Origin: Bacillus pumilus | GTDB lineage: Bacteria; Bacillota; Bacilli; Bacillales; Bacillaceae | Assembly (NCBI RefSeq): GCF_900186955.1 | Contig: NZ_LT906438.1 | Location: 3,286,001-3,350,000, forward strand | Reading direction: 5' to 3' | DNA: 64,000 bases | Shown here: piece after piece, positions 1 through 64,000 of the stretch | How the letters are laid out: the number at the start of each line of letters is the position of its first letter | Position numbering within the stretch: position 1 is the stretch's first letter | Position numbers and translations under genes: made by a program | Notes under the pieces: model-generated | Database searches by the model: none | Told to the model about the DNA's origin: nothing | Seen by the model: only the letters and a program-made list of their open reading frames with translations

Positions 1-498
1 TGAATCAATGCCGATTTGTGCCGCGGCTGTCATCATATTTCCAAGGGCAATATACGTTTGTTTGGAAGCCCAATCGAAGAGCGTACGGTCAGTTTCCATC
101 AAATGAAGATCATTCTCTTGGAATTGTTTGTAGCGTTCTTTTACCATCTCAAACGTTTCGTCTGTCATTCCTTTGATTTCCTTGTTGATGTATTCTGCAT
201 ATGGTGAATCATACCGGGCGTCTGTTCTTGCCAAAATGATCACAAAATGGCTGGCAGTTGGAAGTTGCTTTTGCGCACCCCATGTACATTCTTTTAATTT
301 CTCTCTAAATGCTTCATTTTGAACGACGAGGAACTTCCAAGGCTCAAATCCGACAGAGCTTGGCGAAAGTCTTCCTGTCTCTAAAATGAACGCAAAGTCA
401 TCTTCTGGAATCTTTTTCGCCGGGTCAAACTCTTTTGTCGCATGACGGAATTCATACGCCTCAATGATTTCTTTTTTTAATTGCTCTTTGTCTCGCAT
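1..498 (-). CDS. hypO: NAD(P)H-dependent nitroreductase, HypO/YfkO-like (partial, C-terminus off window)
   Basis: Flavin-dependent nitroreductase-family oxidoreductase that would reduce nitro compounds or quinone-like electrophiles in the cytoplasm. The first 166 codons are visible, starting at the ATG at 498; the rest lies left of the window. The N-terminal FRHATKEFDP stretch is the Arg-rich FMN-phosphate-binding start of the family, followed by GRLSPSSVGFEPWKF and the DRTLFDWASKQTYIALGNMM helix. These segments closely resemble B. subtilis YfkO (HypO) as I recall it. It is divergent from an HxlR-type regulator, which suggests local redox control. The family call is firm; the orthology to HypO is from memory. 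Confidence 0.8.
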   Translation of the reverse strand, partial: MRDKEQLKKEIIEAYEFRHATKEFDPAKKIPEDDFAFILETGRLSPSSVGFEPWKFLVVQNEAFREKLKECTWGAQKQLPTASHFVIILARTDARYDSPYAEYINKEIKGMTDETFEMVKERYKQFQENDLHLMETDRTLFDWASKQTYIALGNMMTAAAQIGIDS

Positions 499-727
499 GG
501 GATTCATCCTTTCTACTGACCGATTAGGGTGTGAAGTTTCATCAATCCAATTTCTTTCCATTCCCATATAGAAATTGTTATGATAAGAAAACAAACAACC
601 CGAATGTGTGATGTGATATCTCTATGGTAAAAGAAAAGCTTCCCTTGATTCAAGTACGCACATTTTTGTTCGTTAGGTACAATCATGTTCGTTTATCACC
701 CATTTCGTCTTAGAAAGGAGTGTAAAA
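499..727. promoter_or_regulatory. Divergent hypO/hypR control region
   Basis: A 229-bp AT-rich intergenic region between divergent genes, so it must hold promoters in both directions. An 8-bp direct repeat TGTTCGTT occurs at 667–674 and 686–693, 19 bp apart (about two helical turns), upstream of the regulator gene. That is a plausible operator spacing, but the family's known operators are usually palindromic, so the assignment is weak. Confidence 0.35.
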
Positions 728-1093
728 ATGAGTGCACCATCCAATCCAGTCAGTATTGTCAATCATGGCTGTCCCGTTTCAACCACCTCTAGTGTAATAG
801 GAGGAAAATGGAAAGGAGTGATCCTTTATCATTTGACTTGCGGTCCAAAACGATACAACGAATTACGCCGGCTTCTGCCAAGAATTTCTCAGCGTGTTCT
901 TACGCTACAATTGCGCGAGCTAGAACAAGACGGCGTTGTTCACAGAGAAGTCTATGAGGAGGTCCCTCCTCGTGTCGAATATTCACTCACTTCTCTAGGA
1001 GATACGTTAAAGCCTATCATCTTCGCTATGCGTGAATGGGGCGAATCCTATGGAAAAGAAGCGCGCCCAAAAGAAAAAAGCTGCCATCTCTAG
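728..1093 (+). CDS. hypR: HxlR/DUF24 (MarR-type) redox-sensing transcriptional regulator
   Basis: A 121-residue winged-helix regulator. Family signatures are the [12 protein letters not shown] helix, the [17 protein letters not shown] recognition helix and the wing around [16 protein letters not shown] conserved N-terminal cysteine (Cys15, in HGCPVS) is the type of residue that DUF24 regulators such as YodB, CatR and HypR use to sense electrophiles or hypochlorite. A second cysteine sits at 38. HypR of B. subtilis is described as a two-Cys sensor activating hypO; a hypO-like gene lies divergently next door, which supports the name. The start follows a good GAAAGGAG site. The exact paralogue assignment is uncertain. 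Confidence 0.6.
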
Positions 1094-1106
1094 CAGCTTT
1101 TTTTTA
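1079..1106 (+). terminator. Rho-independent terminator of hypR-like gene
   Basis: AGCTGC and GCAGCT stem arms around an 8-nt loop, followed by nine T. The gene's TAG stop lies across the loop and the second arm. Confidence 0.85.
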
Positions 1107-2291
1107 TGATGAAATCGCCGTTGATTCTTGCTGTGGATCATCCTTCACAAACAGGATGCCAAGCTGATGATGCTCCCCTTCGTAAGAAGCGCGTTTCTCA
1201 AACCTTGTCTGACCATTCAAGCCAATGATCTCAAGCTTTGTCAGAGCACCATTGGTTTGAAGGGCTTCGTAAAATTCCGAAACGGTTTTGACTTCAATTC
1301 CATTCACCTTTGTAATGACTTCTCCGATCTCAAGCTTTAAATCAGCTGCAGGTGTATTCGGAATGATTCCCAGCACCATTAGCCCTTGATTACGCTTAGA
1401 GAAGTAGAATGGAGCCGCATTGTCGTTGACTCTCTGTTTCCATGAAAGGAAAGCTCTTCCGGCAATCGCTATCAATACAGCTGCCCATGCAATCGGCGTA
1501 AACCAAATACTTGCAGCACCTAGTAAAGCAACAGCGAGTCCAAGTATGAGAATACGCCGTGCCGTAATTTGAATGCTCACAATTGGCAGCGATCCTTGAA
1601 TCCGCTGCCCGAAACCGATGATGTATGGAATCAAAATAAATGAAAAGCTTTGATCGTGTACTTGAAGCACCGGCCACCATGGCAGAGAAGAAGTAAATTC
1701 ACCTGCCGGCATCAGCAAAACAAGCGGTAAAAGCCACAGACGGTTTGCCCGCTGCTGGCCAATCAAAAGTCCTCTCGCACTCATCACCATTGCAGGCGAT
1801 GTTCGTAAATGCGCCGTTCGATAGGCTAGAATCCCCTCGGTCATTAATAAAAGACCTAGCAGAATAACAACGGCTGATGCATTCATCATTGAGAGCTGCG
1901 GCAGCCATGAATGACTCACTTGGACATACATGAGTCCTAGTGCCGCAATAAAACTGAAACCGAGTGTGTATGCAGACGAAAGCGCACTCGTCTTAAAGAA
2001 TAAAGAGCAAACGATGGTCATCGCTGCAATCAGCACGATGAATCCAGGTGGGAGGGCAATCCCTAAGCCTACTGAAATGACGGATAGGCAAATCCCTAGA
2101 ATCCATCCTTTTGAATATGTAAATTTAAGTTCATCGTATACATCTTCTATTCTTGTTTGAAACGCTTTTCTCTCCCGCTTTACGCGGATGTAGCCATGTA
2201 ACAGGCTGATTAATATCATGAAATAAAAAAGAGGGTGGATTAAAAACAGACCGACCGCTTTTAATCCAGCTCCCATCCACTCCGAGCTCAT
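1104..2291 (-). CDS. minJ: MinJ, membrane topology determinant bridging DivIVA and MinD
   Basis: A 395-residue integral membrane protein. Several hydrophobic segments occupy about residues 10–270, and a C-terminal PDZ domain (about 300–380) contains GLMVLGIIPNTPAADL and GEVITKVNGIEVK. Length, topology and the position next to swrA and ctpB match B. subtilis MinJ (YvjD, about 397 residues). MinJ recruits MinCD to DivIVA at poles and septa and is also needed for swarming. The start is ATG at 2291 behind a GGTGA site. It lies downstream of swrA on the same strand. Confidence 0.9.
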   Translation of the reverse strand: MSSEWMGAGLKAVGLFLIHPLFYFMILISLLHGYIRVKRERKAFQTRIEDVYDELKFTYSKGWILGICLSVISVGLGIALPPGFIVLIAAMTIVCSLFFKTSALSSAYTLGFSFIAALGLMYVQVSHSWLPQLSMMNASAVVILLGLLLMTEGILAYRTAHLRTSPAMVMSARGLLIGQQRANRLWLLPLVLLMPAGEFTSSLPWWPVLQVHDQSFSFILIPYIIGFGQRIQGSLPIVSIQITARRILILGLAVALLGAASIWFTPIAWAAVLIAIAGRAFLSWKQRVNDNAAPFYFSKRNQGLMVLGIIPNTPAADLKLEIGEVITKVNGIEVKTVSEFYEALQTNGALTKLEIIGLNGQTRFEKRASYEGEHHQLGILFVKDDPQQESTAISS

Positions 2292-2307
2292 TATCGTTCA
2301 CCGCCCA

Positions 2308-2351
2308 AGTCAAGCATTTTCTCTTATTCTATCAAATAAATCGATGCTTGA
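2308..2351. repeat. Inverted repeat between swrA and minJ
   Basis: GTCAAGCAT near 2308 and its exact reverse complement ATGCTTGAC near 2343 flank an AT-rich spacer of about 26 nt. No U-tract follows on the minus strand, so it does not look like an intrinsic terminator. It could be an mRNA hairpin or a protein site. Confidence 0.5.
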
Positions 2352-2359
2352 CACCAGGT

Positions 2360-2713
2360 TTATTTCTCCTGATTCATCCAAAGTGTGACATTGGACAGTG
2401 AAAAATCTTTTAAGTAGTGATTGACATCTACATCTAGTATGCCGCCGAGCAGCTGCATCGACCTCTTGATGTCGGTTAAGTTTATACCAAGTCTCTTATG
2501 ATTATCCATTAAATAATTGAAGTATATCTCAGCACAGTCTTCATCGATTTCGTCGACTGATTCTACCGTTGTGTAATTGACCAAGTACCTGCTTAACAGC
2601 ATGAGCAGACTTAATGCCTTTGTAGCGGAAAACGTCACATCTTTCGAACGACTCTTAAGCTCCTCTACCAACTCGTAATATTTTTTCTCTCTCACAATAC
2701 TTGCCCTTTTCAA
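2360..2713 (-). CDS. swrA: SwrA, swarming motility activator
   Basis: A 117-residue protein, the same length as intact B. subtilis SwrA and nearly identical in stretches such as VTFSATKALSLLML and HKRLGINLTDIKRSM. SwrA acts with DegU to activate the fla/che operon and thereby swarming and poly-gamma-glutamate synthesis. The start is TTG behind GGGGG. The gene is intact, unlike in laboratory strain 168. The A-tract that is phase-variable in B. subtilis is only six bases here because Glu9 uses GAG. It sits between ctpB and minJ as in B. subtilis. Confidence 0.95.
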   Translation of the reverse strand: MKRASIVREKKYYELVEELKSRSKDVTFSATKALSLLMLLSRYLVNYTTVESVDEIDEDCAEIYFNYLMDNHKRLGINLTDIKRSMQLLGGILDVDVNHYLKDFSLSNVTLWMNQEK

Positions 2714-2783
2714 TTGTGTACCCCCATTTACTAGTTCTTTTAAGAAAAGCGCAAACCTCGGTACAGCTTAATGCTCAAGCTGA

Positions 2784-2808
2784 ATATCCGCAAAAAATAA
2801 AATATTTA
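2784..2808 (-). promoter_or_regulatory. Possible sigma-D promoter of swrA
   Basis: Minus strand GCGGATAT (one mismatch to GCCGATAT) about 70 nt upstream of swrA, with TAAA 13 nt further upstream. The spacing is 1–2 nt short of the sigma-D optimum. The rest of 2714–3030 is AT-rich and shows no gene. Confidence 0.3.
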
Positions 2809-3030
2809 AAATGAGTGCTACTTTATATTGTAAGAATTATTTATGTAACATACAACTTTCAAAAGTTTCATTTTCATGACATGTTTAAATCAACAGAAAG
2901 TCTCTTATATAAATATGTTATCGGGTAAAATCGAAGGAATGTTATGTTTTTTGTAAAATAAATGAATATATTTCTCGATATAATTTATTTTTAAGAATAA
3001 ACTATTACATGTTTGTGACACTTATGAACC

Positions 3031-3057
3031 AAAAAAAAGAGGCATTTATTCGCCTCT
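3031..3057 (-). terminator. Terminator of ctpB
   Basis: On the minus strand, AGAGGC/GCCTCT stem arms with an 8-nt loop followed by a run of at least seven T; it directly follows the ctpB stop. Confidence 0.85.
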
Positions 3058-4506
3058 TTATTTTTTAAGATATAGTGCTTTTAGTGCAGTCTGCAGTTGA
3101 AGATCATTTTTTTCATAGGATTTCACTTCATCCACCATTTTGTTCATCATTTTCGCTGTATTCAGATCAATTACACCTGATTTATCGAGATTGTATGTGC
3201 TTTGGAAGGCTAATACCGCCTTTTTCGTTTCTTCATCAAAGTAGCCGTCTACTCTGCCGGGGTCGAATGACAATCCCTTTAATAGCGTCTGTGCTTGTCT
3301 CACTTCTTCATTGTTCATATCAAGCTGAAGTGGTTCTTTCAGCTGAAGCGGTCCTACAGTAAAGTAATCTGGCTGATGAATCGCAATCGTTGGTACGACA
3401 CCTTTTTTGTGAATCCAATTCCCTTTTGGCGTGAGCCATTTATACAACGTTAATTTAATGTTACTGCCGTCACCCATTGGAACCGCCTGCTGCACAGTGC
3501 CTTTACCAAAGGAGACATCACCGACGATTTCATATTTTCCGGCTTCTTTCATAGCACCAGCAAGTATTTCAGAAGCGGATGCACTGCCTTTATCAATTAA
3601 AACATTAACTGGGTAAGGCTTCTGTTCTTTCCGCTTTGAAAAATAGCGTTTCCTGTCGCCGTTCCGTTCTGCAATTTGAATATAAGGCTGATCCTTTGTG
3701 ATAAAGTGCTTCAGAATGTCTTCTACACTTTGCAGATAGCCGCCAGGGTTTCCTCTCACATCAAGCACAAGACCTTCTATGCCCTTTTTCTCGAGCTGTT
3801 TCAGGCTTGACGTGAAATCCTTCGCAGTATCTTCTGAAAAGCTTGAGATCGCGATATAGCCTGTTTTATGACCATTCACCTCTTTCACAGAGGAAGTCAC
3901 GGTTTCAAGTGGGATTTCTTCTCGTTTGATTTGGAACGTTAACTCTTTTTCAATCCCATTTCGTCTGATTTTCAGAGCGACGGATGTTCCTTTTTTCCCT
4001 CTTATTTTCAGTACAGCATCGTTTAAGCTTTTTTCTTTCATCGACTCGCCATCAATGCTGATGATTTCATCTTTCGGCTTTAGACCTGCTTTTGCTGCAG
4101 GGGATTTTTTAAAGGCAGAGACGATAATGATTTTTCCTTCATCCATCCCCACTTCTGCCCCAATTCCCTCAAAAGAAGAATCAAGCGAATCAGAAAATTG
4201 CTTGGCGGTTTGCTTGTCCATGTATACTGAATACGGATCATTTAAAGTTGAAAGCATTCCTTGAATGGCGCCTTCAAGCAGCTTTTGGCGATCCACTTCC
4301 TCTACATATTCATTCGAAATAAGGTCATAGGCTTTCTCAATTTTCTCCATCCCATTCTCTTTCGCCTTATCACTTGATTGAGCTTGTCCAGCCATTGCAG
4401 CAGCTGCTTGCGGTGACTCCGCATGAGTTCCCTCTTTATGCGTCATCACCCCTGCACTGATTAATAGAACGACACTTGCCATAATAGATGCGATTTGTTT
4501 TTTCAT
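3058..4506 (-). CDS. ctpB: CtpB, S41 carboxy-terminal processing serine protease
   Basis: A 482-residue secreted or membrane-anchored S41 protease. It has an N-terminal signal segment (about 5–22), a PDZ domain (about 100–190, containing KSPAAKAGLKPKDEIISIDG), and the catalytic core with GSASASE (nucleophile Ser) and SFGKGTVQ (general-base Lys). A C-terminal PG_binding_1 domain includes GYFDEETKKAVLAFQ. In B. subtilis, CtpB cleaves SpoIVFA to trigger sigma-K activation during sporulation. The start ATG follows GAAGGAGG. It is upstream of swrA and minJ, as in B. subtilis. Confidence 0.93.
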   Translation of the reverse strand: MKKQIASIMASVVLLISAGVMTHKEGTHAESPQAAAAMAGQAQSSDKAKENGMEKIEKAYDLISNEYVEEVDRQKLLEGAIQGMLSTLNDPYSVYMDKQTAKQFSDSLDSSFEGIGAEVGMDEGKIIIVSAFKKSPAAKAGLKPKDEIISIDGESMKEKSLNDAVLKIRGKKGTSVALKIRRNGIEKELTFQIKREEIPLETVTSSVKEVNGHKTGYIAISSFSEDTAKDFTSSLKQLEKKGIEGLVLDVRGNPGGYLQSVEDILKHFITKDQPYIQIAERNGDRKRYFSKRKEQKPYPVNVLIDKGSASASEILAGAMKEAGKYEIVGDVSFGKGTVQQAVPMGDGSNIKLTLYKWLTPKGNWIHKKGVVPTIAIHQPDYFTVGPLQLKEPLQLDMNNEEVRQAQTLLKGLSFDPGRVDGYFDEETKKAVLAFQSTYNLDKSGVIDLNTAKMMNKMVDEVKSYEKNDLQLQTALKALYLKK

Positions 4507-4659
4507 ATTTGGCCTCCTTCTTCAACTCTTCCTGATGACCTGAGTTATTATATGCCAGAAGAAGGGATTTCATGTAAAGACATTCTGCCGCGAAGGCTTG
4601 ACTAATTATTTTATTAGGTGTAATTTTTATTTTGTTATGATCGAGAAGGAGTCTTCGCT

Positions 4660-5400
4660 ATGTATATTATATTGACGATGCTATTATTAGGAATTTTATT
4701 AGGATTTGTAGGAGCAGGCGGTGCTGGTTTTGTCATCGCATTGCTTACGTTAATTTTTGATATCCCTATCCATACCGCACTTGGGACATCTTTAGCCGCA
4801 ATGGCATTTACGACGTTATCAGGTGCATACAGCCACTACAGGGAAGGGAATATTCAGCTGAAATCTGGTTTGATTGTCGGAGCTTTGGCTTGTGTGGCTT
4901 CCTTTGCAGGAGCTAAGATTGCTCCTTTTATTCCAGAAGGAAATCTGCACTATTTAACAGCCGGAATGCTCTTTTTATCCGCTGTGTTTATGATGATCAA
5001 ATTATTTGTTCTAAAGGAAGAAGCTGAGCAGCAGCCGCTTTCTTCACGTCAGCTGCTCATAAGGGGTATTATTTTAGGACTTGTATCCGGATTGCTGTCA
5101 GGTATGTTTGGTATCGGGTCCGCACCATTTATCCAAGTAGGACTTTTGATTTTACTGAGACTTTCCATTCGACAGGCAGTTGGCACGACGATGCTTGTCA
5201 TTATTCCGATTTCCATCGGTGGTGGAATTGGATATATTACAGAGGGCTATGTTGATTTTATCTTGCTGATTCAAATTTTAATCGGAACAGTATTAGGCGC
5301 ATATATTGGCGCAAAATTCACACGCCTTGCACCGAAGCTTTTATTGAAATCGGCTGTACTGTTAACACCTATTATTGCCGGTTTACTGCTGTTATTTTAA
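4660..5400 (+). CDS. TauE/SafE-family sulfite/anion exporter-like membrane protein
   Basis: A 246-residue very hydrophobic protein with about eight predicted membrane segments and two TauE-type repeats. Each repeat carries a Gly-rich turn followed by GTS or GTT: GFVGAGGAGF…ALGTSLAAM and GMFGIGSAPF…AVGTTMLVI. The family exports sulfite, organosulfonates or related anions; the substrate here is unknown. The start ATG follows AAGGAG. It is encoded opposite to its neighbours between ctpB and the M23 hydrolase gene, a position where I recall no gene in B. subtilis 168. Confidence 0.8.
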   Translation: MYIILTMLLLGILLGFVGAGGAGFVIALLTLIFDIPIHTALGTSLAAMAFTTLSGAYSHYREGNIQLKSGLIVGALACVASFAGAKIAPFIPEGNLHYLTAGMLFLSAVFMMIKLFVLKEEAEQQPLSSRQLLIRGIILGLVSGLLSGMFGIGSAPFIQVGLLILLRLSIRQAVGTTMLVIIPISIGGGIGYITEGYVDFILLIQILIGTVLGAYIGAKFTRLAPKLLLKSAVLLTPIIAGLLLLF

Positions 5401-5416
5401 TTTTATTTAGAATAAG

Positions 5417-5448
5417 AAAAGCCGATAACGTGATGTTATCGGCTTTTT
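5417..5448. terminator. Bidirectional terminator between tauE-like gene and M23 hydrolase gene
   Basis: AAAAGCCGATAAC and GTTATCGGCTTTTT form a 12–13-bp stem with a 5-nt loop, flanked by A and T runs, between convergent genes. Confidence 0.85.
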
Positions 5449-5450
5449 GA

Positions 5451-6716
5451 TTAGCGAATATATTGCGCTGGATTGACTGCATTTGATTTTGCGCCATTCC
5501 ATAATCCTTTATGAATTTCAAAATGGAGATGCTGACCATCTGACTGGCCTGTATTCCCCATGTATCCTAGGAATTGTCCTTGCTCGACTCTCTGCCCTGT
5601 GGACACACTTCTTGTAGATAGGTGGGCATATACCGTTTGAAAGGTCTGTCCATTGATATTATGCGTAATGAATATCACATTCCCGTAGCTCGATGAGTAG
5701 CTTGAGTTCGTGACTGTTCCAGATGCAGCTGCGACGACAGATACTGTGCCTTTTGCTGCAATATCTAAACCGTAGTGGTTTCCGCCAGAACGTCCGCCAA
5801 AGCCAGATGAGAATCGGCCAGCAGCTGGTTTAATAAAGCCTGAGCTGCTTGCTGGTGTATCAGATACTTGATCTGAACCGCCACTTTGAGGTGTAGGTGC
5901 ACTTTTTTCAGCAGCTGCTTGTTCTGCTTTCTTTGCTTCTTCCTTTTGGCGGCGTGCTTCCTCAGACTTCACAGCCGCTTTTTGGTTCGCTAAAATTTCT
6001 TGTTCATTTTCAAGTTTGCCTAATTCATCATGGGCATGGTTCTTTTTATCTGTTACATTCCCTAAGATTTTTTCTTTTTCTTTTTGCTGTTTAGACAAAT
6101 CCTTTTTCAACTCTTCTAGCTCTTTCAGAGATGTTTCAAGTCCACTTAGCTGATTATTTAGCTCTGCTTCTTTTTGCTCCACCAGCTTTAAATCATTTTC
6201 ATGTTCTGTAATCATGTCTTTGTCTGCTTCGACAATGGTTGTAACAGCTCCAACACGACCGACAAAATCACTAAAGCTGCGAGCACCCAGCAGCACATCT
6301 AAATAGTTGATCGTACCGCCGCTTTTTTGCATCGAACGAATTCGATCTTTGAAAATAGCTTTTCTTTTTTCAATTCGATCATTGATGACTTGAATGTCTT
6401 TTTTTAGTTTCTTGATCTCTTGCTTCGTTTGTTTGACTTCTTTTTCTTTTTCAGCGACTTTTTCAGTTGCAGCACTTACCTTGTGGTCAATCTTTTCAAT
6501 TTCTTTTTTGAGCTTGGATTCTTTCTTTTCAAGCTTAGCCAGCTCTGATTTCTTTTTCTTCAAAGTTGATTCAGTCTTTGATGTTTTCTCTTCGATTTGT
6601 TGACGTTTTTGATCTAGGTCTTCGTATGCGAATGCACGATTCTCGTTCCCTGGAATATATAGCCACGTTGTTCCAATAAACGCTGCCATTCCAGCCATCA
6701 TCAGCTTTCTTTTCAA
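5451..6716 (-). CDS. EnvC/PcsB-like coiled-coil M23 peptidoglycan endopeptidase
   Basis: A 421-residue exported protein: signal peptide (about 1–30), a long Lys/Glu-rich coiled coil (about 33–255) interrupted by a SFSDFVGRVGAV-type helix, a low-complexity linker, and a C-terminal LytM/M23 domain (about 295–421). Zinc and catalytic residues are complete: HYGLD, YAHLS and HLHFE. The fold is EnvC-like, but E. coli EnvC lacks an active site while this one should cleave peptide cross-links. It lies directly downstream of ftsX on the same strand, which suggests control by FtsEX. The start is TTG behind AGGAGGGG. Function is inferred from domains and context. Confidence 0.82.
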   Translation of the reverse strand: MKRKLMMAGMAAFIGTTWLYIPGNENRAFAYEDLDQKRQQIEEKTSKTESTLKKKKSELAKLEKKESKLKKEIEKIDHKVSAATEKVAEKEKEVKQTKQEIKKLKKDIQVINDRIEKRKAIFKDRIRSMQKSGGTINYLDVLLGARSFSDFVGRVGAVTTIVEADKDMITEHENDLKLVEQKEAELNNQLSGLETSLKELEELKKDLSKQQKEKEKILGNVTDKKNHAHDELGKLENEQEILANQKAAVKSEEARRQKEEAKKAEQAAAEKSAPTPQSGGSDQVSDTPASSSGFIKPAAGRFSSGFGGRSGGNHYGLDIAAKGTVSVVAAASGTVTNSSYSSSYGNVIFITHNINGQTFQTVYAHLSTRSVSTGQRVEQGQFLGYMGNTGQSDGQHLHFEIHKGLWNGAKSNAVNPAQYIR

Positions 6717-6827
6717 AACGATATTCCCCTCCTATGACAACTGCCTGCATGAAGAGTCGACCGGATGAATCGGTTCAACCGGTCACACCTTCTATCAAAC
6801 TTTCGAGTGCTGCCATCAAAAATAGAT

Positions 6828-7718
6828 TTATACTTTTAAGAATTTACGGATGGACGTCAAGCTTCCCCATACACCAATGATTGCACCGATCAAAAGAAGG
6901 ACCAGTGAAACTTGATAGACAAACGGGTTATATGGAAGCATGGAAATAAATGAGCCTTGTACTCTCGGTGCCACCCAGCCCACTGCATATTGATATGTGC
7001 CAAGCAGTAGAGCAATCGGTATAATGGAACCAAATACACCAAGCAGTAATCCTTCAATGAAGAATGGCCAGCGGATAAACCAGTTCGTTGCACCTACGAG
7101 CTTCATAATCTCGATTTCTTTACGTCTAGCAAAAATCGTAATTTTGATCGTATTAGAGATCAAGAACATGGCTGTAAATAAAAGCCCAATAATGAGCGCA
7201 ATCCCTACATTCCGCGCCACTCCAACCACATTAAAGAGTCGGCTGACTTCTTCTTTTCCGTAGGTTACTTTATACGTACCTTTTAGGTTTTCTAATTTCT
7301 TCGCTACTTTTGGTGTATCGTGTGGATCTGATGTTTTCACAATAAACGCATCGTTTAATGGGTTTTCTTGATCAACAAGTCCCATGGATTGTCCATTTTC
7401 ACCAAAGCTTTTAATCAGCGCTTTTAGTTCGTCATCTTTAGATGAGTACTTGACATCACTGATTTCAGGAATCTTATCAATTTCTGCTTTTAATTCATCC
7501 TGCTGCTTTTGATTCGCCGTTAATTCGATTAACACTTTTACTTCTACTTCTTTTTCAGCGTTCGATGCCATGTTGTTCAAGTTGAGCATAATCACAAGAA
7601 AAACCCCAACTAAAATCAATGTGACAGTGACCGCACTAATTGATGCAAATGTCATCCACGTGTTTCTTCCAAGTGAACGGAAGCTCTCACGTAAATGCCG
7701 CGAGAGAGTTTTAATCAT
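6828..7718 (-). CDS. ftsX: FtsX, cell-division ABC transporter-like permease
   Basis: A 296-residue membrane protein, the exact length of B. subtilis FtsX. TM1 is at about 20–42, then an extracytoplasmic domain of about 120 residues, then three TM segments with the FtsX-core motif FARRKEIEIMKLVGATNWF. With FtsE it transmits ATP hydrolysis to activate a cell-wall hydrolase outside the membrane (CwlO in B. subtilis). The chosen ATG (MIKTLSRHL) gives the family start; a longer frame to 7754 exists but overlaps ftsE deeply. It overlaps the ftsE end by 8 nt, implying translational coupling. Confidence 0.93.
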   Translation of the reverse strand: MIKTLSRHLRESFRSLGRNTWMTFASISAVTVTLILVGVFLVIMLNLNNMASNAEKEVEVKVLIELTANQKQQDELKAEIDKIPEISDVKYSSKDDELKALIKSFGENGQSMGLVDQENPLNDAFIVKTSDPHDTPKVAKKLENLKGTYKVTYGKEEVSRLFNVVGVARNVGIALIIGLLFTAMFLISNTIKITIFARRKEIEIMKLVGATNWFIRWPFFIEGLLLGVFGSIIPIALLLGTYQYAVGWVAPRVQGSFISMLPYNPFVYQVSLVLLLIGAIIGVWGSLTSIRKFLKV

Positions 7719-8397
7719 AAATGCCGTACTCCCCTCTTGCTTCGTCACGCACAATCATTCCATCTTCGATTGCGATGACGCGTTTCTTCATGCTGTTTAC
7801 AATCTCTTTGTTATGTGTCGCCATGACGACTGTTGTTCCTCGGTTATTAATCTCTTCGAGTGTCTTCATGATTTCCCAAGATGTGTCTGGATCAAGGTTT
7901 CCTGTTGGCTCGTCTGCAATGACTACCTCAGGACTATTCACGATCGAACGAGCGATAGATACACGCTGCTGCTCACCGCCAGACAGCTGGTCAGGAAATT
8001 GTCGTGCTTTGTGCTTGAGCTGTACCAAATCAAGTACATCCAGCACTTTTTTCTTAATGATATGAGGCTGTTCCCCAATGACTTCAAGAGCAAATGCCAC
8101 GTTCTCAAACACTGTGAGGGTTGGAAGTAGTTTGAAATCTTGGAATACTACACCAATTTCTCTTCTTAAGTAAGGGATTTCTTTTTCCTTAATCGAGCCT
8201 AAATCTTTGCTATTAATTAAGATTTTCCCTTTGGTTGGCTTCTCTTCACGATACATCATTTTGATGAAAGTGGATTTACCAGCACCACTGGGACCAACAA
8301 CATACACAAACTCTCCTGGGTGGATAGAGACATTGATTCCATTGATCGCCTTTACACCGTTAGAATAGATCTTGTAGACTTCCTTCATTTCAATCAT
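7711..8397 (-). CDS. ftsE: FtsE, cell-division ATP-binding protein
   Basis: A 228-residue ABC ATPase with Walker A GPSGAGKS, Q-loop VFQDF, signature LSGGEQQR, Walker B VVIADEPTG and H-loop ATHN. It pairs with FtsX. The start at 8397 (MIEMKEVYKIY) follows an AGGTGA site and gives the usual length; the open frame extends 19 codons upstream without support. It is the first gene of ftsE–ftsX–M23 hydrolase. Confidence 0.95.
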   Translation of the reverse strand: MIEMKEVYKIYSNGVKAINGINVSIHPGEFVYVVGPSGAGKSTFIKMMYREEKPTKGKILINSKDLGSIKEKEIPYLRREIGVVFQDFKLLPTLTVFENVAFALEVIGEQPHIIKKKVLDVLDLVQLKHKARQFPDQLSGGEQQRVSIARSIVNSPEVVIADEPTGNLDPDTSWEIMKTLEEINNRGTTVVMATHNKEIVNSMKKRVIAIEDGMIVRDEARGEYGIYD

Positions 8398-8573
8398 GTA
8401 ATCACCTAATCTTTTCTTATTGCTGACTAACAGCTTATCATGATGTTTTGACACTTATCGTCAAAAAACGTTATGTATGGTCACGCACATACCCTTCGAT
8501 ACGTACAAGCAATTTATGTCCTTTTCATCCAAAAAGATGAAAAAATTGAATCGTCTAAATTTCAACAACTCCA

Positions 8574-8579
8574 ATTATA
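8574..8579 (-). promoter_or_regulatory. Possible -10 element for ftsEX; surrounding 8398–8745 otherwise non-coding
   Basis: A perfect TATAAT on the minus strand about 175 nt upstream of ftsE. No convincing -35 stands at 17 nt, so the call is tentative. The rest of the 350-nt AT-rich gap shows no open frame or structure that I can support. Confidence 0.3.
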
Positions 8580-8745
8580 CGTCATGAATCGACGCAATGG
8601 TATTACATTTATATTTCAAAACTTATCGTTAAAAGGTAAAAACAACATTTAAAACCGAAAAACATGTCTTTTTACCCTTATTTTTTAAATAAAACTTAAT
8701 ATAATACGTTTTCATACTATCCAAAAGTCTTTTTCTACATATAAA

Positions 8746-8778
8746 AACAAAAAAACCTTGTCGATTAGACAAAGGTTT
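8746..8778 (-). terminator. Terminator of cccB
   Basis: Minus-strand stem AAACCTTTGTC/GACAAGGTTT with one bulged base, then a T-rich tract. It overlaps the cccB stop codon. Confidence 0.75.
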
Positions 8779-9113
8779 TATTTTTTCTCTGCAAGCCATT
8801 TTGCTACTTCTTTTGCTTGCTTCTCATCTACCATTCCGCTTGGCATAGAGCCTTTACCATTCTGTGCAATATCTGCAATTTGGCTTTCATTATATTTCTT
8901 CCCTACTTCTTTCAGGCTTGGTCCGCCTCCGCCAGATAGGTCTTTCCCATGACAGCCAATACAGTTTTGCTGATAAATTTCCTCACCACTGCTCACAGTT
9001 GAAGCACTTTTGCTGCCTTCTTTGTCACTGTCACTGCTGCTTGAATTTCCTCCACAAGCCGCAAGAACAAGAATCATCGCTGCAAACAGCATCATTAATC
9101 CGCTCTTTTGCAT
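8778..9113 (-). CDS. cccB: CccB, lipoprotein cytochrome c-551
   Basis: A 111-residue c-type cytochrome. The lipoprotein signal peptide ends in LAAC (lipid-attached Cys), followed by a Ser-rich linker. The haem site is CIGCH and the axial Met lies in GSMPSGM. It carries electrons on the outer membrane face to cytochrome oxidase. The start is the ATG at 9113, behind GGGAGGG; a TTG one codon upstream is less well placed. The ftsE–cccB–yvjA order matches B. subtilis. Confidence 0.92.
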   Translation of the reverse strand: MQKSGLMMLFAAMILVLAACGGNSSSSDSDKEGSKSASTVSSGEEIYQQNCIGCHGKDLSGGGGPSLKEVGKKYNESQIADIAQNGKGSMPSGMVDEKQAKEVAKWLAEKK

Positions 9114-9161
9114 CAATTTCCCTCCCTTACAATCATTTGGTCAACGCTATTATATCCTTGT

Positions 9162-10010
9162 TTACGCCCTTTTAAAACCCTCACCAAGCACCTCTTTTGC
9201 ATCCATTACGATGACAAATGCTGATGCATCGATTGCTTTCACCACTTGTTTCAACTTTGTGAATTGTGACTGTCCAACGACACACATTAGAATTGGACGG
9301 TCATGATCGGTATATCCTCCGACTGCTGAGATTTTTGTGACACCACGGTCAATTTGATCAAAAACTGCCTGTCTGACTTCATCCTCATGCCCTGTAATGA
9401 TCATCGCCATTTTCGAGTGACTGAAGCCGGCCTGTACGACATCAATCGTTTTACTTGAAATAAACACACCAATGACAGCGTACAGTCCCTCTTCAATCCC
9501 AAAAACAGTCATCGCAGCCAGAACGATTAGGCCATCCATCATTGCTAAACAGGTACCAAGCGTGAGGCCTGTATATTTATTGATGATTTTGGCAGCGAGC
9601 GCCGTTCCACCTGTTGACCCATTTCCAAGGAACACGAGCCCTATGCCGATCCCAATCACCACTCCGCCAAAAATAGCTGCTAAGAGTGCTTCATGTGTCA
9701 CAGGTGCAATATGCCTTGTGACAAACACCATCAAAGGTAAGAAAATAGAGCCAACGAGCGTTTTCACGCCAAATGTACCGCCTAATAAATAAAAGCCAGC
9801 GATAAACAGCGGAATGTTGAGCCCCCACTGCACATATGCCGCCTCAAAGCCGAATGACTGCATAATCGTACTAATCCCGCTCACACCACCTGCGGCAATC
9901 TGATTCGGTAATAATAACGTATTAAATCCAATCGCCACAATGGCTGATCCAATTAAAATGAACAAGTAATTTTTTGCTTCAATCCATAATTGTGAATGTC
10001 CCTGCTTCAT
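9162..10010 (-). CDS. yvjA: YvjA, YitT/DUF2179-family membrane protein
   Basis: A 282-residue protein with about five to six TM segments (about 10–185), including Gly-rich LPNQIAAGGVSGIS and LGNGSTGGTALAAKIINKYTG, and a C-terminal cytoplasmic DUF2179 domain (about 215–275, with ISAVGGYTDHDRPILMCVV). Members include YitT and YpjC; their molecular role is not established, though some are suggested transporters. The start ATG follows CGGAGGAAG. Synteny with B. subtilis yvjA is exact. Confidence 0.85.
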   Translation of the reverse strand: MKQGHSQLWIEAKNYLFILIGSAIVAIGFNTLLLPNQIAAGGVSGISTIMQSFGFEAAYVQWGLNIPLFIAGFYLLGGTFGVKTLVGSIFLPLMVFVTRHIAPVTHEALLAAIFGGVVIGIGIGLVFLGNGSTGGTALAAKIINKYTGLTLGTCLAMMDGLIVLAAMTVFGIEEGLYAVIGVFISSKTIDVVQAGFSHSKMAMIITGHEDEVRQAVFDQIDRGVTKISAVGGYTDHDRPILMCVVGQSQFTKLKQVVKAIDASAFVIVMDAKEVLGEGFKRA

Positions 10011-10199
10011 GTCTGTCTTCCTCCGTTACTTCTGAATGCACACCTATTTTAAGCCCTCCAATTATGAATGTAAATAACAGCCAAATGCAGTGCTAATGGA
10101 TTAATACTTTATCACACAAACGGATCAGCGTGCTTGCCGTTTGGCATAGGAGCAAATGATGGTATATTTAATATGTACATGAGAAAGAAGGGACATGCG

Positions 10200-10955
10200 A
10201 TGAAGAAAATACTGAAGATCACAGGCATTTCATTACTTGCACTGATCATTTTGGCTTTTGGTGCTTTCTATACATGGAGCCGCTTTACATACGGACCATC
10301 TGCCGCTTTAAAAAAGCAAGTGAACATCGAGCAAGTGGAACATAAAAACGACGTATATACATTTGCATCAACTAAAAGCGATACGGGCATCATTCTCTAT
10401 CCAGGAGCAAAGGTAGAACCACTTTCGTACGCCTATATTGGGAATGAATTGATGAAAAAAGGCTATTCTGTCTTTATCCCTGACATGCCATTTTCGTTTG
10501 CGATTTTTAATACAAATAAAGCACAAGATATCATAAAAGATCATCAAACGATCAAACACTGGTATATTGGCGGTCATTCACTAGGCGGAACAGCCGCCGC
10601 TATGTTTGCAGAAAAAAACCAGCGCAAACTCGACGGTCTTTTTTTTCTCGCGTCTTATCCAGCTTCAGATGAGCTAAAATCATCCTCCTTGAACGTCCTC
10701 TCTATATCAGGTGAAAAGGATGGACTTGCGACACAAGAGAAAATCAAGCAATCGAAAACAAATTTGCCGTCTCAAACCGTTTATCATGAAATAAAAGGCG
10801 GGAACCATGCTCAGTTTGGCATGTATGGTAAACAAAAAGGTGATCAGCCAGCGGACATTCAAGCCCTCACACAGCAAAAGGATATCGTTCAGACGATGCT
10901 TGGATGGCTAAAACCAGCAAAAAAGCTCCATAAAGAAGACAAAGGGCTAAAATAA
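10200..10955 (+). CDS. Membrane-anchored alpha/beta hydrolase
   Basis: A 251-residue protein with an N-terminal TM anchor (about 6–27), then an alpha/beta-hydrolase fold with nucleophile elbow GGHSLGGTA, an SGEKDGLA strand carrying the likely acidic residue and GGNHAQFG carrying the catalytic His. The substrate is unknown. The start chosen is ATG at 10200 behind AAGAAGGG; an upstream in-frame ATG at 10134 adds 22 residues without a better site. The last codons (EDKGLK and stop) lie inside dispersed repeat copy C (10932–10984), so the C-terminus may be non-native. I recall no equivalent here in B. subtilis 168. Confidence 0.8.
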   Translation: MKKILKITGISLLALIILAFGAFYTWSRFTYGPSAALKKQVNIEQVEHKNDVYTFASTKSDTGIILYPGAKVEPLSYAYIGNELMKKGYSVFIPDMPFSFAIFNTNKAQDIIKDHQTIKHWYIGGHSLGGTAAAMFAEKNQRKLDGLFFLASYPASDELKSSSLNVLSISGEKDGLATQEKIKQSKTNLPSQTVYHEIKGGNHAQFGMYGKQKGDQPADIQALTQQKDIVQTMLGWLKPAKKLHKEDKGLK

Positions 10956-10984
10956 AGATCATTTTAACCCTTTGTCAACAATCT
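10932..10984 (-). repeat. Dispersed palindromic repeat, copy C
   Basis: Read on the minus strand: AGATTGTT, stem arm GACAAAGGGTTAAAAT, 7-nt loop, stem arm ATTTTAGCCCTTTGTC, TTCTTT. It matches copies A (52307–52363) and B (54679–54730). The imperfect pair is G·U on this strand but C·A on the other. It lies between convergent genes and overlaps the 3' end of the hydrolase gene. Confidence 0.9.
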
Positions 10985-11013
10985 AAAGCTTCCGTAATGG
11001 GGGTTTTTCATTT

Positions 11014-12807
11014 TCACTTTTTCGTCGCTTCTAAAAACTCTTCAGCGTCTGCTACAGCGAGGCTAATGGCTTCCTCCCAAAAGTCTTTTTGGGTAAGATC
11101 GACACCTAAGTGCTTAAAGGCCAAATCTTCTACTGTCATTGAAGCTGTGTCCTTTAATAATGCAATGTACTTTTCTTCAAACGAAGTACCAGCCTGCAAG
11201 GCCTTTGCATAAATTCCTAGTGAGAACATGTAGCCAAATGTGTACGGGAAATTATAAAACGGTACACCTGTGATATGGAAATGCAGCTTAGACGCCCAGA
11301 AATGCGGATGGTATTCATCTAGTGAGTCACCAAAGGCTTCTTTCTGCGCTTCTACCATCAGCTCATTCAACCGATCCGCCGGCACTTCTCCTTGTTTACG
11401 CTCTTCATAAAAACGCTGTTCAAATAAGAAACGAGATTGAATGTTCATGAAAAAAGCTACACTCCGCTGCAGCTTATCCTCTAACAAACTGAGGCGCTCC
11501 TCTTCATTTGCCGCTTCTTTCAATGAAGCATCAGCCACAATCATTTCTGCGAATGTCGACGCCGTTTCAGCTACATTCATCGCATATTTGCGATTAAGAA
11601 TGCGAACATCCTGCATCACTTCCTGATGGAACGAATGACCAAGCTCATGCGCAAGTGTCGCCACATTGGATGGACTTCCTGAGAAGGTCATAAAAATACG
11701 GGACTCTCCGCTGTCAGGGAAATTTGTACAAAAACCGCCTACTCGTTTGTTCGGGCGATCCTCAGCTTCTACCCAACGCTCATTAAAGGCCTTTTCTGTA
11801 AAAGCAGCAAGCTCTTCTCCAAACCCAGCGAAATGCTTCACAATAAAAGCAGCTGCTTCCTGATACGGATAGATCTTGGTCTCACTGCCAATAGGAGCCC
11901 CAACATCAAACCAGCTTAGCTTATCCACTCCAAGCATGTCAGCCTTTCGATGTAAATAATCAATGAATGGCTGCTTATGTTCATCAATCACAGACCACAT
12001 GGCATCAAGGGTTTCTTGTTTCATCCGGCAAATATCAAGCGGCTCTTTTAAGATATGATCCCAGCCTCTTGCTTCATATACTTGCAAACGAAAACCTGCC
12101 AAATGATTGAGCGTGCTTGCAAATAGATGTTCGTCCTGCGTCCATGCATGCTCTAGGTTATGATAAACAGCCTTTCTGACTTCACGGTCTGAATCATCCA
12201 TCGCATTTTCCGCTTGGCCGACAGAGATCATCTGCGTTTCACCATGTTGTTCAAATGGAATCGTAATCTTATTCACTAAGCTAGAATAAAGCTCATCCCA
12301 TGCATGGTAGCCATCTACGGCTAGCTTTTGAATCAATGTTTCTTGTTCAACAGGCAATTGATCCTTCACGCGTTCTCTGCGTTCATTTAATATGTAACGA
12401 ACATCTGAAAAGGCCTCTGAATTCATGAGATCCTCCCATTTTCCAGGAGAGATGGCAGCAAGCGCCTGATCAAACAGCGCAAGAATGGTACCTAAATCAG
12501 CTTCCAGCTTAGCAATCGTACCTCGAAGACTGCCAGCCTTCATATCCTTTGTATTTTGAGATTGAAGACAGGAAACAAATGAACCTGCTTGAGACAGTTT
12601 TTTATATGTGGTTTCATACGTGTCAAGGACAGACGTTAACCTATTCTCAATGTGTGTATCTTCTTTTGAAAAGGCATCGACCTTTTGTCGTAATTCATCT
12701 AATAGCTGCTGAATGTGTTGCAAGTATGTTTTAAATTCTGGTGAAGCGCTGCCTCCTTTAAAAAAGGCATCTAAATCCCACGTCTCTTGTAATGTTGTTA
12801 ATCCCAA
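11014..12807 (-). CDS. M3-family oligoendopeptidase (PepF-like)
   Basis: A 597-residue cytoplasmic zinc metallopeptidase. The M3 motif HELGHSFHQE (HExxH) lies at about residue 380, with the downstream NVAETASTFAE Glu ligand. The N-terminal helical region and FTEKAFNERWV resemble PepF/M3 clade proteins, which degrade short peptides. Start: TTG at 12807 (LGLTTLQETWDLDAFF) sits 7 nt after a strong AAAGGGGG site. An ATG at 12840 would add 11 residues but lacks a ribosome site. B. subtilis has a PepF-type protein (YjbG) elsewhere, so this may be a paralogue. Confidence 0.85.
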   Translation of the reverse strand: MGLTTLQETWDLDAFFKGGSASPEFKTYLQHIQQLLDELRQKVDAFSKEDTHIENRLTSVLDTYETTYKKLSQAGSFVSCLQSQNTKDMKAGSLRGTIAKLEADLGTILALFDQALAAISPGKWEDLMNSEAFSDVRYILNERRERVKDQLPVEQETLIQKLAVDGYHAWDELYSSLVNKITIPFEQHGETQMISVGQAENAMDDSDREVRKAVYHNLEHAWTQDEHLFASTLNHLAGFRLQVYEARGWDHILKEPLDICRMKQETLDAMWSVIDEHKQPFIDYLHRKADMLGVDKLSWFDVGAPIGSETKIYPYQEAAAFIVKHFAGFGEELAAFTEKAFNERWVEAEDRPNKRVGGFCTNFPDSGESRIFMTFSGSPSNVATLAHELGHSFHQEVMQDVRILNRKYAMNVAETASTFAEMIVADASLKEAANEEERLSLLEDKLQRSVAFFMNIQSRFLFEQRFYEERKQGEVPADRLNELMVEAQKEAFGDSLDEYHPHFWASKLHFHITGVPFYNFPYTFGYMFSLGIYAKALQAGTSFEEKYIALLKDTASMTVEDLAFKHLGVDLTQKDFWEEAISLAVADAEEFLEATKK

Positions 12808-12900
12808 AATATTTCCCCCTTTATTTGCTAATTTCATCATACAAAGGATATAGAGTCAGTATGGCGTATGTATTCCTTTATATTCATTATATTTTCTCAC

Positions 12901-12930
12901 AATAAAAAAAACCCGGCAAGAAGCCGAGTT
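12901..12930 (-). terminator. Terminator of prfB
   Basis: Minus-strand AACTCGGC/GCCGGGTT stem with a 5-nt loop and a run of eight T, immediately after the prfB stop. Confidence 0.85.
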
Positions 12931-12931
12931 T

Positions 12932-14033
<1,102 letters not shown>

Positions 14034-14097
14034 ATCCTTCACCTCATAGATGTAGGGCTGACATGAATAGAAAGAGGTTTTCACCTCTTTCCATTAC

Positions 14098-16623
14098 TTA
14101 TTCTGTCTTCCCATGACAATTTTTATATTTCTTGCCGCTTCCGCAGTGACATGGTGAGTTTCGACCAATGTCTACGACTTTACGTACCGGCTTCTTTTTC
14201 ACTGTCTTCTCCTCATCACCCTCTTGAGGCTGATGAGCTGTTGTTTGACCTTGAACGACTTCTTCACGTTCTAAGTTGTTTTGGATTTCTGATTTCAAAA
14301 CATATTTGGCCACATCATCTTCGATTGAAGCGACCATGTGCTCAAACATCGCAAATCCTTCCATTTGATACTCACGAAGCGGATTTGTTTGTGCATACGC
14401 ACGTAAATGAATCCCTTGACGCAGTTGATCCATTGCATCGATATGATCCATCCACTTTGAATCCACCGCACGAAGAACGATGACTTTTTCAAATTCTCGC
14501 ATTTGTTCGTCGCCATATGTTTCTTCTTTTGCATCGTATTTTTCTTTAATACGATCCATAATGAAGGAGGTGATTTCATCTGCTTCTTTACCGTAAACAT
14601 CCTTGACCGAAATGGCTCCTTCATCTAAATAGTTCGTGTTGATTAATTCAACAAGACCATCTAGTTTCCACTCTTCTGGAAGCTCTTCTTTCGGCGTATA
14701 AGAACCAACAGCGCGCTCAATTGAAGACTGAATCATATTGATCACAATCGATTTTAAGTTATCAGAATCAATGACTTCAAAGCGCTGCTTGTAAATCACT
14801 TCACGCTGCTGACGAAGCACATCGTCATATTGCAGAAGCTGTTTACGGGAATCAAAGTTGTTCCCCTCAACGCGTTTTTGAGATGATTCAACGGCTTTAG
14901 ACACCATTTTACTTTGGATAGGCGTAGTGTCATCCATGCCAAAGCGGTCAAGCATGGCCATCGTACGCTCTGCACCAAATCGACGCATCAATTCATCTTC
15001 CATGGAGAGATAGAATTGGGTAATCCCTGGGTCTCCTTGACGACCAGAACGTCCACGCAGCTGGTTATCAATACGTCGTGATTCATGACGCTCTGTCCCA
15101 ATTACAGCTAGACCGCCAAGCTCTTTGACGCCTTCGCCAAGCTTGATGTCCGTACCACGTCCTGCCATGTTGGTCGCAATGGTGACGGCACCCTTTTGAC
15201 CAGCCTCTTCAATAATTTGTGCCTCACGCTCATGGTTTTTCGCATTTAACACTTGATGAGGAATCCCTTTATTTTTAAGCAGCTTAGAAATAAGCTCAGA
15301 CGTCTCAACCGCTACTGTTCCGACAAGCACTGGTTGCCCTGTCATATAGCGCTGCGCAACATCTTCAGCCACTGCTTTAAATTTACCTTCCATTGTGCGG
15401 TAAATTAAATCAGGTCTGTCATCACGAACGACTGGTTGATTGGTCGGGATTGTCACAACCTGCATGTTGTAAATGTTACGGAATTCTTCTTCTTCCGTTT
15501 TCGCTGTACCCGTCATACCAGAAAGCTTTTCATACATGCGGAAGTAGTTCTGGAACGTAATCGTTGCAAGGGTCATGCTTTCGTTCTGCACTTCGAGACC
15601 TTCTTTTGCCTCAATGGCTTGATGCAGACCTTCACTATAACGGCGTCCTTTCATTAGACGTCCTGTGAACGAGTCAACAATAACGACTTGACCTTCTTCA
15701 ACGACATAATCCACATCTTTTTGCATCGCAACATGTGCCTTTAGCGCCTGGGCGATGTGATGGTTCAGTGCGACATGTTTGACATCAAATAAGTTTTCGA
15801 TGCCGAATGCTTTTTCCGCCTTCGTCATTCCACTTTCTGTCAGCTGTACACTTTTTGTTTTAATATCGTATGTGAAATCATCTTCTATTTTTAATGTACG
15901 AACAAATGCATTGGCTTGAACGTAAAGCTTTGTAGATTTCGCAGCTTGTCCAGAAATAATAAGAGGTGTTCTCGCTTCATCAACTAAGATGGAGTCAACC
16001 TCATCAATCACGGCATAATGAAGCGGTCTTTGAACCATTTGCTCTTTGTAAAGCACCATGTTATCTCGTAAATAGTCAAAGCCAAGTTCATTGTTTGTAG
16101 AATACGTAATATCAGCAGCATATGCTTCTCTTTTTTCATCTTTGTCTAAGCTGTTTAAGTTTAAGCCAACCGTTAAGCCAAGAAACTCAAAAATCTTGCC
16201 CATTTCCTCTGCATCACGGCTTGCCAAATATTCGTTGACTGTCACAATGTGGACGCCTTTTCCAGAAAGAGCATTTAAATAAACAGGCATTGTTGAAGTC
16301 AACGTTTTACCTTCACCTGTTTTCATCTCAGAGATGTTGCCTTCATGAAGCGCGATCCCCCCCATGAGCTGCACCTTAAATGGGAACATTCCTGTCACGC
16401 GGCGTGATGCCTCGCGAACCGTTGCAAATGCTTCAACCAACAGGTCATCCACGGATTGTCCTTTTTCAAGTTTTTCTTTAAATTCGTTCGTTTTATTTCG
16501 TAAAGCCTCGTCAGATAATTTCTCAAAATCTTGAGCAAGAGCTTCAATTTCATTTGCTTTTTTTTCATATTTGCTGATCGTACGTTTCGTAGGATCAAAC
16601 ACTTTGTTTAAGATTCCAAGCAT
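14098..16623 (-). CDS. secA: SecA, preprotein translocase ATPase
   Basis: An 841-residue motor of the Sec translocase, identical in length to B. subtilis SecA. Walker A is MKTGEGKT and the DEAD-type box is [14 protein letters not shown] and the [15 protein letters not shown] helicase motif are present, as is the C-terminal zinc/SecB-type motif [14 protein letters not shown]. The start at 16623 ([11 protein letters not shown]) follows GAGGAGCG; the open frame extends nine codons further upstream without support. It lies between hpf and prfB as in B. subtilis. Confidence 0.97.
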
Positions 16624-16746
16624 ATAATAACGCTCCTCTATTTCATGCAATTTTTCGGCATGTCCAAAAGATTGACAGGTCCATATTTACCTGCATTTAT
16701 CATACCATACCTTCCTTCATTTCCAAAGAATTTGCAATGATTTCGC

Positions 16747-16780
16747 ACAAAAAACCCGCCCCTCATGGAGGGAACGGGTT
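16747..16780 (-). terminator. Terminator of hpf
   Basis: Minus-strand stem AACCCG..CCCTC with GAGGGGCGGGTT, then a short T run. Confidence 0.7.
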
Positions 16781-16809
16781 TACTTTTTTTAGGTTGTTTT
16801 TAGATCTGA

Positions 16810-17373
16810 TTAAGCGTTCGGCTCAATCAGTCCATATTTTCCATCATTTCGGCGATAGACCACATTGGTCAAATTTGTCTCAGCATTTGTGAAGACGAAG
16901 AAACTATGACCTAACATGTTCATTTGAAGGATGGCCTCTTCGCTATCCATCGGTTTTAAATTGAAACGTTTTTGTCTGACGATTTCTGTTTCATCAATTT
17001 CTTCGTCATCTTGAACAGCTACATCAGCCGTCCCATTTCCTCCAGCAAATAAGTGCTTTTTGGCACCTTGTTCGCGGAATTTACGGTTTACTTTTGTTTT
17101 GTGTTTTCGAATTTGACGTTCTAATTTACTGGCTGCTAGGTCTACTGCATTGTACATATCTTCATTATGCACCTCAGCTCGAAGTGCTAGATCAGTCATT
17201 GGAATGGTAACCTCAACTTTAGATTCTTGATCATTGTAAAACTTCAAGTTCACGTTGACTGAAGCATCTACGTCTGTCTCAAAATAACGCTCCAGCTTTC
17301 CAATTTTTTTCTCGACATGATCTCTTAGTGCAGGTGTTACGTCGATGTTTTCTCCTCTGACATTGTAATTCAT
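16810..17373 (-). CDS. hpf: Long-form ribosome hibernation promoting factor (YvyD)
   Basis: A 187-residue long HPF. The N-terminal S30Ae domain (about 1–98, NYNVRGENIDVTPALRDHVEKK) is joined by a linker to a C-terminal dimerisation domain (about 130–187, ILQMNMLGHSFFVFTNAET). It dimerises 70S ribosomes into inactive 100S particles under stress or in stationary phase. ATG follows GGAGGCG. A promoter region with overlapping sigma-H- and sigma-B-like elements precedes it, as reported for B. subtilis yvyD. Confidence 0.95.
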   Translation of the reverse strand: MNYNVRGENIDVTPALRDHVEKKIGKLERYFETDVDASVNVNLKFYNDQESKVEVTIPMTDLALRAEVHNEDMYNAVDLAASKLERQIRKHKTKVNRKFREQGAKKHLFAGGNGTADVAVQDDEEIDETEIVRQKRFNLKPMDSEEAILQMNMLGHSFFVFTNAETNLTNVVYRRNDGKYGLIEPNA

Positions 17374-17412
17374 GTAAAGAACGCCTCCTTTAAAATTAAG
17401 GATATGTAAACC

Positions 17413-17448
17413 TATTTCTACTTTTCCCTCCTTTTCTCCTGCTCAAAC
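17413..17448 (-). promoter_or_regulatory. Overlapping sigma-H and sigma-B-like promoters of hpf
   Basis: Minus strand GCAGGAGAA–N12–GTAGAAATA fits sigma H (RNAGGAWWW–N12–RNNGAATWW) with two mismatches. Overlapping it, GTTTGA–N14–GGGAAA resembles sigma B (GTTTAA–N14–GGGTAT). B. subtilis yvyD is known to use both factors. Confidence 0.55.
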
Positions 17449-17562
17449 GTAAAAAAAATGTGAATTTTTATTGAAATTTGTCGAATTTTGCGGTGCATCA
17501 ACTGTTACTTGATAGGTGATGAATATATATTCGGCTCATTCTTGAAAAAGACCAGCGCACAT

Positions 17563-19248
17563 TTAAATGGTGAAAGATGATATTGATGTTTTCAGCGATT
17601 GAGATAAGGTTTTTAAATCCTCCGCCGCTGCTTTCATTTCTTCATTTGCTGCCAATGATTCTTCAACAGCCGCAGACATGTACTCCGTCTCTTCTGAATT
17701 GCGTTTGGCTCCTTCTTCAATGACCCCAACCGTCTGAGATATTTCCTCTGTACTAGCTGAAATCTCCTCTGCAGTAGCTGAAAGTTCCTCTGCTTTCATC
17801 GAAATATCACGAATAGATTCCAGGATTTCATGAAAGCTCTGTTCTGACAATTGCGATACTTTCACACCTTCTGCTACATCCTGCTCAACCTTTGTCATCG
17901 AATGTGATGATTTTTCAGTATCTTTGTTCACGTTCGCGAGCAATTGACTAATTTGATCTGTCAGCTGACTAGATTCTTCCGCCAGTTTCCTCACTTCATC
18001 TGCTACCACCGCAAAGCCTCTCCCATGCTCTCCTGCTCTTGCCGCTTCAATAGCAGCATTTAAAGCAAGCAAATTCGTTTGATCAGCGATGGCATGGATA
18101 TGACCTAACAAATCTTCAATGCCTGTAAACTGGGCTTGTACATGAGCCATTGTGGAATGGTGCTCGTTCACAGACGCTTTGATAGAGCTCATTTGTTTTA
18201 CGAATTGCTGAATAAGCGCTGCACCCTCTTCAGCCTTTTCAGTCACTGAAATTGAGTGACCCGAAACATCGGATGTGTGTTCAGCTGCATTTTGCATACC
18301 AGTCGAGACTTCTTGAATGGCAGAAGCTACTTTTCCGACCGCGTTTGATTGTTCACGTGAAGCTTCACTGACCTGTTCAATCGAGCTAGATGTCTGCTCA
18401 CTGGCAGATATGGTTTGATGAATCGTTTCCTCAAACTGAGCAGCAGAATCAGCTAATTGTCTTGATCCATGTTGCACCTGTAAAATGAGCTGACGCAAAT
18501 GCTTTGTCATTTGATTAAAAGCAGTACCGAGTTGACCAATCTCATTTTTAGAGGTCACTTCAATCTCTTCAAGTGTAAGGTCACCATCTGCCATCCTTCT
18601 CGCAGCATTTGTGACAGACACAATCGGCTTTGTCATACGATAAACGAATCTTGTCCCAATCAACAAAAAGCCAACAATAATGACCGCACTAACTAGAATG
18701 AGAGTGAATAGTAATTGATTACTGTCTTGGTTGAGCTGATTGATTTTTTGGTCACGTTGCTTCAACTGAGTTTGAGCAAATTCTTTTGTAAAGGTATGTA
18801 TTTCTTGTTCGATAGGTTGTAATTCTTGATTGAGGCGTGTGTTGAATTCTTTTTGATTTTGCATATTCAATGAATTAAATAGTCGGTTCGTTGAGGTGTA
18901 GTAGAGATAATTCTTTTCTGAGATTTGATCTAATAGATTTTTTGCTTGTTTGACAGAGCTCATTTTTGTAGCTTCCGTTGTTTTCTTATTAATCTCTTCA
19001 TATGTTTGCTCAATTTTCTGTAAATTTTCAGCATCTTGCACGACAACATATGTTTTAATTTGTGCTTCCTGTTTTTGCAAAAGCGCCTCTAATTCCAGTG
19101 AGGTTTGATAAAGCTTTACTTCTTTGCTAAGAAGCGTCTTATAGGATTGATCTGTTTTGTAATAGATAAAGCTTGAGAATCCTAAAATACTGACAAACAA
19201 TACACATATGACAATAAGCCCAAACAAAAATTGATTTTTTAGTCTCAT
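17563..19248 (-). CDS. Methyl-accepting chemotaxis protein
   Basis: A 561-residue chemoreceptor. TM1 is at about 7–29, an extracellular four-helix-bundle-type sensor spans about 30–178, TM2 is at about 179–202, HAMP follows (about 202–256), then a signalling domain whose hairpin tip reads [19 protein letters not shown]. Gln/Glu-rich methylation helices flank the tip. The ligand is unknown. The start ATG follows CGGAGGAAA. It stands downstream of fliT and a small unknown gene on the same strand, so it may be transcribed with the sigma-D fliD operon. I recall no chemoreceptor gene here in B. subtilis 168. Confidence 0.9.
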
Positions 19249-19280
19249 AATTTCCTCCGAAAGTCTGAATTGAACAAAAA

Positions 19281-19670
19281 TTAATGAATGACATACGGCC
19301 TCATACAGGCATGTATTTCATCCATCCACTTTCTATATTCAGGTATAAAATATGCTTTAAGGAATGATTGGAAGTGTATTGAAGGGAATGTATAGAAAGC
19401 TAGTATATCAAAACTTAAAAAAATTTGATCAAACGAACGAATCGTTTTGGCAAAGTGCTCATTTTCTATAATTGAAAGCAGAAGGGGATGTGTTGTCTCT
19501 AAATGAAAGAAGGCATGGATCAGATCATTAAAGATCCGATCCCCTTCTGTTTTAGCAAAATCCTTCTCAATTTCATCTAAATATTTTAGACTCTCTTCTA
19601 TCGTAAATAGAAGTTCATAATATGTGGTTAATAAAATATAGTCATCTGAACGATACGCCACAGGTCTCAC
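19281..19670 (-). CDS. Hypothetical protein between fliT and chemoreceptor gene
   Basis: A 129-residue protein that I do not recognise. It starts 5 nt after the fliT stop and ends 33 nt before the chemoreceptor gene, so it is probably co-transcribed with both. It is rich in Phe, Tyr, His and Ile, without a signal peptide or clear TM segment, and is predicted mostly helical. A conserved helical accessory of flagellar export or chemotaxis is possible but unproven. The frame is tightly packed between neighbours, which supports it being real. Confidence 0.6.
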
Positions 19671-19674
19671 CTAA

Positions 19675-20016
19675 TTATTTCCGTTTATCGTAATATACGC
19701 CGTCACTCGTCATAGGCTGGTATGGATTTTGATAATTCAGCTGTTTCGTTTTCTTTTTTTGAATGGCTTGAATATCTGCTTTGATCCCATTTTGGATCAC
19801 AGTTAATTGCTTCGCCATCTGTTGATCTGTTTGGATGATTTCTTTGATTTTTTCTTTTTCTTGATCCGTCAGCTCATGCTGAATATCTCTCATTAATTCG
19901 TCTCTCTCAATTAAAAAGGCATCAAAGTCTTCAACCAAGGTGTCACTTTGCGGATTTGCCGTTATTTCGGCTGCCATTTTTAATGTTTGGTCATGCAGCT
20001 GGTCCACAATACTCAT
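19675..20016 (-). CDS. fliT: FliT, flagellar export chaperone for FliD
   Basis: A 113-residue small helical protein overlapping the fliS stop by 4 nt (ATGA). Length and position after fliD–fliS match B. subtilis FliT, which chaperones the filament cap protein. The sequence is Gln/Glu/Lys-rich with the helical [20 protein letters not shown] segment. Confidence 0.85.
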
Positions 20017-20417
20017 AGAGATCCCCCGATAGAGTGGTGACGCCCTTTTCGATCAGTTTGAATAACTTCCTTCCACGCATCACGAAAATCAGTTACGTAT
20101 TGCTCTACTTCATTCAACATCTCTTCGTCATTTTGAAGATTGGCTTCAATCAGTCTGCGATAAATGTAATCATACATACTTGCCATACTATTTGATACGT
20201 CATAAGAACGATTTAAGGTGACATTTAATTCTTGAATGATGTTTTGAGCCTTTTTCAGGTTCACATTTCTCGTTTCTGCATCCTCTTTTTGAATGGCATA
20301 CTTCGCTAATCTAATGAACTTTAAGCAGCCTTCATAAAGCATAAGCGTCAACTCGGCAGGTGTTGCAGTCTCAATAGAATTTTTCTGATAGGTGGCATAA
20401 GGGTTCTGAATTGCCAT
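20013..20417 (-). CDS. fliS: FliS, flagellin export chaperone
   Basis: A 134-residue helical-bundle chaperone starting [18 protein letters not shown] with the typical [17 protein letters not shown]. FliS binds the flagellin C-terminus for export and, in B. subtilis, works in the FliW–CsrA–Hag homeostasis circuit. Its usual client gene hag is not in this window. Confidence 0.93.
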
Positions 20418-20434
20418 ATGTTATAAACCTCCAA

Positions 20435-21964
20435 TTATTGTCCAAGCAGTTGAGAAAGATAGCCAGATTGGTTGTTTAGCTTTTGAATCGCGCTATCCAT
20501 GGCGTTAAACTTTTTGTAGTAACGGGCTTCAACCATCTTCAAACGGTCTTGGAACGTACCCATTCGTTTGGCCAAAGAATCAAGGTCCTTACCAAGTCCG
20601 TATTCCTTTAATTCCATCGTTGTGCTTCCCGCCTTTGTTTGAATGCTCTTCGTGAAGGCAGTTAAGGAATTTTTGACACGATAAATGATTCCTTGTTCTT
20701 GATATTGCTGCTGTGCTTTGTCTTTATCTTTTGAATCCACATTTAAACTACCCGAGATGAACATTTGTCTGACTTTCTCCGGGTCTTCTTCAATGGCTTT
20801 TCTTAATTTCTCTACTCCATTTATATCCTTACTAAATTCCAGCTTTCCACCATCTTTATACTTGGATGATGTCTCAATACCAATTTGTGTGAGGTGAATT
20901 TTATTCGCATCACTTGTCGTAATATTAGCATAAAAATCACTTCTTATTTTAGAGGCACCAGCTCGTAAAATGGAATCACTTCTCAGCAAGCCAGACTTCG
21001 CGGTCGTTTCCCATAGCTCTATTTCTTTTTCAGACATCCCTTTTTTCTCTTCAGCCGTTAATGGTTGATAGTCTCTGTTTTTCTTTTCATTGACTTTACC
21101 ATTAATTTGCTCAACGAGCTCATTGTATTTATCAACAAATTGTTTAATTTTATCAAAGATTGCATCCACATCTGTTGAAACGTTTAAGCTGACAGGCTGA
21201 TCCGTTGTTCCTTTAAGTTCGTACGTAATATCAGCCTGTGTGAATGTGTTGTTGTTATTTTCCATTTTCAGACCGTTAATCTCGTATTGTGCCTTCTGTC
21301 CTTGAGTGGTCGCAACTAATTTGTTATCTCCATCTACTTGGAATCCTAATTGCGTTAAAAATGAAGCCGAATTGCCATCAGCTGCTTTAATACTGACACC
21401 CTCACCAGTTGTCCGAGAAGTAAGAGCAATTGTATCCACGTAGTTCGTTCCATCAAAGATTTGGCCTTTGTAAGCCGTCACACCTAATTGCGCGTTGTTT
21501 AGCTTTGACACAATGTTATCAATTGTATCGGTATCAGAAGTATTGATCGTCACCATTTTCGGTTTTGTCGAATCTGGTGTCGTCACCTCAAAAGTAAACG
21601 TGCCGTTTGCTGGTGTAAATCCAGATGTACCAGAAGATTTGAAGACGGAAGCTGTCGCTAGTTGAGTGACATGAATAGAGCCAGAGGTCGCATTTGTTGA
21701 CCCAGTTGCTGTGACAGCAGATTCATTAGAGCTTGTCACCTTTTTTGCGCCATATGTACTTGGACGCGTTAAGTTTAAACTGTTGATCAAATCATCTAAT
21801 TCTTTGATTTTCGAGTTAACCTCGCGATAGCTGTCTCTTTGCCATTCAAGTGTTTGTTTCTGGCGTGTCATTTTATCAAGTGGTGCTTGCTCAGTTTTCA
21901 TGAGTTTTGATACGATTTCATCAATATCAAACACATTTGAAAATCCAGTAATTCGATTGACCAT
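20435..21964 (-). CDS. fliD: FliD, flagellar filament cap protein
   Basis: A 509-residue hook-associated protein 2. The N-terminal FliD_N domain (NRITGFSNVFDIDEIVSKLM) and the C-terminal coiled coil, ending in FNAMDSAIQKLNNQSGYL, form the cap's polymerising ends. It caps the filament tip so that flagellin polymerises. It lies downstream of yvyC under a sigma-D-like promoter and upstream of fliS and fliT. Confidence 0.95.
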   Translation of the reverse strand: MVNRITGFSNVFDIDEIVSKLMKTEQAPLDKMTRQKQTLEWQRDSYREVNSKIKELDDLINSLNLTRPSTYGAKKVTSSNESAVTATGSTNATSGSIHVTQLATASVFKSSGTSGFTPANGTFTFEVTTPDSTKPKMVTINTSDTDTIDNIVSKLNNAQLGVTAYKGQIFDGTNYVDTIALTSRTTGEGVSIKAADGNSASFLTQLGFQVDGDNKLVATTQGQKAQYEINGLKMENNNNTFTQADITYELKGTTDQPVSLNVSTDVDAIFDKIKQFVDKYNELVEQINGKVNEKKNRDYQPLTAEEKKGMSEKEIELWETTAKSGLLRSDSILRAGASKIRSDFYANITTSDANKIHLTQIGIETSSKYKDGGKLEFSKDINGVEKLRKAIEEDPEKVRQMFISGSLNVDSKDKDKAQQQYQEQGIIYRVKNSLTAFTKSIQTKAGSTTMELKEYGLGKDLDSLAKRMGTFQDRLKMVEARYYKKFNAMDSAIQKLNNQSGYLSQLLGQ

Positions 21965-21984
21965 TTTTTATGTTCTCCCTTCAC

Positions 21985-22326
21985 TTACATTCTTTTATCT
22001 ACAAATAAACCGACAATTTCTGTCATTGCCGCATAGAAATCAAGCCATTCCTTGGAAGGAATTTCTCTAATGACTTCTTCTGTTTGGTTATCTACGACTT
22101 TGACATAATATTCATTGAGTTTTTCATGTAATTCAAATTGCAGATGAAATTGAGTGGGTTCAATCAGCTTGTTTGCGCCTTGAAGCGTTTTTTCAATTTC
22201 TTCTTTTGAAACGACCTTGCCATTTGCTTGTAAATCAGAGTTTGCATTGTCATTCTGGTTATTAGAAACACGGGTTTGAAATGCATCGATAATTGGCTCT
22301 AGCGATGTCAACTTACCAACAGACAT
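21985..22326 (-). CDS. yvyC: YvyC, FlaG-family flagellar protein
   Basis: A 113-residue FlaG domain protein with the family core FELHEKLNEYYVKVVD and EVIREIPSKEWLDFYAAM near the C-terminus. FlaG affects filament length in other bacteria. It is the first gene of the yvyC–fliD–fliS–fliT operon, with AGGAG upstream of ATG and a near-perfect sigma-D promoter about 35 nt upstream. Confidence 0.9.
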   Translation of the reverse strand: MSVGKLTSLEPIIDAFQTRVSNNQNDNANSDLQANGKVVSKEEIEKTLQGANKLIEPTQFHLQFELHEKLNEYYVKVVDNQTEEVIREIPSKEWLDFYAAMTEIVGLFVDKRM

Positions 22327-22360
22327 AGTTATTCAGCTCCTGTGCTTTAATCTACCTTTT

Positions 22361-22386
22361 ATATCGGCTTGGAATTTTCAAATTAA
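22361..22386 (-). promoter_or_regulatory. Sigma-D promoter of yvyC–fliDST
   Basis: Minus strand -10 GCCGATAT is an exact match to the sigma-D consensus; TTAA lies 14 nt upstream at the -35 position. It is placed just before the yvyC ribosome site. Confidence 0.85.
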
Positions 22387-22469
22387 ATATAGATGGACCG
22401 ATTTGTTAAAGTTTCATATAGATGGTGAACATCCACACAGAAACGTGGAGAAGGATAGCTGAATCAGAT

Positions 22470-22498
22470 AAAAAAATCCTCACTTTTTTTGTGAGGAT
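22470..22498 (-). terminator. Terminator overlapping the csrA stop codon
   Basis: Minus-strand ATCCTCAC/GTGAGGAT stem, loop of seven A, then a T-tract. The csrA TGA lies in the second arm, so the csrA message ends here and yvyC needs its own promoter. Confidence 0.9.
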
Positions 22499-22704
22499 AA
22501 TTGAGAGAGGAGATCTACGGATAAACTCGCAGCACGACTGTTCTCTTCTTGAATAGACAGGTACACTTCTTTCCTGTGAATATCAATGTGCTTAGGAGCT
22601 TCAATCCCGATTTTCACTTGATCGCCTTCGATCGAAATAATCTTGACTTCAATATCATCGCCAATTTGAATCGACTGGTTTAATTTACGCGAGAGAACTA
22701 ACAT
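22480..22704 (-). CDS. csrA: CsrA, carbon storage/flagellin translation regulator
   Basis: A 74-residue RNA-binding dimer with [20 protein letters not shown] and the binding strand [19 protein letters not shown]. In B. subtilis it blocks hag translation and is antagonised by FliW. The hag gene normally follows csrA but is absent here. It overlaps the fliW stop by 7 nt. Confidence 0.96.
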
Positions 22705-23132
22705 GAGGATGCCACCTCTAACAAATGTTTTGTATGATAGGATGAATCATGCAAAATCACCTGCTTGGCTTTCATGTTTTTCCGGTTCACAATAATAGGC
22801 GCTCTTAAATTGGCTGTCGTTTTTTCAATAGAAGATTCCATTGTTAAGATCACCATGACTTCCACATCATTGGCATCTTCTACTTCTAGAATATCTACGA
22901 CCGTTTCGTCTAGATCGAATTCATATTGATTGAAGAATAAAAACGGACTGCTGACAATAAAGCCTAACTCTGCGTTTTTCAATGATTGAAGAACTAAAAA
23001 TGGAGACTCTTCTGATAAAGGTAAAATGACAAACTGTTTTTGATCCAGAAATCCTGGTATTCCATTAGAGAAGTTGATGATTTGCTCCTTTTTGATTGTC
23101 ACTTCACCATGGTATTTTGTTTGAATGATCAT
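22698..23132 (-). CDS. fliW: FliW, flagellar assembly factor and CsrA antagonist
   Basis: A 144-residue FliW (YviF). The N-terminal [24 protein letters not shown] core is typical. FliW binds either flagellin or CsrA, relieving CsrA repression once flagellin is secreted. It is co-transcribed and overlapping with csrA. Confidence 0.93.
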
Positions 23133-23160
23133 AATTCACGACCTTTTTCATTTTTCTTAA

Positions 23161-23739
23161 CTATACCTTATCACCATTTTGGCCCGTTTCGTCAACTTCT
23201 ATTTTTAAATCTGGGTATTGTAACATATCAATATTGACCTTACCTGGCTGGTAGTTAACGATTGGTTTATGAGGCGTTGCCTCTATAATAGCTTTTTGAG
23301 GCTCCACTTCAATTTGAAGCTCAGATGGCTGATAGTGAATTTTCACACTAAAGAATGAAGGGATCACACCAATATTGAATTGTTTGGCTGGAGGAGTGCC
23401 ATTGATTTTGGCAAACTCGGCAATTGCATTCCCACCATTCTCGATCTTGATGAGTTCACTGCCTTCTTCCGCTCTTCGGCCCATTCCCTCTCCAACAGCA
23501 CGTTTCCCCTCAGCTGCCCATTCTTCAGAACGCCTAAAAATTGACTTGATATCCATATCGGCAAATGCTTCGGTTTGATCTATTGTTAACTTTGACGGTG
23601 TCCTTGTCATATTCATGACGGCTCTGGGCTGCTGAATCTCAAGGTCTGCTCTTGGCTGCTCTACTTCTTGCCGAGAAGGAGTTGTCGACATTTGCAGCTT
23701 TGCATAGGTTTGTTGCATTAACAATCTAGGGATTTGCAT
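23161..23739 (-). CDS. yviE: YviE, DUF6470-family flagellar-operon protein
   Basis: A 192-residue soluble protein beginning MQIPRLLMQQTYAKLQM, with Pro- and Gln-rich repeats such as EQPRADLEIQQPRAVMNM and a later PSELQIEVEPQKAIIEATPHKP segment. It matches B. subtilis YviE in position and style; its molecular function is unknown. It lies between flgL and fliW. Confidence 0.85.
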   Translation of the reverse strand: MQIPRLLMQQTYAKLQMSTTPSRQEVEQPRADLEIQQPRAVMNMTRTPSKLTIDQTEAFADMDIKSIFRRSEEWAAEGKRAVGEGMGRRAEEGSELIKIENGGNAIAEFAKINGTPPAKQFNIGVIPSFFSVKIHYQPSELQIEVEPQKAIIEATPHKPIVNYQPGKVNIDMLQYPDLKIEVDETGQNGDKV

Positions 23740-23761
23740 ATAGGTTCACCTCCATGATGCA

Positions 23762-23786
23762 AAAAAGCACCCAACGGATGCTTTTT
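23762..23786 (-). terminator. Terminator-like hairpin between flgL and yviE
   Basis: Minus-strand AAAAAGCATCC/GGGTGCTTTTTT: GC-poor stem with a T run right after the flgL stop. It could lower expression of yviE–fliW–csrA relative to flgL. Confidence 0.7.
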
Positions 23787-23787
23787 A

Positions 23788-24699
23788 TTATCTTAAGAAA
23801 TCGACAAGGGATGGCTGAATAACTTTAGCCGTCGTTGCTAAAGCAGCTCTATTCACAGTCTCTTGTTGAAGAAGATCAATAATTGCTTTTTCACTTTCTA
23901 CATCTTCATTATCTGATTTGGCATTTTTCAGTACTTCGAATTGTGAAGTCAAGCGACTGCCTACTAAGTCAACACGATTTGAACGGGCTCCTAAGTCCGA
24001 GCGCTCAGCACTCATCACTTCTTTAAACTGATCGATACTTCCTAACGCATCATCAGAATTTGCGAACGTTCCATTTTTCAATGAGTTTTCTAAATCCGTC
24101 AGCATTTCAATGACATTTTGACCGCTGGCAGTCTGTCCACCAAACGCTGAAATTGGATTTGAGTTCACATTTAAAGTGATACCATCAGAAATGTTCGACT
24201 TAACAGAATTTGCATCTGTATAGTTTTCAAAGTTAAACGTAAACGTACCATCTGCGTTCTCAACAACTGGTTTGACATTTGTATTTGTTCCATTAAATAC
24301 GAACTTACCTAACATCTGAGTGTTCATCGCGTCAATGATTTGTTTCTTCATCTGACCAATTTCCACGCCGACAGCTGCTAAATCTTCTGGCTGCTTTGTT
24401 CCATTAGCCGCATCAAGCACTTTATCTCGTACATTTGACATAATATCAATGATTTCAGTGACACTTGTTTCAGATGTATCAATCCAGTTCTGTGCTTCAT
24501 TTAAGTTTTTTTGATATTGATCATTTCGAAACATTGCTGTGCTATATTGAAGGCTTTTTACTGCTGCAACGGGATCATCAGACGTTTTTGTGAAACGTCT
24601 CCCTGTTTGTGCTTGCTCATTTATTTTAGAAAGTTTTTCATAACTTTTACTAATATTACGAAGTGAGTTTTGAGAAATCATACCTTGTGTGACTCGCAT
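23788..24699 (-). CDS. flgL: FlgL, hook–filament junction protein (HAP3)
   Basis: A 303-residue flagellin-like protein. N-terminal RVTQGMISQNSLRNISKSYE and C-terminal NRAALATTAKVIQPSLVDFL are the coiled-coil ends that form the D0/D1 core. It joins hook to filament with FlgK. Start MRVTQGM, 9 nt after flgK. Confidence 0.95.
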   Translation of the reverse strand: MRVTQGMISQNSLRNISKSYEKLSKINEQAQTGRRFTKTSDDPVAAVKSLQYSTAMFRNDQYQKNLNEAQNWIDTSETSVTEIIDIMSNVRDKVLDAANGTKQPEDLAAVGVEIGQMKKQIIDAMNTQMLGKFVFNGTNTNVKPVVENADGTFTFNFENYTDANSVKSNISDGITLNVNSNPISAFGGQTASGQNVIEMLTDLENSLKNGTFANSDDALGSIDQFKEVMSAERSDLGARSNRVDLVGSRLTSQFEVLKNAKSDNEDVESEKAIIDLLQQETVNRAALATTAKVIQPSLVDFLR

Positions 24700-24708
24700 C
24701 AGTTATAC

Positions 24709-26229
24709 CTACCTTCCTACGACACCCATGCCGTTTATTACTTTATCCAATATTTCATCTTGTAATGTCACAACTCTCGCAGCTGCATTATATGCATGCT
24801 GAAATTGGATCATATTCGTCATTTCTTCATCAATGGAAACAGCACTCGTTGACATTCTACGCTCATTGGCTGAATTGACAAGAGCGGCTGAACTGCTTTC
24901 TAGCGTTATGTTCTTTTTCCCTTGAATCCCCATCTCAGCAATGACATTTTGGTAGTAATCCTGGATCGTCGTTGTATTGCCGCCGATTGGTACCTTTAAG
25001 TCTTGAATACCAGCTAATTTCGTAGCATTCGAACCGTCACCTTTTGTTTGATTGAGAGATGCTGCAATATTATCTGTTGATGCTAAAATAACATCACTCA
25101 CTTTGATACGAGCAGCTAAACCTTTATTCAGATCATTATTATTCTCGATATCAAAAAAGTCTTGTCCACTTGTGCCATTTAATGTGTAACCCTGCTTATG
25201 CACATCATTAAATGTATCCATGAAGACTTGTGCTACTTCATCAAGCTCTGCAAGCATGTCTGGATACATGCCTTTTTCAGCACCATTTGACATGTAGCCA
25301 TAAGCCTCAACAAGTGCTTTTACTTTACCATTCACTTGAAGCTGATCTGCTGCAATGGTTGTTGTTCCGAATTGAAGTGAGTTAACAAGTCCCGTTGTAT
25401 TATCATAGGAGATTTGCAGTTCAGATTTTTCGTTCGTAATGCCATTCAAAATCGTTCCAGCAGATTGTCCATTTGCACCGATAATGTCGATGTTGACAGT
25501 TCCTTCTGCAATTTTGAGTGCATTCCCGCCAGATGGATTGTAGCTCACTTTAATATCAACAAGTGAAGATAATTGATCTACCAACGCATCACGCGTATCA
25601 TATAGATCATTTGGAAGATATCCGTTTGGCTCAACTGCTGCAATCTGTTTGTTCACTTCATCTATTTGAGATAAAATCGTGTTCACATTTTTGGCTGTTG
25701 AATCGAGTTCTGTTTTTAAATTCTTTTGTATCGTTGTTAAAGAAGAATTAAGTAGACGGAATTGATCTACTAAAGCCTGTGCACTTGTTTTAACAACTGT
25801 ACGCGCAGACGCTGTATCAGCATTTTTGGTTTCGGATAGGACCTGCAATGATTTCCAAAGGTTATCAAAAGCTCTGTTTAAGCCTTCATCCGTCAAATCA
25901 TTCATGACTCCCTCCATTTGCGAAAGGGCATCAGATTTTGTTGAGTAGTAGGACAAGTTATTGTTATGATCTCTGAATTGCAGATCTAAAAAGCTGTCTC
26001 GAATTCTTTCAACGGTTCCAACTTGAACTCCTGTCCCCATTTGGCCATACGTCTTGCCGTCATAAACTGAAATGACTGGATAAGGATTATCTGCTTTAAA
26101 GGTAACTCTTTGTCTTGAGTAGCCATCTGTATTTGCATTGGAGACGTTGTTTGATGTGACATAAAGCCCTGCACGCTGGGCTGTGATTCCTCTTTTTGCC
26201 GTTTCTAGTCCCATGAATGTAGAACCCAT
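24709..26229 (-). CDS. flgK: FlgK, hook–filament junction protein (HAP1)
   Basis: A 506-residue HAP1. The N-terminal FMGLETAKRGITAQRAGLYV and SNNVSNANTDGYSRQRV are rod/hook family signatures; the C-terminal EEMTNMIQFQHAYNAAARVV helix packs against the N-terminus. It is between flgN and flgL as in B. subtilis. Confidence 0.96.
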   Translation of the reverse strand: MGSTFMGLETAKRGITAQRAGLYVTSNNVSNANTDGYSRQRVTFKADNPYPVISVYDGKTYGQMGTGVQVGTVERIRDSFLDLQFRDHNNNLSYYSTKSDALSQMEGVMNDLTDEGLNRAFDNLWKSLQVLSETKNADTASARTVVKTSAQALVDQFRLLNSSLTTIQKNLKTELDSTAKNVNTILSQIDEVNKQIAAVEPNGYLPNDLYDTRDALVDQLSSLVDIKVSYNPSGGNALKIAEGTVNIDIIGANGQSAGTILNGITNEKSELQISYDNTTGLVNSLQFGTTTIAADQLQVNGKVKALVEAYGYMSNGAEKGMYPDMLAELDEVAQVFMDTFNDVHKQGYTLNGTSGQDFFDIENNNDLNKGLAARIKVSDVILASTDNIAASLNQTKGDGSNATKLAGIQDLKVPIGGNTTTIQDYYQNVIAEMGIQGKKNITLESSSAALVNSANERRMSTSAVSIDEEMTNMIQFQHAYNAAARVVTLQDEILDKVINGMGVVGR

Positions 26230-26244
26230 TGGTATCCTCCTTGT

Positions 26245-26727
26245 TTACGCCTTTGAATCAAACAAAGCCCTCTGCTGTTTAGGCTTTGAACTCTCAAGAC
26301 CATTTTGTCCGTAATTCATATTTTCTTTATTAGGGTTAACGAGATCGAATGTCAGTGAAATAAATTGAAGCGACTGCTGAATGAGCTGTTTGTTCAGTTC
26401 ATTTACATCTTTCAGTTCCACCATGATGTCATTTAATTTGTCATATAACGAAATGAGCTCTTCTTGATCCGAACCTTCAGCCTTTTCGATACACGCGGTG
26501 ATGGTTGGCGGTTCATCATTTTGTAAAAATTGAACTGTCGCTTCAATTCTTTTTTCTTCTAATTGAGAAATGGCCTGAATATATTTTTGCTCTAAATTCA
26601 GAACCTCTGAAAGAGCATCAATCTCATTACTTTTCAGCATTTCTGTTTTATCTTTCGACAGCTTCAAAAGCTGTTCATGCAATCCATAGAGACGATGCAG
26701 CTCTTCAATGATTATTTTAACTGACAT
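26245..26727 (-). CDS. flgN: FlgN (YvyG), chaperone for FlgK/FlgL
   Basis: A 160-residue helical protein starting MSVKIIIEELHRLYGLHEQLLKLS; pfam FlgN-type heptads span the first 110 residues. It chaperones hook-associated proteins for export. Position between flgM and flgK supports the call. Confidence 0.88.
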   Translation of the reverse strand: MSVKIIIEELHRLYGLHEQLLKLSKDKTEMLKSNEIDALSEVLNLEQKYIQAISQLEEKRIEATVQFLQNDEPPTITACIEKAEGSDQEELISLYDKLNDIMVELKDVNELNKQLIQQSLQFISLTFDLVNPNKENMNYGQNGLESSKPKQQRALFDSKA

Positions 26728-26745
26728 TCACGCTACTCCCTTTTG

Positions 26746-27009
26746 TTATTGTTGTTTATAAAAATTCAGCATTTTATCAGCAATGCCCTTTGTATCTACT
26801 TGATATGTTCCGGCTTCAATGCTTTTTTTAATTTGGTCTATTTTATCTTGGCGTTCTTTCATGATATTCGGCACCTTTTGCATTTCGATTGCCTTTTTAG
26901 AAATTTCGACTTTATCAGTTGATTTTGCTTGATTTGATTGCAACGTTTGTTTCTCATATGTTTTCTTGTAAGGATTTACTGGTTGTGTTCCATATCGATT
27001 AATTTTCAC
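26746..27009 (-). CDS. flgM: FlgM, anti-sigma-D factor
   Basis: An 87-residue FlgM. It starts MKINRYGTQPVNPYKK and has the sigma-binding C-terminal half EISKKAIEMQKVPNIM…YQVDTKGIADKMLNFYKQ. It holds sigma D inactive until hook completion. A sigma-D-like promoter directly upstream implies autoregulation. Confidence 0.95.
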   Translation of the reverse strand: MKINRYGTQPVNPYKKTYEKQTLQSNQAKSTDKVEISKKAIEMQKVPNIMKERQDKIDQIKKSIEAGTYQVDTKGIADKMLNFYKQQ

Positions 27010-27056
27010 GGGATTCCTCTCGCTTTCCGTTACAGTCTGTCTTGATTCTATCCATT

Positions 27057-27083
27057 TTATCGACCAAACTGCAACTTAGTTTA
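27057..27083 (-). promoter_or_regulatory. Sigma-D promoter of flgM
   Basis: Minus strand TAAA–N15–GTCGATAA, two mismatches in the -10 and optimal spacing, about 48 nt upstream of flgM. Confidence 0.7.
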
Positions 27084-27088
27084 GGGAA

Positions 27089-27508
27089 TCAATCGTTTTT
27101 AGGATTAATGGCATAATAGGTGTCTTTTTTCCTAGATTCAATCTCCCTTTTACGCTCTTCTTCTTGGTTCATTTGACTCATTTGCGACTGAATGTCCTGT
27201 TCACATTGACTGCACAGCTTGTTTTTTCTGATCGGTTGGCCACATCTTTCACAAGGATAGTTGATATTCGGAAATTGGCTAATTTGAAGTCTTTTCAAAC
27301 GGATAAATTTTAAGATTAATTCTTCATCAACTTCTGTTGCATCTACTATTTCAGCAATGGTTGATTGTCTATTACTTTGCTTTCGCAAGAATTTATAAAC
27401 GATATCAAAAGAACGTTCTTCTTCTTCAAAGCATTTGTTACAAACCGTTTGGATGGTCGTTTTTAAAAACAGCTGATTACATTGCGGGCAGTTTGCCAAT
27501 TGATTCAT
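27089..27508 (-). CDS. yvyF: YvyF, zinc-ribbon flagellar operon protein
   Basis: A 139-residue protein with two zinc-ribbon-like Cys pairs: CPQCNQLFLK…CNKC near the N-terminus and CERCGQPI…CSQC at about residue 85–105. A central helical domain with a helix–turn–helix-like region precedes the charged tail. Members sit before flgM; a regulatory role is suspected. The start ATG at 27508 is 8 nt from AAGGGG, better than the TTG two codons upstream. Confidence 0.85.
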   Translation of the reverse strand: MNQLANCPQCNQLFLKTTIQTVCNKCFEEEERSFDIVYKFLRKQSNRQSTIAEIVDATEVDEELILKFIRLKRLQISQFPNINYPCERCGQPIRKNKLCSQCEQDIQSQMSQMNQEEERKREIESRKKDTYYAINPKND

Positions 27509-27541
27509 AACCAAAACCCCTTACGTTATTTTCTCTTCTTA

Positions 27542-27567
27542 TTATCGGTTAATTATCCTGAATTTTA
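27542..27567 (-). promoter_or_regulatory. Sigma-D-like promoter of yvyF–flgM
   Basis: Minus strand TAAA–N14–ACCGATAA; the -35 overlaps the comFC stop codon. It gives the flagellar operon its own promoter downstream of comF. Confidence 0.65.
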
Positions 27568-28251
27568 ACTACGGATCAACGTAAAAGAGGAAACACTTTT
27601 GGCACCTGCTTCTTTTAAAATTCTCGCCGCATCATAAATGGTGGCCCCTGTTGTATAAATGTCGTCAATTAAGATAACTTCCCTTTGAACGATCGCATCT
27701 GTCTGCGTGATTTGAAACATTCCTTTTTGATCTAAACGTTCATTTTTCTTTTTCTTGGACTGTTTGCTTTGATGTATTTTTACAAGTGGCTGAAGGATCG
27801 GCTCACCAATCAAGGAAGCAAGTATGACGGACTGATTAAACCCTCTTTCCTTTAGTCTTTCTTTACTTAAAGGAATCGGGATCAGGACAGGTTCTTTCAT
27901 TGAAAAAGAGCGCTTAAATACTGCTCGGACATCTTGTTTAAAAAGCTCAGCTAAAGCTGTATCACCTCGAAATTTAAAGCGGGAAAGGACATCTTTCATC
28001 AAATCGTTGTAAGCATAGACAGACCTATTTTTCACAAGTACTGTAGTAGAATCAGGGCGTTCTTTCCACATGGAACAGTCTTGACATAATTGATCGTTCG
28101 ACTGTGCTCTCCCGCAGGCTGGACAAATCGGGCGTTGAATTTTTTCTAGGTGATGCTTACATGCTATACATAGACGATCATCATTTAATAGAAGTAATGA
28201 TTTCCATGTAAAAGAAGCGACAAAATGTCCCTCACAAATGAGGCAGATCAA
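27565..28251 (-). CDS. comFC: ComFC, phosphoribosyltransferase-like competence protein
   Basis: A 228-residue protein. The N-terminal zinc finger CLICEGHF…CIACKHH…CPACGRA…CQDC is followed by a type I phosphoribosyltransferase fold with PRPP loop VILIDDIYTTGATI. It is needed for transformation after uptake, in handling incoming single-stranded DNA. The TTG start overlaps the comFB TGA (TTGA). Confidence 0.93.
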   Translation of the reverse strand: MICLICEGHFVASFTWKSLLLLNDDRLCIACKHHLEKIQRPICPACGRAQSNDQLCQDCSMWKERPDSTTVLVKNRSVYAYNDLMKDVLSRFKFRGDTALAELFKQDVRAVFKRSFSMKEPVLIPIPLSKERLKERGFNQSVILASLIGEPILQPLVKIHQSKQSKKKKNERLDQKGMFQITQTDAIVQREVILIDDIYTTGATIYDAARILKEAGAKSVSSFTLIRS

Positions 28252-28541
28252 TTGTTATCCTTATTTATCGACAGACGATTTTCGCATCTTGGAAATGTGG
28301 AGACCTTTGAAGCGGCTTCTGTCAGAATGACCAGCATGGCCGTATTTTTCTGTTTGTCCACCATCTCAGATTTACTGTAAGATATTTTATTGATATCTGT
28401 TATATACTGAGGCTTCACTTGATTTAGTGAAATCGCTAATACATCTTCTATACACTTTTCACAGTGACAAATCATGTTTAATTGGTTGAGATATTGATAG
28501 AGGATTTCCTTGAGTAGTGTTTCTTTTGCATTGAGTAGCAT
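28248..28541 (-). CDS. comFB: ComFB, late competence protein
   Basis: A 97-residue protein, length as B. subtilis ComFB. A metal-binding-type cysteine cluster (MICHCEKCIEDV) is present. Role in competence is dispensable or unclear. Start ATG at 28541 (MLLNAKETL) follows AGGAGA with 7-nt spacing; the frame extends six codons upstream. Confidence 0.88.
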   Translation of the reverse strand: MLLNAKETLLKEILYQYLNQLNMICHCEKCIEDVLAISLNQVKPQYITDINKISYSKSEMVDKQKNTAMLVILTEAASKVSTFPRCENRLSINKDNN

Positions 28542-28607
28542 ATTTGTCTCTCCTGCCATTTGTGTATTGTGAATATAACTGTACCATGAAATTTAGTTGA
28601 ACCTACA

Positions 28608-29993
28608 TTATTTTTCGGAGAACTCTTTTTCAGCTGTATCATTCATTTTTACAATATGCTTCTTTGCTTGTTTCATACTTCTCGTTAAACCAAAATGAAA
28701 AAAGAAAACATCTCCTTTAAAAAAATCGGGATGTCTACCTGCTCTACCAGAAATCTGAACAAGTGCACTTTCTGTAAAGATAGTAGATTCTGCACCTAGT
28801 ACCCCCACTTGCACATTTGAAATGGTTACACCTCTTTCTAGAATTGTGGTTGTAACTAGTACATCGTATTTGTAATCTCTGAATTGCTGGACCTTTTGTT
28901 TCCTATCTGGATCATCAGCAGACACCCCTTCTACATTTAAGTGGTGCTTTCTAAGAACCTTCGTTACCTTCTTCATAGTAGAAATAGAAGGAACAAAAAG
29001 TAAAACCCTTCTCTTTTTTGTAATATGTTTCTGCATCAAATTCATTACTTTAGGTGGGAGCTGATTCTTTTTTAATTTCTTCTTCCAATGTCCAATCCAT
29101 TGAAAGGATGGGACCGGTAAAGGTTGTTGGTGAAAGCGCAGAGGAATTTTTATGGCTTCTAGTTGTCCACGAGATACATCTCTTATCATTTTCTTAGACG
29201 GCGTCGCACTTAAATAAACCCTAACCCCTTTCTTTCTCATTGCCTTTAAAACAGCAAATTGGAGACGTTCATCGATTGAATAAGGGAAGGCGTCGACTTC
29301 ATCTATAATGAGCACATCAAATGCATGTTTATATCTCATCAACTGGTGAGTTGTAGCGATTACTAACGGTGCTATTTGGAACCTTTGAGGACTTCCTCCA
29401 TAAAGAACAGCTATTTTCATTCCTTGAAAAGCTTTTTTAAGCCGCGGCTCTAGTTCAAGGACAACATCGGTTCTAGGTGTCGCAATGCAGACACTCATTC
29501 CTTGATGTAAGGCATATTCTATTCCATGAAAAAGCACCTCTGTTTTCCCTGCCCCGCAAACTGCCCAGATGAGTAGATCAGATTTGTTTTTTATCGCTTC
29601 GATCAATTTCTCTGACGCTCTTTTTTGTCCTTTAGACAGGTTTCCCTGCCATGTTAATTCCGAGTGACATGCTTCTTCCATTTGTGGACCCGTCCATTCA
29701 TAAAGAAAGCCACATTCCGTTGTTTTCCCCATCATGATGCATGATCTACAATACACACAATCTTTTTGACACTTGTCACACGAAGAGTGGGCAAAGTACC
29801 GATTTTTTGATACACCACATCTGCAGCAAATAAGACCATTTGCTTTCCTCTCAATAGCAGGTGTTCGGATAACTAACCCTTTCTCCTCCAGCCAATCCAA
29901 ATCAGACTGTGAGCATCTTGTTTCAGCAGTAAGCAGGTGGCGTGACTGCAGGTGTTGCCCTAGTTCCATTGCTTTGTCCATGTTCAATTTCAA
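28608..29993 (-). CDS. comFA: ComFA, ATP-dependent DNA translocase for transformation
   Basis: A DEAD/helicase-like motor that pulls single-stranded DNA across the membrane. It has a zinc finger with two CxxC-type pairs (CCRCG, CDKCQ…CVYCRSC), Walker A WAVCGAGKTEV, DEVD box and QISGRAGRH motif VI. Start uncertain: TTG at 29993 lies just after AAAGGTG, aligns with the B. subtilis N-terminus and stands downstream of a ComK-type site. The frame runs to a TTG at 30071, but that lies inside the degV terminator. Confidence 0.9.
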   Translation of the reverse strand: MKLNMDKAMELGQHLQSRHLLTAETRCSQSDLDWLEEKGLVIRTPAIERKANGLICCRCGVSKNRYFAHSSCDKCQKDCVYCRSCIMMGKTTECGFLYEWTGPQMEEACHSELTWQGNLSKGQKRASEKLIEAIKNKSDLLIWAVCGAGKTEVLFHGIEYALHQGMSVCIATPRTDVVLELEPRLKKAFQGMKIAVLYGGSPQRFQIAPLVIATTHQLMRYKHAFDVLIIDEVDAFPYSIDERLQFAVLKAMRKKGVRVYLSATPSKKMIRDVSRGQLEAIKIPLRFHQQPLPVPSFQWIGHWKKKLKKNQLPPKVMNLMQKHITKKRRVLLFVPSISTMKKVTKVLRKHHLNVEGVSADDPDRKQKVQQFRDYKYDVLVTTTILERGVTISNVQVGVLGAESTIFTESALVQISGRAGRHPDFFKGDVFFFHFGLTRSMKQAKKHIVKMNDTAEKEFSEK

Positions 29994-30065
29994 CAAACAC
30001 CTTTCAACTGATGTTTGCCTATTATGCGCAAAGACATGACCTTTCGTCCAACAGCTAAAAAAGAA

Positions 30066-30103
30066 AAACAAAACCCCTTTTCTAAGAGAAAAGAGGTTTT
30101 TAG
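30066..30103 (-). terminator. Terminator of degV
   Basis: Minus-strand AAAACCTCTTTTCT and AGAAAAGGGGTTTT arms with a tight loop, then TTTTTCTTTTTT. Confidence 0.85.
30069..30101 (-). promoter_or_regulatory. Possible ComK box of comF, embedded in degV terminator
   Basis: Two AAAA–N5–TTTT-like elements on the minus strand (30101–30089 exact; 30081–30069 AAAA–N5–TTTG), 7 nt apart, close to the 8-bp ComK spacing. A CATAAT -10 candidate lies at 30026–30021. In B. subtilis comF is ComK-activated. Confidence 0.5.
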
Positions 30104-30106
30104 GAT

Positions 30107-30949
30107 TTATCTAATCAGCCAGCCAAGAGCTAAAGAGCCTTCGCCTAGATGAGTGCCGATTACGGCACCAAAATAACTTTTATAAAATTCAACATGAGGA
30201 TATTTTTCTGATAAGTGCGCAATTAAATCGTCTACTTCTTCTTCTCTATTACCATGTATCACGGTTGCTCTCATCGGGACACCACGCGATGCATCTTCAT
30301 CAAATAGTTCAAACATACGTGAAATGGCTTTTTTCCGTGTACGAATCTTCTCAAAAGGGACAATTAGCTTGTTGTCAAAATGCAGTATAGGCTTTACCTT
30401 TAAGAGGCTCCCAATAAAAGCCTGAGCACCATTTAATCTGCCGCCTCTTTGTAAATGAGTTAAATCGTCTACCATAAAATAAGCTCTCTGATTCTCTTTC
30501 AGGTAATTGAGATGGGCTAACACTTCTTCTGGAGAAGCACCAGCTTGGATTTTCTCAGCAGCTTCTATCACATAAAAACCTTGTGCCATACAGCTAGTTT
30601 CTGTATCAAACGGATAAATGTCAATTCCGTCAACTAGGTCATTTGCTGAGGCTGCACTATTATATGTTCCACTAATTCCGCTAGAAAGGTGAATACTAAT
30701 CACGGCATCATATGTTTCACTTAGTTTTTCATATAATTCTATTAGTTCACCGAAAGCAGGCTGAGAGGTGGTTGGAAGGTCTTTATGCTTTTTGACTTCT
30801 TCATAATATGTCTTCCAATCCATTTCTATTTCTTCACGGTATGATTCATTGCCAAAGATGACATTCAGAGGGATCATATGAATATGATGTTTATCACGCA
30901 GCTCTTGTGGTATATAAGCAGTACTGTCTGTTACAACGGCTATTTTCAT
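30107..30949 (-). CDS. degV: DegV-family fatty-acid-binding protein (YviA)
   Basis: A 280-residue DegV/FakB-type protein. N-terminal MKIAVVTDSTAYIP and IHLSSGISGTYNSA form the lipid/phosphate site, and GAVIGTHLGEGSLALG closes the C-terminus. FakB homologues present fatty acids to FakA kinase. It lies between degU and comFA as in B. subtilis. Confidence 0.93.
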   Translation of the reverse strand: MKIAVVTDSTAYIPQELRDKHHIHMIPLNVIFGNESYREEIEMDWKTYYEEVKKHKDLPTTSQPAFGELIELYEKLSETYDAVISIHLSSGISGTYNSAASANDLVDGIDIYPFDTETSCMAQGFYVIEAAEKIQAGASPEEVLAHLNYLKENQRAYFMVDDLTHLQRGGRLNGAQAFIGSLLKVKPILHFDNKLIVPFEKIRTRKKAISRMFELFDEDASRGVPMRATVIHGNREEEVDDLIAHLSEKYPHVEFYKSYFGAVIGTHLGEGSLALGWLIR

Positions 30950-31036
30950 TCTTAAATACCTTCCTTATCCGTTAAGTTGCTCTTTTTTATTTTCAAAGAA
31001 TGATCATTGTTATTCATTAGATTTATAATAGTAATC

Positions 31037-31065
31037 AAAAAAGCCTGCCTAATCAATAGGCAAGC
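31037..31065 (-). terminator. Terminator of degU
   Basis: Minus-strand GCTTGCCTA/TAGGCAGGC stem, 5-nt loop, six T. It is about 100 nt after the degU stop. Confidence 0.8.
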
Positions 31066-31166
31066 CCGTTATATCCGAAAAAGACTCCTTATCTACCTAT
31101 CATTTCTCTCAAATTAACATGTGAGAGAATCAAAAACAGGCGAAAAAGGAGTACTTGTCCGGAATA

Positions 31167-31856
31167 TTATCTCATTTCTACCCAGCCGTTCTTAATTGCT
31201 ACAACAACAGCTTGTGTACGGTCGTTTACATTCATTTTTTGTAAAATGTTACTCACGTGGTTTTTGACTGTTTTCTCACTAATAAAGAGCGACTCACCAA
31301 TTCCTCTATTGCTCTTTCCGTCAGCTAACATTTGAAGTACTTCGCACTCACGTCTCGTTAAGATATGAAGTGGTCTGCGAATTTCAGGATATACTTCATG
31401 CTGTGGATGTGCTGAAACGCCACTAGTCGCTAGGCGTCGGAATTCATTTACTAAGTTATGAGTAACTTTCGGATGTAAATAAGATCCTCCGTCAGCTACG
31501 ACTTTCACTGCTTCAATGAGCGTGTCTGCATCCATTTCTTTTAACAGGTAGCCTCTTGCTCCTGTTTTCAATGCATGTGTCACATAGTTTTCATCATCAT
31601 GAATAGATAGAATAATGACTTTTGATTCGGGATAAAGCTCAACTAGCTGCTTTGTAGCCTCTACACCATTTACATTCGGCATATTAATGTCCATAATGAC
31701 AACATCCGGATGATAGTGTTCTACGATACGTGCAGCTTCGTCTCCGTCGTCTCCTTCTGCAACTACTTCAAAAGTAGGTTCAAAATCTAAAATCCGTTTG
31801 ACACCTTCACGGAATAATTGGTGATCATCAATAATTACAATATTTACTTTAGTCAC
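31167..31856 (-). CDS. degU: DegU, two-component response regulator
   Basis: A 229-residue NarL/LuxR-type regulator. The receiver has Asp56 ([10 protein letters not shown]) and Lys in the YLLKEMDAD segment; the HTH LuxR domain (about 165–229) carries [20 protein letters not shown]. It governs exoenzymes, competence, biofilm and swarming (with SwrA, also in this window). Start GTG follows GGAGGCG. Its separation from degS is 64 nt. Confidence 0.97.
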
Positions 31857-31920
31857 AAGCTACGCCTCCCCATGTTTATTGTTCTACACCTGAACTTTAT
31901 GGTCAATATGTCTTTTGTCT

Positions 31921-33096
31921 CTATTTTACAATTTTATTTTGCAATGTTAATGGCACGCGAATCATGATGAATGTCCCTAGACCTATTTTTGAGTCTATGG
32001 TCATTTTACCTTCAAGTAAGTCTACGCGTTCTTTCATGCCAAGTAAACCGAAGGATTTGTTTTTGTTTGTTTTCACATCTTTCATATCAAAGCCTTTTCC
32101 ATCGTCTTTGATAATTAACGTGACAAAGTCTTTCGTGACTTCTACTTTTACAGAGATTTCTTCAGCTTCGGAATGCTTCAGTGAATTTGTGACAGCTTCT
32201 TGAGCTAGTCTAAACAGTGCCACTTCAAATTGAGAAGCAATTCTTTCGCTTTCTGTATCCCCTAGGCATTGGAACGTGATCTTGGTTTTTCCATCATACT
32301 CTTCGATTGTGTTTAAATATTTTCTTAGCGTCGGAATGAGACCCAAATCATCTAAAGCCATTGGTCTTAAATCATAAATGATTCTTCTCACTTCGTACAG
32401 AGCATTTCGCACATTCTGTCTGAGACTTCTAATTTCTTTAAAGCCTTCTTCTGTCCCACGGTCTCTGAAAATACGTTCAATTAATTCGGAACGCATCATT
32501 ACGTTTGCCAGCATTTGGGCCGGACCGTCGTGAATTTCACGGGATACCCTTTTGCGTTCTTCTTCTTGGGCTTCAATAATTCTAAGTCCAAAATCTTGTT
32601 TTGCTTGAGCATCTTCAAGTAACACGCCAACTTGACGTAAGTCCTGATTGAGATAGTTGAGAACAACTGTGATCTGACTCACAAGCGTTTCAGAGCGTTC
32701 AATGACGTCTTGTAGGCTTAACAATCGTCTTTCCAGATCGTCTCTTCTTTCTCTCAGCTGCTTTTCGCGCTGCTGGATCATAGTGAGTTCCACTTGCAGA
32801 TTATGTGCTTTTTCGTAGGCCTCCCGTATTTCTTCTTCGCTAAATTTGTTGAAGTTTCTGCTGACCTCAGATAAGCGATTTCTAGCATGTCTCGTATGGA
32901 CTTCTAGTTTATCCCCAAAATCAATTACTTCGTTTACTTGTTGCTTGATTTGCTTCAGCTCTTCTACAAGGCTTTCATATTGTTGACGGGACTGTTCGCC
33001 TATCCTAAATACTTCGTCCTTGCTGCCATCAACTGTACTTAGCATTTTCATGATGATTGAATCCAATAATTTCGGATCCATTTTAGGTGTTGTCAT
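31921..33096 (-). CDS. degS: DegS, cytoplasmic sensor histidine kinase
   Basis: A 391-residue soluble kinase. An N-terminal coiled coil (about 40–170) leads to the HisKA_3 phospho-acceptor at REIHDGPAQ (His189) and HATPase_c (LIIKDDGKGFDM, KSFGLLGMKERV). It phosphorylates DegU. The start ATG at 33096 (MTTPKMDPK) follows GGGAGGG and matches B. subtilis; the frame has ten further unsupported codons. Confidence 0.97.
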   Translation of the reverse strand: MTTPKMDPKLLDSIIMKMLSTVDGSKDEVFRIGEQSRQQYESLVEELKQIKQQVNEVIDFGDKLEVHTRHARNRLSEVSRNFNKFSEEEIREAYEKAHNLQVELTMIQQREKQLRERRDDLERRLLSLQDVIERSETLVSQITVVLNYLNQDLRQVGVLLEDAQAKQDFGLRIIEAQEEERKRVSREIHDGPAQMLANVMMRSELIERIFRDRGTEEGFKEIRSLRQNVRNALYEVRRIIYDLRPMALDDLGLIPTLRKYLNTIEEYDGKTKITFQCLGDTESERIASQFEVALFRLAQEAVTNSLKHSEAEEISVKVEVTKDFVTLIIKDDGKGFDMKDVKTNKNKSFGLLGMKERVDLLEGKMTIDSKIGLGTFIMIRVPLTLQNKIVK

Positions 33097-33317
33097 GGCT
33101 TTTCCCTCCCGTAACAGTGATGTCATCTTTTTTTATTATAAATGTCATTGATCTGCATTTTATGTCGAATTATAATGAAAGAATGCGTATAAATCATGAA
33201 GTTTTTATGACGACCCTTTTTCTACCCCTATCATCATAACAAAATACGCTGTAAAATTCTAAAATCAATGCAAATTTTCTCTAGTCTTACAATTTGCTTT
33301 TCAGGAGGGTATGTCTT

Positions 33318-33986
33318 TTGCTGCATCGCTATCTTACAGTAAAAAGTCGTGGCGAGCATGAGATCGTCATTGAAAAATCACGTTTTATTTGTCATATACA
33401 GCGTGCTGTCTCAGAAGAAGAAGCACAAGCATTTATACAATCCATTAAAAAACAACATTGGAATGCCACACATAATTGTTCTGCCTATCTCATTGGAGAA
33501 CATGACCTGATTCAAAAAGCGAATGATGATGGTGAACCAAGTGGTACAGCAGGTGTGCCAATGCTTGAAGTGTTAAAAAAACGGAAGCTGAAAGATACAG
33601 TCGTAGTAGTCACTCGTTATTTCGGCGGTATTAAGCTAGGCGCCGGTGGTTTGATTCGTGCCTACGGAAAATCTGTATCAGAAGCCATCAACCATGTTGG
33701 GATGGTAGAGCGCTGTTTAATGCGTACGATGCACACAACAATAGATTATACATGGCTTGGAAAGGTAGAGAATGAGCTTAGAGCCTCATCTTTTCAGCTA
33801 AAAGAAATTCATTATGCAGAAGATGTTATTTTTGAGACGTATGTAGAAGAAACACAAACAGAGCAGTTCATTGAATGGATGACTGAGCTGACAAATGGAA
33901 AGAGTGTTACAAAAGAAGGCGAACTGATTTATTTAGAAAAGGACATTGGTCCGATAAAGGAGACAGATGAATGGCACAACGAGTAA
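33318..33986 (+). CDS. yvyE: YvyE, IMPACT/YigZ-family protein
   Basis: A 222-residue protein with the UPF0029 domain (about 1–115, with NDDGEPSGTAGVP and VVTRYFGGIKLGAGGLIRAY) and a DUF1949 tail. Biochemical role is uncertain. TTG at 33318 is 9 nt after AGGAGG and gives MLHRYLTVK, aligned with B. subtilis; the frame extends eight codons upstream. It is divergent from degS, and the next gene overlaps its end by 16 nt. Confidence 0.9.
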   Translation: MLHRYLTVKSRGEHEIVIEKSRFICHIQRAVSEEEAQAFIQSIKKQHWNATHNCSAYLIGEHDLIQKANDDGEPSGTAGVPMLEVLKKRKLKDTVVVVTRYFGGIKLGAGGLIRAYGKSVSEAINHVGMVERCLMRTMHTTIDYTWLGKVENELRASSFQLKEIHYAEDVIFETYVEETQTEQFIEWMTELTNGKSVTKEGELIYLEKDIGPIKETDEWHNE

Positions 33987-35047
33987 AAGTGCGTGTACGA
34001 AAGAAAAAGAGTAAGAAGAAGAAAATTTTCAAACGTATCCTGGTTTTATTTTTGCTTCTTATCATCTGCATGGGCGGATTTGCAGTCTATAAAATAGTCA
34101 ATACACTTCAAGCCGCTGACAAAACATATGACGAACTAAACCGCGGAGAGAAATCGAAGCTTCGTGATGCGGTCATTGATATTAAAAAGAAACCCTTCTC
34201 TGTACTTTTTGTCGGAATTGAGGATTATGCCACAGATGGTGATCATGGCCGTTCAGATTCACTTATTGTCGCAACAATTAACCCTCAAGACAAAACGATG
34301 AAAATGGTTAGTATCCCCCGTGACACACGCGTACAGCTTGCAAGTGACACGACAGGAAGTAAAGAAAAGATCAATGCAGCATATGCTAAAGGCGGTAAAG
34401 ACGAAACGATTGAAACTGTCGAACAATTCTTGAATATTCCGATTGATAAATATGCGACCGTTGATTTTGACGGATTCAAGGATGTCATTGATGAAGTCGG
34501 TGGAATTGATATCGATGTTCCATTTGACTTCAATGAAAAAAGTGATGTGAAAAAATCGAAAAAGATTTATTTCAAAAAAGGCAATATGCATTTAAACGGG
34601 GAAGAAGCACTTGCTTACGCGCGGATGAGAAAACAAGATCCACGCGGTGATTTCGGACGTAATGATCGTCAGAAACAAATTTTACGTGCAATGATTGATC
34701 AAATGTCGAAGGCAAATAACATCGCGAACGTGGATAATATCGCTAAAGAAGTCAGTGATCATATTACGACCAACTTCCGTATCACAGAAGGTCTAGCGCT
34801 TCAGCAAATCTACAGCGGGTTTAAGGGAGACGACACAGAAACACTTTCTATTAAAGGGTCGGATCTTTATTTAGGGCCAAATCGAACGTATTACTTTGAG
34901 CCAGATCAAACCAATCTAGCTAACGTACAAAATGCATTACGGACGCATTTAAAGCTTCCTACTGAACCTTCGACTGAAACAAATCCATCCTCTGGTGAAA
35001 CAGGATCAAGTGATACAACTAATCCTTCCAGCACATCAGGACAATAA
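33971..35047 (+). CDS. tagV: TagV-type LytR-CpsA-Psr transferase
   Basis: A 358-residue LCP enzyme that attaches teichoic-type polymers to peptidoglycan. A basic cytoplasmic tail leads to a TM segment (about 20–42). The LCP core has GRSDSLIVATINP, SIPRDTRV and an ARMRKQDPRGDFGRNDRQ arginine cluster for lipid pyrophosphate. A Ser/Thr/Pro tail follows. Adjacent tagO makes the lipid-linked precursor. A B. subtilis yvhJ (tagV) equivalent by position. Confidence 0.92.
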   Translation: MAQRVKVRVRKKKSKKKKIFKRILVLFLLLIICMGGFAVYKIVNTLQAADKTYDELNRGEKSKLRDAVIDIKKKPFSVLFVGIEDYATDGDHGRSDSLIVATINPQDKTMKMVSIPRDTRVQLASDTTGSKEKINAAYAKGGKDETIETVEQFLNIPIDKYATVDFDGFKDVIDEVGGIDIDVPFDFNEKSDVKKSKKIYFKKGNMHLNGEEALAYARMRKQDPRGDFGRNDRQKQILRAMIDQMSKANNIANVDNIAKEVSDHITTNFRITEGLALQQIYSGFKGDDTETLSIKGSDLYLGPNRTYYFEPDQTNLANVQNALRTHLKLPTEPSTETNPSSGETGSSDTTNPSSTSGQ

Positions 35048-35088
35048 TAAAACAGCCCAGTTCCTAGGAACGGGCTGTTTTATTATTG
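35043..35088. terminator. Bidirectional terminator of tagV/tagO
   Basis: A long near-perfect palindrome (AATAATAAAACAGCCC and its complement around AGTTCCTAGGAAC) between convergent genes, with A and T flanks. Confidence 0.88.
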
Positions 35089-36150
35089 TCTTTTCACCAT
35101 TCGTTTATAGAATTTCGTAAATGGTTTGAACTCTTCGTTGACCAAACCCGTGACTTCCGCAATCACTTGCATAAACATCACCAGTAAAAAGATAATGATC
35201 AGCGATAACCAAATGGTCGCGCTTGTCAGCAAAATCGCACTTAAGCTAAAGACTAGGCCAATCATGTAAATCACGATGACAGCCATGCGATGGGACAAGC
35301 CAAAGGCCATTAGTCTATGATGAATATGAGATTTGTCCGGTGATGAAATTGGCTGTTTGTTTAATATGCGTCTAATGATTGCAAAGGTCGTATCAAATAT
35401 AGGAACACCTAGAATGATCACAGGAACAACAACACTAAACAAAGTAACACTTTTGTATAGCCCTAAAAGTGACAGCACCGAAATCATATAGCCTAAAAAT
35501 AGCGAACCGGTATCTCCCATAAAAATCTTCGCCGGATGAAAGTTGTAAAAGAGAAAGCCGATCGTACTGCCAATGACGACAAGAGATAAAGAAAGAATCA
35601 GAATCTTATCAGCAGAAAATGCCATCACTGCAATCGTTGATAAACCGATGACAGAAATACCGGCAGCTAGTCCATCAAGGCCGTCAATTAAATTAATGGC
35701 ATTTGTGATGCCGACAATCCATAGCACGGTGAGGGGATATGCCATCCAGCCTAACTCAATTCGATCTGTTAAAAAAGGAACAGAGAAGAAGTCCATTTTT
35801 AAGCCCGTGCTCACAATCAAACAAGCAACAAGGACTTGTACGAGAAATTTAAATCTTGCACTTAAATTATATTTATCATCAAATATACCTAAAATGACGA
35901 TGAGTACGGCACCAACTGAAATTGCTGTAATTTTATTATGTAGAAACAGCCCGCCTGCTAATGCTCCAGCCGCTACTCCAATAAAAATTGCCAAACCACC
36001 CATTCGAGGCATTACTTTATCATGAACTTTTCGTTTATTCGGCTGGTCCACTGCACCAATCTTAATTGCAAACTTTTTGACGATTGGTGTCACAATTAAA
36101 ACTGTAGCCAGAGAGACAAAAAACGCTAATAAGGCGCGTTCGTAATCCAT
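35083..36150 (-). CDS. tagO: TagO, UDP-GlcNAc:undecaprenyl-P GlcNAc-1-P transferase
   Basis: A 355-residue WecA/MraY-family enzyme with about ten to eleven TM segments. Motifs include DQPNKRKVHDKVMPRMGGLA, the catalytic NAINLIDGLDGLAAG, FMGDTGSLFLGY and SPDKSHIHHRLMAFG. It starts wall teichoic acid (and probably teichuronic acid) synthesis on the inner membrane face. ATG follows AAGGAGA. Confidence 0.97.
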   Translation of the reverse strand: MDYERALLAFFVSLATVLIVTPIVKKFAIKIGAVDQPNKRKVHDKVMPRMGGLAIFIGVAAGALAGGLFLHNKITAISVGAVLIVILGIFDDKYNLSARFKFLVQVLVACLIVSTGLKMDFFSVPFLTDRIELGWMAYPLTVLWIVGITNAINLIDGLDGLAAGISVIGLSTIAVMAFSADKILILSLSLVVIGSTIGFLFYNFHPAKIFMGDTGSLFLGYMISVLSLLGLYKSVTLFSVVVPVIILGVPIFDTTFAIIRRILNKQPISSPDKSHIHHRLMAFGLSHRMAVIVIYMIGLVFSLSAILLTSATIWLSLIIIFLLVMFMQVIAEVTGLVNEEFKPFTKFYKRMVKRQ

Positions 36151-36256
36151 AGGTCAGTCTCCTTCTAAATTGAAATCTGTATTTTGTATATTGGCCGCTC
36201 TTTCCATTATACAATTGAATAGAGGATGATCACAACCTCCCCCGGTGATGAAACAA

Positions 36257-36291
36257 GTAAAAACGCACAATCCCGAATGAATTATGCGTTT
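36257..36291 (-). terminator. Terminator of the tua operon
   Basis: Minus-strand AAACGCATAAT/ATTGTGCGTTT stem followed by T run, overlapping the last tuaH codons. Confidence 0.75.
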
Positions 36292-37481
36292 TCTTTAATA
36301 TTCGTTAGTTCCACCATGTTTGTGAACAGCGCGTGCCAATCTTTTTTCTTCGCTCGGCTTTGTCTTAGATGTCTATAGCTCGTGTCGTCTTTTTTGCTGA
36401 TCACTTTCAGGCAGGCTTCTACGAAGAGCGCAGGATCATCGCCCTCTAAATATTCATACACATCCTTCTCTTTTAGCCTTTCCGTTGATGGGAGATTTAA
36501 ACCGACAACCGGTATTCCAGCGGCTAAAAATTCATAAAGCTTGAGAGGGAACACCGCTTGATTGTAAGGGGATTGTTTATATGGCATCATACCTACATCA
36601 ATCAGCTTCATATAAGCAGGCACTTCTTCTGGAGCAACAGCACCTGTCCAAATCACATTAGGCAGTTTGAGTGCATGCTGAAAAGATGGATCTCCATTCG
36701 TTCCATCCGGACCAACAAATAAAAATGTCCAATCAGGCCGCATACGAGCAGCTTCAGCTATCATGTCAAAATCGAGCTTTGGCTTAATTCCTCCGATAAA
36801 ACCAAGCACAGTCCCTTCTCTTCCTTCCAGCACATCTTCTTTACACGGAAGATTGCTTTTCGCAAACACATCGTACTCGACCCCATTTTCCACCGTAAAC
36901 ACATCTTTCGGTTCTCCCATAAGACGTTTTTTGATTTGATCGTGTAAATATTGAGAAGAGCATGTAATGCTGTGTGCATATTTAATGATTCGATTTTCTG
37001 CTTTGACAATGACACGCTGCCTCATATAAGAAAGGATGTTATGGTTGCCGCTTATCGGCTCTCCCCACAGGTCACTGCAATCATAGACAATATGTTTCCA
37101 TTCAAATAAAGAAGATAAGAGCGGAAAGCCCGGAAACGTATACCATAAACAAACGGCGATCCCCTTCATTTCCTCCTGCCGCAAATGTTCAAGAAGAGGG
37201 GATAATTTATGAATATAGAACATGTCTTGATATCGACCAAAGCGAAATAATTTGCTCTTGAGCACATCAGGAATGGTCAATTGCTTCATTCGATCTGTTA
37301 TGGGCTGAAAGGGAGCTGTATGACGAGATGATGACGGGCATACCCAGATGACCTCTTTTGTTTCTGGATCAGATGCTAGAAATTCGGCCAGCCGATGCCG
37401 TCTGTACCTCAGTCCGTCCTGTCCCCATTCTCCCGTCGCTACGACAACATGTATGATCGAGTCTGCTTTCACCTTTATCAC
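36282..37481 (-). CDS. tuaH: TuaH, glycosyltransferase of teichuronic acid synthesis
   Basis: A 399-residue GT-B-type glycosyltransferase. The C-terminal FPLKLYEFLAAGIPVVGL is the GT4-like nucleotide-sugar motif. It ends the tua operon as in B. subtilis. GTG start behind AAGGG. Its exact sugar is unknown. Confidence 0.88.
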   Translation of the reverse strand: MIKVKADSIIHVVVATGEWGQDGLRYRRHRLAEFLASDPETKEVIWVCPSSSRHTAPFQPITDRMKQLTIPDVLKSKLFRFGRYQDMFYIHKLSPLLEHLRQEEMKGIAVCLWYTFPGFPLLSSLFEWKHIVYDCSDLWGEPISGNHNILSYMRQRVIVKAENRIIKYAHSITCSSQYLHDQIKKRLMGEPKDVFTVENGVEYDVFAKSNLPCKEDVLEGREGTVLGFIGGIKPKLDFDMIAEAARMRPDWTFLFVGPDGTNGDPSFQHALKLPNVIWTGAVAPEEVPAYMKLIDVGMMPYKQSPYNQAVFPLKLYEFLAAGIPVVGLNLPSTERLKEKDVYEYLEGDDPALFVEACLKVISKKDDTSYRHLRQSRAKKKDWHALFTNMVELTNIKENA

Positions 37482-37497
37482 CTTTTTTCCCTTCTGT

Positions 37498-38253
37498 TTA
37501 TAAGCGCTTCTTCACAGCATTTGTCGCATAGTGCATAAAACACCAAGACGCTTTGACAAAATGAAGCTGCTCAATTTCTCTGTAGACAAACCACGTTTTT
37601 TTCGCTGCTTTCCACTTGTTACTAGAGATGGAGTTCCCAACGATGCGATATTCACTGAGCGGTTCACTCATACCATAGGCTGTAAATCCTCTTTTTAATA
37701 TAGACAGCCAAGTAGCTAAATCCTGCCTTGTGCGAATGTTCGGCATTTCCACATGTCCTACCTTTTGAAGATCAAGCATGACCGTTAAACAGCCGATAAT
37801 GGTGTTTTTCAGGGCTTCATTATAGTCTAATCTCGCTGGCGCAGTGACGGTTTTTTCTAATGATTCTCCGTTTTCTGCAATGATGTCATATGCCGTAAAT
37901 GTAAAAGCAAAATCATTTGTCAGCATGAAGTCTACCTGTTTTTCGAGCTTCGTCTCTTTCCACATATCATCGCTGTCTAAAAAAGCGATAAAGCGTCCTT
38001 TTGCCTGTTTGATGGCTGCGTTTCTAGCAATGGCAGCTCCCCCATTTTCCTCTAAATAAATGACGTTGATTCTGTCGTCCGCTTGACTTAAATCCCCTAA
38101 TAGCTTTCTAGTTCCATCTGTAGAACAATCATCTGCAATGATCAGCTCCCAATTGGAATAGGTTTGGGCAAGGACGGAATGAACTGTATCCGTTAAATAA
38201 CGTTCCGCATTATACGCAGGTGTAATGATGGATACTAACGGTTGATTGTTCAC
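37498..38253 (-). CDS. tuaG: TuaG, GT2-family glycosyltransferase
   Basis: A 251-residue GT-A enzyme: VSIITPAYNAERYL, LIIADDCSTDGT, then FLDSDDMW with the metal-binding Asp. Adds a sugar to the teichuronic acid repeat. Between tuaF and tuaH. Confidence 0.9.
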   Translation of the reverse strand: MNNQPLVSIITPAYNAERYLTDTVHSVLAQTYSNWELIIADDCSTDGTRKLLGDLSQADDRINVIYLEENGGAAIARNAAIKQAKGRFIAFLDSDDMWKETKLEKQVDFMLTNDFAFTFTAYDIIAENGESLEKTVTAPARLDYNEALKNTIIGCLTVMLDLQKVGHVEMPNIRTRQDLATWLSILKRGFTAYGMSEPLSEYRIVGNSISSNKWKAAKKTWFVYREIEQLHFVKASWCFMHYATNAVKKRL

Positions 38254-38276
38254 CTAGACTCATCTCCAGTTCATCA

Positions 38277-38960
38277 TTAAGATTCTTTGAACACTTCGGG
38301 TAAGACCACAAACATGAGCGAGATACTAAAGCCAATGACAAGCCCAAGAAGTGCACGTTTTTTAGCTGACATGCCTTTATTGCCTTCATCAAGTACTTGG
38401 GCAGGATCAACAATTTTTGCCTGCTTCATTCCAAGCTTTGTTGACTCCAATTCATATAAGAATCGTTCTTTATCGACTTTGGAATCATTGCTGACCGATT
38501 CGTCTTCAAGAGCAGCTAATCTACTTTCAATCACCTGCTGCCTTTTTGTAAATAACGCTTTATCTTGCTTGAGAAATGTATCTGACACCTGCTTCACAAC
38601 AGCCAAAGCACGACCCTTATCGGCATCCGTGAAAGACAGCTGTAATTGTGTATCCGATTGATTGGTAAGGATGAGACGGGTTTTCACATCCTGTCTTTCT
38701 TCTTCTTTCACATCACTGAGTGCTTCGTTTAGAAATGCATCGCTTTTTAATAGAGATGTCACTTCTGCCATATTGTTATACACCCCATCATCATATTTAC
38801 CGAGAGTGAGGGTAACAGCAGCTGTGTAACTAGACTGCTGCGTAGTTCCTTTAGCAAAAAAGAAACCAAAGGCACCTAATACGACAGGCAGCAGTATGAG
38901 CCATACGATGTACTTTTTGATTCGCTTCCCTATCCTTGATATGAAACCAGACATGTTCAT
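38277..38960 (-). CDS. tuaF: TuaF, Wzz-like chain-length/membrane protein
   Basis: A 227-residue protein with TM helices near residues 19–36 and 203–223 and an extracytoplasmic helical middle, the layout of polysaccharide co-polymerases. It probably affects teichuronic chain length. Position supports the name. Confidence 0.85.
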   Translation of the reverse strand: MNMSGFISRIGKRIKKYIVWLILLPVVLGAFGFFFAKGTTQQSSYTAAVTLTLGKYDDGVYNNMAEVTSLLKSDAFLNEALSDVKEEERQDVKTRLILTNQSDTQLQLSFTDADKGRALAVVKQVSDTFLKQDKALFTKRQQVIESRLAALEDESVSNDSKVDKERFLYELESTKLGMKQAKIVDPAQVLDEGNKGMSAKKRALLGLVIGFSISLMFVVLPEVFKES

Positions 38961-39026
38961 TCTCCCAACATTGACGTATTTGCTCTTTCACTAGTGTAGT
39001 CATACAAACAAAGCATCACACACGGT

Positions 39027-40484
39027 TTACCACAGCTTGAGTCGTTGTTTGTTTTTCAGCATATTCACCGCTGCGATCACCAGTCCTAAAAATACCCAGT
39101 GGAAATATAAATTCGAGACGGAGCTAGGACTGATACTTGAAACGAGAAAGCTCAGCATGGCTGCAAACAACCCCTCAATGATCATTTTTGCCGATCTTGT
39201 GTCAGCCCATTGGTATTGTTTGTACAGTGTGAACATGAGATAGGCGTATACTGAGATATAGCCCAGCATGACTGCAAATCCGAAGTTCGTCATCAATTCC
39301 AGCAGCCAATTGTGCACTTCTACGACCTGGTCTGTGTCAAAGATCGAAAAGTGAGCTAAGTAGTAAGACACATTCCCCGCTCCAACTCCGAATCCGTATG
39401 AATTCGTAAAGAAGTGCCAAGCATTTTTGATTAAATTTGCTCTCGCGATGTTAGACGGGAGTGGTTCACTAAAAGAATGCGCGACCTGAGAAGCGAGAAA
39501 CAAGTCATAAAAAATCGAATAAATCTTGGCTGAAAAGACAGCGATACCGATGACGACAAGTCCGCTTGCTGCAACGATTGACCACTTTTTGAGAAAACGC
39601 GGCAGCAGCAACCACACATAGATCGCCACTCCTGCAAATATCCCAAGCAGACTAGCGCGGGATTCGGTTAACAAAATGAGATACAGCGCTGCGATTGCAC
39701 CTAATAATCCAAACGCTTTGATATAACCGTTTTTCATTTGACGCATGCATGCTAGATATAAAAAGAAACTAATCGATAAAAACGTTGCAAAGTCATTCTG
39801 ATTAAAAAAGACAGATGTAGGATAGTGCTGTTTATACGCTGGCCCTAGATATAATGAGGTATTCGGTAAATGGTTCAATGTAAAGTGATTATAGAACCCA
39901 ATCCCCATCACAAATACAGTCATGACAAGCCAAATGCTATAAAAAGTCACCACTTGATCCATTCGCTGAATATACATGACGACTAGAAAGACAAATCCCA
40001 TCCCCATTGCAAGAAGGGACATATATTTCAGGCCGTATGTGACCGAATGAGCCCAAAGCAGTGAGATGAGCCCGTAAAGAAACCATACAGCGAAAAAACC
40101 AAGAAGTCCTTTGACACGAATCTGCTGCCACTGCGATATGTACGTCCCCTTATCTCTCATCCGCCATATGAATAAAGTAAAGGTGGCGATGAGCATGATA
40201 CGGTAGAGAAAAAGACTAAAGAATCCTGCACTAATAGAAAAGAACGCGTTGTTGAGAAAGGTCAATGTAATCAAAAGATAGATGGCTGACATGAAGATTT
40301 GCTCACCATTCATGTACAGCTTCATCAACACGAGAGCAGCCGACAGGATCAGAAGTATAATCGGAACAGCTACCATCTTCTTTAACCCGACGGGCTGCGC
40401 GGATGCCATTTGTACAAGCCCGATCCCTGCTGCAAACAAAATACATCCAATCATGATTTGCCATGCTGTTTGTTTCACACTCAT
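39027..40484 (-). CDS. tuaE: TuaE, O-antigen-ligase/polymerase-like membrane protein
   Basis: A 485-residue polytopic protein (about 11–12 TM) with the Wzy_C-type region around ESRASLLGIFAG and a large loop near residue 370. Likely polymerises teichuronic repeat units. The start ATG at 40484 (MSVKQTAWQ) is 9 nt from AGGAGG; a closer ATG two codons upstream is possible. Confidence 0.87.
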   Translation of the reverse strand: MSVKQTAWQIMIGCILFAAGIGLVQMASAQPVGLKKMVAVPIILLILSAALVLMKLYMNGEQIFMSAIYLLITLTFLNNAFFSISAGFFSLFLYRIMLIATFTLFIWRMRDKGTYISQWQQIRVKGLLGFFAVWFLYGLISLLWAHSVTYGLKYMSLLAMGMGFVFLVVMYIQRMDQVVTFYSIWLVMTVFVMGIGFYNHFTLNHLPNTSLYLGPAYKQHYPTSVFFNQNDFATFLSISFFLYLACMRQMKNGYIKAFGLLGAIAALYLILLTESRASLLGIFAGVAIYVWLLLPRFLKKWSIVAASGLVVIGIAVFSAKIYSIFYDLFLASQVAHSFSEPLPSNIARANLIKNAWHFFTNSYGFGVGAGNVSYYLAHFSIFDTDQVVEVHNWLLELMTNFGFAVMLGYISVYAYLMFTLYKQYQWADTRSAKMIIEGLFAAMLSFLVSSISPSSVSNLYFHWVFLGLVIAAVNMLKNKQRLKLW

Positions 40485-40523
40485 ACCCATTTTCCTCCTA
40501 AGCAACCCATCCGATTTGAGGGA

Positions 40524-41453
40524 TTAAGCCTTGACTTCCTGTTCATAGTAGGAAATGGTACGAGCCAAACCTTCCTGTAAACTCACAACAGGCTCCCATG
40601 CTAAGACTTGTTTCGTTTCCTCATTTGCCAATGTACTATGCACAATATCACCTGCACGCTGCGGCTTATAAATTGGTTCAAGATGCGACCTCGTCACTCG
40701 CTTCATCGTTTGAAATAGCTCATTCACAGTGATCGAAACACCACATGAAATATTTAAACAAACGTTTGATTGAGCTGTTAAAGCCGCGACATTCGCTGCT
40801 GCTAGATCACCTACATAGATGAAATCTCTTGTTTGTTCCCCGTCTCCAAAAATGAAAGGAGCCTCATCCTTTGCAAACTTATCAGAGAAAATAGAGACAA
40901 CCCCGCCTTCGCCAAGTGCATCTTGTCGCGGACCATAAACATTGCTATACCGAAGAATACAATAGTCCACATCATACAGTGATTTTGCCATTTCTAAGTA
41001 TCGCTCTACTGTGAGTTTCGATAAACCATAAGGCGAACCAGGCTTTAGCCGGTGAGCGGTGTCTACTGGCAAATACACTGGATCTCCATAGACAGCTGCC
41101 GATGAAGCAAATACCACTTTCTCCACCCCCGTTTCAGCAGCTGCTTTCATGACATTCAGAGACCCTTTGATATTGACCTCTTCGTCATAAACGAAATTCT
41201 GAACGGAAACGGCGACACTCACCTGTGCTGCAAGGTGAATGATATAATCCGGTCTTATTTGTTTGATCAAATCGACCGTTTCTGATTTTGTGACATCTGC
41301 CTCAATGCATTGAACGGAAAGGTGGTCAATATTTTCCCGAGATCCAGTTGAAAAGTTATCAAGAACGATGGGCTCGTAGCCTTTTTCTAGTAAAGCCTCT
41401 ACCGTGTGTGATCCAATAAATCCGCTTCCCCCAGTAACCAATACTTTCTTCAT
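40524..41453 (-). CDS. NDP-sugar 4-epimerase (GalE/WbpP-type SDR) inserted in tua operon
   Basis: A 309-residue extended SDR. It has NAD-binding GGSGFIGSHTVEALL, a catalytic Ser in FASSAAVYGDP and the YGLSK dyad. GDGEQTRDFIYVGDLA is typical of UDP-glucose, UDP-GlcNAc or UDP-glucuronate 4-epimerases. Start ATG at 41453 behind GGGGGAG, 14 nt after tuaD. I recall no such gene in the B. subtilis 168 tua operon. It may make UDP-GalNAc for the GlcUA–GalNAc polymer or UDP-galacturonate from TuaD product; sequence alone does not decide. Confidence 0.85.
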   Translation of the reverse strand: MKKVLVTGGSGFIGSHTVEALLEKGYEPIVLDNFSTGSRENIDHLSVQCIEADVTKSETVDLIKQIRPDYIIHLAAQVSVAVSVQNFVYDEEVNIKGSLNVMKAAAETGVEKVVFASSAAVYGDPVYLPVDTAHRLKPGSPYGLSKLTVERYLEMAKSLYDVDYCILRYSNVYGPRQDALGEGGVVSIFSDKFAKDEAPFIFGDGEQTRDFIYVGDLAAANVAALTAQSNVCLNISCGVSITVNELFQTMKRVTRSHLEPIYKPQRAGDIVHSTLANEETKQVLAWEPVVSLQEGLARTISYYEQEVKA

Positions 41454-41467
41454 CCAAGCTCCCCCTG

Positions 41468-42805
41468 TTATTGTGCCTTTGATACCAATTCTGCTTCCCA
41501 TACGCCTGGGCGGCCGATAGACTGGTAAATAAATCCTCTCTCTTTCATTTCTGCTGGATCAAACAAATTCCTTCCATCAATTACAATCGGTGAACGAAGC
41601 AGCTGCTTGATTTGATCTTTATCCATCTTCTGTACGTCATCCCATTCTGTTAGGATGAGGCAAGCATCCGTATCTTTTACTGTTTCATACAGGTCATTAC
41701 TGAAGACAGCCTGCGGGCCAAGCTCTCGTTCTGCTTCTACATAAGCAATCGGATCATAGGCCTTCACAAAAGCACCTAGCTCTCTCAGCATTGGGATAAT
41801 GTCTAATGCGGGCGCAGAACGCATATCATTCGTATTCGGTTTGAATGCGAGACCTAAAACAGAGATGGTTTTTCCTCTAATATCACCGAATACACTCATC
41901 AGTTTGCTGACAAGGTGCGCTCTTTGGTGATTGTTCGTTTCAATCACGGACTCGATCAGCTTGAACCGGTAGCCGGCTGTTTCGGCAATTTTGAGAAGAG
42001 CCATCGTGTCTTTCGGGAAACAAGAACCCCCAAATCCAATGCCCGCTTTTAAAAATTTATGCCCGATGCGGCTGTCTAATCCAACGCCTTCGCTAACTTT
42101 TTCAACATCAGCGCCCACCCGCTCGCAAATATTTGCAATGTCATTGATGAATGAGATTTTTGTGGCAAGCATGGCATTTGCAGCATACTTAATCATTTCA
42201 GCACTTTCTAAGTTGGTCTCCACAACCTCTGTTTGAAACGGATCATGCAATCTTTTGATGATGGTTGACGCATGGGTGCTTGTTGAGCCGATTACTGCCC
42301 GCTCCATATTCATCGTGTCTTGGATGGCAGAGCCTTCTCTGAGGAACTCTGGATTGGATACGACATCAAAAGGATATTTACTGCGCGATGCTTTTTCGAC
42401 AATGGCTTGAACGAGCCGGCCTGTTCCAACGGGCACTGTGCTTTTATTGACGATGATTTTATAGCCATTTAGATGTTCACCAATTGTTTGAGCGACAGCT
42501 TTCACGTACGTTAAATCTGCTTCCCCCTGTGCTGTCATCGGCGTCCCTACAGCAATATAGATAATTTCTGATTCCCGGATAGCAGCAGGAATATTGGTTG
42601 TAAAAAACAGTCTTCCTTCTTCCGTATTTTTTTCAATCAATTCCTTTAAACCCGGTTCATAAATGGGAACGACACCACTTTTTAAGCTGTTGATTTTTGA
42701 TTCATCGATGTCACAGCAGATGACACGATTTCCGATATCAGCAAAACAAGTACCCGATACTAACCCGACATACCCTGTTCCAATCACAGCAATTTTCTTC
42801 AACAT
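41468..42805 (-). CDS. tuaD: TuaD, UDP-glucose 6-dehydrogenase
   Basis: A 445-residue NAD-dependent dehydrogenase making UDP-glucuronate. Rossmann motif IAVIGTGYVGLVSGTCFADI and catalytic-Cys motif GFGGSCFPKDTMAL. GtaB in this window supplies UDP-glucose. Fourth gene of tua. Confidence 0.96.
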   Translation of the reverse strand: MLKKIAVIGTGYVGLVSGTCFADIGNRVICCDIDESKINSLKSGVVPIYEPGLKELIEKNTEEGRLFFTTNIPAAIRESEIIYIAVGTPMTAQGEADLTYVKAVAQTIGEHLNGYKIIVNKSTVPVGTGRLVQAIVEKASRSKYPFDVVSNPEFLREGSAIQDTMNMERAVIGSTSTHASTIIKRLHDPFQTEVVETNLESAEMIKYAANAMLATKISFINDIANICERVGADVEKVSEGVGLDSRIGHKFLKAGIGFGGSCFPKDTMALLKIAETAGYRFKLIESVIETNNHQRAHLVSKLMSVFGDIRGKTISVLGLAFKPNTNDMRSAPALDIIPMLRELGAFVKAYDPIAYVEAERELGPQAVFSNDLYETVKDTDACLILTEWDDVQKMDKDQIKQLLRSPIVIDGRNLFDPAEMKERGFIYQSIGRPGVWEAELVSKAQ

Positions 42806-42884
42806 TTTTCATCCTCTCAGTAAAAGCATATTGTCCGTTCCAAGCTGTTTATCTATCTATCATTCTTTGCACATTTCATCTTGT

Positions 42885-44069
42885 TTAAACGATGGATCTT
42901 GATTGATGAAGCACCTTTTCATATTGCTGTATGAGCTGCTTCGTATTATTTGCTGATGAATATTCTGTATGAACGATTTGATAAAGATCGTTTTTCACTT
43001 GCTCATTCCATCTGTTTTCATAAAGGTAGGCGTGAATGGCCTCTTTTAACTGATTTGCCGAATGCGGATCAACGAGGAGGTGTTGATAGCTAGAAAATAA
43101 GGTTGGGAGACCACCGACTCTTGTCGCAATGACAGGTACTTTTAAAGCGAGCGCCTCCAGAACAACGGTTGGCATTCCTTCACTATAGGATGGGAGTGCA
43201 AACAAATCGGCTGCTATTAAATAGTCTTTCACCTGATCATTCGGCACCTGCCCTGGGAGTAGAATGGATGCTCCAGCACGTTCTGTGAGCTCCTTTGCAA
43301 GAGGGCCTTTTCCAACAAAAACTGCTTTCACACCATCCAAGCCGCTGACAGCATCAGCTAATTCAAGTAAGCCCTTCTCTTTGACTAATCGTCCGACGAA
43401 GACAACGAGCTTGTCGTGAAGGGGTAAGCCTAACTTTTTCCTGATGCCTTGTTGATCTTCTTCCGTTTTAGAAAATGACTGGAGCGGAATACCGAGCGGG
43501 AGGCATTGCGTTTCCACCTTTGTCATGTCATTTGTCTTTTTAGCAAGCTCCTCGCTCACCGTCAGAACAGCAGATGCCTGTTTCACCGCCGTTTCAAAGG
43601 CTGCATGTGCCCCTTTGCTATAGCTCGGATACACGTTCACATCACTGCCATGTAAGGTCAAAAGATAAGGAATTTGCGTTTTTTTCTGAATCACAGCCGC
43701 CGCTCCGCCAGATGGCATCGCAAAGTGCGCATGGATAAAATCTGGTGACAGCTGATAACGCTGCATGGCGCTGAGAACAGTAGAAGCTATTCGTTTACTC
43801 GGCTGTGCCCATTTCAGCTGTCCAGGGAGCGCTGTATAGGGCGGCCTGTATACGGTCACTCCGTTTCTCACTTCCTGCTCGGGCAGATCTTTTTTCTGCC
43901 GATAGGACGCCTTCAGCATCCGCAAAACCGGTGGATTGACCGGGTTGGGACATATGACGGTCACTTGTATTCCTTGTTTGAGCAGCTCCTGCACTTGCGT
44001 TTCATGGAATACGCCTTCACTTGGATGTGTTTCACTAGGATATACACTTGTCAGCCATAGCACCTTCAT
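42885..44069 (-). CDS. tuaC: TuaC, glycosyltransferase
   Basis: A 394-residue GT4 glycosyltransferase. C-terminal motif LPSYSEGMPTVVLEALAL holds the E-x7-E pair; VGRLVKEKG marks the second Rossmann fold. The true ATG is at 44069, overlapping the tuaB stop by 4 nt; the long open frame upstream to 44525 is only the antisense-of-frame shadow of tuaB. Confidence 0.93.
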   Translation of the reverse strand: MKVLWLTSVYPSETHPSEGVFHETQVQELLKQGIQVTVICPNPVNPPVLRMLKASYRQKKDLPEQEVRNGVTVYRPPYTALPGQLKWAQPSKRIASTVLSAMQRYQLSPDFIHAHFAMPSGGAAAVIQKKTQIPYLLTLHGSDVNVYPSYSKGAHAAFETAVKQASAVLTVSEELAKKTNDMTKVETQCLPLGIPLQSFSKTEEDQQGIRKKLGLPLHDKLVVFVGRLVKEKGLLELADAVSGLDGVKAVFVGKGPLAKELTERAGASILLPGQVPNDQVKDYLIAADLFALPSYSEGMPTVVLEALALKVPVIATRVGGLPTLFSSYQHLLVDPHSANQLKEAIHAYLYENRWNEQVKNDLYQIVHTEYSSANNTKQLIQQYEKVLHQSRSIV

Positions 44070-45517
44070 GACGAACGACCTCTTCTCAATAATTTGCCTG
44101 CAACTTGCGGATACATTTTGATGAGCAGCAAGCCATACAATGCTGCGCTGACACAAATCGTCAATCCTAATTGAAGTAAAATGTCGGCTGACGTCAGCTT
44201 CATCCCTTGATGGAGGGCTACCGCACAGGCGGCCATCAATAGCGTCATAGCAGCAGGCTTGCCAAGTGATTTCAAATAAACCTTCATATCTAGCTGAATG
44301 ACATACGCCATGAGCCATCTGCCGACAATGAAGTTGAGCAGGCTGACACCTGAGTAAACCCAAGCTACTGTGAGCAGACTGCCTGTGCTGACACCTACAT
44401 ATAAGGCGCATCCATACACAAGAAGCATCCCCGTATCCCAATAAAAGGCTAAGTCCGCTCTCCCCTTTGCAAGAAGTATTGACCCGTTTGGATTCATCAG
44501 CACACGCAGAAGTCCGACAATGCATAATATATTAAGAACCGGAACAGCTACGAGCCATTTCTCGCCAAACACTACTTCTATAAAGCTATCTGATACGGCA
44601 GCAAGACCGATTAATAACGGAAAGCTAATCAATGCGAGCATATTCGTCATACTGAGGAAGCCCTCTCGCAGCATGGAGTGATCACGCTGACTTTTTGCGA
44701 AAACCGGGAAAGCCACTCTCGTCACGATTGGGTTAATCTTCAGCACGGGGATCGTCACGATTTGATATGCCAAGCTATAAATACCTAACGCTTCTGCTCC
44801 AAGAAACCGGCCGATTAAAATCATGTCTATGTTCGATCCTGCTCGATTGACTAGTCTGGATGCGAGCTGGAATGCACCAAATGAGAAGAATTCTTTCACT
44901 TCTCCTAATGCAAAAACAGGTGCTGGGCGCCACTTCTTCCAATAAGCTGCGGCATACATAAGCCCTTTTCCTGATTGCAGCAGCACTTGAGAAATGACAT
45001 AGGCAACAATCGGATTGATGAAGAAGGTCAAAGCGAGTAAAACAATCAGCGATATCATGGTTGCAACGGCTTCAATGGCACTTAATGTTTTAAAGGCTAG
45101 GTCCTTTTGCATCATGTATTGGTATTGCTGGCCAATAGGAGCAATCAAAAACATGATTGATAATAGTTTCAGCAACCCCTCCAGCTCTGGCCGGTTATAA
45201 AAGGCGGCAATCATTGGGCTAACTAGAATGAGTAAACAGAATAAGACAACTCCAGTGAGTAAGTTGATCCAATATAATGTGGATAATTGACGTTCTGTTG
45301 TTTGTTCCTTTTGGATGATCGCTGCCCCGATCCCTAGATCAAGTAAAATCTGCGTAAATATTGTGACAGTTGTGATCATGCCAACGAGTCCAAACTCCTT
45401 CAGTGACATCACATTCCCTAAAAAGGCGAACTGTGCAATTTGGATGATCGTAATGATGAATGCGGACAAGCTTGTCCATTTTGCCCCGCCTAGCATGCGT
45501 TTTTTCATACTTGCCAT
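44066..45517 (-). CDS. tuaB: TuaB, teichuronic acid flippase-like exporter
   Basis: A 483-residue MOP/MATE polysaccharide exporter (Wzx type) with about 12–14 TM segments, starting near KKRMLGGAKWTSLSAF. It likely flips lipid-linked repeats. Length identical to B. subtilis TuaB. Confidence 0.92.
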   Translation of the reverse strand: MASMKKRMLGGAKWTSLSAFIITIIQIAQFAFLGNVMSLKEFGLVGMITTVTIFTQILLDLGIGAAIIQKEQTTERQLSTLYWINLLTGVVLFCLLILVSPMIAAFYNRPELEGLLKLLSIMFLIAPIGQQYQYMMQKDLAFKTLSAIEAVATMISLIVLLALTFFINPIVAYVISQVLLQSGKGLMYAAAYWKKWRPAPVFALGEVKEFFSFGAFQLASRLVNRAGSNIDMILIGRFLGAEALGIYSLAYQIVTIPVLKINPIVTRVAFPVFAKSQRDHSMLREGFLSMTNMLALISFPLLIGLAAVSDSFIEVVFGEKWLVAVPVLNILCIVGLLRVLMNPNGSILLAKGRADLAFYWDTGMLLVYGCALYVGVSTGSLLTVAWVYSGVSLLNFIVGRWLMAYVIQLDMKVYLKSLGKPAAMTLLMAACAVALHQGMKLTSADILLQLGLTICVSAALYGLLLIKMYPQVAGKLLRRGRSS

Positions 45518-45535
45518 TTCTCTTCCCTACTTTAC

Positions 45536-46195
45536 TTATCTGGCTCCGTCACCCGTCATGATGACTTTTAACGTTTTTACCATAATCTTCGTGTCGAGAG
45601 AAAATGTCAAGTTTTGAATATAATGTAAGTCGTGTGTTAATTTTTCACTTGGACTCATTTCATATCCTCCATTTACTTGTGCAAGACCTGTCAGTCCCGG
45701 CTTGACCGTTAATCTTTTCGTAAAACCTGGAATCGTCCGATTAAATTCTGCGGTAAACATCGGTCTTTCCGGACGCGGACCTACGATACTCATTTCTCCT
45801 TTTAACACGTTGATGAATTGAGGGAGTTCATCGATTCTTGTTTTACGAATGAAGGCTCCCACTTTGGTGATACGTGGGTCGTTTTTTTGTGCCCATTTTG
45901 CTCCTCCGCTTTCAGCATCGGTTCTCATCGATCTGAGCTTCCATAATTTAAAGTAAACACCGTCTTTCCCGACCCTCTCCTGCATATAAAAGGCTGGTCC
46001 CGGTGTTTCCAGCTTAATCAAAAGAGCAAACAGCAAAATGATTGGCGTACTCAACATCAATCCGATGAACGAGAACATTAAATCTATGAAACGTTTTGCA
46101 AATAAATAACGAACCATATGTTCTGTTAAAGCAAAAGAGTGGTTTCGTCTCACTTCATATTCTCTATAAAGATTCATCGCTTTCTCTGCACTCAC
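45536..46195 (-). CDS. tuaA: TuaA, undecaprenyl-phosphate sugar phosphotransferase
   Basis: A bacterial sugar transferase (WbaP/PglC fold) that loads the first sugar-1-P onto undecaprenyl-P. Membrane helix FIDLMFSFIGLMLSTPIILL, then KLRSM, the KTRIDELPQFINVL motif and IVGPRPERP. Start chosen: GTG at 46195, 7 nt after GAGGTG; ATG at 46213 or 46177 are alternatives. First gene of the operon, behind PhoP boxes. Confidence 0.9.
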   Translation of the reverse strand: MSAEKAMNLYREYEVRRNHSFALTEHMVRYLFAKRFIDLMFSFIGLMLSTPIILLFALLIKLETPGPAFYMQERVGKDGVYFKLWKLRSMRTDAESGGAKWAQKNDPRITKVGAFIRKTRIDELPQFINVLKGEMSIVGPRPERPMFTAEFNRTIPGFTKRLTVKPGLTGLAQVNGGYEMSPSEKLTHDLHYIQNLTFSLDTKIMVKTLKVIMTGDGAR

Positions 46196-46268
46196 TGACC
46201 TGCACCTCACCATTCAAAGTAGTTGTTGTGTAAAGAGATGTTCTATGAAAGTCAGTTTAGCAGAGCAA

Positions 46269-46316
46269 CATTAAGCAAATGTAAATGCGCTGTTAAGTCT
46301 TGTAAAACTGTGTTAA
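46269..46316 (-). promoter_or_regulatory. Tandem PhoP boxes of the tua operon
   Basis: Minus strand reads five boxes: TTAACA (46316–46311), TTTACA (46306–46301), TTAACA (46296–46291), TTTACA (46285–46280), TTAATG (46274–46269), with start-to-start spacing of 10, 10, 11 and 11 bp. This is the known PhoP~P array (TTAACA-like repeats). A TAAACT -10 candidate follows at 46260–46255. It implies phosphate-starvation activation. Confidence 0.9.
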
Positions 46317-46354
46317 GAATGTGCACTTATATCAAGTTATGCCCTTTTCAACGT

Positions 46355-46380
46355 AAAAAAGACCCGCAATTCTGCGGGTC
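46355..46380 (-). terminator. Terminator of the LytA-like lipoprotein gene
   Basis: Minus-strand GACCCGCAGA/(A)TTGCGGGTC hairpin and six T, between lipoprotein gene and tua. Confidence 0.9.
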
Positions 46381-46394
46381 TCCGGGTCTTTTCT

Positions 46395-46973
46395 TTATTT
46401 TGCTTTAACAGATTCGATCGTTTTTAATCGAAGGGTTCCGTTTGCATCTTTTGTATAAGTGACTTTCACTTTTGATTCTTCTTTTAAGCTGTTCACTTGT
46501 TTAGAAAACGTATTTCCGAATTGAATAGCGACTTCTTTGCCATCAATGTTCACAGCAATGGTATGTCCATCAGCCAAGCCGACATATGTGCCTTCCTTGG
46601 TGACTTCATTTTTCTTATTTGTTGTTGATTCTTTCTTTGTTTTAGATTCAGCTTTTGATTGTTCCTTAGTAGGTTCTTCTTTTGTGATTTCTTTACTTGA
46701 GCTGTCTTTTGCGTCTTCATCAGATTGACCAGATTGCTCTTCTTTTGGAGCAACTGTTTCTTTGCTTTGATCATCTGCTTTTTCATTTGATGACTCATCT
46801 TCTGTTTTTTCCTTTTTCTCTGAAGCATTTTCTTTCTTTTGATCAGCTGCTTCGGTTGTTTCCTTTTTGCTATCATCCTTATTGTTGTCGCTTGATTGAT
46901 TTGTTGTGCCGCATGCTGTGAGTAGTACACCTAGAAGCAATACTAGAAACGGCATTGTGATTAATTTTTTCAA
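46395..46973 (-). CDS. LytA-related lipoprotein with acidic Lys/Glu/Ser linker
   Basis: A 192-residue lipoprotein. Signal and lipobox (PFLVLLLGVLLTACG) are nearly those of LytA in this window (PFLILLLGIVLTACG). A highly charged low-complexity linker (about 25–115) follows, then a C-terminal domain (TYVGLADGHTIAVNI…VTYTKDANG) aligning with the LytA C-terminus (EFIGMADAHTVEV…ISYFINDSG). TTG start at 46973 behind GAGGTG. Probably a LytA paralogue at the end of lytABC. Role unknown; it may anchor or localise autolysin components. Confidence 0.8.
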   Translation of the reverse strand: MKKLITMPFLVLLLGVLLTACGTTNQSSDNNKDDSKKETTEAADQKKENASEKKEKTEDESSNEKADDQSKETVAPKEEQSGQSDEDAKDSSSKEITKEEPTKEQSKAESKTKKESTTNKKNEVTKEGTYVGLADGHTIAVNIDGKEVAIQFGNTFSKQVNSLKEESKVKVTYTKDANGTLRLKTIESVKAK

Positions 46974-47130
46974 AATTGTCACCTCTTCATGATTTGTCGA
47001 TTGGCTGTCGCTTAGATTCATGCGTAAACCATTCACCTTTTATGTTTCAATTATAACAAAGATAACTAGAAATGAAATGTATTTTTAACTTGACACATTA
47101 TTGATGACCCGATCACTTCATAGACTTTTG

Positions 47131-47165
47131 AAAAAAGGCTGCCGAGAGACGTTCTCGAGCAGCCT
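47131..47165 (-). terminator. Terminator of lytABC
   Basis: Minus-strand AGGCTGC.CGAGA with TCTCGGCAGCCT, then six T. Confidence 0.9.
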
Positions 47166-47204
47166 AAGAGGAGTATCTGAGGCACCCCTCATGTTTGTAT
47201 TTTC

Positions 47205-48698
47205 TTATCTAAAGTAACCTGACACACCGCTTGAAATGCCTGACGCTAAACGATCTTTATACGTAGCCGATTTCAAGATGTTTGAATCAACTGGACTTGA
47301 CACAAAACCAGTTTCTAAAAGAACACTCGGCATTTTAGAATATTTAATCACGTAGAATCCAGCTGTTTTCACACCACGGTCTCTTGTACCAAGTGCACTG
47401 ACCATTTTCGGCTGAATGTTTTGCGCAAGCTTCAAGCTGTTTGCAGACGCATATGTTTTGTCATAATACGTTTCTGTTCCGTTTGCACTGCTGTTATCAT
47501 TTGAGTTTGCATGGACACTGATGAAGATATCTGCATTTGCTGACGCACCTTTGCTCACTCGTGTTTGAAGACTGTCAAATGTGTCTGATGTTCTTGACAT
47601 GGTAACAAGTGCACCCGCGTTGTTTAATTTCGTATTTAAACGCTTGGCTACATCTAAATTCAAGTTCTTTTCATATAACCCGTAGCCTACAGCTCCTGAA
47701 TCATGTGCGCCATGACCTGGGTCAATGAATACTTTTTTCCCGACGACAGGGTTTTTCAATTGATTCACGACAGTTGGTGTCACCGTATTTGCACTGCCTA
47801 CGACAGTAAATTTGGTGATTTTTTTACCGCTAATGGTTGCTCTTGTTACTTTTGGTAATGTTTTTTCATTCGTTAGAAGCAATGCTTTGTTTTGCTTCGC
47901 TGCGATCCCTGCAGCAGAAGATGAAGTGGCGTAGCCAAACCCTCTTCCTACATAGGTATTGTTCGTGCTCATATTATACTTTTTCACAATATTAGCGGCA
48001 ACGTCATAACGAGTGGAGCCTTTAATTCGTGTTGGAGATTTCAATTGATTATAAGCTGCTTTTGTGACGTAATTTTCTCCGCCGACTACAATGGTTTGTT
48101 TGACATTGCTTGCTTTTGCAACAGATGCGATTTCAGAACGAAGTCCCTTTTTATCTGTGTAGAGAATCGGGAAACCTTTTTGTGCTGCTACCGGTGCAAT
48201 TGCAATCCCATGAGCATAGAAGGAACCTTCAACGACAACGACGCCTGCTGGCTTTTTCATTTTCTTCGCGATATTTGCAGATAGCTCATATCGATTTTTT
48301 CCTGAAATACGTTGTGTAGAGATGCCCATCTTCTTCACTTCATTGATTACGTTATTTGACACACTTGATGTACTGCCTAAAACGATCACTGTCTTTGTTT
48401 TTAAAGCCTTTAGGGCTTTTTTCGTATCACCTGAAAGACTCTTACTGTTTGTATAAAGAACTGGTCCATTTTTTTGGTGTGCAAGTGGAATCCCTGCTGT
48501 TGCATCTGCATACGCAGTTTTCCCTACTATTACGACTGTACTTGCAGTTCCCCATCCCTTTTTCGCTACGTTTGCTGCTACAGCATATCTGCTTCCGCCA
48601 TCAATTCGTGAGACTGAATTATCTGCTGAAGCTGTTGGAACAATAACGAAAATGGCGATGAGGCTGAGGATGGCTGTTTTCATGATTGAGCGCATCAT
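47205..48698 (-). CDS. lytC: LytC, N-acetylmuramoyl-L-alanine amidase
   Basis: A 497-residue autolysin. Signal peptide ending TASA (about 1–25), three cell-wall-binding type 2 repeats (about 30–310, each with R..G..RY..A..I) and a C-terminal Amidase_3 domain. Zinc and catalytic motifs are FIDPGHGAHDSG, the Glu of LYEKNLNLD, SVHANS and LLETGF. Cleaves the amide bond between MurNAc and the stem peptide. Last gene of lytA–lytB–lytC; ATG behind AAAGGAGG. Confidence 0.95.
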   Translation of the reverse strand: MMRSIMKTAILSLIAIFVIVPTASADNSVSRIDGGSRYAVAANVAKKGWGTASTVVIVGKTAYADATAGIPLAHQKNGPVLYTNSKSLSGDTKKALKALKTKTVIVLGSTSSVSNNVINEVKKMGISTQRISGKNRYELSANIAKKMKKPAGVVVVEGSFYAHGIAIAPVAAQKGFPILYTDKKGLRSEIASVAKASNVKQTIVVGGENYVTKAAYNQLKSPTRIKGSTRYDVAANIVKKYNMSTNNTYVGRGFGYATSSSAAGIAAKQNKALLLTNEKTLPKVTRATISGKKITKFTVVGSANTVTPTVVNQLKNPVVGKKVFIDPGHGAHDSGAVGYGLYEKNLNLDVAKRLNTKLNNAGALVTMSRTSDTFDSLQTRVSKGASANADIFISVHANSNDNSSANGTETYYDKTYASANSLKLAQNIQPKMVSALGTRDRGVKTAGFYVIKYSKMPSVLLETGFVSSPVDSNILKSATYKDRLASGISSGVSGYFR

Positions 48699-48718
48699 CT
48701 ATGTCCTCCTTTAACCCT

Positions 48719-50827
48719 TTAATAGTTTGTTAGTTTTGTACCTGGATAGTAGAACGAAAGTATGGAAGAATATGAGTTTCCAGATTCTGCTCTAGCTTTG
48801 GCACCGTATTGGCTCATGCCAATGCCGTGACCATATCCTTTTCCTGAAATCGTAAAGTCATTTGTATTGTTTTTGACTGACGCAAATGTGCTCTTCACCT
48901 TTGTTGCGCCCATGATGGATCTAAACTCGGTCATCTTCATACTTGCCGTTGTACTTTTGTTTACTGCATATGTGCCTGTTTTATTTTTCAGATGATATGT
49001 CAGCTTGATTGATACCGTCTTCGCACGTTGGCCTTTTGTTTTTCCTGAGAACGTCAGGCTTGAGATGGATGCAATCTTCATATCAGATGCAGCTGTTTCT
49101 TTGTTTTTGAGCAGCCATGATTTGAGACCAGCAAGATCCGTTGCATTTGTCTCTTTTGCCTTAGACCACTGAGATGCTGCTGTACTAGCAGTCAATGTTG
49201 TGCCTAGCTGTTTTTTAGAGAGTTTTAATGTCCATGCATTGACCGGATCTTTTGTATCCTTTTTGGCCACTAAGTACGGCAGTGCATTTGCCCACACTTC
49301 TTCACTTGCCTCTGTATATCCACCATTACTAGAATAATAGGTGGCTGAAATGAGCTGATTGTTGTATTTCAGTACTTTCCCTTTTGTGGCATCGACAGCT
49401 TTTGTCGAATTTGTGTACCAGTTATATCCTCCATATACTTGGAAGGCAGTTGTATCAGGTACGACTTTTCCAATACTTTTCACTGAATACGTTCTAGCGG
49501 CCACTGCCTGTGCTTTTAGCGCTTCAACATGCCAGCTTGCAGGCATTTCATTTGGTACCACGCCTTTTAGATAGTCTTCAAATGGAATATTTTCGAGAGT
49601 CGGCCTGATATAACCTGATTCAATTGCAAAGTTGACGCTGCCTAGGTAAGGCTTCCCTGCAATTTGAAGGATATTTTTCGTTGAATATTTCTCAGGAACA
49701 ACTCTTACATTGTTATACGTCTTTATGCCTTTTAATGAAATTTTTCCGTTAGAAATATTCAATTGGTAGTTTTGATTTTTTTTCAGATAGACTTGTTTGG
49801 CTAATGAGTTCTTCAAGCTATCTTTAATCGCACTTGTGCTACCAGCAAGGTGATAAGCATATGTACCCTTTTCTTTCAGCAGTTTTTTTAGTGACGCTGT
49901 GACAGAATCCGGTTTCACATACACAACAGTACTATTAGACTTTGCAGCCAATTGAGACAGCGGCATAGCATAAATATAGCTAGAGGCTTTTGCCAAATAA
50001 ACTTTATCTGCATTGATATTTAATTTCTTCATTATATTCACAGAGAGTTCATAGCGATTGGCACCACTGATTCTTGTTACCTGTGACGTTTTTTTAATTT
50101 GATTCTCTACTTTTTGTCCCGTACTTTTCGTACTGCCGATGATGATGACTTTGCTTGGCAGCTTGTAAGACGGAATGGAATCTTTTTTTGTTAACAGGAT
50201 TGGGTATCCCTTTCTCGATGCATAGGATGCAATCGCAATCCCATTCATAAATGAGTTTCCACCGACAACGACAGCTTGCTTATAGTTACCCATTTCTTTA
50301 GCAATTTTTTGGGAGATTTCAAACTTGTCTTTTCCACTAATGCGTCTGACTTTCCCATACTTTTTAATAGATTTCTCAGCAGCTGTTGAAATGCTTTTCG
50401 TGTTACCAACGATCAGGATGTTATCCGGCTTCATTTTCTTCAGCTGGTTTTCAGTTGTTTTTGTTAGTTTTTCAATGTTTGTATACAAAATGGGTGCGCC
50501 TAGTTTGTAAGCTAACGGTGATACAGAAATGGCATGATCAAATGCATCACGGCTCACAATGACAACTGTTGATGGATTCTTCCAGCCGGCAGACGCGATG
50601 CTATTGGCAACTTCGTATCGATTTTTGCCATCATATCTTTTCGTGACAGCCACATTCGATCCTGACAGCTTGTATTCTCCAGCTGTGGATAGATCCATCG
50701 TTTTTTTATTTCCGATATAATTAGACAATTTCACTGAAATTGTCGAGCTAGCCATGGCAGACTGAAAGGGTGCGATTAGTAGAGTCATTGTCATGAGAAC
50801 AATAAGTGTAACGCCTGTTTTCTTCAA
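48719..50827 (-). CDS. lytB: LytB, amidase enhancer with SpoIID domain
   Basis: A 702-residue exported protein: signal peptide, three cell-wall-binding type 2 repeats (about 60–345) and a SpoIID domain (about 400–700, with PNEMPASWHVEALKAQAVAA, YYSSNGG and GYGHGIGMSQYGA). LytB enhances LytC activity in B. subtilis. TTG start behind GGCGGGATGA. Confidence 0.94.
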   Translation of the reverse strand: MKKTGVTLIVLMTMTLLIAPFQSAMASSTISVKLSNYIGNKKTMDLSTAGEYKLSGSNVAVTKRYDGKNRYEVANSIASAGWKNPSTVVIVSRDAFDHAISVSPLAYKLGAPILYTNIEKLTKTTENQLKKMKPDNILIVGNTKSISTAAEKSIKKYGKVRRISGKDKFEISQKIAKEMGNYKQAVVVGGNSFMNGIAIASYASRKGYPILLTKKDSIPSYKLPSKVIIIGSTKSTGQKVENQIKKTSQVTRISGANRYELSVNIMKKLNINADKVYLAKASSYIYAMPLSQLAAKSNSTVVYVKPDSVTASLKKLLKEKGTYAYHLAGSTSAIKDSLKNSLAKQVYLKKNQNYQLNISNGKISLKGIKTYNNVRVVPEKYSTKNILQIAGKPYLGSVNFAIESGYIRPTLENIPFEDYLKGVVPNEMPASWHVEALKAQAVAARTYSVKSIGKVVPDTTAFQVYGGYNWYTNSTKAVDATKGKVLKYNNQLISATYYSSNGGYTEASEEVWANALPYLVAKKDTKDPVNAWTLKLSKKQLGTTLTASTAASQWSKAKETNATDLAGLKSWLLKNKETAASDMKIASISSLTFSGKTKGQRAKTVSIKLTYHLKNKTGTYAVNKSTTASMKMTEFRSIMGATKVKSTFASVKNNTNDFTISGKGYGHGIGMSQYGAKARAESGNSYSSILSFYYPGTKLTNY

Positions 50828-50851
50828 TTTTGTTCATCCCGCCCATCTTTT

Positions 50852-51175
50852 TTACTTCTGTTTTTCAATCTTTTGAATTTCCTTTTGACCACTGTCATTG
50901 ATAAAGTAAGAGATTTCTACTTTGTCTCCTGGTTTGAATTCATTTAACACATCTTTAAAATTATCCGTAAATTCATAGCTTAAGGTCGTATTCACTTTTT
51001 TCACTTCGACTGTATGTGCATCAGCCATTCCAATAAATTCAGCTTTTTCTTCCAGCACCTGAGGAGTTGAACTGCTTGTGTTGTTTTCTCCCGAGGACTG
51101 CTCAGCCGTTCCACATGCTGTGAGCACGATACCAAGTAGTAGTATTAAGAACGGTAAAACGACGATTTTCTTCAT
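50852..51175 (-). CDS. lytA: LytA, small lipoprotein of the lytABC operon
   Basis: A 107-residue lipoprotein with lipobox LTACG and an acidic linker, as in B. subtilis LytA (about 102 residues). Thought to help LytB/LytC secretion or placement. ATG at 51175 is 6–7 nt after GAGGTG; a GTG three codons upstream overlaps that site. Confidence 0.9.
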   Translation of the reverse strand: MKKIVVLPFLILLLGIVLTACGTAEQSSGENNTSSSTPQVLEEKAEFIGMADAHTVEVKKVNTTLSYEFTDNFKDVLNEFKPGDKVEISYFINDSGQKEIQKIEKQK

Positions 51176-51195
51176 TTTTTTCACCTCATGTCTTT

Positions 51196-51221
51196 GTATC
51201 GTCTTATAACTTAATATTTTA
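51196..51221 (-). promoter_or_regulatory. Possible sigma-D promoter of lytABC
   Basis: Minus strand TAAA–N14–GACGATAC (two mismatches in -10). It lies very close to the start, leaving a leader of about 14 nt, which weakens it; B. subtilis lytABC is known to be sigma-D dependent. Confidence 0.35.
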
Positions 51222-51231
51222 AGGTAAATTT

Positions 51232-51255
51232 AAGGTTTTTTGAAACCTTTTTTTT
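51232..51255 (+). terminator. Terminator-like hairpin upstream of tagU
   Basis: AAGGTTT/AAACCTT stem, TTTG loop and eight T, on the plus strand in the lytA–tagU divergent region and before the tagU promoter. It may block antisense or readthrough transcription. Confidence 0.6.
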
Positions 51256-51295
51256 GTTACAACGTCTATATCTAGGTTCAGAGTAAAAAAATAAC

Positions 51296-51324
51296 TTGTT
51301 TATCAAGATTCGTAAACCTATAAT
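51296..51324 (+). promoter_or_regulatory. Sigma-A promoter of tagU
   Basis: TTGTTT–N17–TATAAT, about 34 nt upstream of the tagU ATG. Confidence 0.8.
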
Positions 51325-51357
51325 CATGGAAGAATCATAGAAAAGGTGAGGGACATT

Positions 51358-52278
51358 ATGAGAGCTGAAAGAAAACGAAAGAAGAAAAAGGTTCTTTGGA
51401 TTGTTTTATCGATTATTGGCTTATTCGTATTAGCAACTGGCGGATATGCATATCATCTTTGGAATACAGCAGCATCAACCGTGGCAGGCATTCAGGAGAA
51501 TTTAAAGAAGTCAGATAAGCGTGACAAAGATGTCGATTTAAATAAGAAAGACCCGATTTCTATTTTAGTCATGGGTGTTGATGAAAGAAAAAATGACCGC
51601 GGCCGTGCGGATACATTAATATACATGACCGTTAACCCAAAAACCAAAACGACTGAGATGGTGAGTATCCCGCGTGATACGTATACGAAAATTGTCGGAA
51701 AAGGCACAATGGATAAAATCAACCACTCCTATGCATTCGGCGGCACACAAATGGCAGCTGATACTGTAGAGGAATTGCTTGATGTACCTGTTGATTACTT
51801 CGTGAAAGTCAATATGGAAAGCTTTAAGGATATTGTCGATACACTTGGCGGCATTACAGTGAACAGCACATTAGCTTTCAGCTATGATGGTCATTCATTT
51901 GGTACAGGAGAAATTAATCTAAATGGCGATCAAGCCCTCGCCTACACAAGAATGAGAAAACAAGATCCAAAGGGTGACTTCGGACGTCAGCAAAGGCAGC
52001 GTCAAGTCATTGAAGGCATCATTGCTAAAGGGGCAAACATTTCATCTATTACGAAGTTCGGCGATATGTTCAAAGTCGTGGAAAACAATATGAAGACTAA
52101 TATGTCATTTGATGATATGTGGACGATGATGAATGACTACCGTGACGCAAGACAGCGTGTGAAGCAGCACGAGCTGAAAGGAACGGGAGCACGCATCAAT
52201 AATATCTATTATTATCAGCTTGATGATAGCAGTTTGGCTAAAGTGAAGAAGGAATTGAAGGACAGTTTGGAGCAGTAA
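51358..52278 (+). CDS. tagU: TagU (LytR), LytR-CpsA-Psr transferase
   Basis: A 306-residue LCP enzyme. Basic N-terminus and TM (about 10–33), then GRADTLIYMTVNP, SIPRDTYTKIVG and RMRKQDPKGDFGRQQRQ. Attaches wall teichoic acid to peptidoglycan; in B. subtilis LytR was also reported to attenuate lytABC. Divergent from lytA. ATG at 51358 behind AAGGTGAG; a GTG four codons upstream is the alternative. Confidence 0.93.
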   Translation: MRAERKRKKKKVLWIVLSIIGLFVLATGGYAYHLWNTAASTVAGIQENLKKSDKRDKDVDLNKKDPISILVMGVDERKNDRGRADTLIYMTVNPKTKTTEMVSIPRDTYTKIVGKGTMDKINHSYAFGGTQMAADTVEELLDVPVDYFVKVNMESFKDIVDTLGGITVNSTLAFSYDGHSFGTGEINLNGDQALAYTRMRKQDPKGDFGRQQRQRQVIEGIIAKGANISSITKFGDMFKVVENNMKTNMSFDDMWTMMNDYRDARQRVKQHELKGTGARINNIYYYQLDDSSLAKVKKELKDSLEQ

Positions 52279-52306
52279 AAAAAGAAGACTACATGAATGT
52301 AGTCTC
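52279..52306 (-). terminator. mnaA-side terminator hairpin
   Basis: AGACTACAT/ATGTAGTCT hairpin; on the minus strand it is followed by TCTTTTTTT. On the plus strand its expected T-tract is displaced by repeat copy A. Confidence 0.75.
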
Positions 52307-52363
52307 AGATTGTTGACAAAGGGCTAAAATGGTTTTTATTTTAGCTCTTTGTCTTCTTTTTTT
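52307..52363 (+). repeat. Dispersed palindromic repeat, copy A
   Basis: AGATTGTT, GACAAAGGGCTAAAAT, loop GGTTTTT, ATTTTAGCTCTTTGTC, TTCTTTTTTT. One G·U pair when read on this strand (A·C on the other). Between convergent tagU and mnaA. Confidence 0.9.
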
Positions 52364-53501
52364 ATGATTTAAATGGGGCAGGTTTTTCTTCACTTAATCC
52401 AAATCGATGGAGGAGCTCCTCGACAATTCGTCTCGATGCTTGTCCGTCACCATAAGGGTTAGACGCCTTAGACATGCTGTCATACTCCTTCTGATCTACT
52501 AGCAGCTCTTTAGCCATTTTGTAAATGGTCTCTTCATCCGTACCTGCAAGCTTAAGTGTGCCTGCTTTCACGCCTTCTGGACGTTCTGTTGTATCACGGA
52601 GCACTAAAACTGGCTTCCCTAGAGAAGGCGCCTCCTCTTGTACACCGCCAGAATCCGTTAAGATAAAGTGCGAAGCGGCAGCAAAGTTATGGAAATCAAC
52701 GACTTCAAGCGGTTCAATTAAGTGTACACGATCGAGACCGCTAAATTCTGTCTGAGCTGCATCACGTACGGCAGGGTTTAAATGAACAGGATAAACGACC
52801 TGAACATCTTCAAACTCTTCTACAACACGTCTAATGGCTCTAAACATATTTTTCATCGGCTGGCCGAGATTCTCTCTGCGGTGGGCCGTTAACAAAATCA
52901 TTTTATCCGTGCCTATTTTCTCTAAAATAGGGTGCTGATAATGCTCAGTAACTGTAGTTTGCAGGGCATCAATCGCTGTATTCCCTGTCACACAAATGGT
53001 CTCTTCTTTTTTATTTTCAATTAAAAGATTCTGCTTCGCTTCCTCTGTAGGAGAGAAATGAATATCGGCAATAATGCCTGTCATTTGACGGTTCAATTCC
53101 TCTGGGAACGGCGAATACTTATTGTGTGTTCTCAATCCTGCTTCGACGTGCCCAACTGAAATTTGGTGATAAAATGCTGCCAAGCTTCCTGCAAAGGTTG
53201 TTGTAGTATCCCCATGGACAAGGACAATATCAGGTTTTTCTTCTTGGAATAATTGGTCTAGCTTTAACAGTGCATTTGATGTGATTTCAGATAATGTCTG
53301 GCGCTGCTTCATGATGTTTAAATCATGATCTGGCGTAATTGAAAAAGCCTCAAGAACTTGATCAAGCATTTCTCTGTGCTGGGCTGTCACAGTGACAATC
53401 GAATTTATCAGTGGATGTTTATTTAATTCAAGGACAAGTGGTGCCATTTTGATCGCTTCAGGTCTAGTACCGAAAATAGTCATTACATTTAGTTTTTTCA
53501 C
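52362..53501 (-). CDS. mnaA: MnaA, UDP-GlcNAc 2-epimerase
   Basis: A 379-residue non-hydrolysing epimerase making UDP-ManNAc for the teichoic acid linkage unit. FGTRPEAIKMAPLV, VHGDTTTT, GHVEAGLRT and TDSGGVQEEAPSLG motifs. Start GTG at 53501 (VKKLNVMTIFG) behind GAGGATT, matching B. subtilis; the frame runs 15 codons further upstream. Confidence 0.95.
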   Translation of the reverse strand: MKKLNVMTIFGTRPEAIKMAPLVLELNKHPLINSIVTVTAQHREMLDQVLEAFSITPDHDLNIMKQRQTLSEITSNALLKLDQLFQEEKPDIVLVHGDTTTTFAGSLAAFYHQISVGHVEAGLRTHNKYSPFPEELNRQMTGIIADIHFSPTEEAKQNLLIENKKEETICVTGNTAIDALQTTVTEHYQHPILEKIGTDKMILLTAHRRENLGQPMKNMFRAIRRVVEEFEDVQVVYPVHLNPAVRDAAQTEFSGLDRVHLIEPLEVVDFHNFAAASHFILTDSGGVQEEAPSLGKPVLVLRDTTERPEGVKAGTLKLAGTDEETIYKMAKELLVDQKEYDSMSKASNPYGDGQASRRIVEELLHRFGLSEEKPAPFKS

Positions 53502-53770
53502 TTGTTTAATCCTCTTTCCTAGTATAGTACTTTCAATTATACACAATTTGGAGGATAAATTTAATGGTATAAAAAAAGAAATTTACATTGAATTAACGTT
53601 AAATTTCTCTTTCCTTTACATTTAACATATAAAATATGAATTATCTAAAATTCATTTTAGTGAAATCATTTGTCTTTCCTATGATTTGTAAGTTACACTT
53701 TAAACAGACGACCAAGAACAAACATTGAGTGATTAAATCGGTTATCTATGTAAGGAAGGTGCAAAGTTCA

Positions 53771-54652
53771 TTGAAAAAAGTACGTAAAGCCATTATACCA
53801 GCTGCAGGTCTTGGGACACGTTTCCTCCCTGCAACAAAAGCTATGCCTAAAGAAATGCTGCCAATCGTTGATAAACCAACCATTCAATATATTATTGAAG
53901 AAGCTGTTGAATCAGGAATTGAAGACATTATTATCGTCACTGGAAAAGGAAAAAGAGCCATTGAGGATCATTTTGATTTTGCACCAGAGCTAGAGCGCAA
54001 CCTAGAGGAAAAAGGGAAGAGCGAGCTTCTAGAGAAGGTGAGAAAATCCTCTAACATTGCTGACATTCATTACATACGTCAAAAGGAACCTAAAGGACTT
54101 GGACACGCTGTTTGGTGCGCACGCAATTTTATCGGTGATGAGCCATTCGCCGTTTTATTAGGCGATGATATTGTTCAAGCTCAAACACCTGGGCTTCGCC
54201 AGCTGATGGATGAATACGAAAAGACCCTTTCATCTGTGATCGGTGTTCAGCAGGTAGCAGACAGCGATACGCATCGCTACGGGATCATCGACCCTCTTAC
54301 ACAAGAAGGACGCCGCTACCAAGTGAAAAACTTTGTAGAAAAGCCGCCGCAAGGTACAGCACCATCCAATCTAGCCATCTTAGGACGATACATTTTCACA
54401 CCAGAGATTTTTATGTACCTTGATCAGCAAGAAATTGGTGCAGGCGGGGAAATTCAACTGACAGATGCCATCCAAAAGCTGAATGATATCCAGCGTGTAT
54501 TCGCCTATGATTTTGAAGGAAAACGATACGATGTTGGTGAGAAGCAAGGATTCATCGAGACGACTCTCGAGTTTGCCCTTCAAGATGAGGATCTAAAAAA
54601 GAAACTCATTCCATTTATGAAACAGCTTCTCGAAAAAGAAGAAGCGAATTAA
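53771..54652 (+). CDS. gtaB: GtaB, UTP–glucose-1-phosphate uridylyltransferase
   Basis: A 293-residue enzyme making UDP-glucose for TuaD, teichoic acid glucosylation and glycolipids. Motif [23 protein letters not shown] at 53771 behind AAGGTG gives the B. subtilis N-terminus ([10 protein letters not shown]). The 269-nt AT-rich region upstream holds the promoter, not resolved here. Confidence 0.95.
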
Positions 54653-54678
54653 AAAAAGCTGCCGGAATCGGCAGCTTT
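54653..54678 (+). terminator. gtaB terminator hairpin (left copy)
   Basis: AAAGCTGCCG/CGGCAGCTTT with GAAT loop. The plus-strand T-tract is cut to three T by the adjoining repeat, while the minus strand keeps seven T. Near-identical to the hairpin at 54853–54880. Confidence 0.85.
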
Positions 54679-54730
54679 AGATTGTTGACAAAGTGCTAAA
54701 ATGATTTTTATTTTAGCACTTTGTCTTCTT
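54679..54730 (+). repeat. Dispersed palindromic repeat, copy B
   Basis: AGATTGTT, GACAAAGTGCTAAAAT, loop GATTTTT, ATTTTAGCACTTTGTC, TTCTT. Stem fully Watson–Crick, with U-A where copies A and C have G·U and G-C. Confidence 0.92.
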
Positions 54731-54731
54731 T

Positions 54732-54853
54732 TCAGCGTGATAGAAAACCTTTGAAGTCTAGGAAGGGCGAGCACTGGCGCGGAGCGAATTGAATATTCGT
54801 GAGCACCAGCGCGCAGACCTGACAACGAATGCGAGGGTTTGTCTACACGCTGA
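54732..54853 (+). repeat. GC-rich structured element next to repeat copy B
   Basis: A closed fold: TCAGCGTG/CACGCTGA outer stem (8 bp), TAGA/TCTA and AAACC/GGTTT inner stems, and a central hairpin CTGG/CCAG with GCGAAT/ATTCGT around TGAAT. It includes near repeats GAGCACTGGCGCG and GAGCACCAGCGCG. No ORF. GC content is well above the flanks. Possibly a dispersed Bacillus element; not identified. Confidence 0.75.
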
Positions 54854-54880
54854 AGCTGCCTTAATCGGCAGCTTTTTATT
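54853..54880 (+). terminator. Terminator hairpin (right copy) between gtaB and tagH
   Basis: AAGCTGCC…GGCAGCTTTTTATTT: differs from the left copy at two positions in about 22. It keeps the plus-strand T-tract but has none on the minus strand for tagH. Confidence 0.8.
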
Positions 54881-56480
54881 TCATCACTGAAATCGTCAGT
54901 GTATGCTGTTCATTATCAATGACAAACAGATTGCTTTCGCCCTTTACTGCGAATTTCGTTTGTTTCTCATTCATCCAAACCTTCTGTTCTGTCAGTCCAA
55001 GTGTCGAAGGAGAGATCGGCATCACCTCATGAAAGACAATAGCATTTGCTTGACCATTTTGAATGACATAGTCAGTTTTCTCTGTGGTCAATCGCTCGAT
55101 CGTACCGCCTTGATCACTTTTGATCGAGCTCAGCGTCTGCATTTTTTGCTTAAGCACCGATTCTTCTTTTCCGAGGAAAGAAAGTAAATACTCATACGAG
55201 CCAGCAGATGCGGGCGATACATACGAGTTGAACTGTCCAGGTCCAATGGATAAAGACTTTAATTCCTCTGCATGTTGAAGCCCTTCAGGTTTGACAAAAT
55301 ACGTCTCTGATGCTGTTTTGATTTGAACGGTTTGTTTATTTTCAGCGACAGCTTGTACTTCTTGTCCGAATGGCAAAGTGACACCTACCTTCTTTTTCAT
55401 GGCTTGATCTTTGTACACCGTGAGTGGATCTGCCGTGACAAGCGTCTGTCGATCCACCTTTTTCATATCAGGCGCCCCTTTCGTTAGCTGGTTCTTTGAC
55501 TGAGGCGATTCTGTCTTATCTGCTGGGATGGCGCCAAACGTCGCCAGTGTACGAAGTGGACGATCCGAAAACATCGATAAGGCAAGTAAAATCGTTAAAA
55601 CTGCTATTATCGTCACTTGAAAGGCTGGTCCAAAAAAGGAACGTCGTTTTCCGTTCTCATCATATCGAGACACCTTCTCTGTCTTTTTTTGTACACCTTT
55701 GCGACCTTCTTTGTGTTTCAATTGATATTCTTTTTTTTCTTTTTTAGAAAGCTTGTTAAACCATTCAACAAACTCCTTATACTCTTTCACGACCTTCTTC
55801 GTCTCATCAAACATACGAAGCTCACCATAATGCATCCAAGCCACTCGGTCACAGATTTTTTGAATTTGGCTAATGGAATGGCTGACAAAAAAGATCGTCT
55901 TCCCTTGTTCTTTAAATTCTGTGATTCGATCCACGCATTTTTGATAGAAGGTTTGGTCACCAACAGACAACGCTTCATCAATAATCAAGATATCTGGATC
56001 GATATGCGCTGAAATGGCGAAGCCAAGACGTGACTTCATTCCGCTTGAATAGCTTTTCACAGGCTGATCAATAAAGTCACCAATATCCGCAAACTCTACG
56101 ATTTTTTCATATAGTTCGTCTATCTCTTTATTCGTCAGCCCCATCATCAAACACTTGAGGCGAATGTTGTCTTTCCCGCTTAATTGGTTGTTTAGCCCTG
56201 CCGCAATGGCAATTAACGAAGGCTGACCGTCCATATCAACTTCACCACTTGTCGGTGGAATGATTTTCGCAAGAAGATTCGACATCGTTGATTTTCCAGA
56301 TCCGTTGATCCCTACAAAACCAATCGTCTCGCCTTCATATACATCAAAGGACACATCACGAACAGCAAAGAAACCTTTTTCATTTTTATTAGGAAAAAAC
56401 AGCCCTTTAATCTTATCTGACTGCTTTTTATATAGGACGTATTGCTTGGATACGTTTCGAAACGAAACCTTTAGTTTCAT
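54876..56480 (-). CDS. tagH: TagH, teichoic acid ABC exporter ATPase
   Basis: A 534-residue protein. ABC domain (about 1–250): Walker A GINGSGKST, signature SYSSGMKSRL, Walker B ILIIDEALSVGD. A TM helix (about 286–305) follows, then an extracellular tail with an SH3-like segment (about 370–420). With TagG it exports wall teichoic acid. Length close to B. subtilis TagH (527). Confidence 0.95.
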   Translation of the reverse strand: MKLKVSFRNVSKQYVLYKKQSDKIKGLFFPNKNEKGFFAVRDVSFDVYEGETIGFVGINGSGKSTMSNLLAKIIPPTSGEVDMDGQPSLIAIAAGLNNQLSGKDNIRLKCLMMGLTNKEIDELYEKIVEFADIGDFIDQPVKSYSSGMKSRLGFAISAHIDPDILIIDEALSVGDQTFYQKCVDRITEFKEQGKTIFFVSHSISQIQKICDRVAWMHYGELRMFDETKKVVKEYKEFVEWFNKLSKKEKKEYQLKHKEGRKGVQKKTEKVSRYDENGKRRSFFGPAFQVTIIAVLTILLALSMFSDRPLRTLATFGAIPADKTESPQSKNQLTKGAPDMKKVDRQTLVTADPLTVYKDQAMKKKVGVTLPFGQEVQAVAENKQTVQIKTASETYFVKPEGLQHAEELKSLSIGPGQFNSYVSPASAGSYEYLLSFLGKEESVLKQKMQTLSSIKSDQGGTIERLTTEKTDYVIQNGQANAIVFHEVMPISPSTLGLTEQKVWMNEKQTKFAVKGESNLFVIDNEQHTLTISVMK

Positions 56481-56499
56481 CGTATAATCTCCTTACTTT

Positions 56500-57327
56500 T
56501 TAAAGAAAATCGACAAATTTATCCCTAAATTTCATATGAAGCAATGAACCGACTGTTAAAAGAAGTAGCGTGATCAGCCAAAAATAAAGCGTATATTTCA
56601 CATCATGGAAGAACCATTCTCCCTTTAACAAGCTATTTCTAAAACCATCAATAATGTAGAAAAGAGGATTCAATTTTAGTATATCCCCGATCCATGCTTT
56701 GTCTCCAGTGAGCTTCTCTGAGATATTCCAAAAAATCGGCAGCAAAAAGAAAAGTAAACGTGTCACTGATTGTAAAAGAAATTGATAGTCTCTCACGAGT
56801 ACGCTAATCGTGGAATTAAACAAACTAAACGAAAACATAAACGCGATCATACAAATAAGATAGTATATATATTGTAGCCAATGCGCATCAGGATATATGC
56901 CATAGGAAATCAGCACAATCAGATAGACACCCATCATGACAAAGTAGCTGAACAAGTTGGACATAATCACTACAGACGGCAGCGCACTAATCGGGAAATT
57001 CATTTTCGATACCATATTAATACGTTTAAACACACTGTTTGATCCATCAAGTATCGTCGGACTAATGAAGAACCAAGGGATTAATCCAGCCAGCATCCAA
57101 ATGATAAACGGAACTTCCATCCCTCCAATGACAATTGGCTGTCCTCCGCGAATTCCCAGACCAAAAACAAACCAGTAAGCCAGCATTTGAATCAATGGAT
57201 TTAAAAACTGCCATAAAACACCTAAATAATTCATCTGATATTTTGATTTTGTTTCATAAACAGCAAGTCGCATAATCAGCGGAAATGAGCTGATTTGCTC
57301 CTTTAATATCGTCAACATTGCGTTCAT
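56500..57327 (-). CDS. tagG: TagG, teichoic acid ABC exporter permease
   Basis: A 275-residue ABC-2 permease with six TM helices, the [21 protein letters not shown] region and [11 protein letters not shown] motif. Partner of TagH, 19 nt upstream of it. Confidence 0.95.
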
Positions 57328-57450
57328 TCTAATCTTCCTTAGATATAAGTTTTTGGGATTACTTTTTTAAAAAGCACCGCTCATAATTGTAACAGATAAC
57401 GATGCACATTTCATCTTATAACAAAAGTCATGCACGTCAAACTAGAAGAC

Positions 57451-57489
57451 AAAAACCCCCTGAATCCTTTCAATCGTTGATTCAGGGGG
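57451..57489 (-). terminator. Terminator of the 788-residue glycerophosphotransferase-like gene
   Basis: Minus-strand CCCCCTGAATC/GATTCAGGGGG stem and five T; strong. Confidence 0.92.
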
Positions 57490-57499
57490 TCCTCACATA

Positions 57500-59866
57500 T
57501 TAGATAATTTGGTGTTCTTTTAAGAAATCCGTAATTCTTTTCGTATTCTGATTATCGTTAAAGCTGTTGATTTTCAGGTATTTTTCTTTATATTCATCTT
57601 CCACAACATACTGACAATCGATCGCATGTTTCACGATTCGAATCAGCTCTTGTGTATTATATGCTATCGGTCCTGGTGCATTTTCATCGTTTACAGGAGG
57701 AATCGCCTTATACTGTCTAATCAAGTAATCTTTTTCTTCCCAATAAAAAATAGGGTAGGCACCTCTATATTGTGCATCATAAATAGCAGATGAATAATCA
57801 GTAATAAACACTTTTGACACTTTTAGCGCTTCCGATGGGTTATCAGAAATAATATGTTTATACTGAGGCAGATTTTGATAAACGTACTGTGAAAATTTGT
57901 TATGCGGTACAATTAACAGACGATCAAGAAGACCTGCTTCTTCAAAGCTTTTGATGATTTTGATTAGAACTCTATAGTAAGATGTTTCTTCAATTCTATT
58001 CGTATAAATAAGTCCCTCTTCCCAATATCGGTAAGTTGGCATAAAGGCGATCTTATCTGCACCATCTACTAATTTGGCATGATCAAAGGTTGCCAGACCT
58101 GTCAAAATCAAATCCTCACGATCATAGTTCATTTTATAAAATTCACCGGCCTCTAATTCAGAGCTGATGACTGATTTATAAATATTGTATTGATTCTTGT
58201 CTTTATGGAATCCAAAGGCCATTGGATTATCAACCGGTTTAGCAAACATAATGCCATGCTGTAAAAAGACGAGTGGGACACTCATGATTCTCTCTCTGAG
58301 ATGGTCAATATACAACCTATCATTCAGAACATGGTTAGATAATTCACTTGATATAAAATAACTGGCATTAAATATACTTAAATAATGTCTGAGACTGTAT
58401 TTCGGTATGATACCCTTTCCATATTTCGCTTTCAATGCTGGATATGCGTTTGATTTCTTATTAAGAATAAAGTAATTTTTTGAGTCTGTTTGACAATTTT
58501 CCTGTACATAGTCATACACTCTAATAGCTGATTCATCTGCTTTATCACTCTTTTTCTCAAAAAACAAATTCACACGATACTTTTTGTCTTTATAGAATGA
58601 TGATAGGATACTCGCTATTTTTATTTTCACTTTACTAAATAAAGAATATTCCTGTGAATAAGGAATAATGGTTGATGTCACATTTCCAAATAGATTGGTT
58701 CTTAGGACTTGCAGCTTGTCCCCATTCTTTTTCGTGATATATGTTTTGACCTTCTTATCCCTCTTTTTCAACCTTAAACTATGGATAATTCGGTGATCAT
58801 TTCCTACGAACAAGTTATTGTGGATTCTGCTGTCTAAATCAAGATCATTTAACGAAATTTTAAAGAAACCATACCTTTTTAGGAATTTGATCTTTCTAAA
58901 TGGTCTTATAAATTTCGCCACTTGGTAATCAGAATTTCTAATGTACAGATATTCATATTTTTGGTCTGAATTATACGCGTAATGTGTCAGCCTTCCATAA
59001 ACATAAAAGCTATTAAACAAACTAAAAATACGTAGTCTTGATGTATGTTTTGTAACAAGATAAGGGTTTCCTCTTACTAAGTAAACACCATTCGTTCTTA
59101 CATAAATGTAATACCTTTGTTTATTAATCACCAAAATATTAATGATATTATCTTCTTTGAATTGCTCTAATGTATCTTTACCAAAAACCTTGAGCGGCTG
59201 ATATCTTGGAACAAGTCTAAAGTTGACGATTTTCTTTTGCTCAGTCACCTTATTTAAAATTTTGATTTGATTACGATTATTCACAGTCACTTCAATATCT
59301 TTATGTTCCTGCATCACATCAAACAAAATTTTCCTTACATTTAGTTCTTTATTTTGGCAATCATACGTAACGACAAAGTTGAAGGGACTATATTTGATAA
59401 AGGAGATGTCTACAAATCTTCTATCTGCCCCATGAATCTTCAAATCCATTTTATAATTCCGATTGATCTCATCTAAGTTCAGCAGCCCTGAGAATAATAA
59501 CAGTTCCTCTTCGCCTCTATATAAGCCATAGCGGTCTAACCCTAATTGTTTGACATATATATCTTCAAATTGATTGTTAATGTCGATAGGATGTATTTGA
59601 TTTGGTTGAAGAATGTCAGAACTTTCTTTGACAATATACAAGTTCTGATCCTTAGAATAAAGATAGATCATTTCATTAGAATGATCTATTGAAGATTCAA
59701 AAATCATCTGATCCTTTACATTAATTTCACAAATCCTCTTTGATTCGTTTACAATTAGCTCTTTAAATTCAAAAGTACACAACTTCTCTATGTCATCAAT
59801 ATATAACACTAACTTTTGTTCATCTAAATTAAGAATTTCTATAAAATTATGATAAAGTTTGTACAT
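57500..59866 (-). CDS. CDP-glycerol/ribitol glycerophosphotransferase-family protein, divergent
   Basis: A 788-residue protein. The C-terminal half (about 410–780) is a TagF/TarL-type transferase with PLVFLQHGIMF, LTGLATFDHA, AFMPTYRYW and FITDYSSAIYDAQYRG. The first 400 residues are a beta-rich, Asn/Ile/Lys/Tyr-rich region that I do not recognise. Coding DNA is visibly more AT-rich than its neighbours, suggesting transfer. It has its own terminator and lies between tagF and tagG, where I recall no gene in strain 168. It may polymerise or modify a wall polymer; substrate unknown. Confidence 0.8.
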   Translation of the reverse strand: MYKLYHNFIEILNLDEQKLVLYIDDIEKLCTFEFKELIVNESKRICEINVKDQMIFESSIDHSNEMIYLYSKDQNLYIVKESSDILQPNQIHPIDINNQFEDIYVKQLGLDRYGLYRGEEELLLFSGLLNLDEINRNYKMDLKIHGADRRFVDISFIKYSPFNFVVTYDCQNKELNVRKILFDVMQEHKDIEVTVNNRNQIKILNKVTEQKKIVNFRLVPRYQPLKVFGKDTLEQFKEDNIINILVINKQRYYIYVRTNGVYLVRGNPYLVTKHTSRLRIFSLFNSFYVYGRLTHYAYNSDQKYEYLYIRNSDYQVAKFIRPFRKIKFLKRYGFFKISLNDLDLDSRIHNNLFVGNDHRIIHSLRLKKRDKKVKTYITKKNGDKLQVLRTNLFGNVTSTIIPYSQEYSLFSKVKIKIASILSSFYKDKKYRVNLFFEKKSDKADESAIRVYDYVQENCQTDSKNYFILNKKSNAYPALKAKYGKGIIPKYSLRHYLSIFNASYFISSELSNHVLNDRLYIDHLRERIMSVPLVFLQHGIMFAKPVDNPMAFGFHKDKNQYNIYKSVISSELEAGEFYKMNYDREDLILTGLATFDHAKLVDGADKIAFMPTYRYWEEGLIYTNRIEETSYYRVLIKIIKSFEEAGLLDRLLIVPHNKFSQYVYQNLPQYKHIISDNPSEALKVSKVFITDYSSAIYDAQYRGAYPIFYWEEKDYLIRQYKAIPPVNDENAPGPIAYNTQELIRIVKHAIDCQYVVEDEYKEKYLKINSFNDNQNTKRITDFLKEHQII

Positions 59867-60002
59867 TGAAGCACCTCTATATTATTTTCAGCAAATTTAC
59901 ATTACCGGATAATCTTATCTAAATTTAGCATGTTTACTGTTAAAATTCTATGTTTTTTTATTTTTACCATAACTTTTAAATATGTGTACATTGGAATAAA
60001 AA

Positions 60003-60045
60003 ACACAAAAAAGTACCGTTCAAAAGATGAAGAACGGTACTTTTT
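60003..60045 (-). terminator. Terminator of tagF
   Basis: Minus-strand AAAAAGTACCGTTC/GAACGGTACTTTTT hairpin with T run; separates tagF from the downstream gene. Confidence 0.92.
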
Positions 60046-60048
60046 AAA

Positions 60049-62310
60049 CTATTTTTCAGAAAACACTACTTCCACCACACGCTTCGAGGACTCTCCGTTC
60101 TCTAAGTAACAGAATTTCTCATAAAACGGCGCGAATGAAGCTGGCAATGTAAAGGTTGGCTGTTCTGTTTCTCTTACCCAGTCAATGACGCTGGCTGTTT
60201 CTTTCACAAGAGGTCCAGGTGCTTCTTGTTCAAAGTCAAAGTAGAAGCCTCTCAGCTTGTCACGATATGTTTCAATGTCTGGCACATAGAATAGCATCGG
60301 ACGTTTGAGGTTTGCATAATCAAAGAATACAGATGAGTAGTCAGTGATGAGCAGATCAGAAATCATATAAAGATCCCTAATATCTTCGTAATGAGAGAAG
60401 TCATAGGCAAAGCCTTCATATGGTCCTAAATCAAAGTTTTCAGCGACTAGATAGTGCATACGCAGAATGATAATATATTCATCTCCGATAGCGGCTCTCA
60501 GCTCATGCAAATCAAGGTCTAAATCAAATTTATACTGTCCTTTTTTATAAAATTGATCGTCTCTCCATGTCGGAGCATATAAGATTAATTTTTTATCAAG
60601 CGGCAGGTTCATTTTTTGTTTGAGTGCTCTCATCGTTTCTTCATTGTTTTGATTGTGAAGGAAGTCATTTCTCGGATATCCTGACTCAATCATGGTCTTT
60701 TGAAATTGGAAGGCACGTGTAAAGATTTCAGTCGAGTAAGCATTTGGAGAAATGAGGTAATCCCAATTCGACGCTTCCTTCGTGAAATTCTTTTTGTATT
60801 TTTTCGTGTTTGTTCCAGGCATATGCACCTCGTCCATATCCATCGCCAGTCGTTTTAACGGCGTACCGTGCCATGTCTGCAAGTATGTTGTATGCTCTGG
60901 TTTTGGAATCCACAGCGGCAAACGGCTGTTGACGACCCAATACTCAGCTCTTGCCATCGCAAAAATCCATTTCAATGACAGACGATTGATATAGTAAATA
61001 TCCTTTTCCTTAAACGGTGCTTCGTGCCCTTTTTTCACGCTCCAGATCAATGTATATTCAGGATGATTTTCTTTCATATACTCATAGATCCCACGTGGGT
61101 TACAGCTAAATTGTTTTCCATTAAAGCTTTCAAACATAACGGTTTTCTTTTTCACAGACAGCTTGCTCGCCAGCTGAAAGGTCGTTTTAAAGGTCCTTGT
61201 TACAAGACGGTTACGGACTTTTTTGATTTTACCGATTTGCTTTTTGAACTTCTTCCACTTGCTTTTGACATAGTACTTCGCACGTGTTTTCATTGTATAA
61301 TCATTAATTCGAATGCCAAGCGTTTGTCTTTTTTTCTTTCGATACACCTCATATCGAATCGGTACATCATTTCTTTTATGAATTTGAACAAGTCCTTTGA
61401 GTTTGTTCGAGCGATCTCCAAGGACTAAAGAAGTGGTCGTTAAAGTCTCCTCTACTCCACCTACATCGCAAATAAATTCAAAATAGAAGCGATATACAAA
61501 ACGTTTGTTTAACGAATAGGTCAATTCCTCTAAAGGAACTTCTGCTAGAAATTGATAAAGCTGAGGTACCTGTTGATCATCACGGTATTTGACCACTCCC
61601 TCTTTTATTGGAGTCATATTTACCGGAAAACGATGCTCAATTGGCTCTTCGCCATTTCTCTTCACTAGAAGCTTTACTTCCTTGATTTCATAAGGATGCT
61701 CTGCACTGAGAACGCCTGCATAACCAGATAAAGATAACGTACATTCTTTGTTGAGCTCGATATGATTGAATTTCACAACCTTTAGCTCACGCTTGATTTT
61801 AAACGATGCATTTCCTTTATCCGTACGATACGGGATGACATACAGCATCGCGTCTTTATTTTCTAAATAAGTCAGCTCTGGCTTCTCTATTTCCATTTTT
61901 AAACGGCGTTTATAGTATGGCGTCTTCTCTTCTACTTCGGCATGATCCGTTTCTTTTAGTTCTTCTTCCTCTTCTTCTGAATCAGAATCATAGGCTGAGT
62001 CCTCAAGCTCGTCCTCATCCTCTTCTTTGTTTGCACTCAGATAGTCTGTCACATACAGGTTGTATGTCTGACCCTGCTCTAATGCAAGCGGAAGCGATGG
62101 TTCACTCAATACCAATTTAAATAGATTGTCTTCTTGATGAACAAGCGGAAGGAAAAGCTCTTGTTTTGATACCCTTTCCCTCATAAACAAATAAAATTCT
62201 CTATCTGTTAATGGCATGTCATCGTCGATGCGAATAAGCATTTCTAGTTTCTCATGATGATTTTTTAACCCTTCAACGACACTCTTCTTATGAATTCCCT
62301 CTTCAATCAT
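60049..62310 (-). CDS. tagF: TagF-type poly(glycerol-phosphate) polymerase
   Basis: A 753-residue enzyme, near B. subtilis TagF (746). N-terminal half includes an acidic stretch (about 105–145) and basic KYYVKSKWKKFKKQIGKIKK for membrane contact. The C-terminal GT-B-like domain has QTWHGTPLKRLAMD, ESGYPRNDFL, LYAPTWRDD and LLITDYSSVFFDYAN. Transfers glycerol-P from CDP-glycerol (made by TagD nearby). A ribitol-type TarL role cannot be excluded. Confidence 0.88.
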   Translation of the reverse strand: MIEEGIHKKSVVEGLKNHHEKLEMLIRIDDDMPLTDREFYLFMRERVSKQELFLPLVHQEDNLFKLVLSEPSLPLALEQGQTYNLYVTDYLSANKEEDEDELEDSAYDSDSEEEEEELKETDHAEVEEKTPYYKRRLKMEIEKPELTYLENKDAMLYVIPYRTDKGNASFKIKRELKVVKFNHIELNKECTLSLSGYAGVLSAEHPYEIKEVKLLVKRNGEEPIEHRFPVNMTPIKEGVVKYRDDQQVPQLYQFLAEVPLEELTYSLNKRFVYRFYFEFICDVGGVEETLTTTSLVLGDRSNKLKGLVQIHKRNDVPIRYEVYRKKKRQTLGIRINDYTMKTRAKYYVKSKWKKFKKQIGKIKKVRNRLVTRTFKTTFQLASKLSVKKKTVMFESFNGKQFSCNPRGIYEYMKENHPEYTLIWSVKKGHEAPFKEKDIYYINRLSLKWIFAMARAEYWVVNSRLPLWIPKPEHTTYLQTWHGTPLKRLAMDMDEVHMPGTNTKKYKKNFTKEASNWDYLISPNAYSTEIFTRAFQFQKTMIESGYPRNDFLHNQNNEETMRALKQKMNLPLDKKLILYAPTWRDDQFYKKGQYKFDLDLDLHELRAAIGDEYIIILRMHYLVAENFDLGPYEGFAYDFSHYEDIRDLYMISDLLITDYSSVFFDYANLKRPMLFYVPDIETYRDKLRGFYFDFEQEAPGPLVKETASVIDWVRETEQPTFTLPASFAPFYEKFCYLENGESSKRVVEVVFSEK

Positions 62311-62358
62311 TAATCGTTAATCTCCTCTGTTCAGAAATCTTACCGTTGTGTTGTCACA

Positions 62359-63825
62359 TTATTTTACTTTCCAAGAATAGTTTCCTTGTTTCGTTTGATA
62401 CGACCACCCATCGATTGACGATGGTTTATTGGTGAGCAGCTTTTCCTCTACTTCTAGACGCTGCAAAACTTCCTGAAGTTCTTCTGTTTTAAAACGAATG
62501 TAAAAATCAACGTATTTTGTTTGATTGGTTTCAATGTTTTTCTTTGTTTGAAAATGCCCAATTGGGAAGCTGACTTGATGGTTTTCATCGATTGTTTGAG
62601 ATATGATTTCAGCTCCATTCACTCGATCATATCCTGCGAAATCGATTTGCACATGATCCGCATGACTCATTTCGTCCTTCAGCTCAAGCTGAAGATGAAG
62701 AACATGATGTTCAGCGCTTAGATCACGCAAAACCCATTTCATGCGGTCCACGATCCTTCTCAGTTCATCTTTACGCTCACGATTTTCGAGCATATGATGA
62801 AGTGCTGTATTCCAAAGAGACATTTCATCAGAAGGCACAAGATAAAAATAGGCTTGTTCTCCCAATACCTTCTCAACATCTACCTTATGCTTAGTATCTC
62901 CAAAGAAGACGGCATCCACTTGCTGTTTTCTTATTTGTTTAAATAATTCTTCATATTGAGAATTGAGTTGATGCGGATCTTCTTCATAATGTGCGTCATG
63001 TACAAATGCAGCATAATACGTTGTTTCGGGCTGATCGATTTTAAACAGGTGACGGTCTTGATCCCGGTCTTCTGTAATCATCAGTTTCAAACGGTCATTT
63101 TGTGTTTGAATACTAGATAACCATCGTTGCTTTATATCTGTCTTCTTTGTAAAAGTTTGAATTCCTGTTTTTTTATACCAATTAATATGCCGTACTGGAT
63201 TCTTTTTTGTATCTCCAGGGTAGATGATCTCCATATAGATATTGCCATCGTCATTGATTAGTTCTTCCAAGTATAGGGCACCTGTATGAGGAACAAAGCT
63301 TTGTACTCTGCACAAAACGCCCTGCCAATTGTACTCTTCCCTCTTTATTAATTCCTGCTCTTCATTATATTGATCAATATAACAAATAGGGGAAGATGGC
63401 AGTTCATATCTCGTCACCTGCACTGTTGATTCTTCTGCTGGCATCACTGCTTCATTGATCGATTGAAAAGATGTACCGATGATAAATTCCGAGTAACGCC
63501 TTTTACTTCCGCTTTCCGGTAGAATATAGTGCTCAAATACATTCAAGATGTCAACTTGGTGCAGAAGGGTCTCCTCCAAGCTATGAATATGTTCTTTCAC
63601 ATTTGCATCATAATTCAAAGTTAAAATGGCATTACGTTTATGTTTGTCAGCCAATGGCTTTAATCTTGCTTTTAAAGACTTCGTTAAGTGCTCATCCTGT
63701 TTTGGTACATCACCCATGATAAAGTAGTAGTCCATATCAGGCATGTCAACCGATGTCATTGTTTCATGTTGTTCAGGTTGATCCAATGTGTGTTCAACTT
63801 TTTTCTTCATCCAATTTTGAAACAA
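62359..63825 (-). CDS. Unknown protein in the tagE position; TagE/TarM-like N-region, no visible catalytic motif
   Basis: A 488-residue cytoplasmic protein between tagD and tagF, where B. subtilis has the glucosyltransferase tagE (673 residues). A segment around residues 155–240 (RVQSFVPHTGALYLEELIND, NIYMEIIYPGD) resembles the beta-domain of TagE/TarM/GtfA proteins. I cannot find the GT4 E-x7-E donor motif, and the C-terminus (about 380–488) is again beta-like. It may be a degenerate or non-catalytic partner. TTG start behind AAGGAGAG. Low certainty about role. Confidence 0.6.
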   Translation of the reverse strand: MFQNWMKKKVEHTLDQPEQHETMTSVDMPDMDYYFIMGDVPKQDEHLTKSLKARLKPLADKHKRNAILTLNYDANVKEHIHSLEETLLHQVDILNVFEHYILPESGSKRRYSEFIIGTSFQSINEAVMPAEESTVQVTRYELPSSPICYIDQYNEEQELIKREEYNWQGVLCRVQSFVPHTGALYLEELINDDGNIYMEIIYPGDTKKNPVRHINWYKKTGIQTFTKKTDIKQRWLSSIQTQNDRLKLMITEDRDQDRHLFKIDQPETTYYAAFVHDAHYEEDPHQLNSQYEELFKQIRKQQVDAVFFGDTKHKVDVEKVLGEQAYFYLVPSDEMSLWNTALHHMLENRERKDELRRIVDRMKWVLRDLSAEHHVLHLQLELKDEMSHADHVQIDFAGYDRVNGAEIISQTIDENHQVSFPIGHFQTKKNIETNQTKYVDFYIRFKTEELQEVLQRLEVEEKLLTNKPSSIDGWSYQTKQGNYSWKVK

Positions 63826-63878
63826 AGGAAGCTCTCCTTAAAAATAATGATAACTTGCTCATTGTATTTTACATGAAA

Positions 63879-63912
63879 AAGCACTTCTCACCAAAAGATA
63901 AGAAGTACTTTT
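63879..63912 (-). terminator. Terminator of tagD
   Basis: Minus-strand AGTACTTCT/AGAAGTGCT stem with one G·U and a T run. Confidence 0.82.
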
Positions 63913-63921
63913 TTTGATCTA

Positions 63922-64000
63922 TTAAAGTCCAGCAATTTCTTCCTTAATTTGTGTTGTCGAGATGCCTTCTGTTCTTTTCAAGTACACGACTTCGCAATGC
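63922..64000 (-). CDS. tagD: TagD, glycerol-3-phosphate cytidylyltransferase (partial, 3' end only)
   Basis: The last 25 or so codons on the minus strand read CEVVYLKRTEGISTTQIKEE then IAGL-stop, matching the C-terminus of B. subtilis TagD including the RTEGIST nucleotide-binding motif. It makes CDP-glycerol for TagF. The N-terminus lies right of the window. Confidence 0.93.
   Translation of the reverse strand, partial: HCEVVYLKRTEGISTTQIKEEIAGL

Follow-up and report, generated by a model that had tools for sequence, protein, structure and literature searches.

The repeated hairpin in this 64,000-nucleotide stretch of Bacillus pumilus DNA (the window) forms the left terminus of a non-autonomous MITE of 174 bp whose ends resemble those of IS1182 elements; it is thus a transposon end and not a new regulatory RNA. 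We consider it very probable that this MITE, carrying ends of the IS1182 kind, was moved in trans into terminator hairpins with duplication of the target stem-loop, and that two of the three copies in the window are remnants of such insertions.

The hairpins of the window belong to a longer element

A preliminary description had reported three palindromic copies, A, B and C, as a stand-alone repeat family. Their coordinates and strands proved correct when checked in the sequence, and their multi-copy nature was borne out: the core has three zero-mismatch matches in the window, where 100 shuffles averaged 0.00, and a genome-wide search for further copies found 52 places that carry the repeat in the 3.86-Mb B. 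pumilus genome. The stand-alone unit did not hold up, as it was incomplete: a common sequence of about 120 bp extends past the hairpin among the copies, and copy B runs on to 54852 as a longer repeat with IS1182-like ends. Among the loci fetched from this genome, 50 elements have both ends, and the MITE is mostly 174 bp long, which leaves no room for a transposase gene. The features of the window are as follows.

10134..10955, plus strand: alpha/beta hydrolase ORF; its final seven residues, KEDKGLK, and its stop codon come from the copy C remnant
10932..10984, minus strand: copy C, putative left-end remnant, with its hairpin at 10938-10976
10985..11007: terminator stem-loop remaining next to copy C
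52286..52305: terminator stem-loop on the left flank of copy A; one copy of the target site, the second being gone
52307..52363, plus strand: copy A, putative left-end remnant, with AGATTGTT, a hairpin at 52315-52353 and a T-rich tail
54656..54678: terminator stem-loop, left duplicate at copy B; target-site duplication, terminator-like on the minus strand
54679..54852, plus strand: copy B, full-length 174-bp MITE, with left end AGATTGTTGACAAAG and right end ..GTTTGTCTACACGCTG
54687..54725, plus strand: hairpin at the left end of copy B, with a 16-bp stem and 7-nt loop, then TTCTTTT; terminator-like on the plus strand only
54733..54852, plus strand: right portion of copy B; a single long hairpin with imperfect pairing, CAGCGTGATAGAAAACC ... 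GGTTTGTCTACACGCTG
54853..54875: terminator stem-loop, right duplicate at copy B, with a T run

Folding of bases 54739-54854, in the right part of copy B, gave z = -2.63 on the plus strand and -3.35 on the minus strand. A terminator hairpin adjoins each of the three copies and is present twice around copy B. Copies A and C lack the right half of the element; in A, which probably arose by deletion, a T run comes directly after the left hairpin.

All three copies are flanked by convergent ORFs, identified through Pfam as follows: an alpha/beta hydrolase and an M3 peptidase at copy C, a LytR-CpsA-Psr protein and a UDP-GlcNAc 2-epimerase at copy A, and a nucleotidyltransferase and an ABC transporter ATPase at copy B. 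The convergent setting noticed earlier therefore stands for all three window copies and fails as a rule, since it applies genome-wide to 26 of the 50 elements with both ends, making it common but not universal. In all four relatives examined, the hydrolase ends in ..K(K/N)LP instead of KEDKGLK.

Insertion at terminators duplicates the target stem-loop

The MITE is found at the foot of intrinsic-terminator hairpins. With a flank score of at least 15 as the threshold for a duplication, the stem-loop is duplicated at both flanks of 43 of the 50 elements, compared to 9 of 2450 mismatched flank pairs, and a single hairpin spans the duplication within 4 nt in 37 of these 43. Elements without a duplication at this threshold number 7 of 50 in the B. 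pumilus genome under study and 11 of 38 in genome G001. IS1182 insertions in Bacillus behave similarly: 20 of the 25 with both ends have duplications scoring at least 15, all 20 of which fold as hairpins (three of them weakly). When the 43 MITE and 20 IS insertions are pooled (n = 63), duplication length correlates with hairpin length (Spearman 0.63).

Related genomes reveal these sites with and without the element. Four relatives (G028, G004, G022 and G042), pre-selected because their right flank at site B matched without the element, have a single terminator and no element there. At site C, three of the same four genomes are empty, while G022 carries a full-length element in the same orientation as copy C; at site A, two are empty, G028 has an IS1182 and G022 has a reversed piece of the hairpin.

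The ends of the MITE resemble those of IS1182-type elements

Comparison with two Bacillus insertion sequences, IS-A (loci L062, L064 and L362) and IS-B (L072 and others), each about 1.5 kb and with a transposase gene, revealed that they share with the MITE related ends, the same kind of target and the same stem-loop duplication. The left end of the MITE agrees with that of IS-A at 13 of 15 bases, or at 14 of 16 if the variable first base is taken as C; for the right ends the figure is 13 of 16. Compared with each other, and with that first base again taken as C, the two ends of the MITE agree at 12 of 16. The ends of IS-B match those of the MITE at 11-13 of 16, its right end equalling that of IS-A (13/16). 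The IS-A transposase matches the IS1182 family model NF033551 with an E-value of 6.7e-143, and, on reading the IS-A sequence by eye, a left-end hairpin with a T run can be seen there too. Outside the ends, BLAST found no significant similarity between the MITE interior and either insertion sequence (best E 0.027).

By their sequences, both IS-A and IS-B are candidate parents of the MITE. IS-A is the most similar; its transposase is intact in 2 of the 44 genomes and reduced to a 125-amino-acid fragment with stops in the B. pumilus genome under study, where IS-B is the IS1182 type that is intact. Because the right end of IS-B matches the MITE as well as that of IS-A does, either may be the parent. 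The right end of the MITE occurs in 35 of the 44 genomes of the genus, and a reversed control pattern had no match. No autonomous element with identical ends appeared among 81 right-end matches, located in 80 of 120 stretches: 22 of the matches abut a contig edge, and the 59 that remain all lack a transposase layout. Locus L085 of genome G012, once a candidate for an autonomous bearer of this right end, actually holds two separate elements, a MITE and, next to it, an IS1182 with an internal deletion.

Pairing in the left-end hairpin

The hairpin itself had been read as an RNA under selection. This reading, in which the repeat would be host-encoded (a selected terminator, a 3'-end stability element or a regulatory RNA) and would have spread through its usefulness, draws on several properties of the stem. 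Firstly, only the AGATTGTT-first strand gives the terminator-like form. Secondly, the reported covariation is confirmed: pairing survives double changes (across 43 distinct arm pairs, both sides have changed at 8 of the 16 stem positions, where shuffles averaged 4.71), and the pairs reported for the window are as described, stem position 8 being G·T in A, T-A in B and G-C in C, and position 10 being T·G in C. Thirdly, G·U pairs outnumber A·C mismatches by 17 to 8 in the distinct arm pairs. Nor is there a match to a known family, Rfam giving no hit at gathering score in the window; around copy B, none of 16 matches reached that score (best E 0.00085).

The claim that wobbles form on one strand only is not supported, as the bias is weak (one-sided P = 0.054 for the 17 and 8) and shrank as copies were added. 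Initially, 18 distinct arms of the pumilus type had 9 G·U and 2 A·C and the arms of genome G004 had 4 and 5, while a second sample of 54 distinct arm pairs had 23 and 13. The left part of the element, loop included, has an excess of C-to-T changes (60/771, versus 15/773 for G-to-A) that is absent from the right part used as a mutational control (78 of 2195 C, versus 150 of 3210 G for G-to-A), and mutation bias may thus underlie the wobble bias. The presence of the hairpin moreover varies between relatives together with a duplicated target, the hairpin adjoins a conserved right half in an element with transposon-like ends, and IS-A, read by eye, likewise has a left-end hairpin and T run. A host RNA is accordingly improbable, and we reject a stand-alone RNA family because the hairpin belongs to the longer element.

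Other routes of mobility

Movement as a REP/RAYT-type element, by an HUH (Y1) transposase acting on lagging-strand single-stranded DNA, would suit a hairpin with an asymmetric 5' tag and the finding that 40 of the 50 elements oppose replication, as do 21 of the 26 in convergent settings. However, Y1_Tnp (PF01797) had no match in the B. pumilus genome under study, whereas a control search across 14 known genomes detected this family in 5 of them, and neither the long duplications nor the IS1182-like ends fit, so that we regard this route as very unlikely. The orientation bias also goes partly with terminator polarity (among 43 elements, A on the left outnumbers T on the right in 23, the reverse holds in 6 and 14 are tied); the convergent-setting elements leave room for a replication-strand effect separate from that polarity, which we do not claim.

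Group IIC introns insert next to terminators. A retro-mechanism like theirs would share this class of target but is the least credible of the alternatives, given that the target is duplicated on insertion and that the window has no Rfam match at gathering score.

A model for insertion and its relation to known systems

In the preferred reading of the repeat as a trans-mobilised MITE, an IS1182-type DDE transposase would recognise the hairpin or cruciform shape of its target and not the sequence, as suggested by the hairpin that unrelated target sequences have in common; in practice, these targets are intrinsic terminators at gene ends. Both ends of the element would be joined to the two 5' feet of extruded stem-loops, and gap repair would then leave one terminator stem-loop on each side, consistent with the observed duplications and empty sites. 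The outer A and T runs would remain on the far side of each terminator copy, away from the element, and, since the left end is itself terminator-like, this anatomy predicts that both neighbouring genes would stay terminated. Copies A and C are remnants that retain the left-end hairpin alone, and the one at C also encodes the C-terminal residues of the adjacent protein.

The closest published relative is IS1272, likewise of the IS1182 family; in staphylococci, IS1272 and TnSha1 target hairpins, partly terminators, by structure and not by sequence (PMC5678879, PMC4923244). For IS1272, the target stem-loop is reported to be removed or replaced with no duplication (PMC5678879, PMC4923244); the present element, which lacks a transposase, duplicates the stem-loop. 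Duplication of the whole stem-loop was drawn for IS1272 only as alternative pathway b (PMC5678879, Fig 13 legend and Discussion), and this is the outcome seen in Bacillus. Specialists may already know part of this, as transposases related to IS1182 are stated to act both with and without duplicating their target (PMC12056078). The SPRITE, BOX and RUP repeats of pneumococcus are likewise short and multi-copy, one class being terminator-like, but belong to another genus; the passages of the source that concern them do not mention stem-loop duplication (PMC10969869).

Searches of open-licence PubMed Central text, including by sequence words, found no description of the repeat; subscription papers and ISfinder lay outside their scope. 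Among short mobile Bacillus repeats are also the bcr repeats of the B. cereus group.

Taken jointly, the MITE and IS insertions admit a broader reading that we put forward tentatively, at slightly under an even chance: IS1182 elements in Bacillus may act without a fixed stagger, the target hairpin setting the duplication length because both strand transfers would fall at the 5' feet of the cruciform. The MITE would exploit this, a terminator copy plus its own terminator-like end allowing insertion at gene ends without untermination. A genome could then accumulate tens of copies, and the solo hairpins left behind would turn into new terminators and protein tails.

Together, the natural record of 43 MITE and 20 IS insertions suggests transposition directed by DNA shape, with duplication length following the target hairpin, and it explains a repeat that is widespread in the genus. 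It illustrates a route from transposon ends to terminators and C-terminal tails, and terminator predictions and covariation searches in Bacillus will keep running into this MITE.

The repeat is a mobile element flanked by duplicated stem-loops

The three copies of the repeat in the window (A, 52307–52363, plus; B, 54679–54730, plus; C, 10932–10984, minus) are present as first described, with three matches without mismatch as compared to a shuffle mean of 0.00. Searching the whole genome of the same source (G000; one contig of 3,855,667 bases, with the window at 3286001–3350000) with a 39-bp pattern at up to 3 mismatches revealed 52 places, and the reversed control pattern gave 0; a stricter pattern found copies in 17 of 44 genus genomes. 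Rfam at gathering score gave no match within the window. The preliminary description had taken the hairpin for the whole unit, but the repeat is longer: in the flanks of 30 copies, conserved sequence runs ~120 bp past the hairpin and its T-rich tail, up to ..GGGTTTGTCTACACGCTG. Sixty fetched G000 loci hold 50 elements with both ends paired, mostly 174 bp long (a few left boundaries extrapolated), and 7 left-end matches without a right end, window copies A and C among them; some elements lack the left hairpin or carry an altered one. The right part is a single long imperfect hairpin (116-base stretch folded, z = -2.63 on the plus and -3.35 on the minus strand). At one locus (L116, G000:C1:2493680–2496718) the left hairpin sequence is quite different and its pairing is kept, as judged by eye. 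A promoter-like sequence, which may be chance, lies inside the left-end hairpin:

54685–54714, element's plus strand, TTGACA-18-TATTTT
52313–52342, element's plus strand, TTGACA-18-TATTTT
10949–10978, element's plus strand, TTGACA-18-TATTTT

The repeat is a transposable element, here called a MITE: firstly, its ends CAGATTGTTGACAAAG and CAGCGTGTAGACAAAC form an imperfect inverted repeat (12/16 identical) with a variable first base on the left (C in copy A, T in the other two); secondly, the same stem-loop lies directly outside the element on both sides; thirdly, at a local alignment score of at least 15, this duplication is found in 43 of the 50 elements as compared to 9 of 2450 mismatched pairs of left and right flanks. 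The 43 duplications are 16–41 bp long (median 25), 22 of them are perfect, and in 37 a single hairpin spans the duplication to within 4 nt. The same threshold gave 27/38 in G001, 17/20 in G004, 5/5 in G012, 3/4 in G005 and 3/3 in G010, in regions picked by right end and for elements with a recognised hairpin only; 15 entries (G000 included) with the right-part start or hairpin missing are omitted. Two tandem MITEs occupy one terminator at L019/L020 (G000:C1:3376773–3377144), with three stem-loop copies, and a ~41-bp minimal derivative in B. zhangzhouensis (L306, NZ_JOTP01000048.1) consists of the two element ends only, still flanked by the duplicated terminator.

A right-end pattern (up to 1 mismatch) matched in 35 of the 44 genus genomes, the highest count in a single genome being 75 (G001), and its control gave 0 matches across all 44. 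Among the matches listed (80 of at least 120 stretches) are B. pumilus, altitudinis, safensis, xiamenensis, zhangzhouensis, australimaris, stratosphericus, paralicheniformis, haynesii, swezeyi, glycinifermentans, spizizenii, inaquosorum and tequilensis; the 81 right ends in these 80 loci comprise 46 full MITEs, 22 at contig edges, 9 right parts without a recognised left end, and 4 otherwise rearranged or deleted.

IS1182-family relatives and the target hairpin

Pfam DDE_Tnp_1_6 matches occur in 34 of the 44 genus genomes. Two Bacillus types were compared with the MITE: IS-A (L062, L064), with ends CAGCTTGTAGACAAAG and CAGACCGTAGACAAAC and a 452-aa transposase between them, and IS-B (L072); IS-A matches the IS1182 model NF033551 at 6.7e-143 and IS-B at 2.3e-145. 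The MITE is identical to IS-A at 13/15 bases of the left end (first base omitted) and 13/16 of the right, and to IS-B at 11–13/16 of its ends; its interior shares no significant sequence with either. The IS-A transposase is intact in G020 and G021 only, and G000 carries a fragment of it with 77% identity that is interrupted by stops. The MITE would presumably be mobilised in trans. At L072 (G000:C1:1970645–1974001), a MITE lies in the same terminator as an IS-B whose transposase gene is open, and the stem-loop occurs three times in succession.

Among the 25 distinct insertions of IS-A or IS-B that retain both ends, including some whose transposase gene is broken, 20 are flanked by a duplication scoring at least 15. 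Each of these 20 duplications folds as a hairpin, though weakly in L067, L079 and L389; the remaining five insertions comprise three with shorter abutting repeats, one with a diverged repeat and one that adjoins another IS. Across 63 insertions (43 MITE, 20 IS), duplication length correlates with the length of the target core hairpin (Spearman 0.63, P = 3e-8), 11 insertions being outliers by the window used. The left duplication edge lies 0–4 nt outside the outermost G-C pair in 54/63 and the right edge in 50/63. The length correlation and edge positions fit strand transfer at both 5' feet of an extruded hairpin, and the target may be recognised as a cruciform. In the literature, IS1272 is described as replacing stem-loops, with whole stem-loop duplication drawn as an alternative pathway b (PMC5678879); IS1272/TnSha1 is reported to have hairpin and terminator targets and stem-loop deletion (PMC4923244); and IS1182-related transposases are said to give target duplication or none and possibly to recognise target structure (PMC12056078).

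Stem pairing

Stem pairing is under constraint. The covariation proposed earlier held: 8 of 16 stem pairs changed on both sides as compared to a shuffle mean of 4.71 (95 distinct left ends, 43 distinct arm pairs, relatedness uncontrolled). Standard pairs fill 96.2% of cells versus 86.4% with the 3' letters shuffled (shuffle maximum 88.7%; relatedness again uncontrolled). The pumilus type alone shows a small contrast (95.8% versus 94.0%, maximum 95.5%); the signal thus comes mostly from differences between species groups. The claim that wobble is confined to one strand is not supported: there are 17 G·U and 8 A·C cells (one-sided P = 0.054 against 1:1), and 23 and 13 in a second sample with some arms out of register (P = 0.066).

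Orientation and termination

The open reading frames flanking the 50 elements are convergent in 26 cases, divergent in 2 and unresolved in 1; the rest are co-directional, in the element's orientation both right to left in 16 and left to right in 5. Forty of the 50 elements are oriented against replication, its direction taken from GC skew of the loci, with a sign change near 1.8 Mb. A left of the left copy exceeds T right of the right copy in 23 of 43 duplicated elements (reverse in 6, tie in 14); the left end thus tends to face the T-run side of the right-hand gene's terminator. Only on the element's plus strand does the left-end hairpin resemble a terminator. Given this anatomy, a terminator-like left end combined with the polarity of the terminator copies, both neighbours of an insertion should still meet a terminator.

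Insertion sites in relatives

At site B, the insertion locus of copy B, the window reads terminator–element–terminator and G028, G004, G022 and G042 have a single terminator; these four relatives were picked for a right-flank match without the element there, and so demonstrate an empty site, not a frequency. At site C, three of the four have a single terminator and G022 carries a full-length element oriented as copy C is, indicating that window copy C is a remnant. Two of the four have an empty site A; in G028 it is occupied by a 1548-bp IS1182-family element and in G022 by a reversed hairpin-only piece, which indicates repeated use of the same terminator. The remnant at site C also supplies the final seven residues (KEDKGLK) and stop codon of an alpha/beta hydrolase (window 10134–10955), whose C-terminus reads ..KKLHKEDKGLK as compared to ..K(K/N)LP in the four relatives, which stop earlier.
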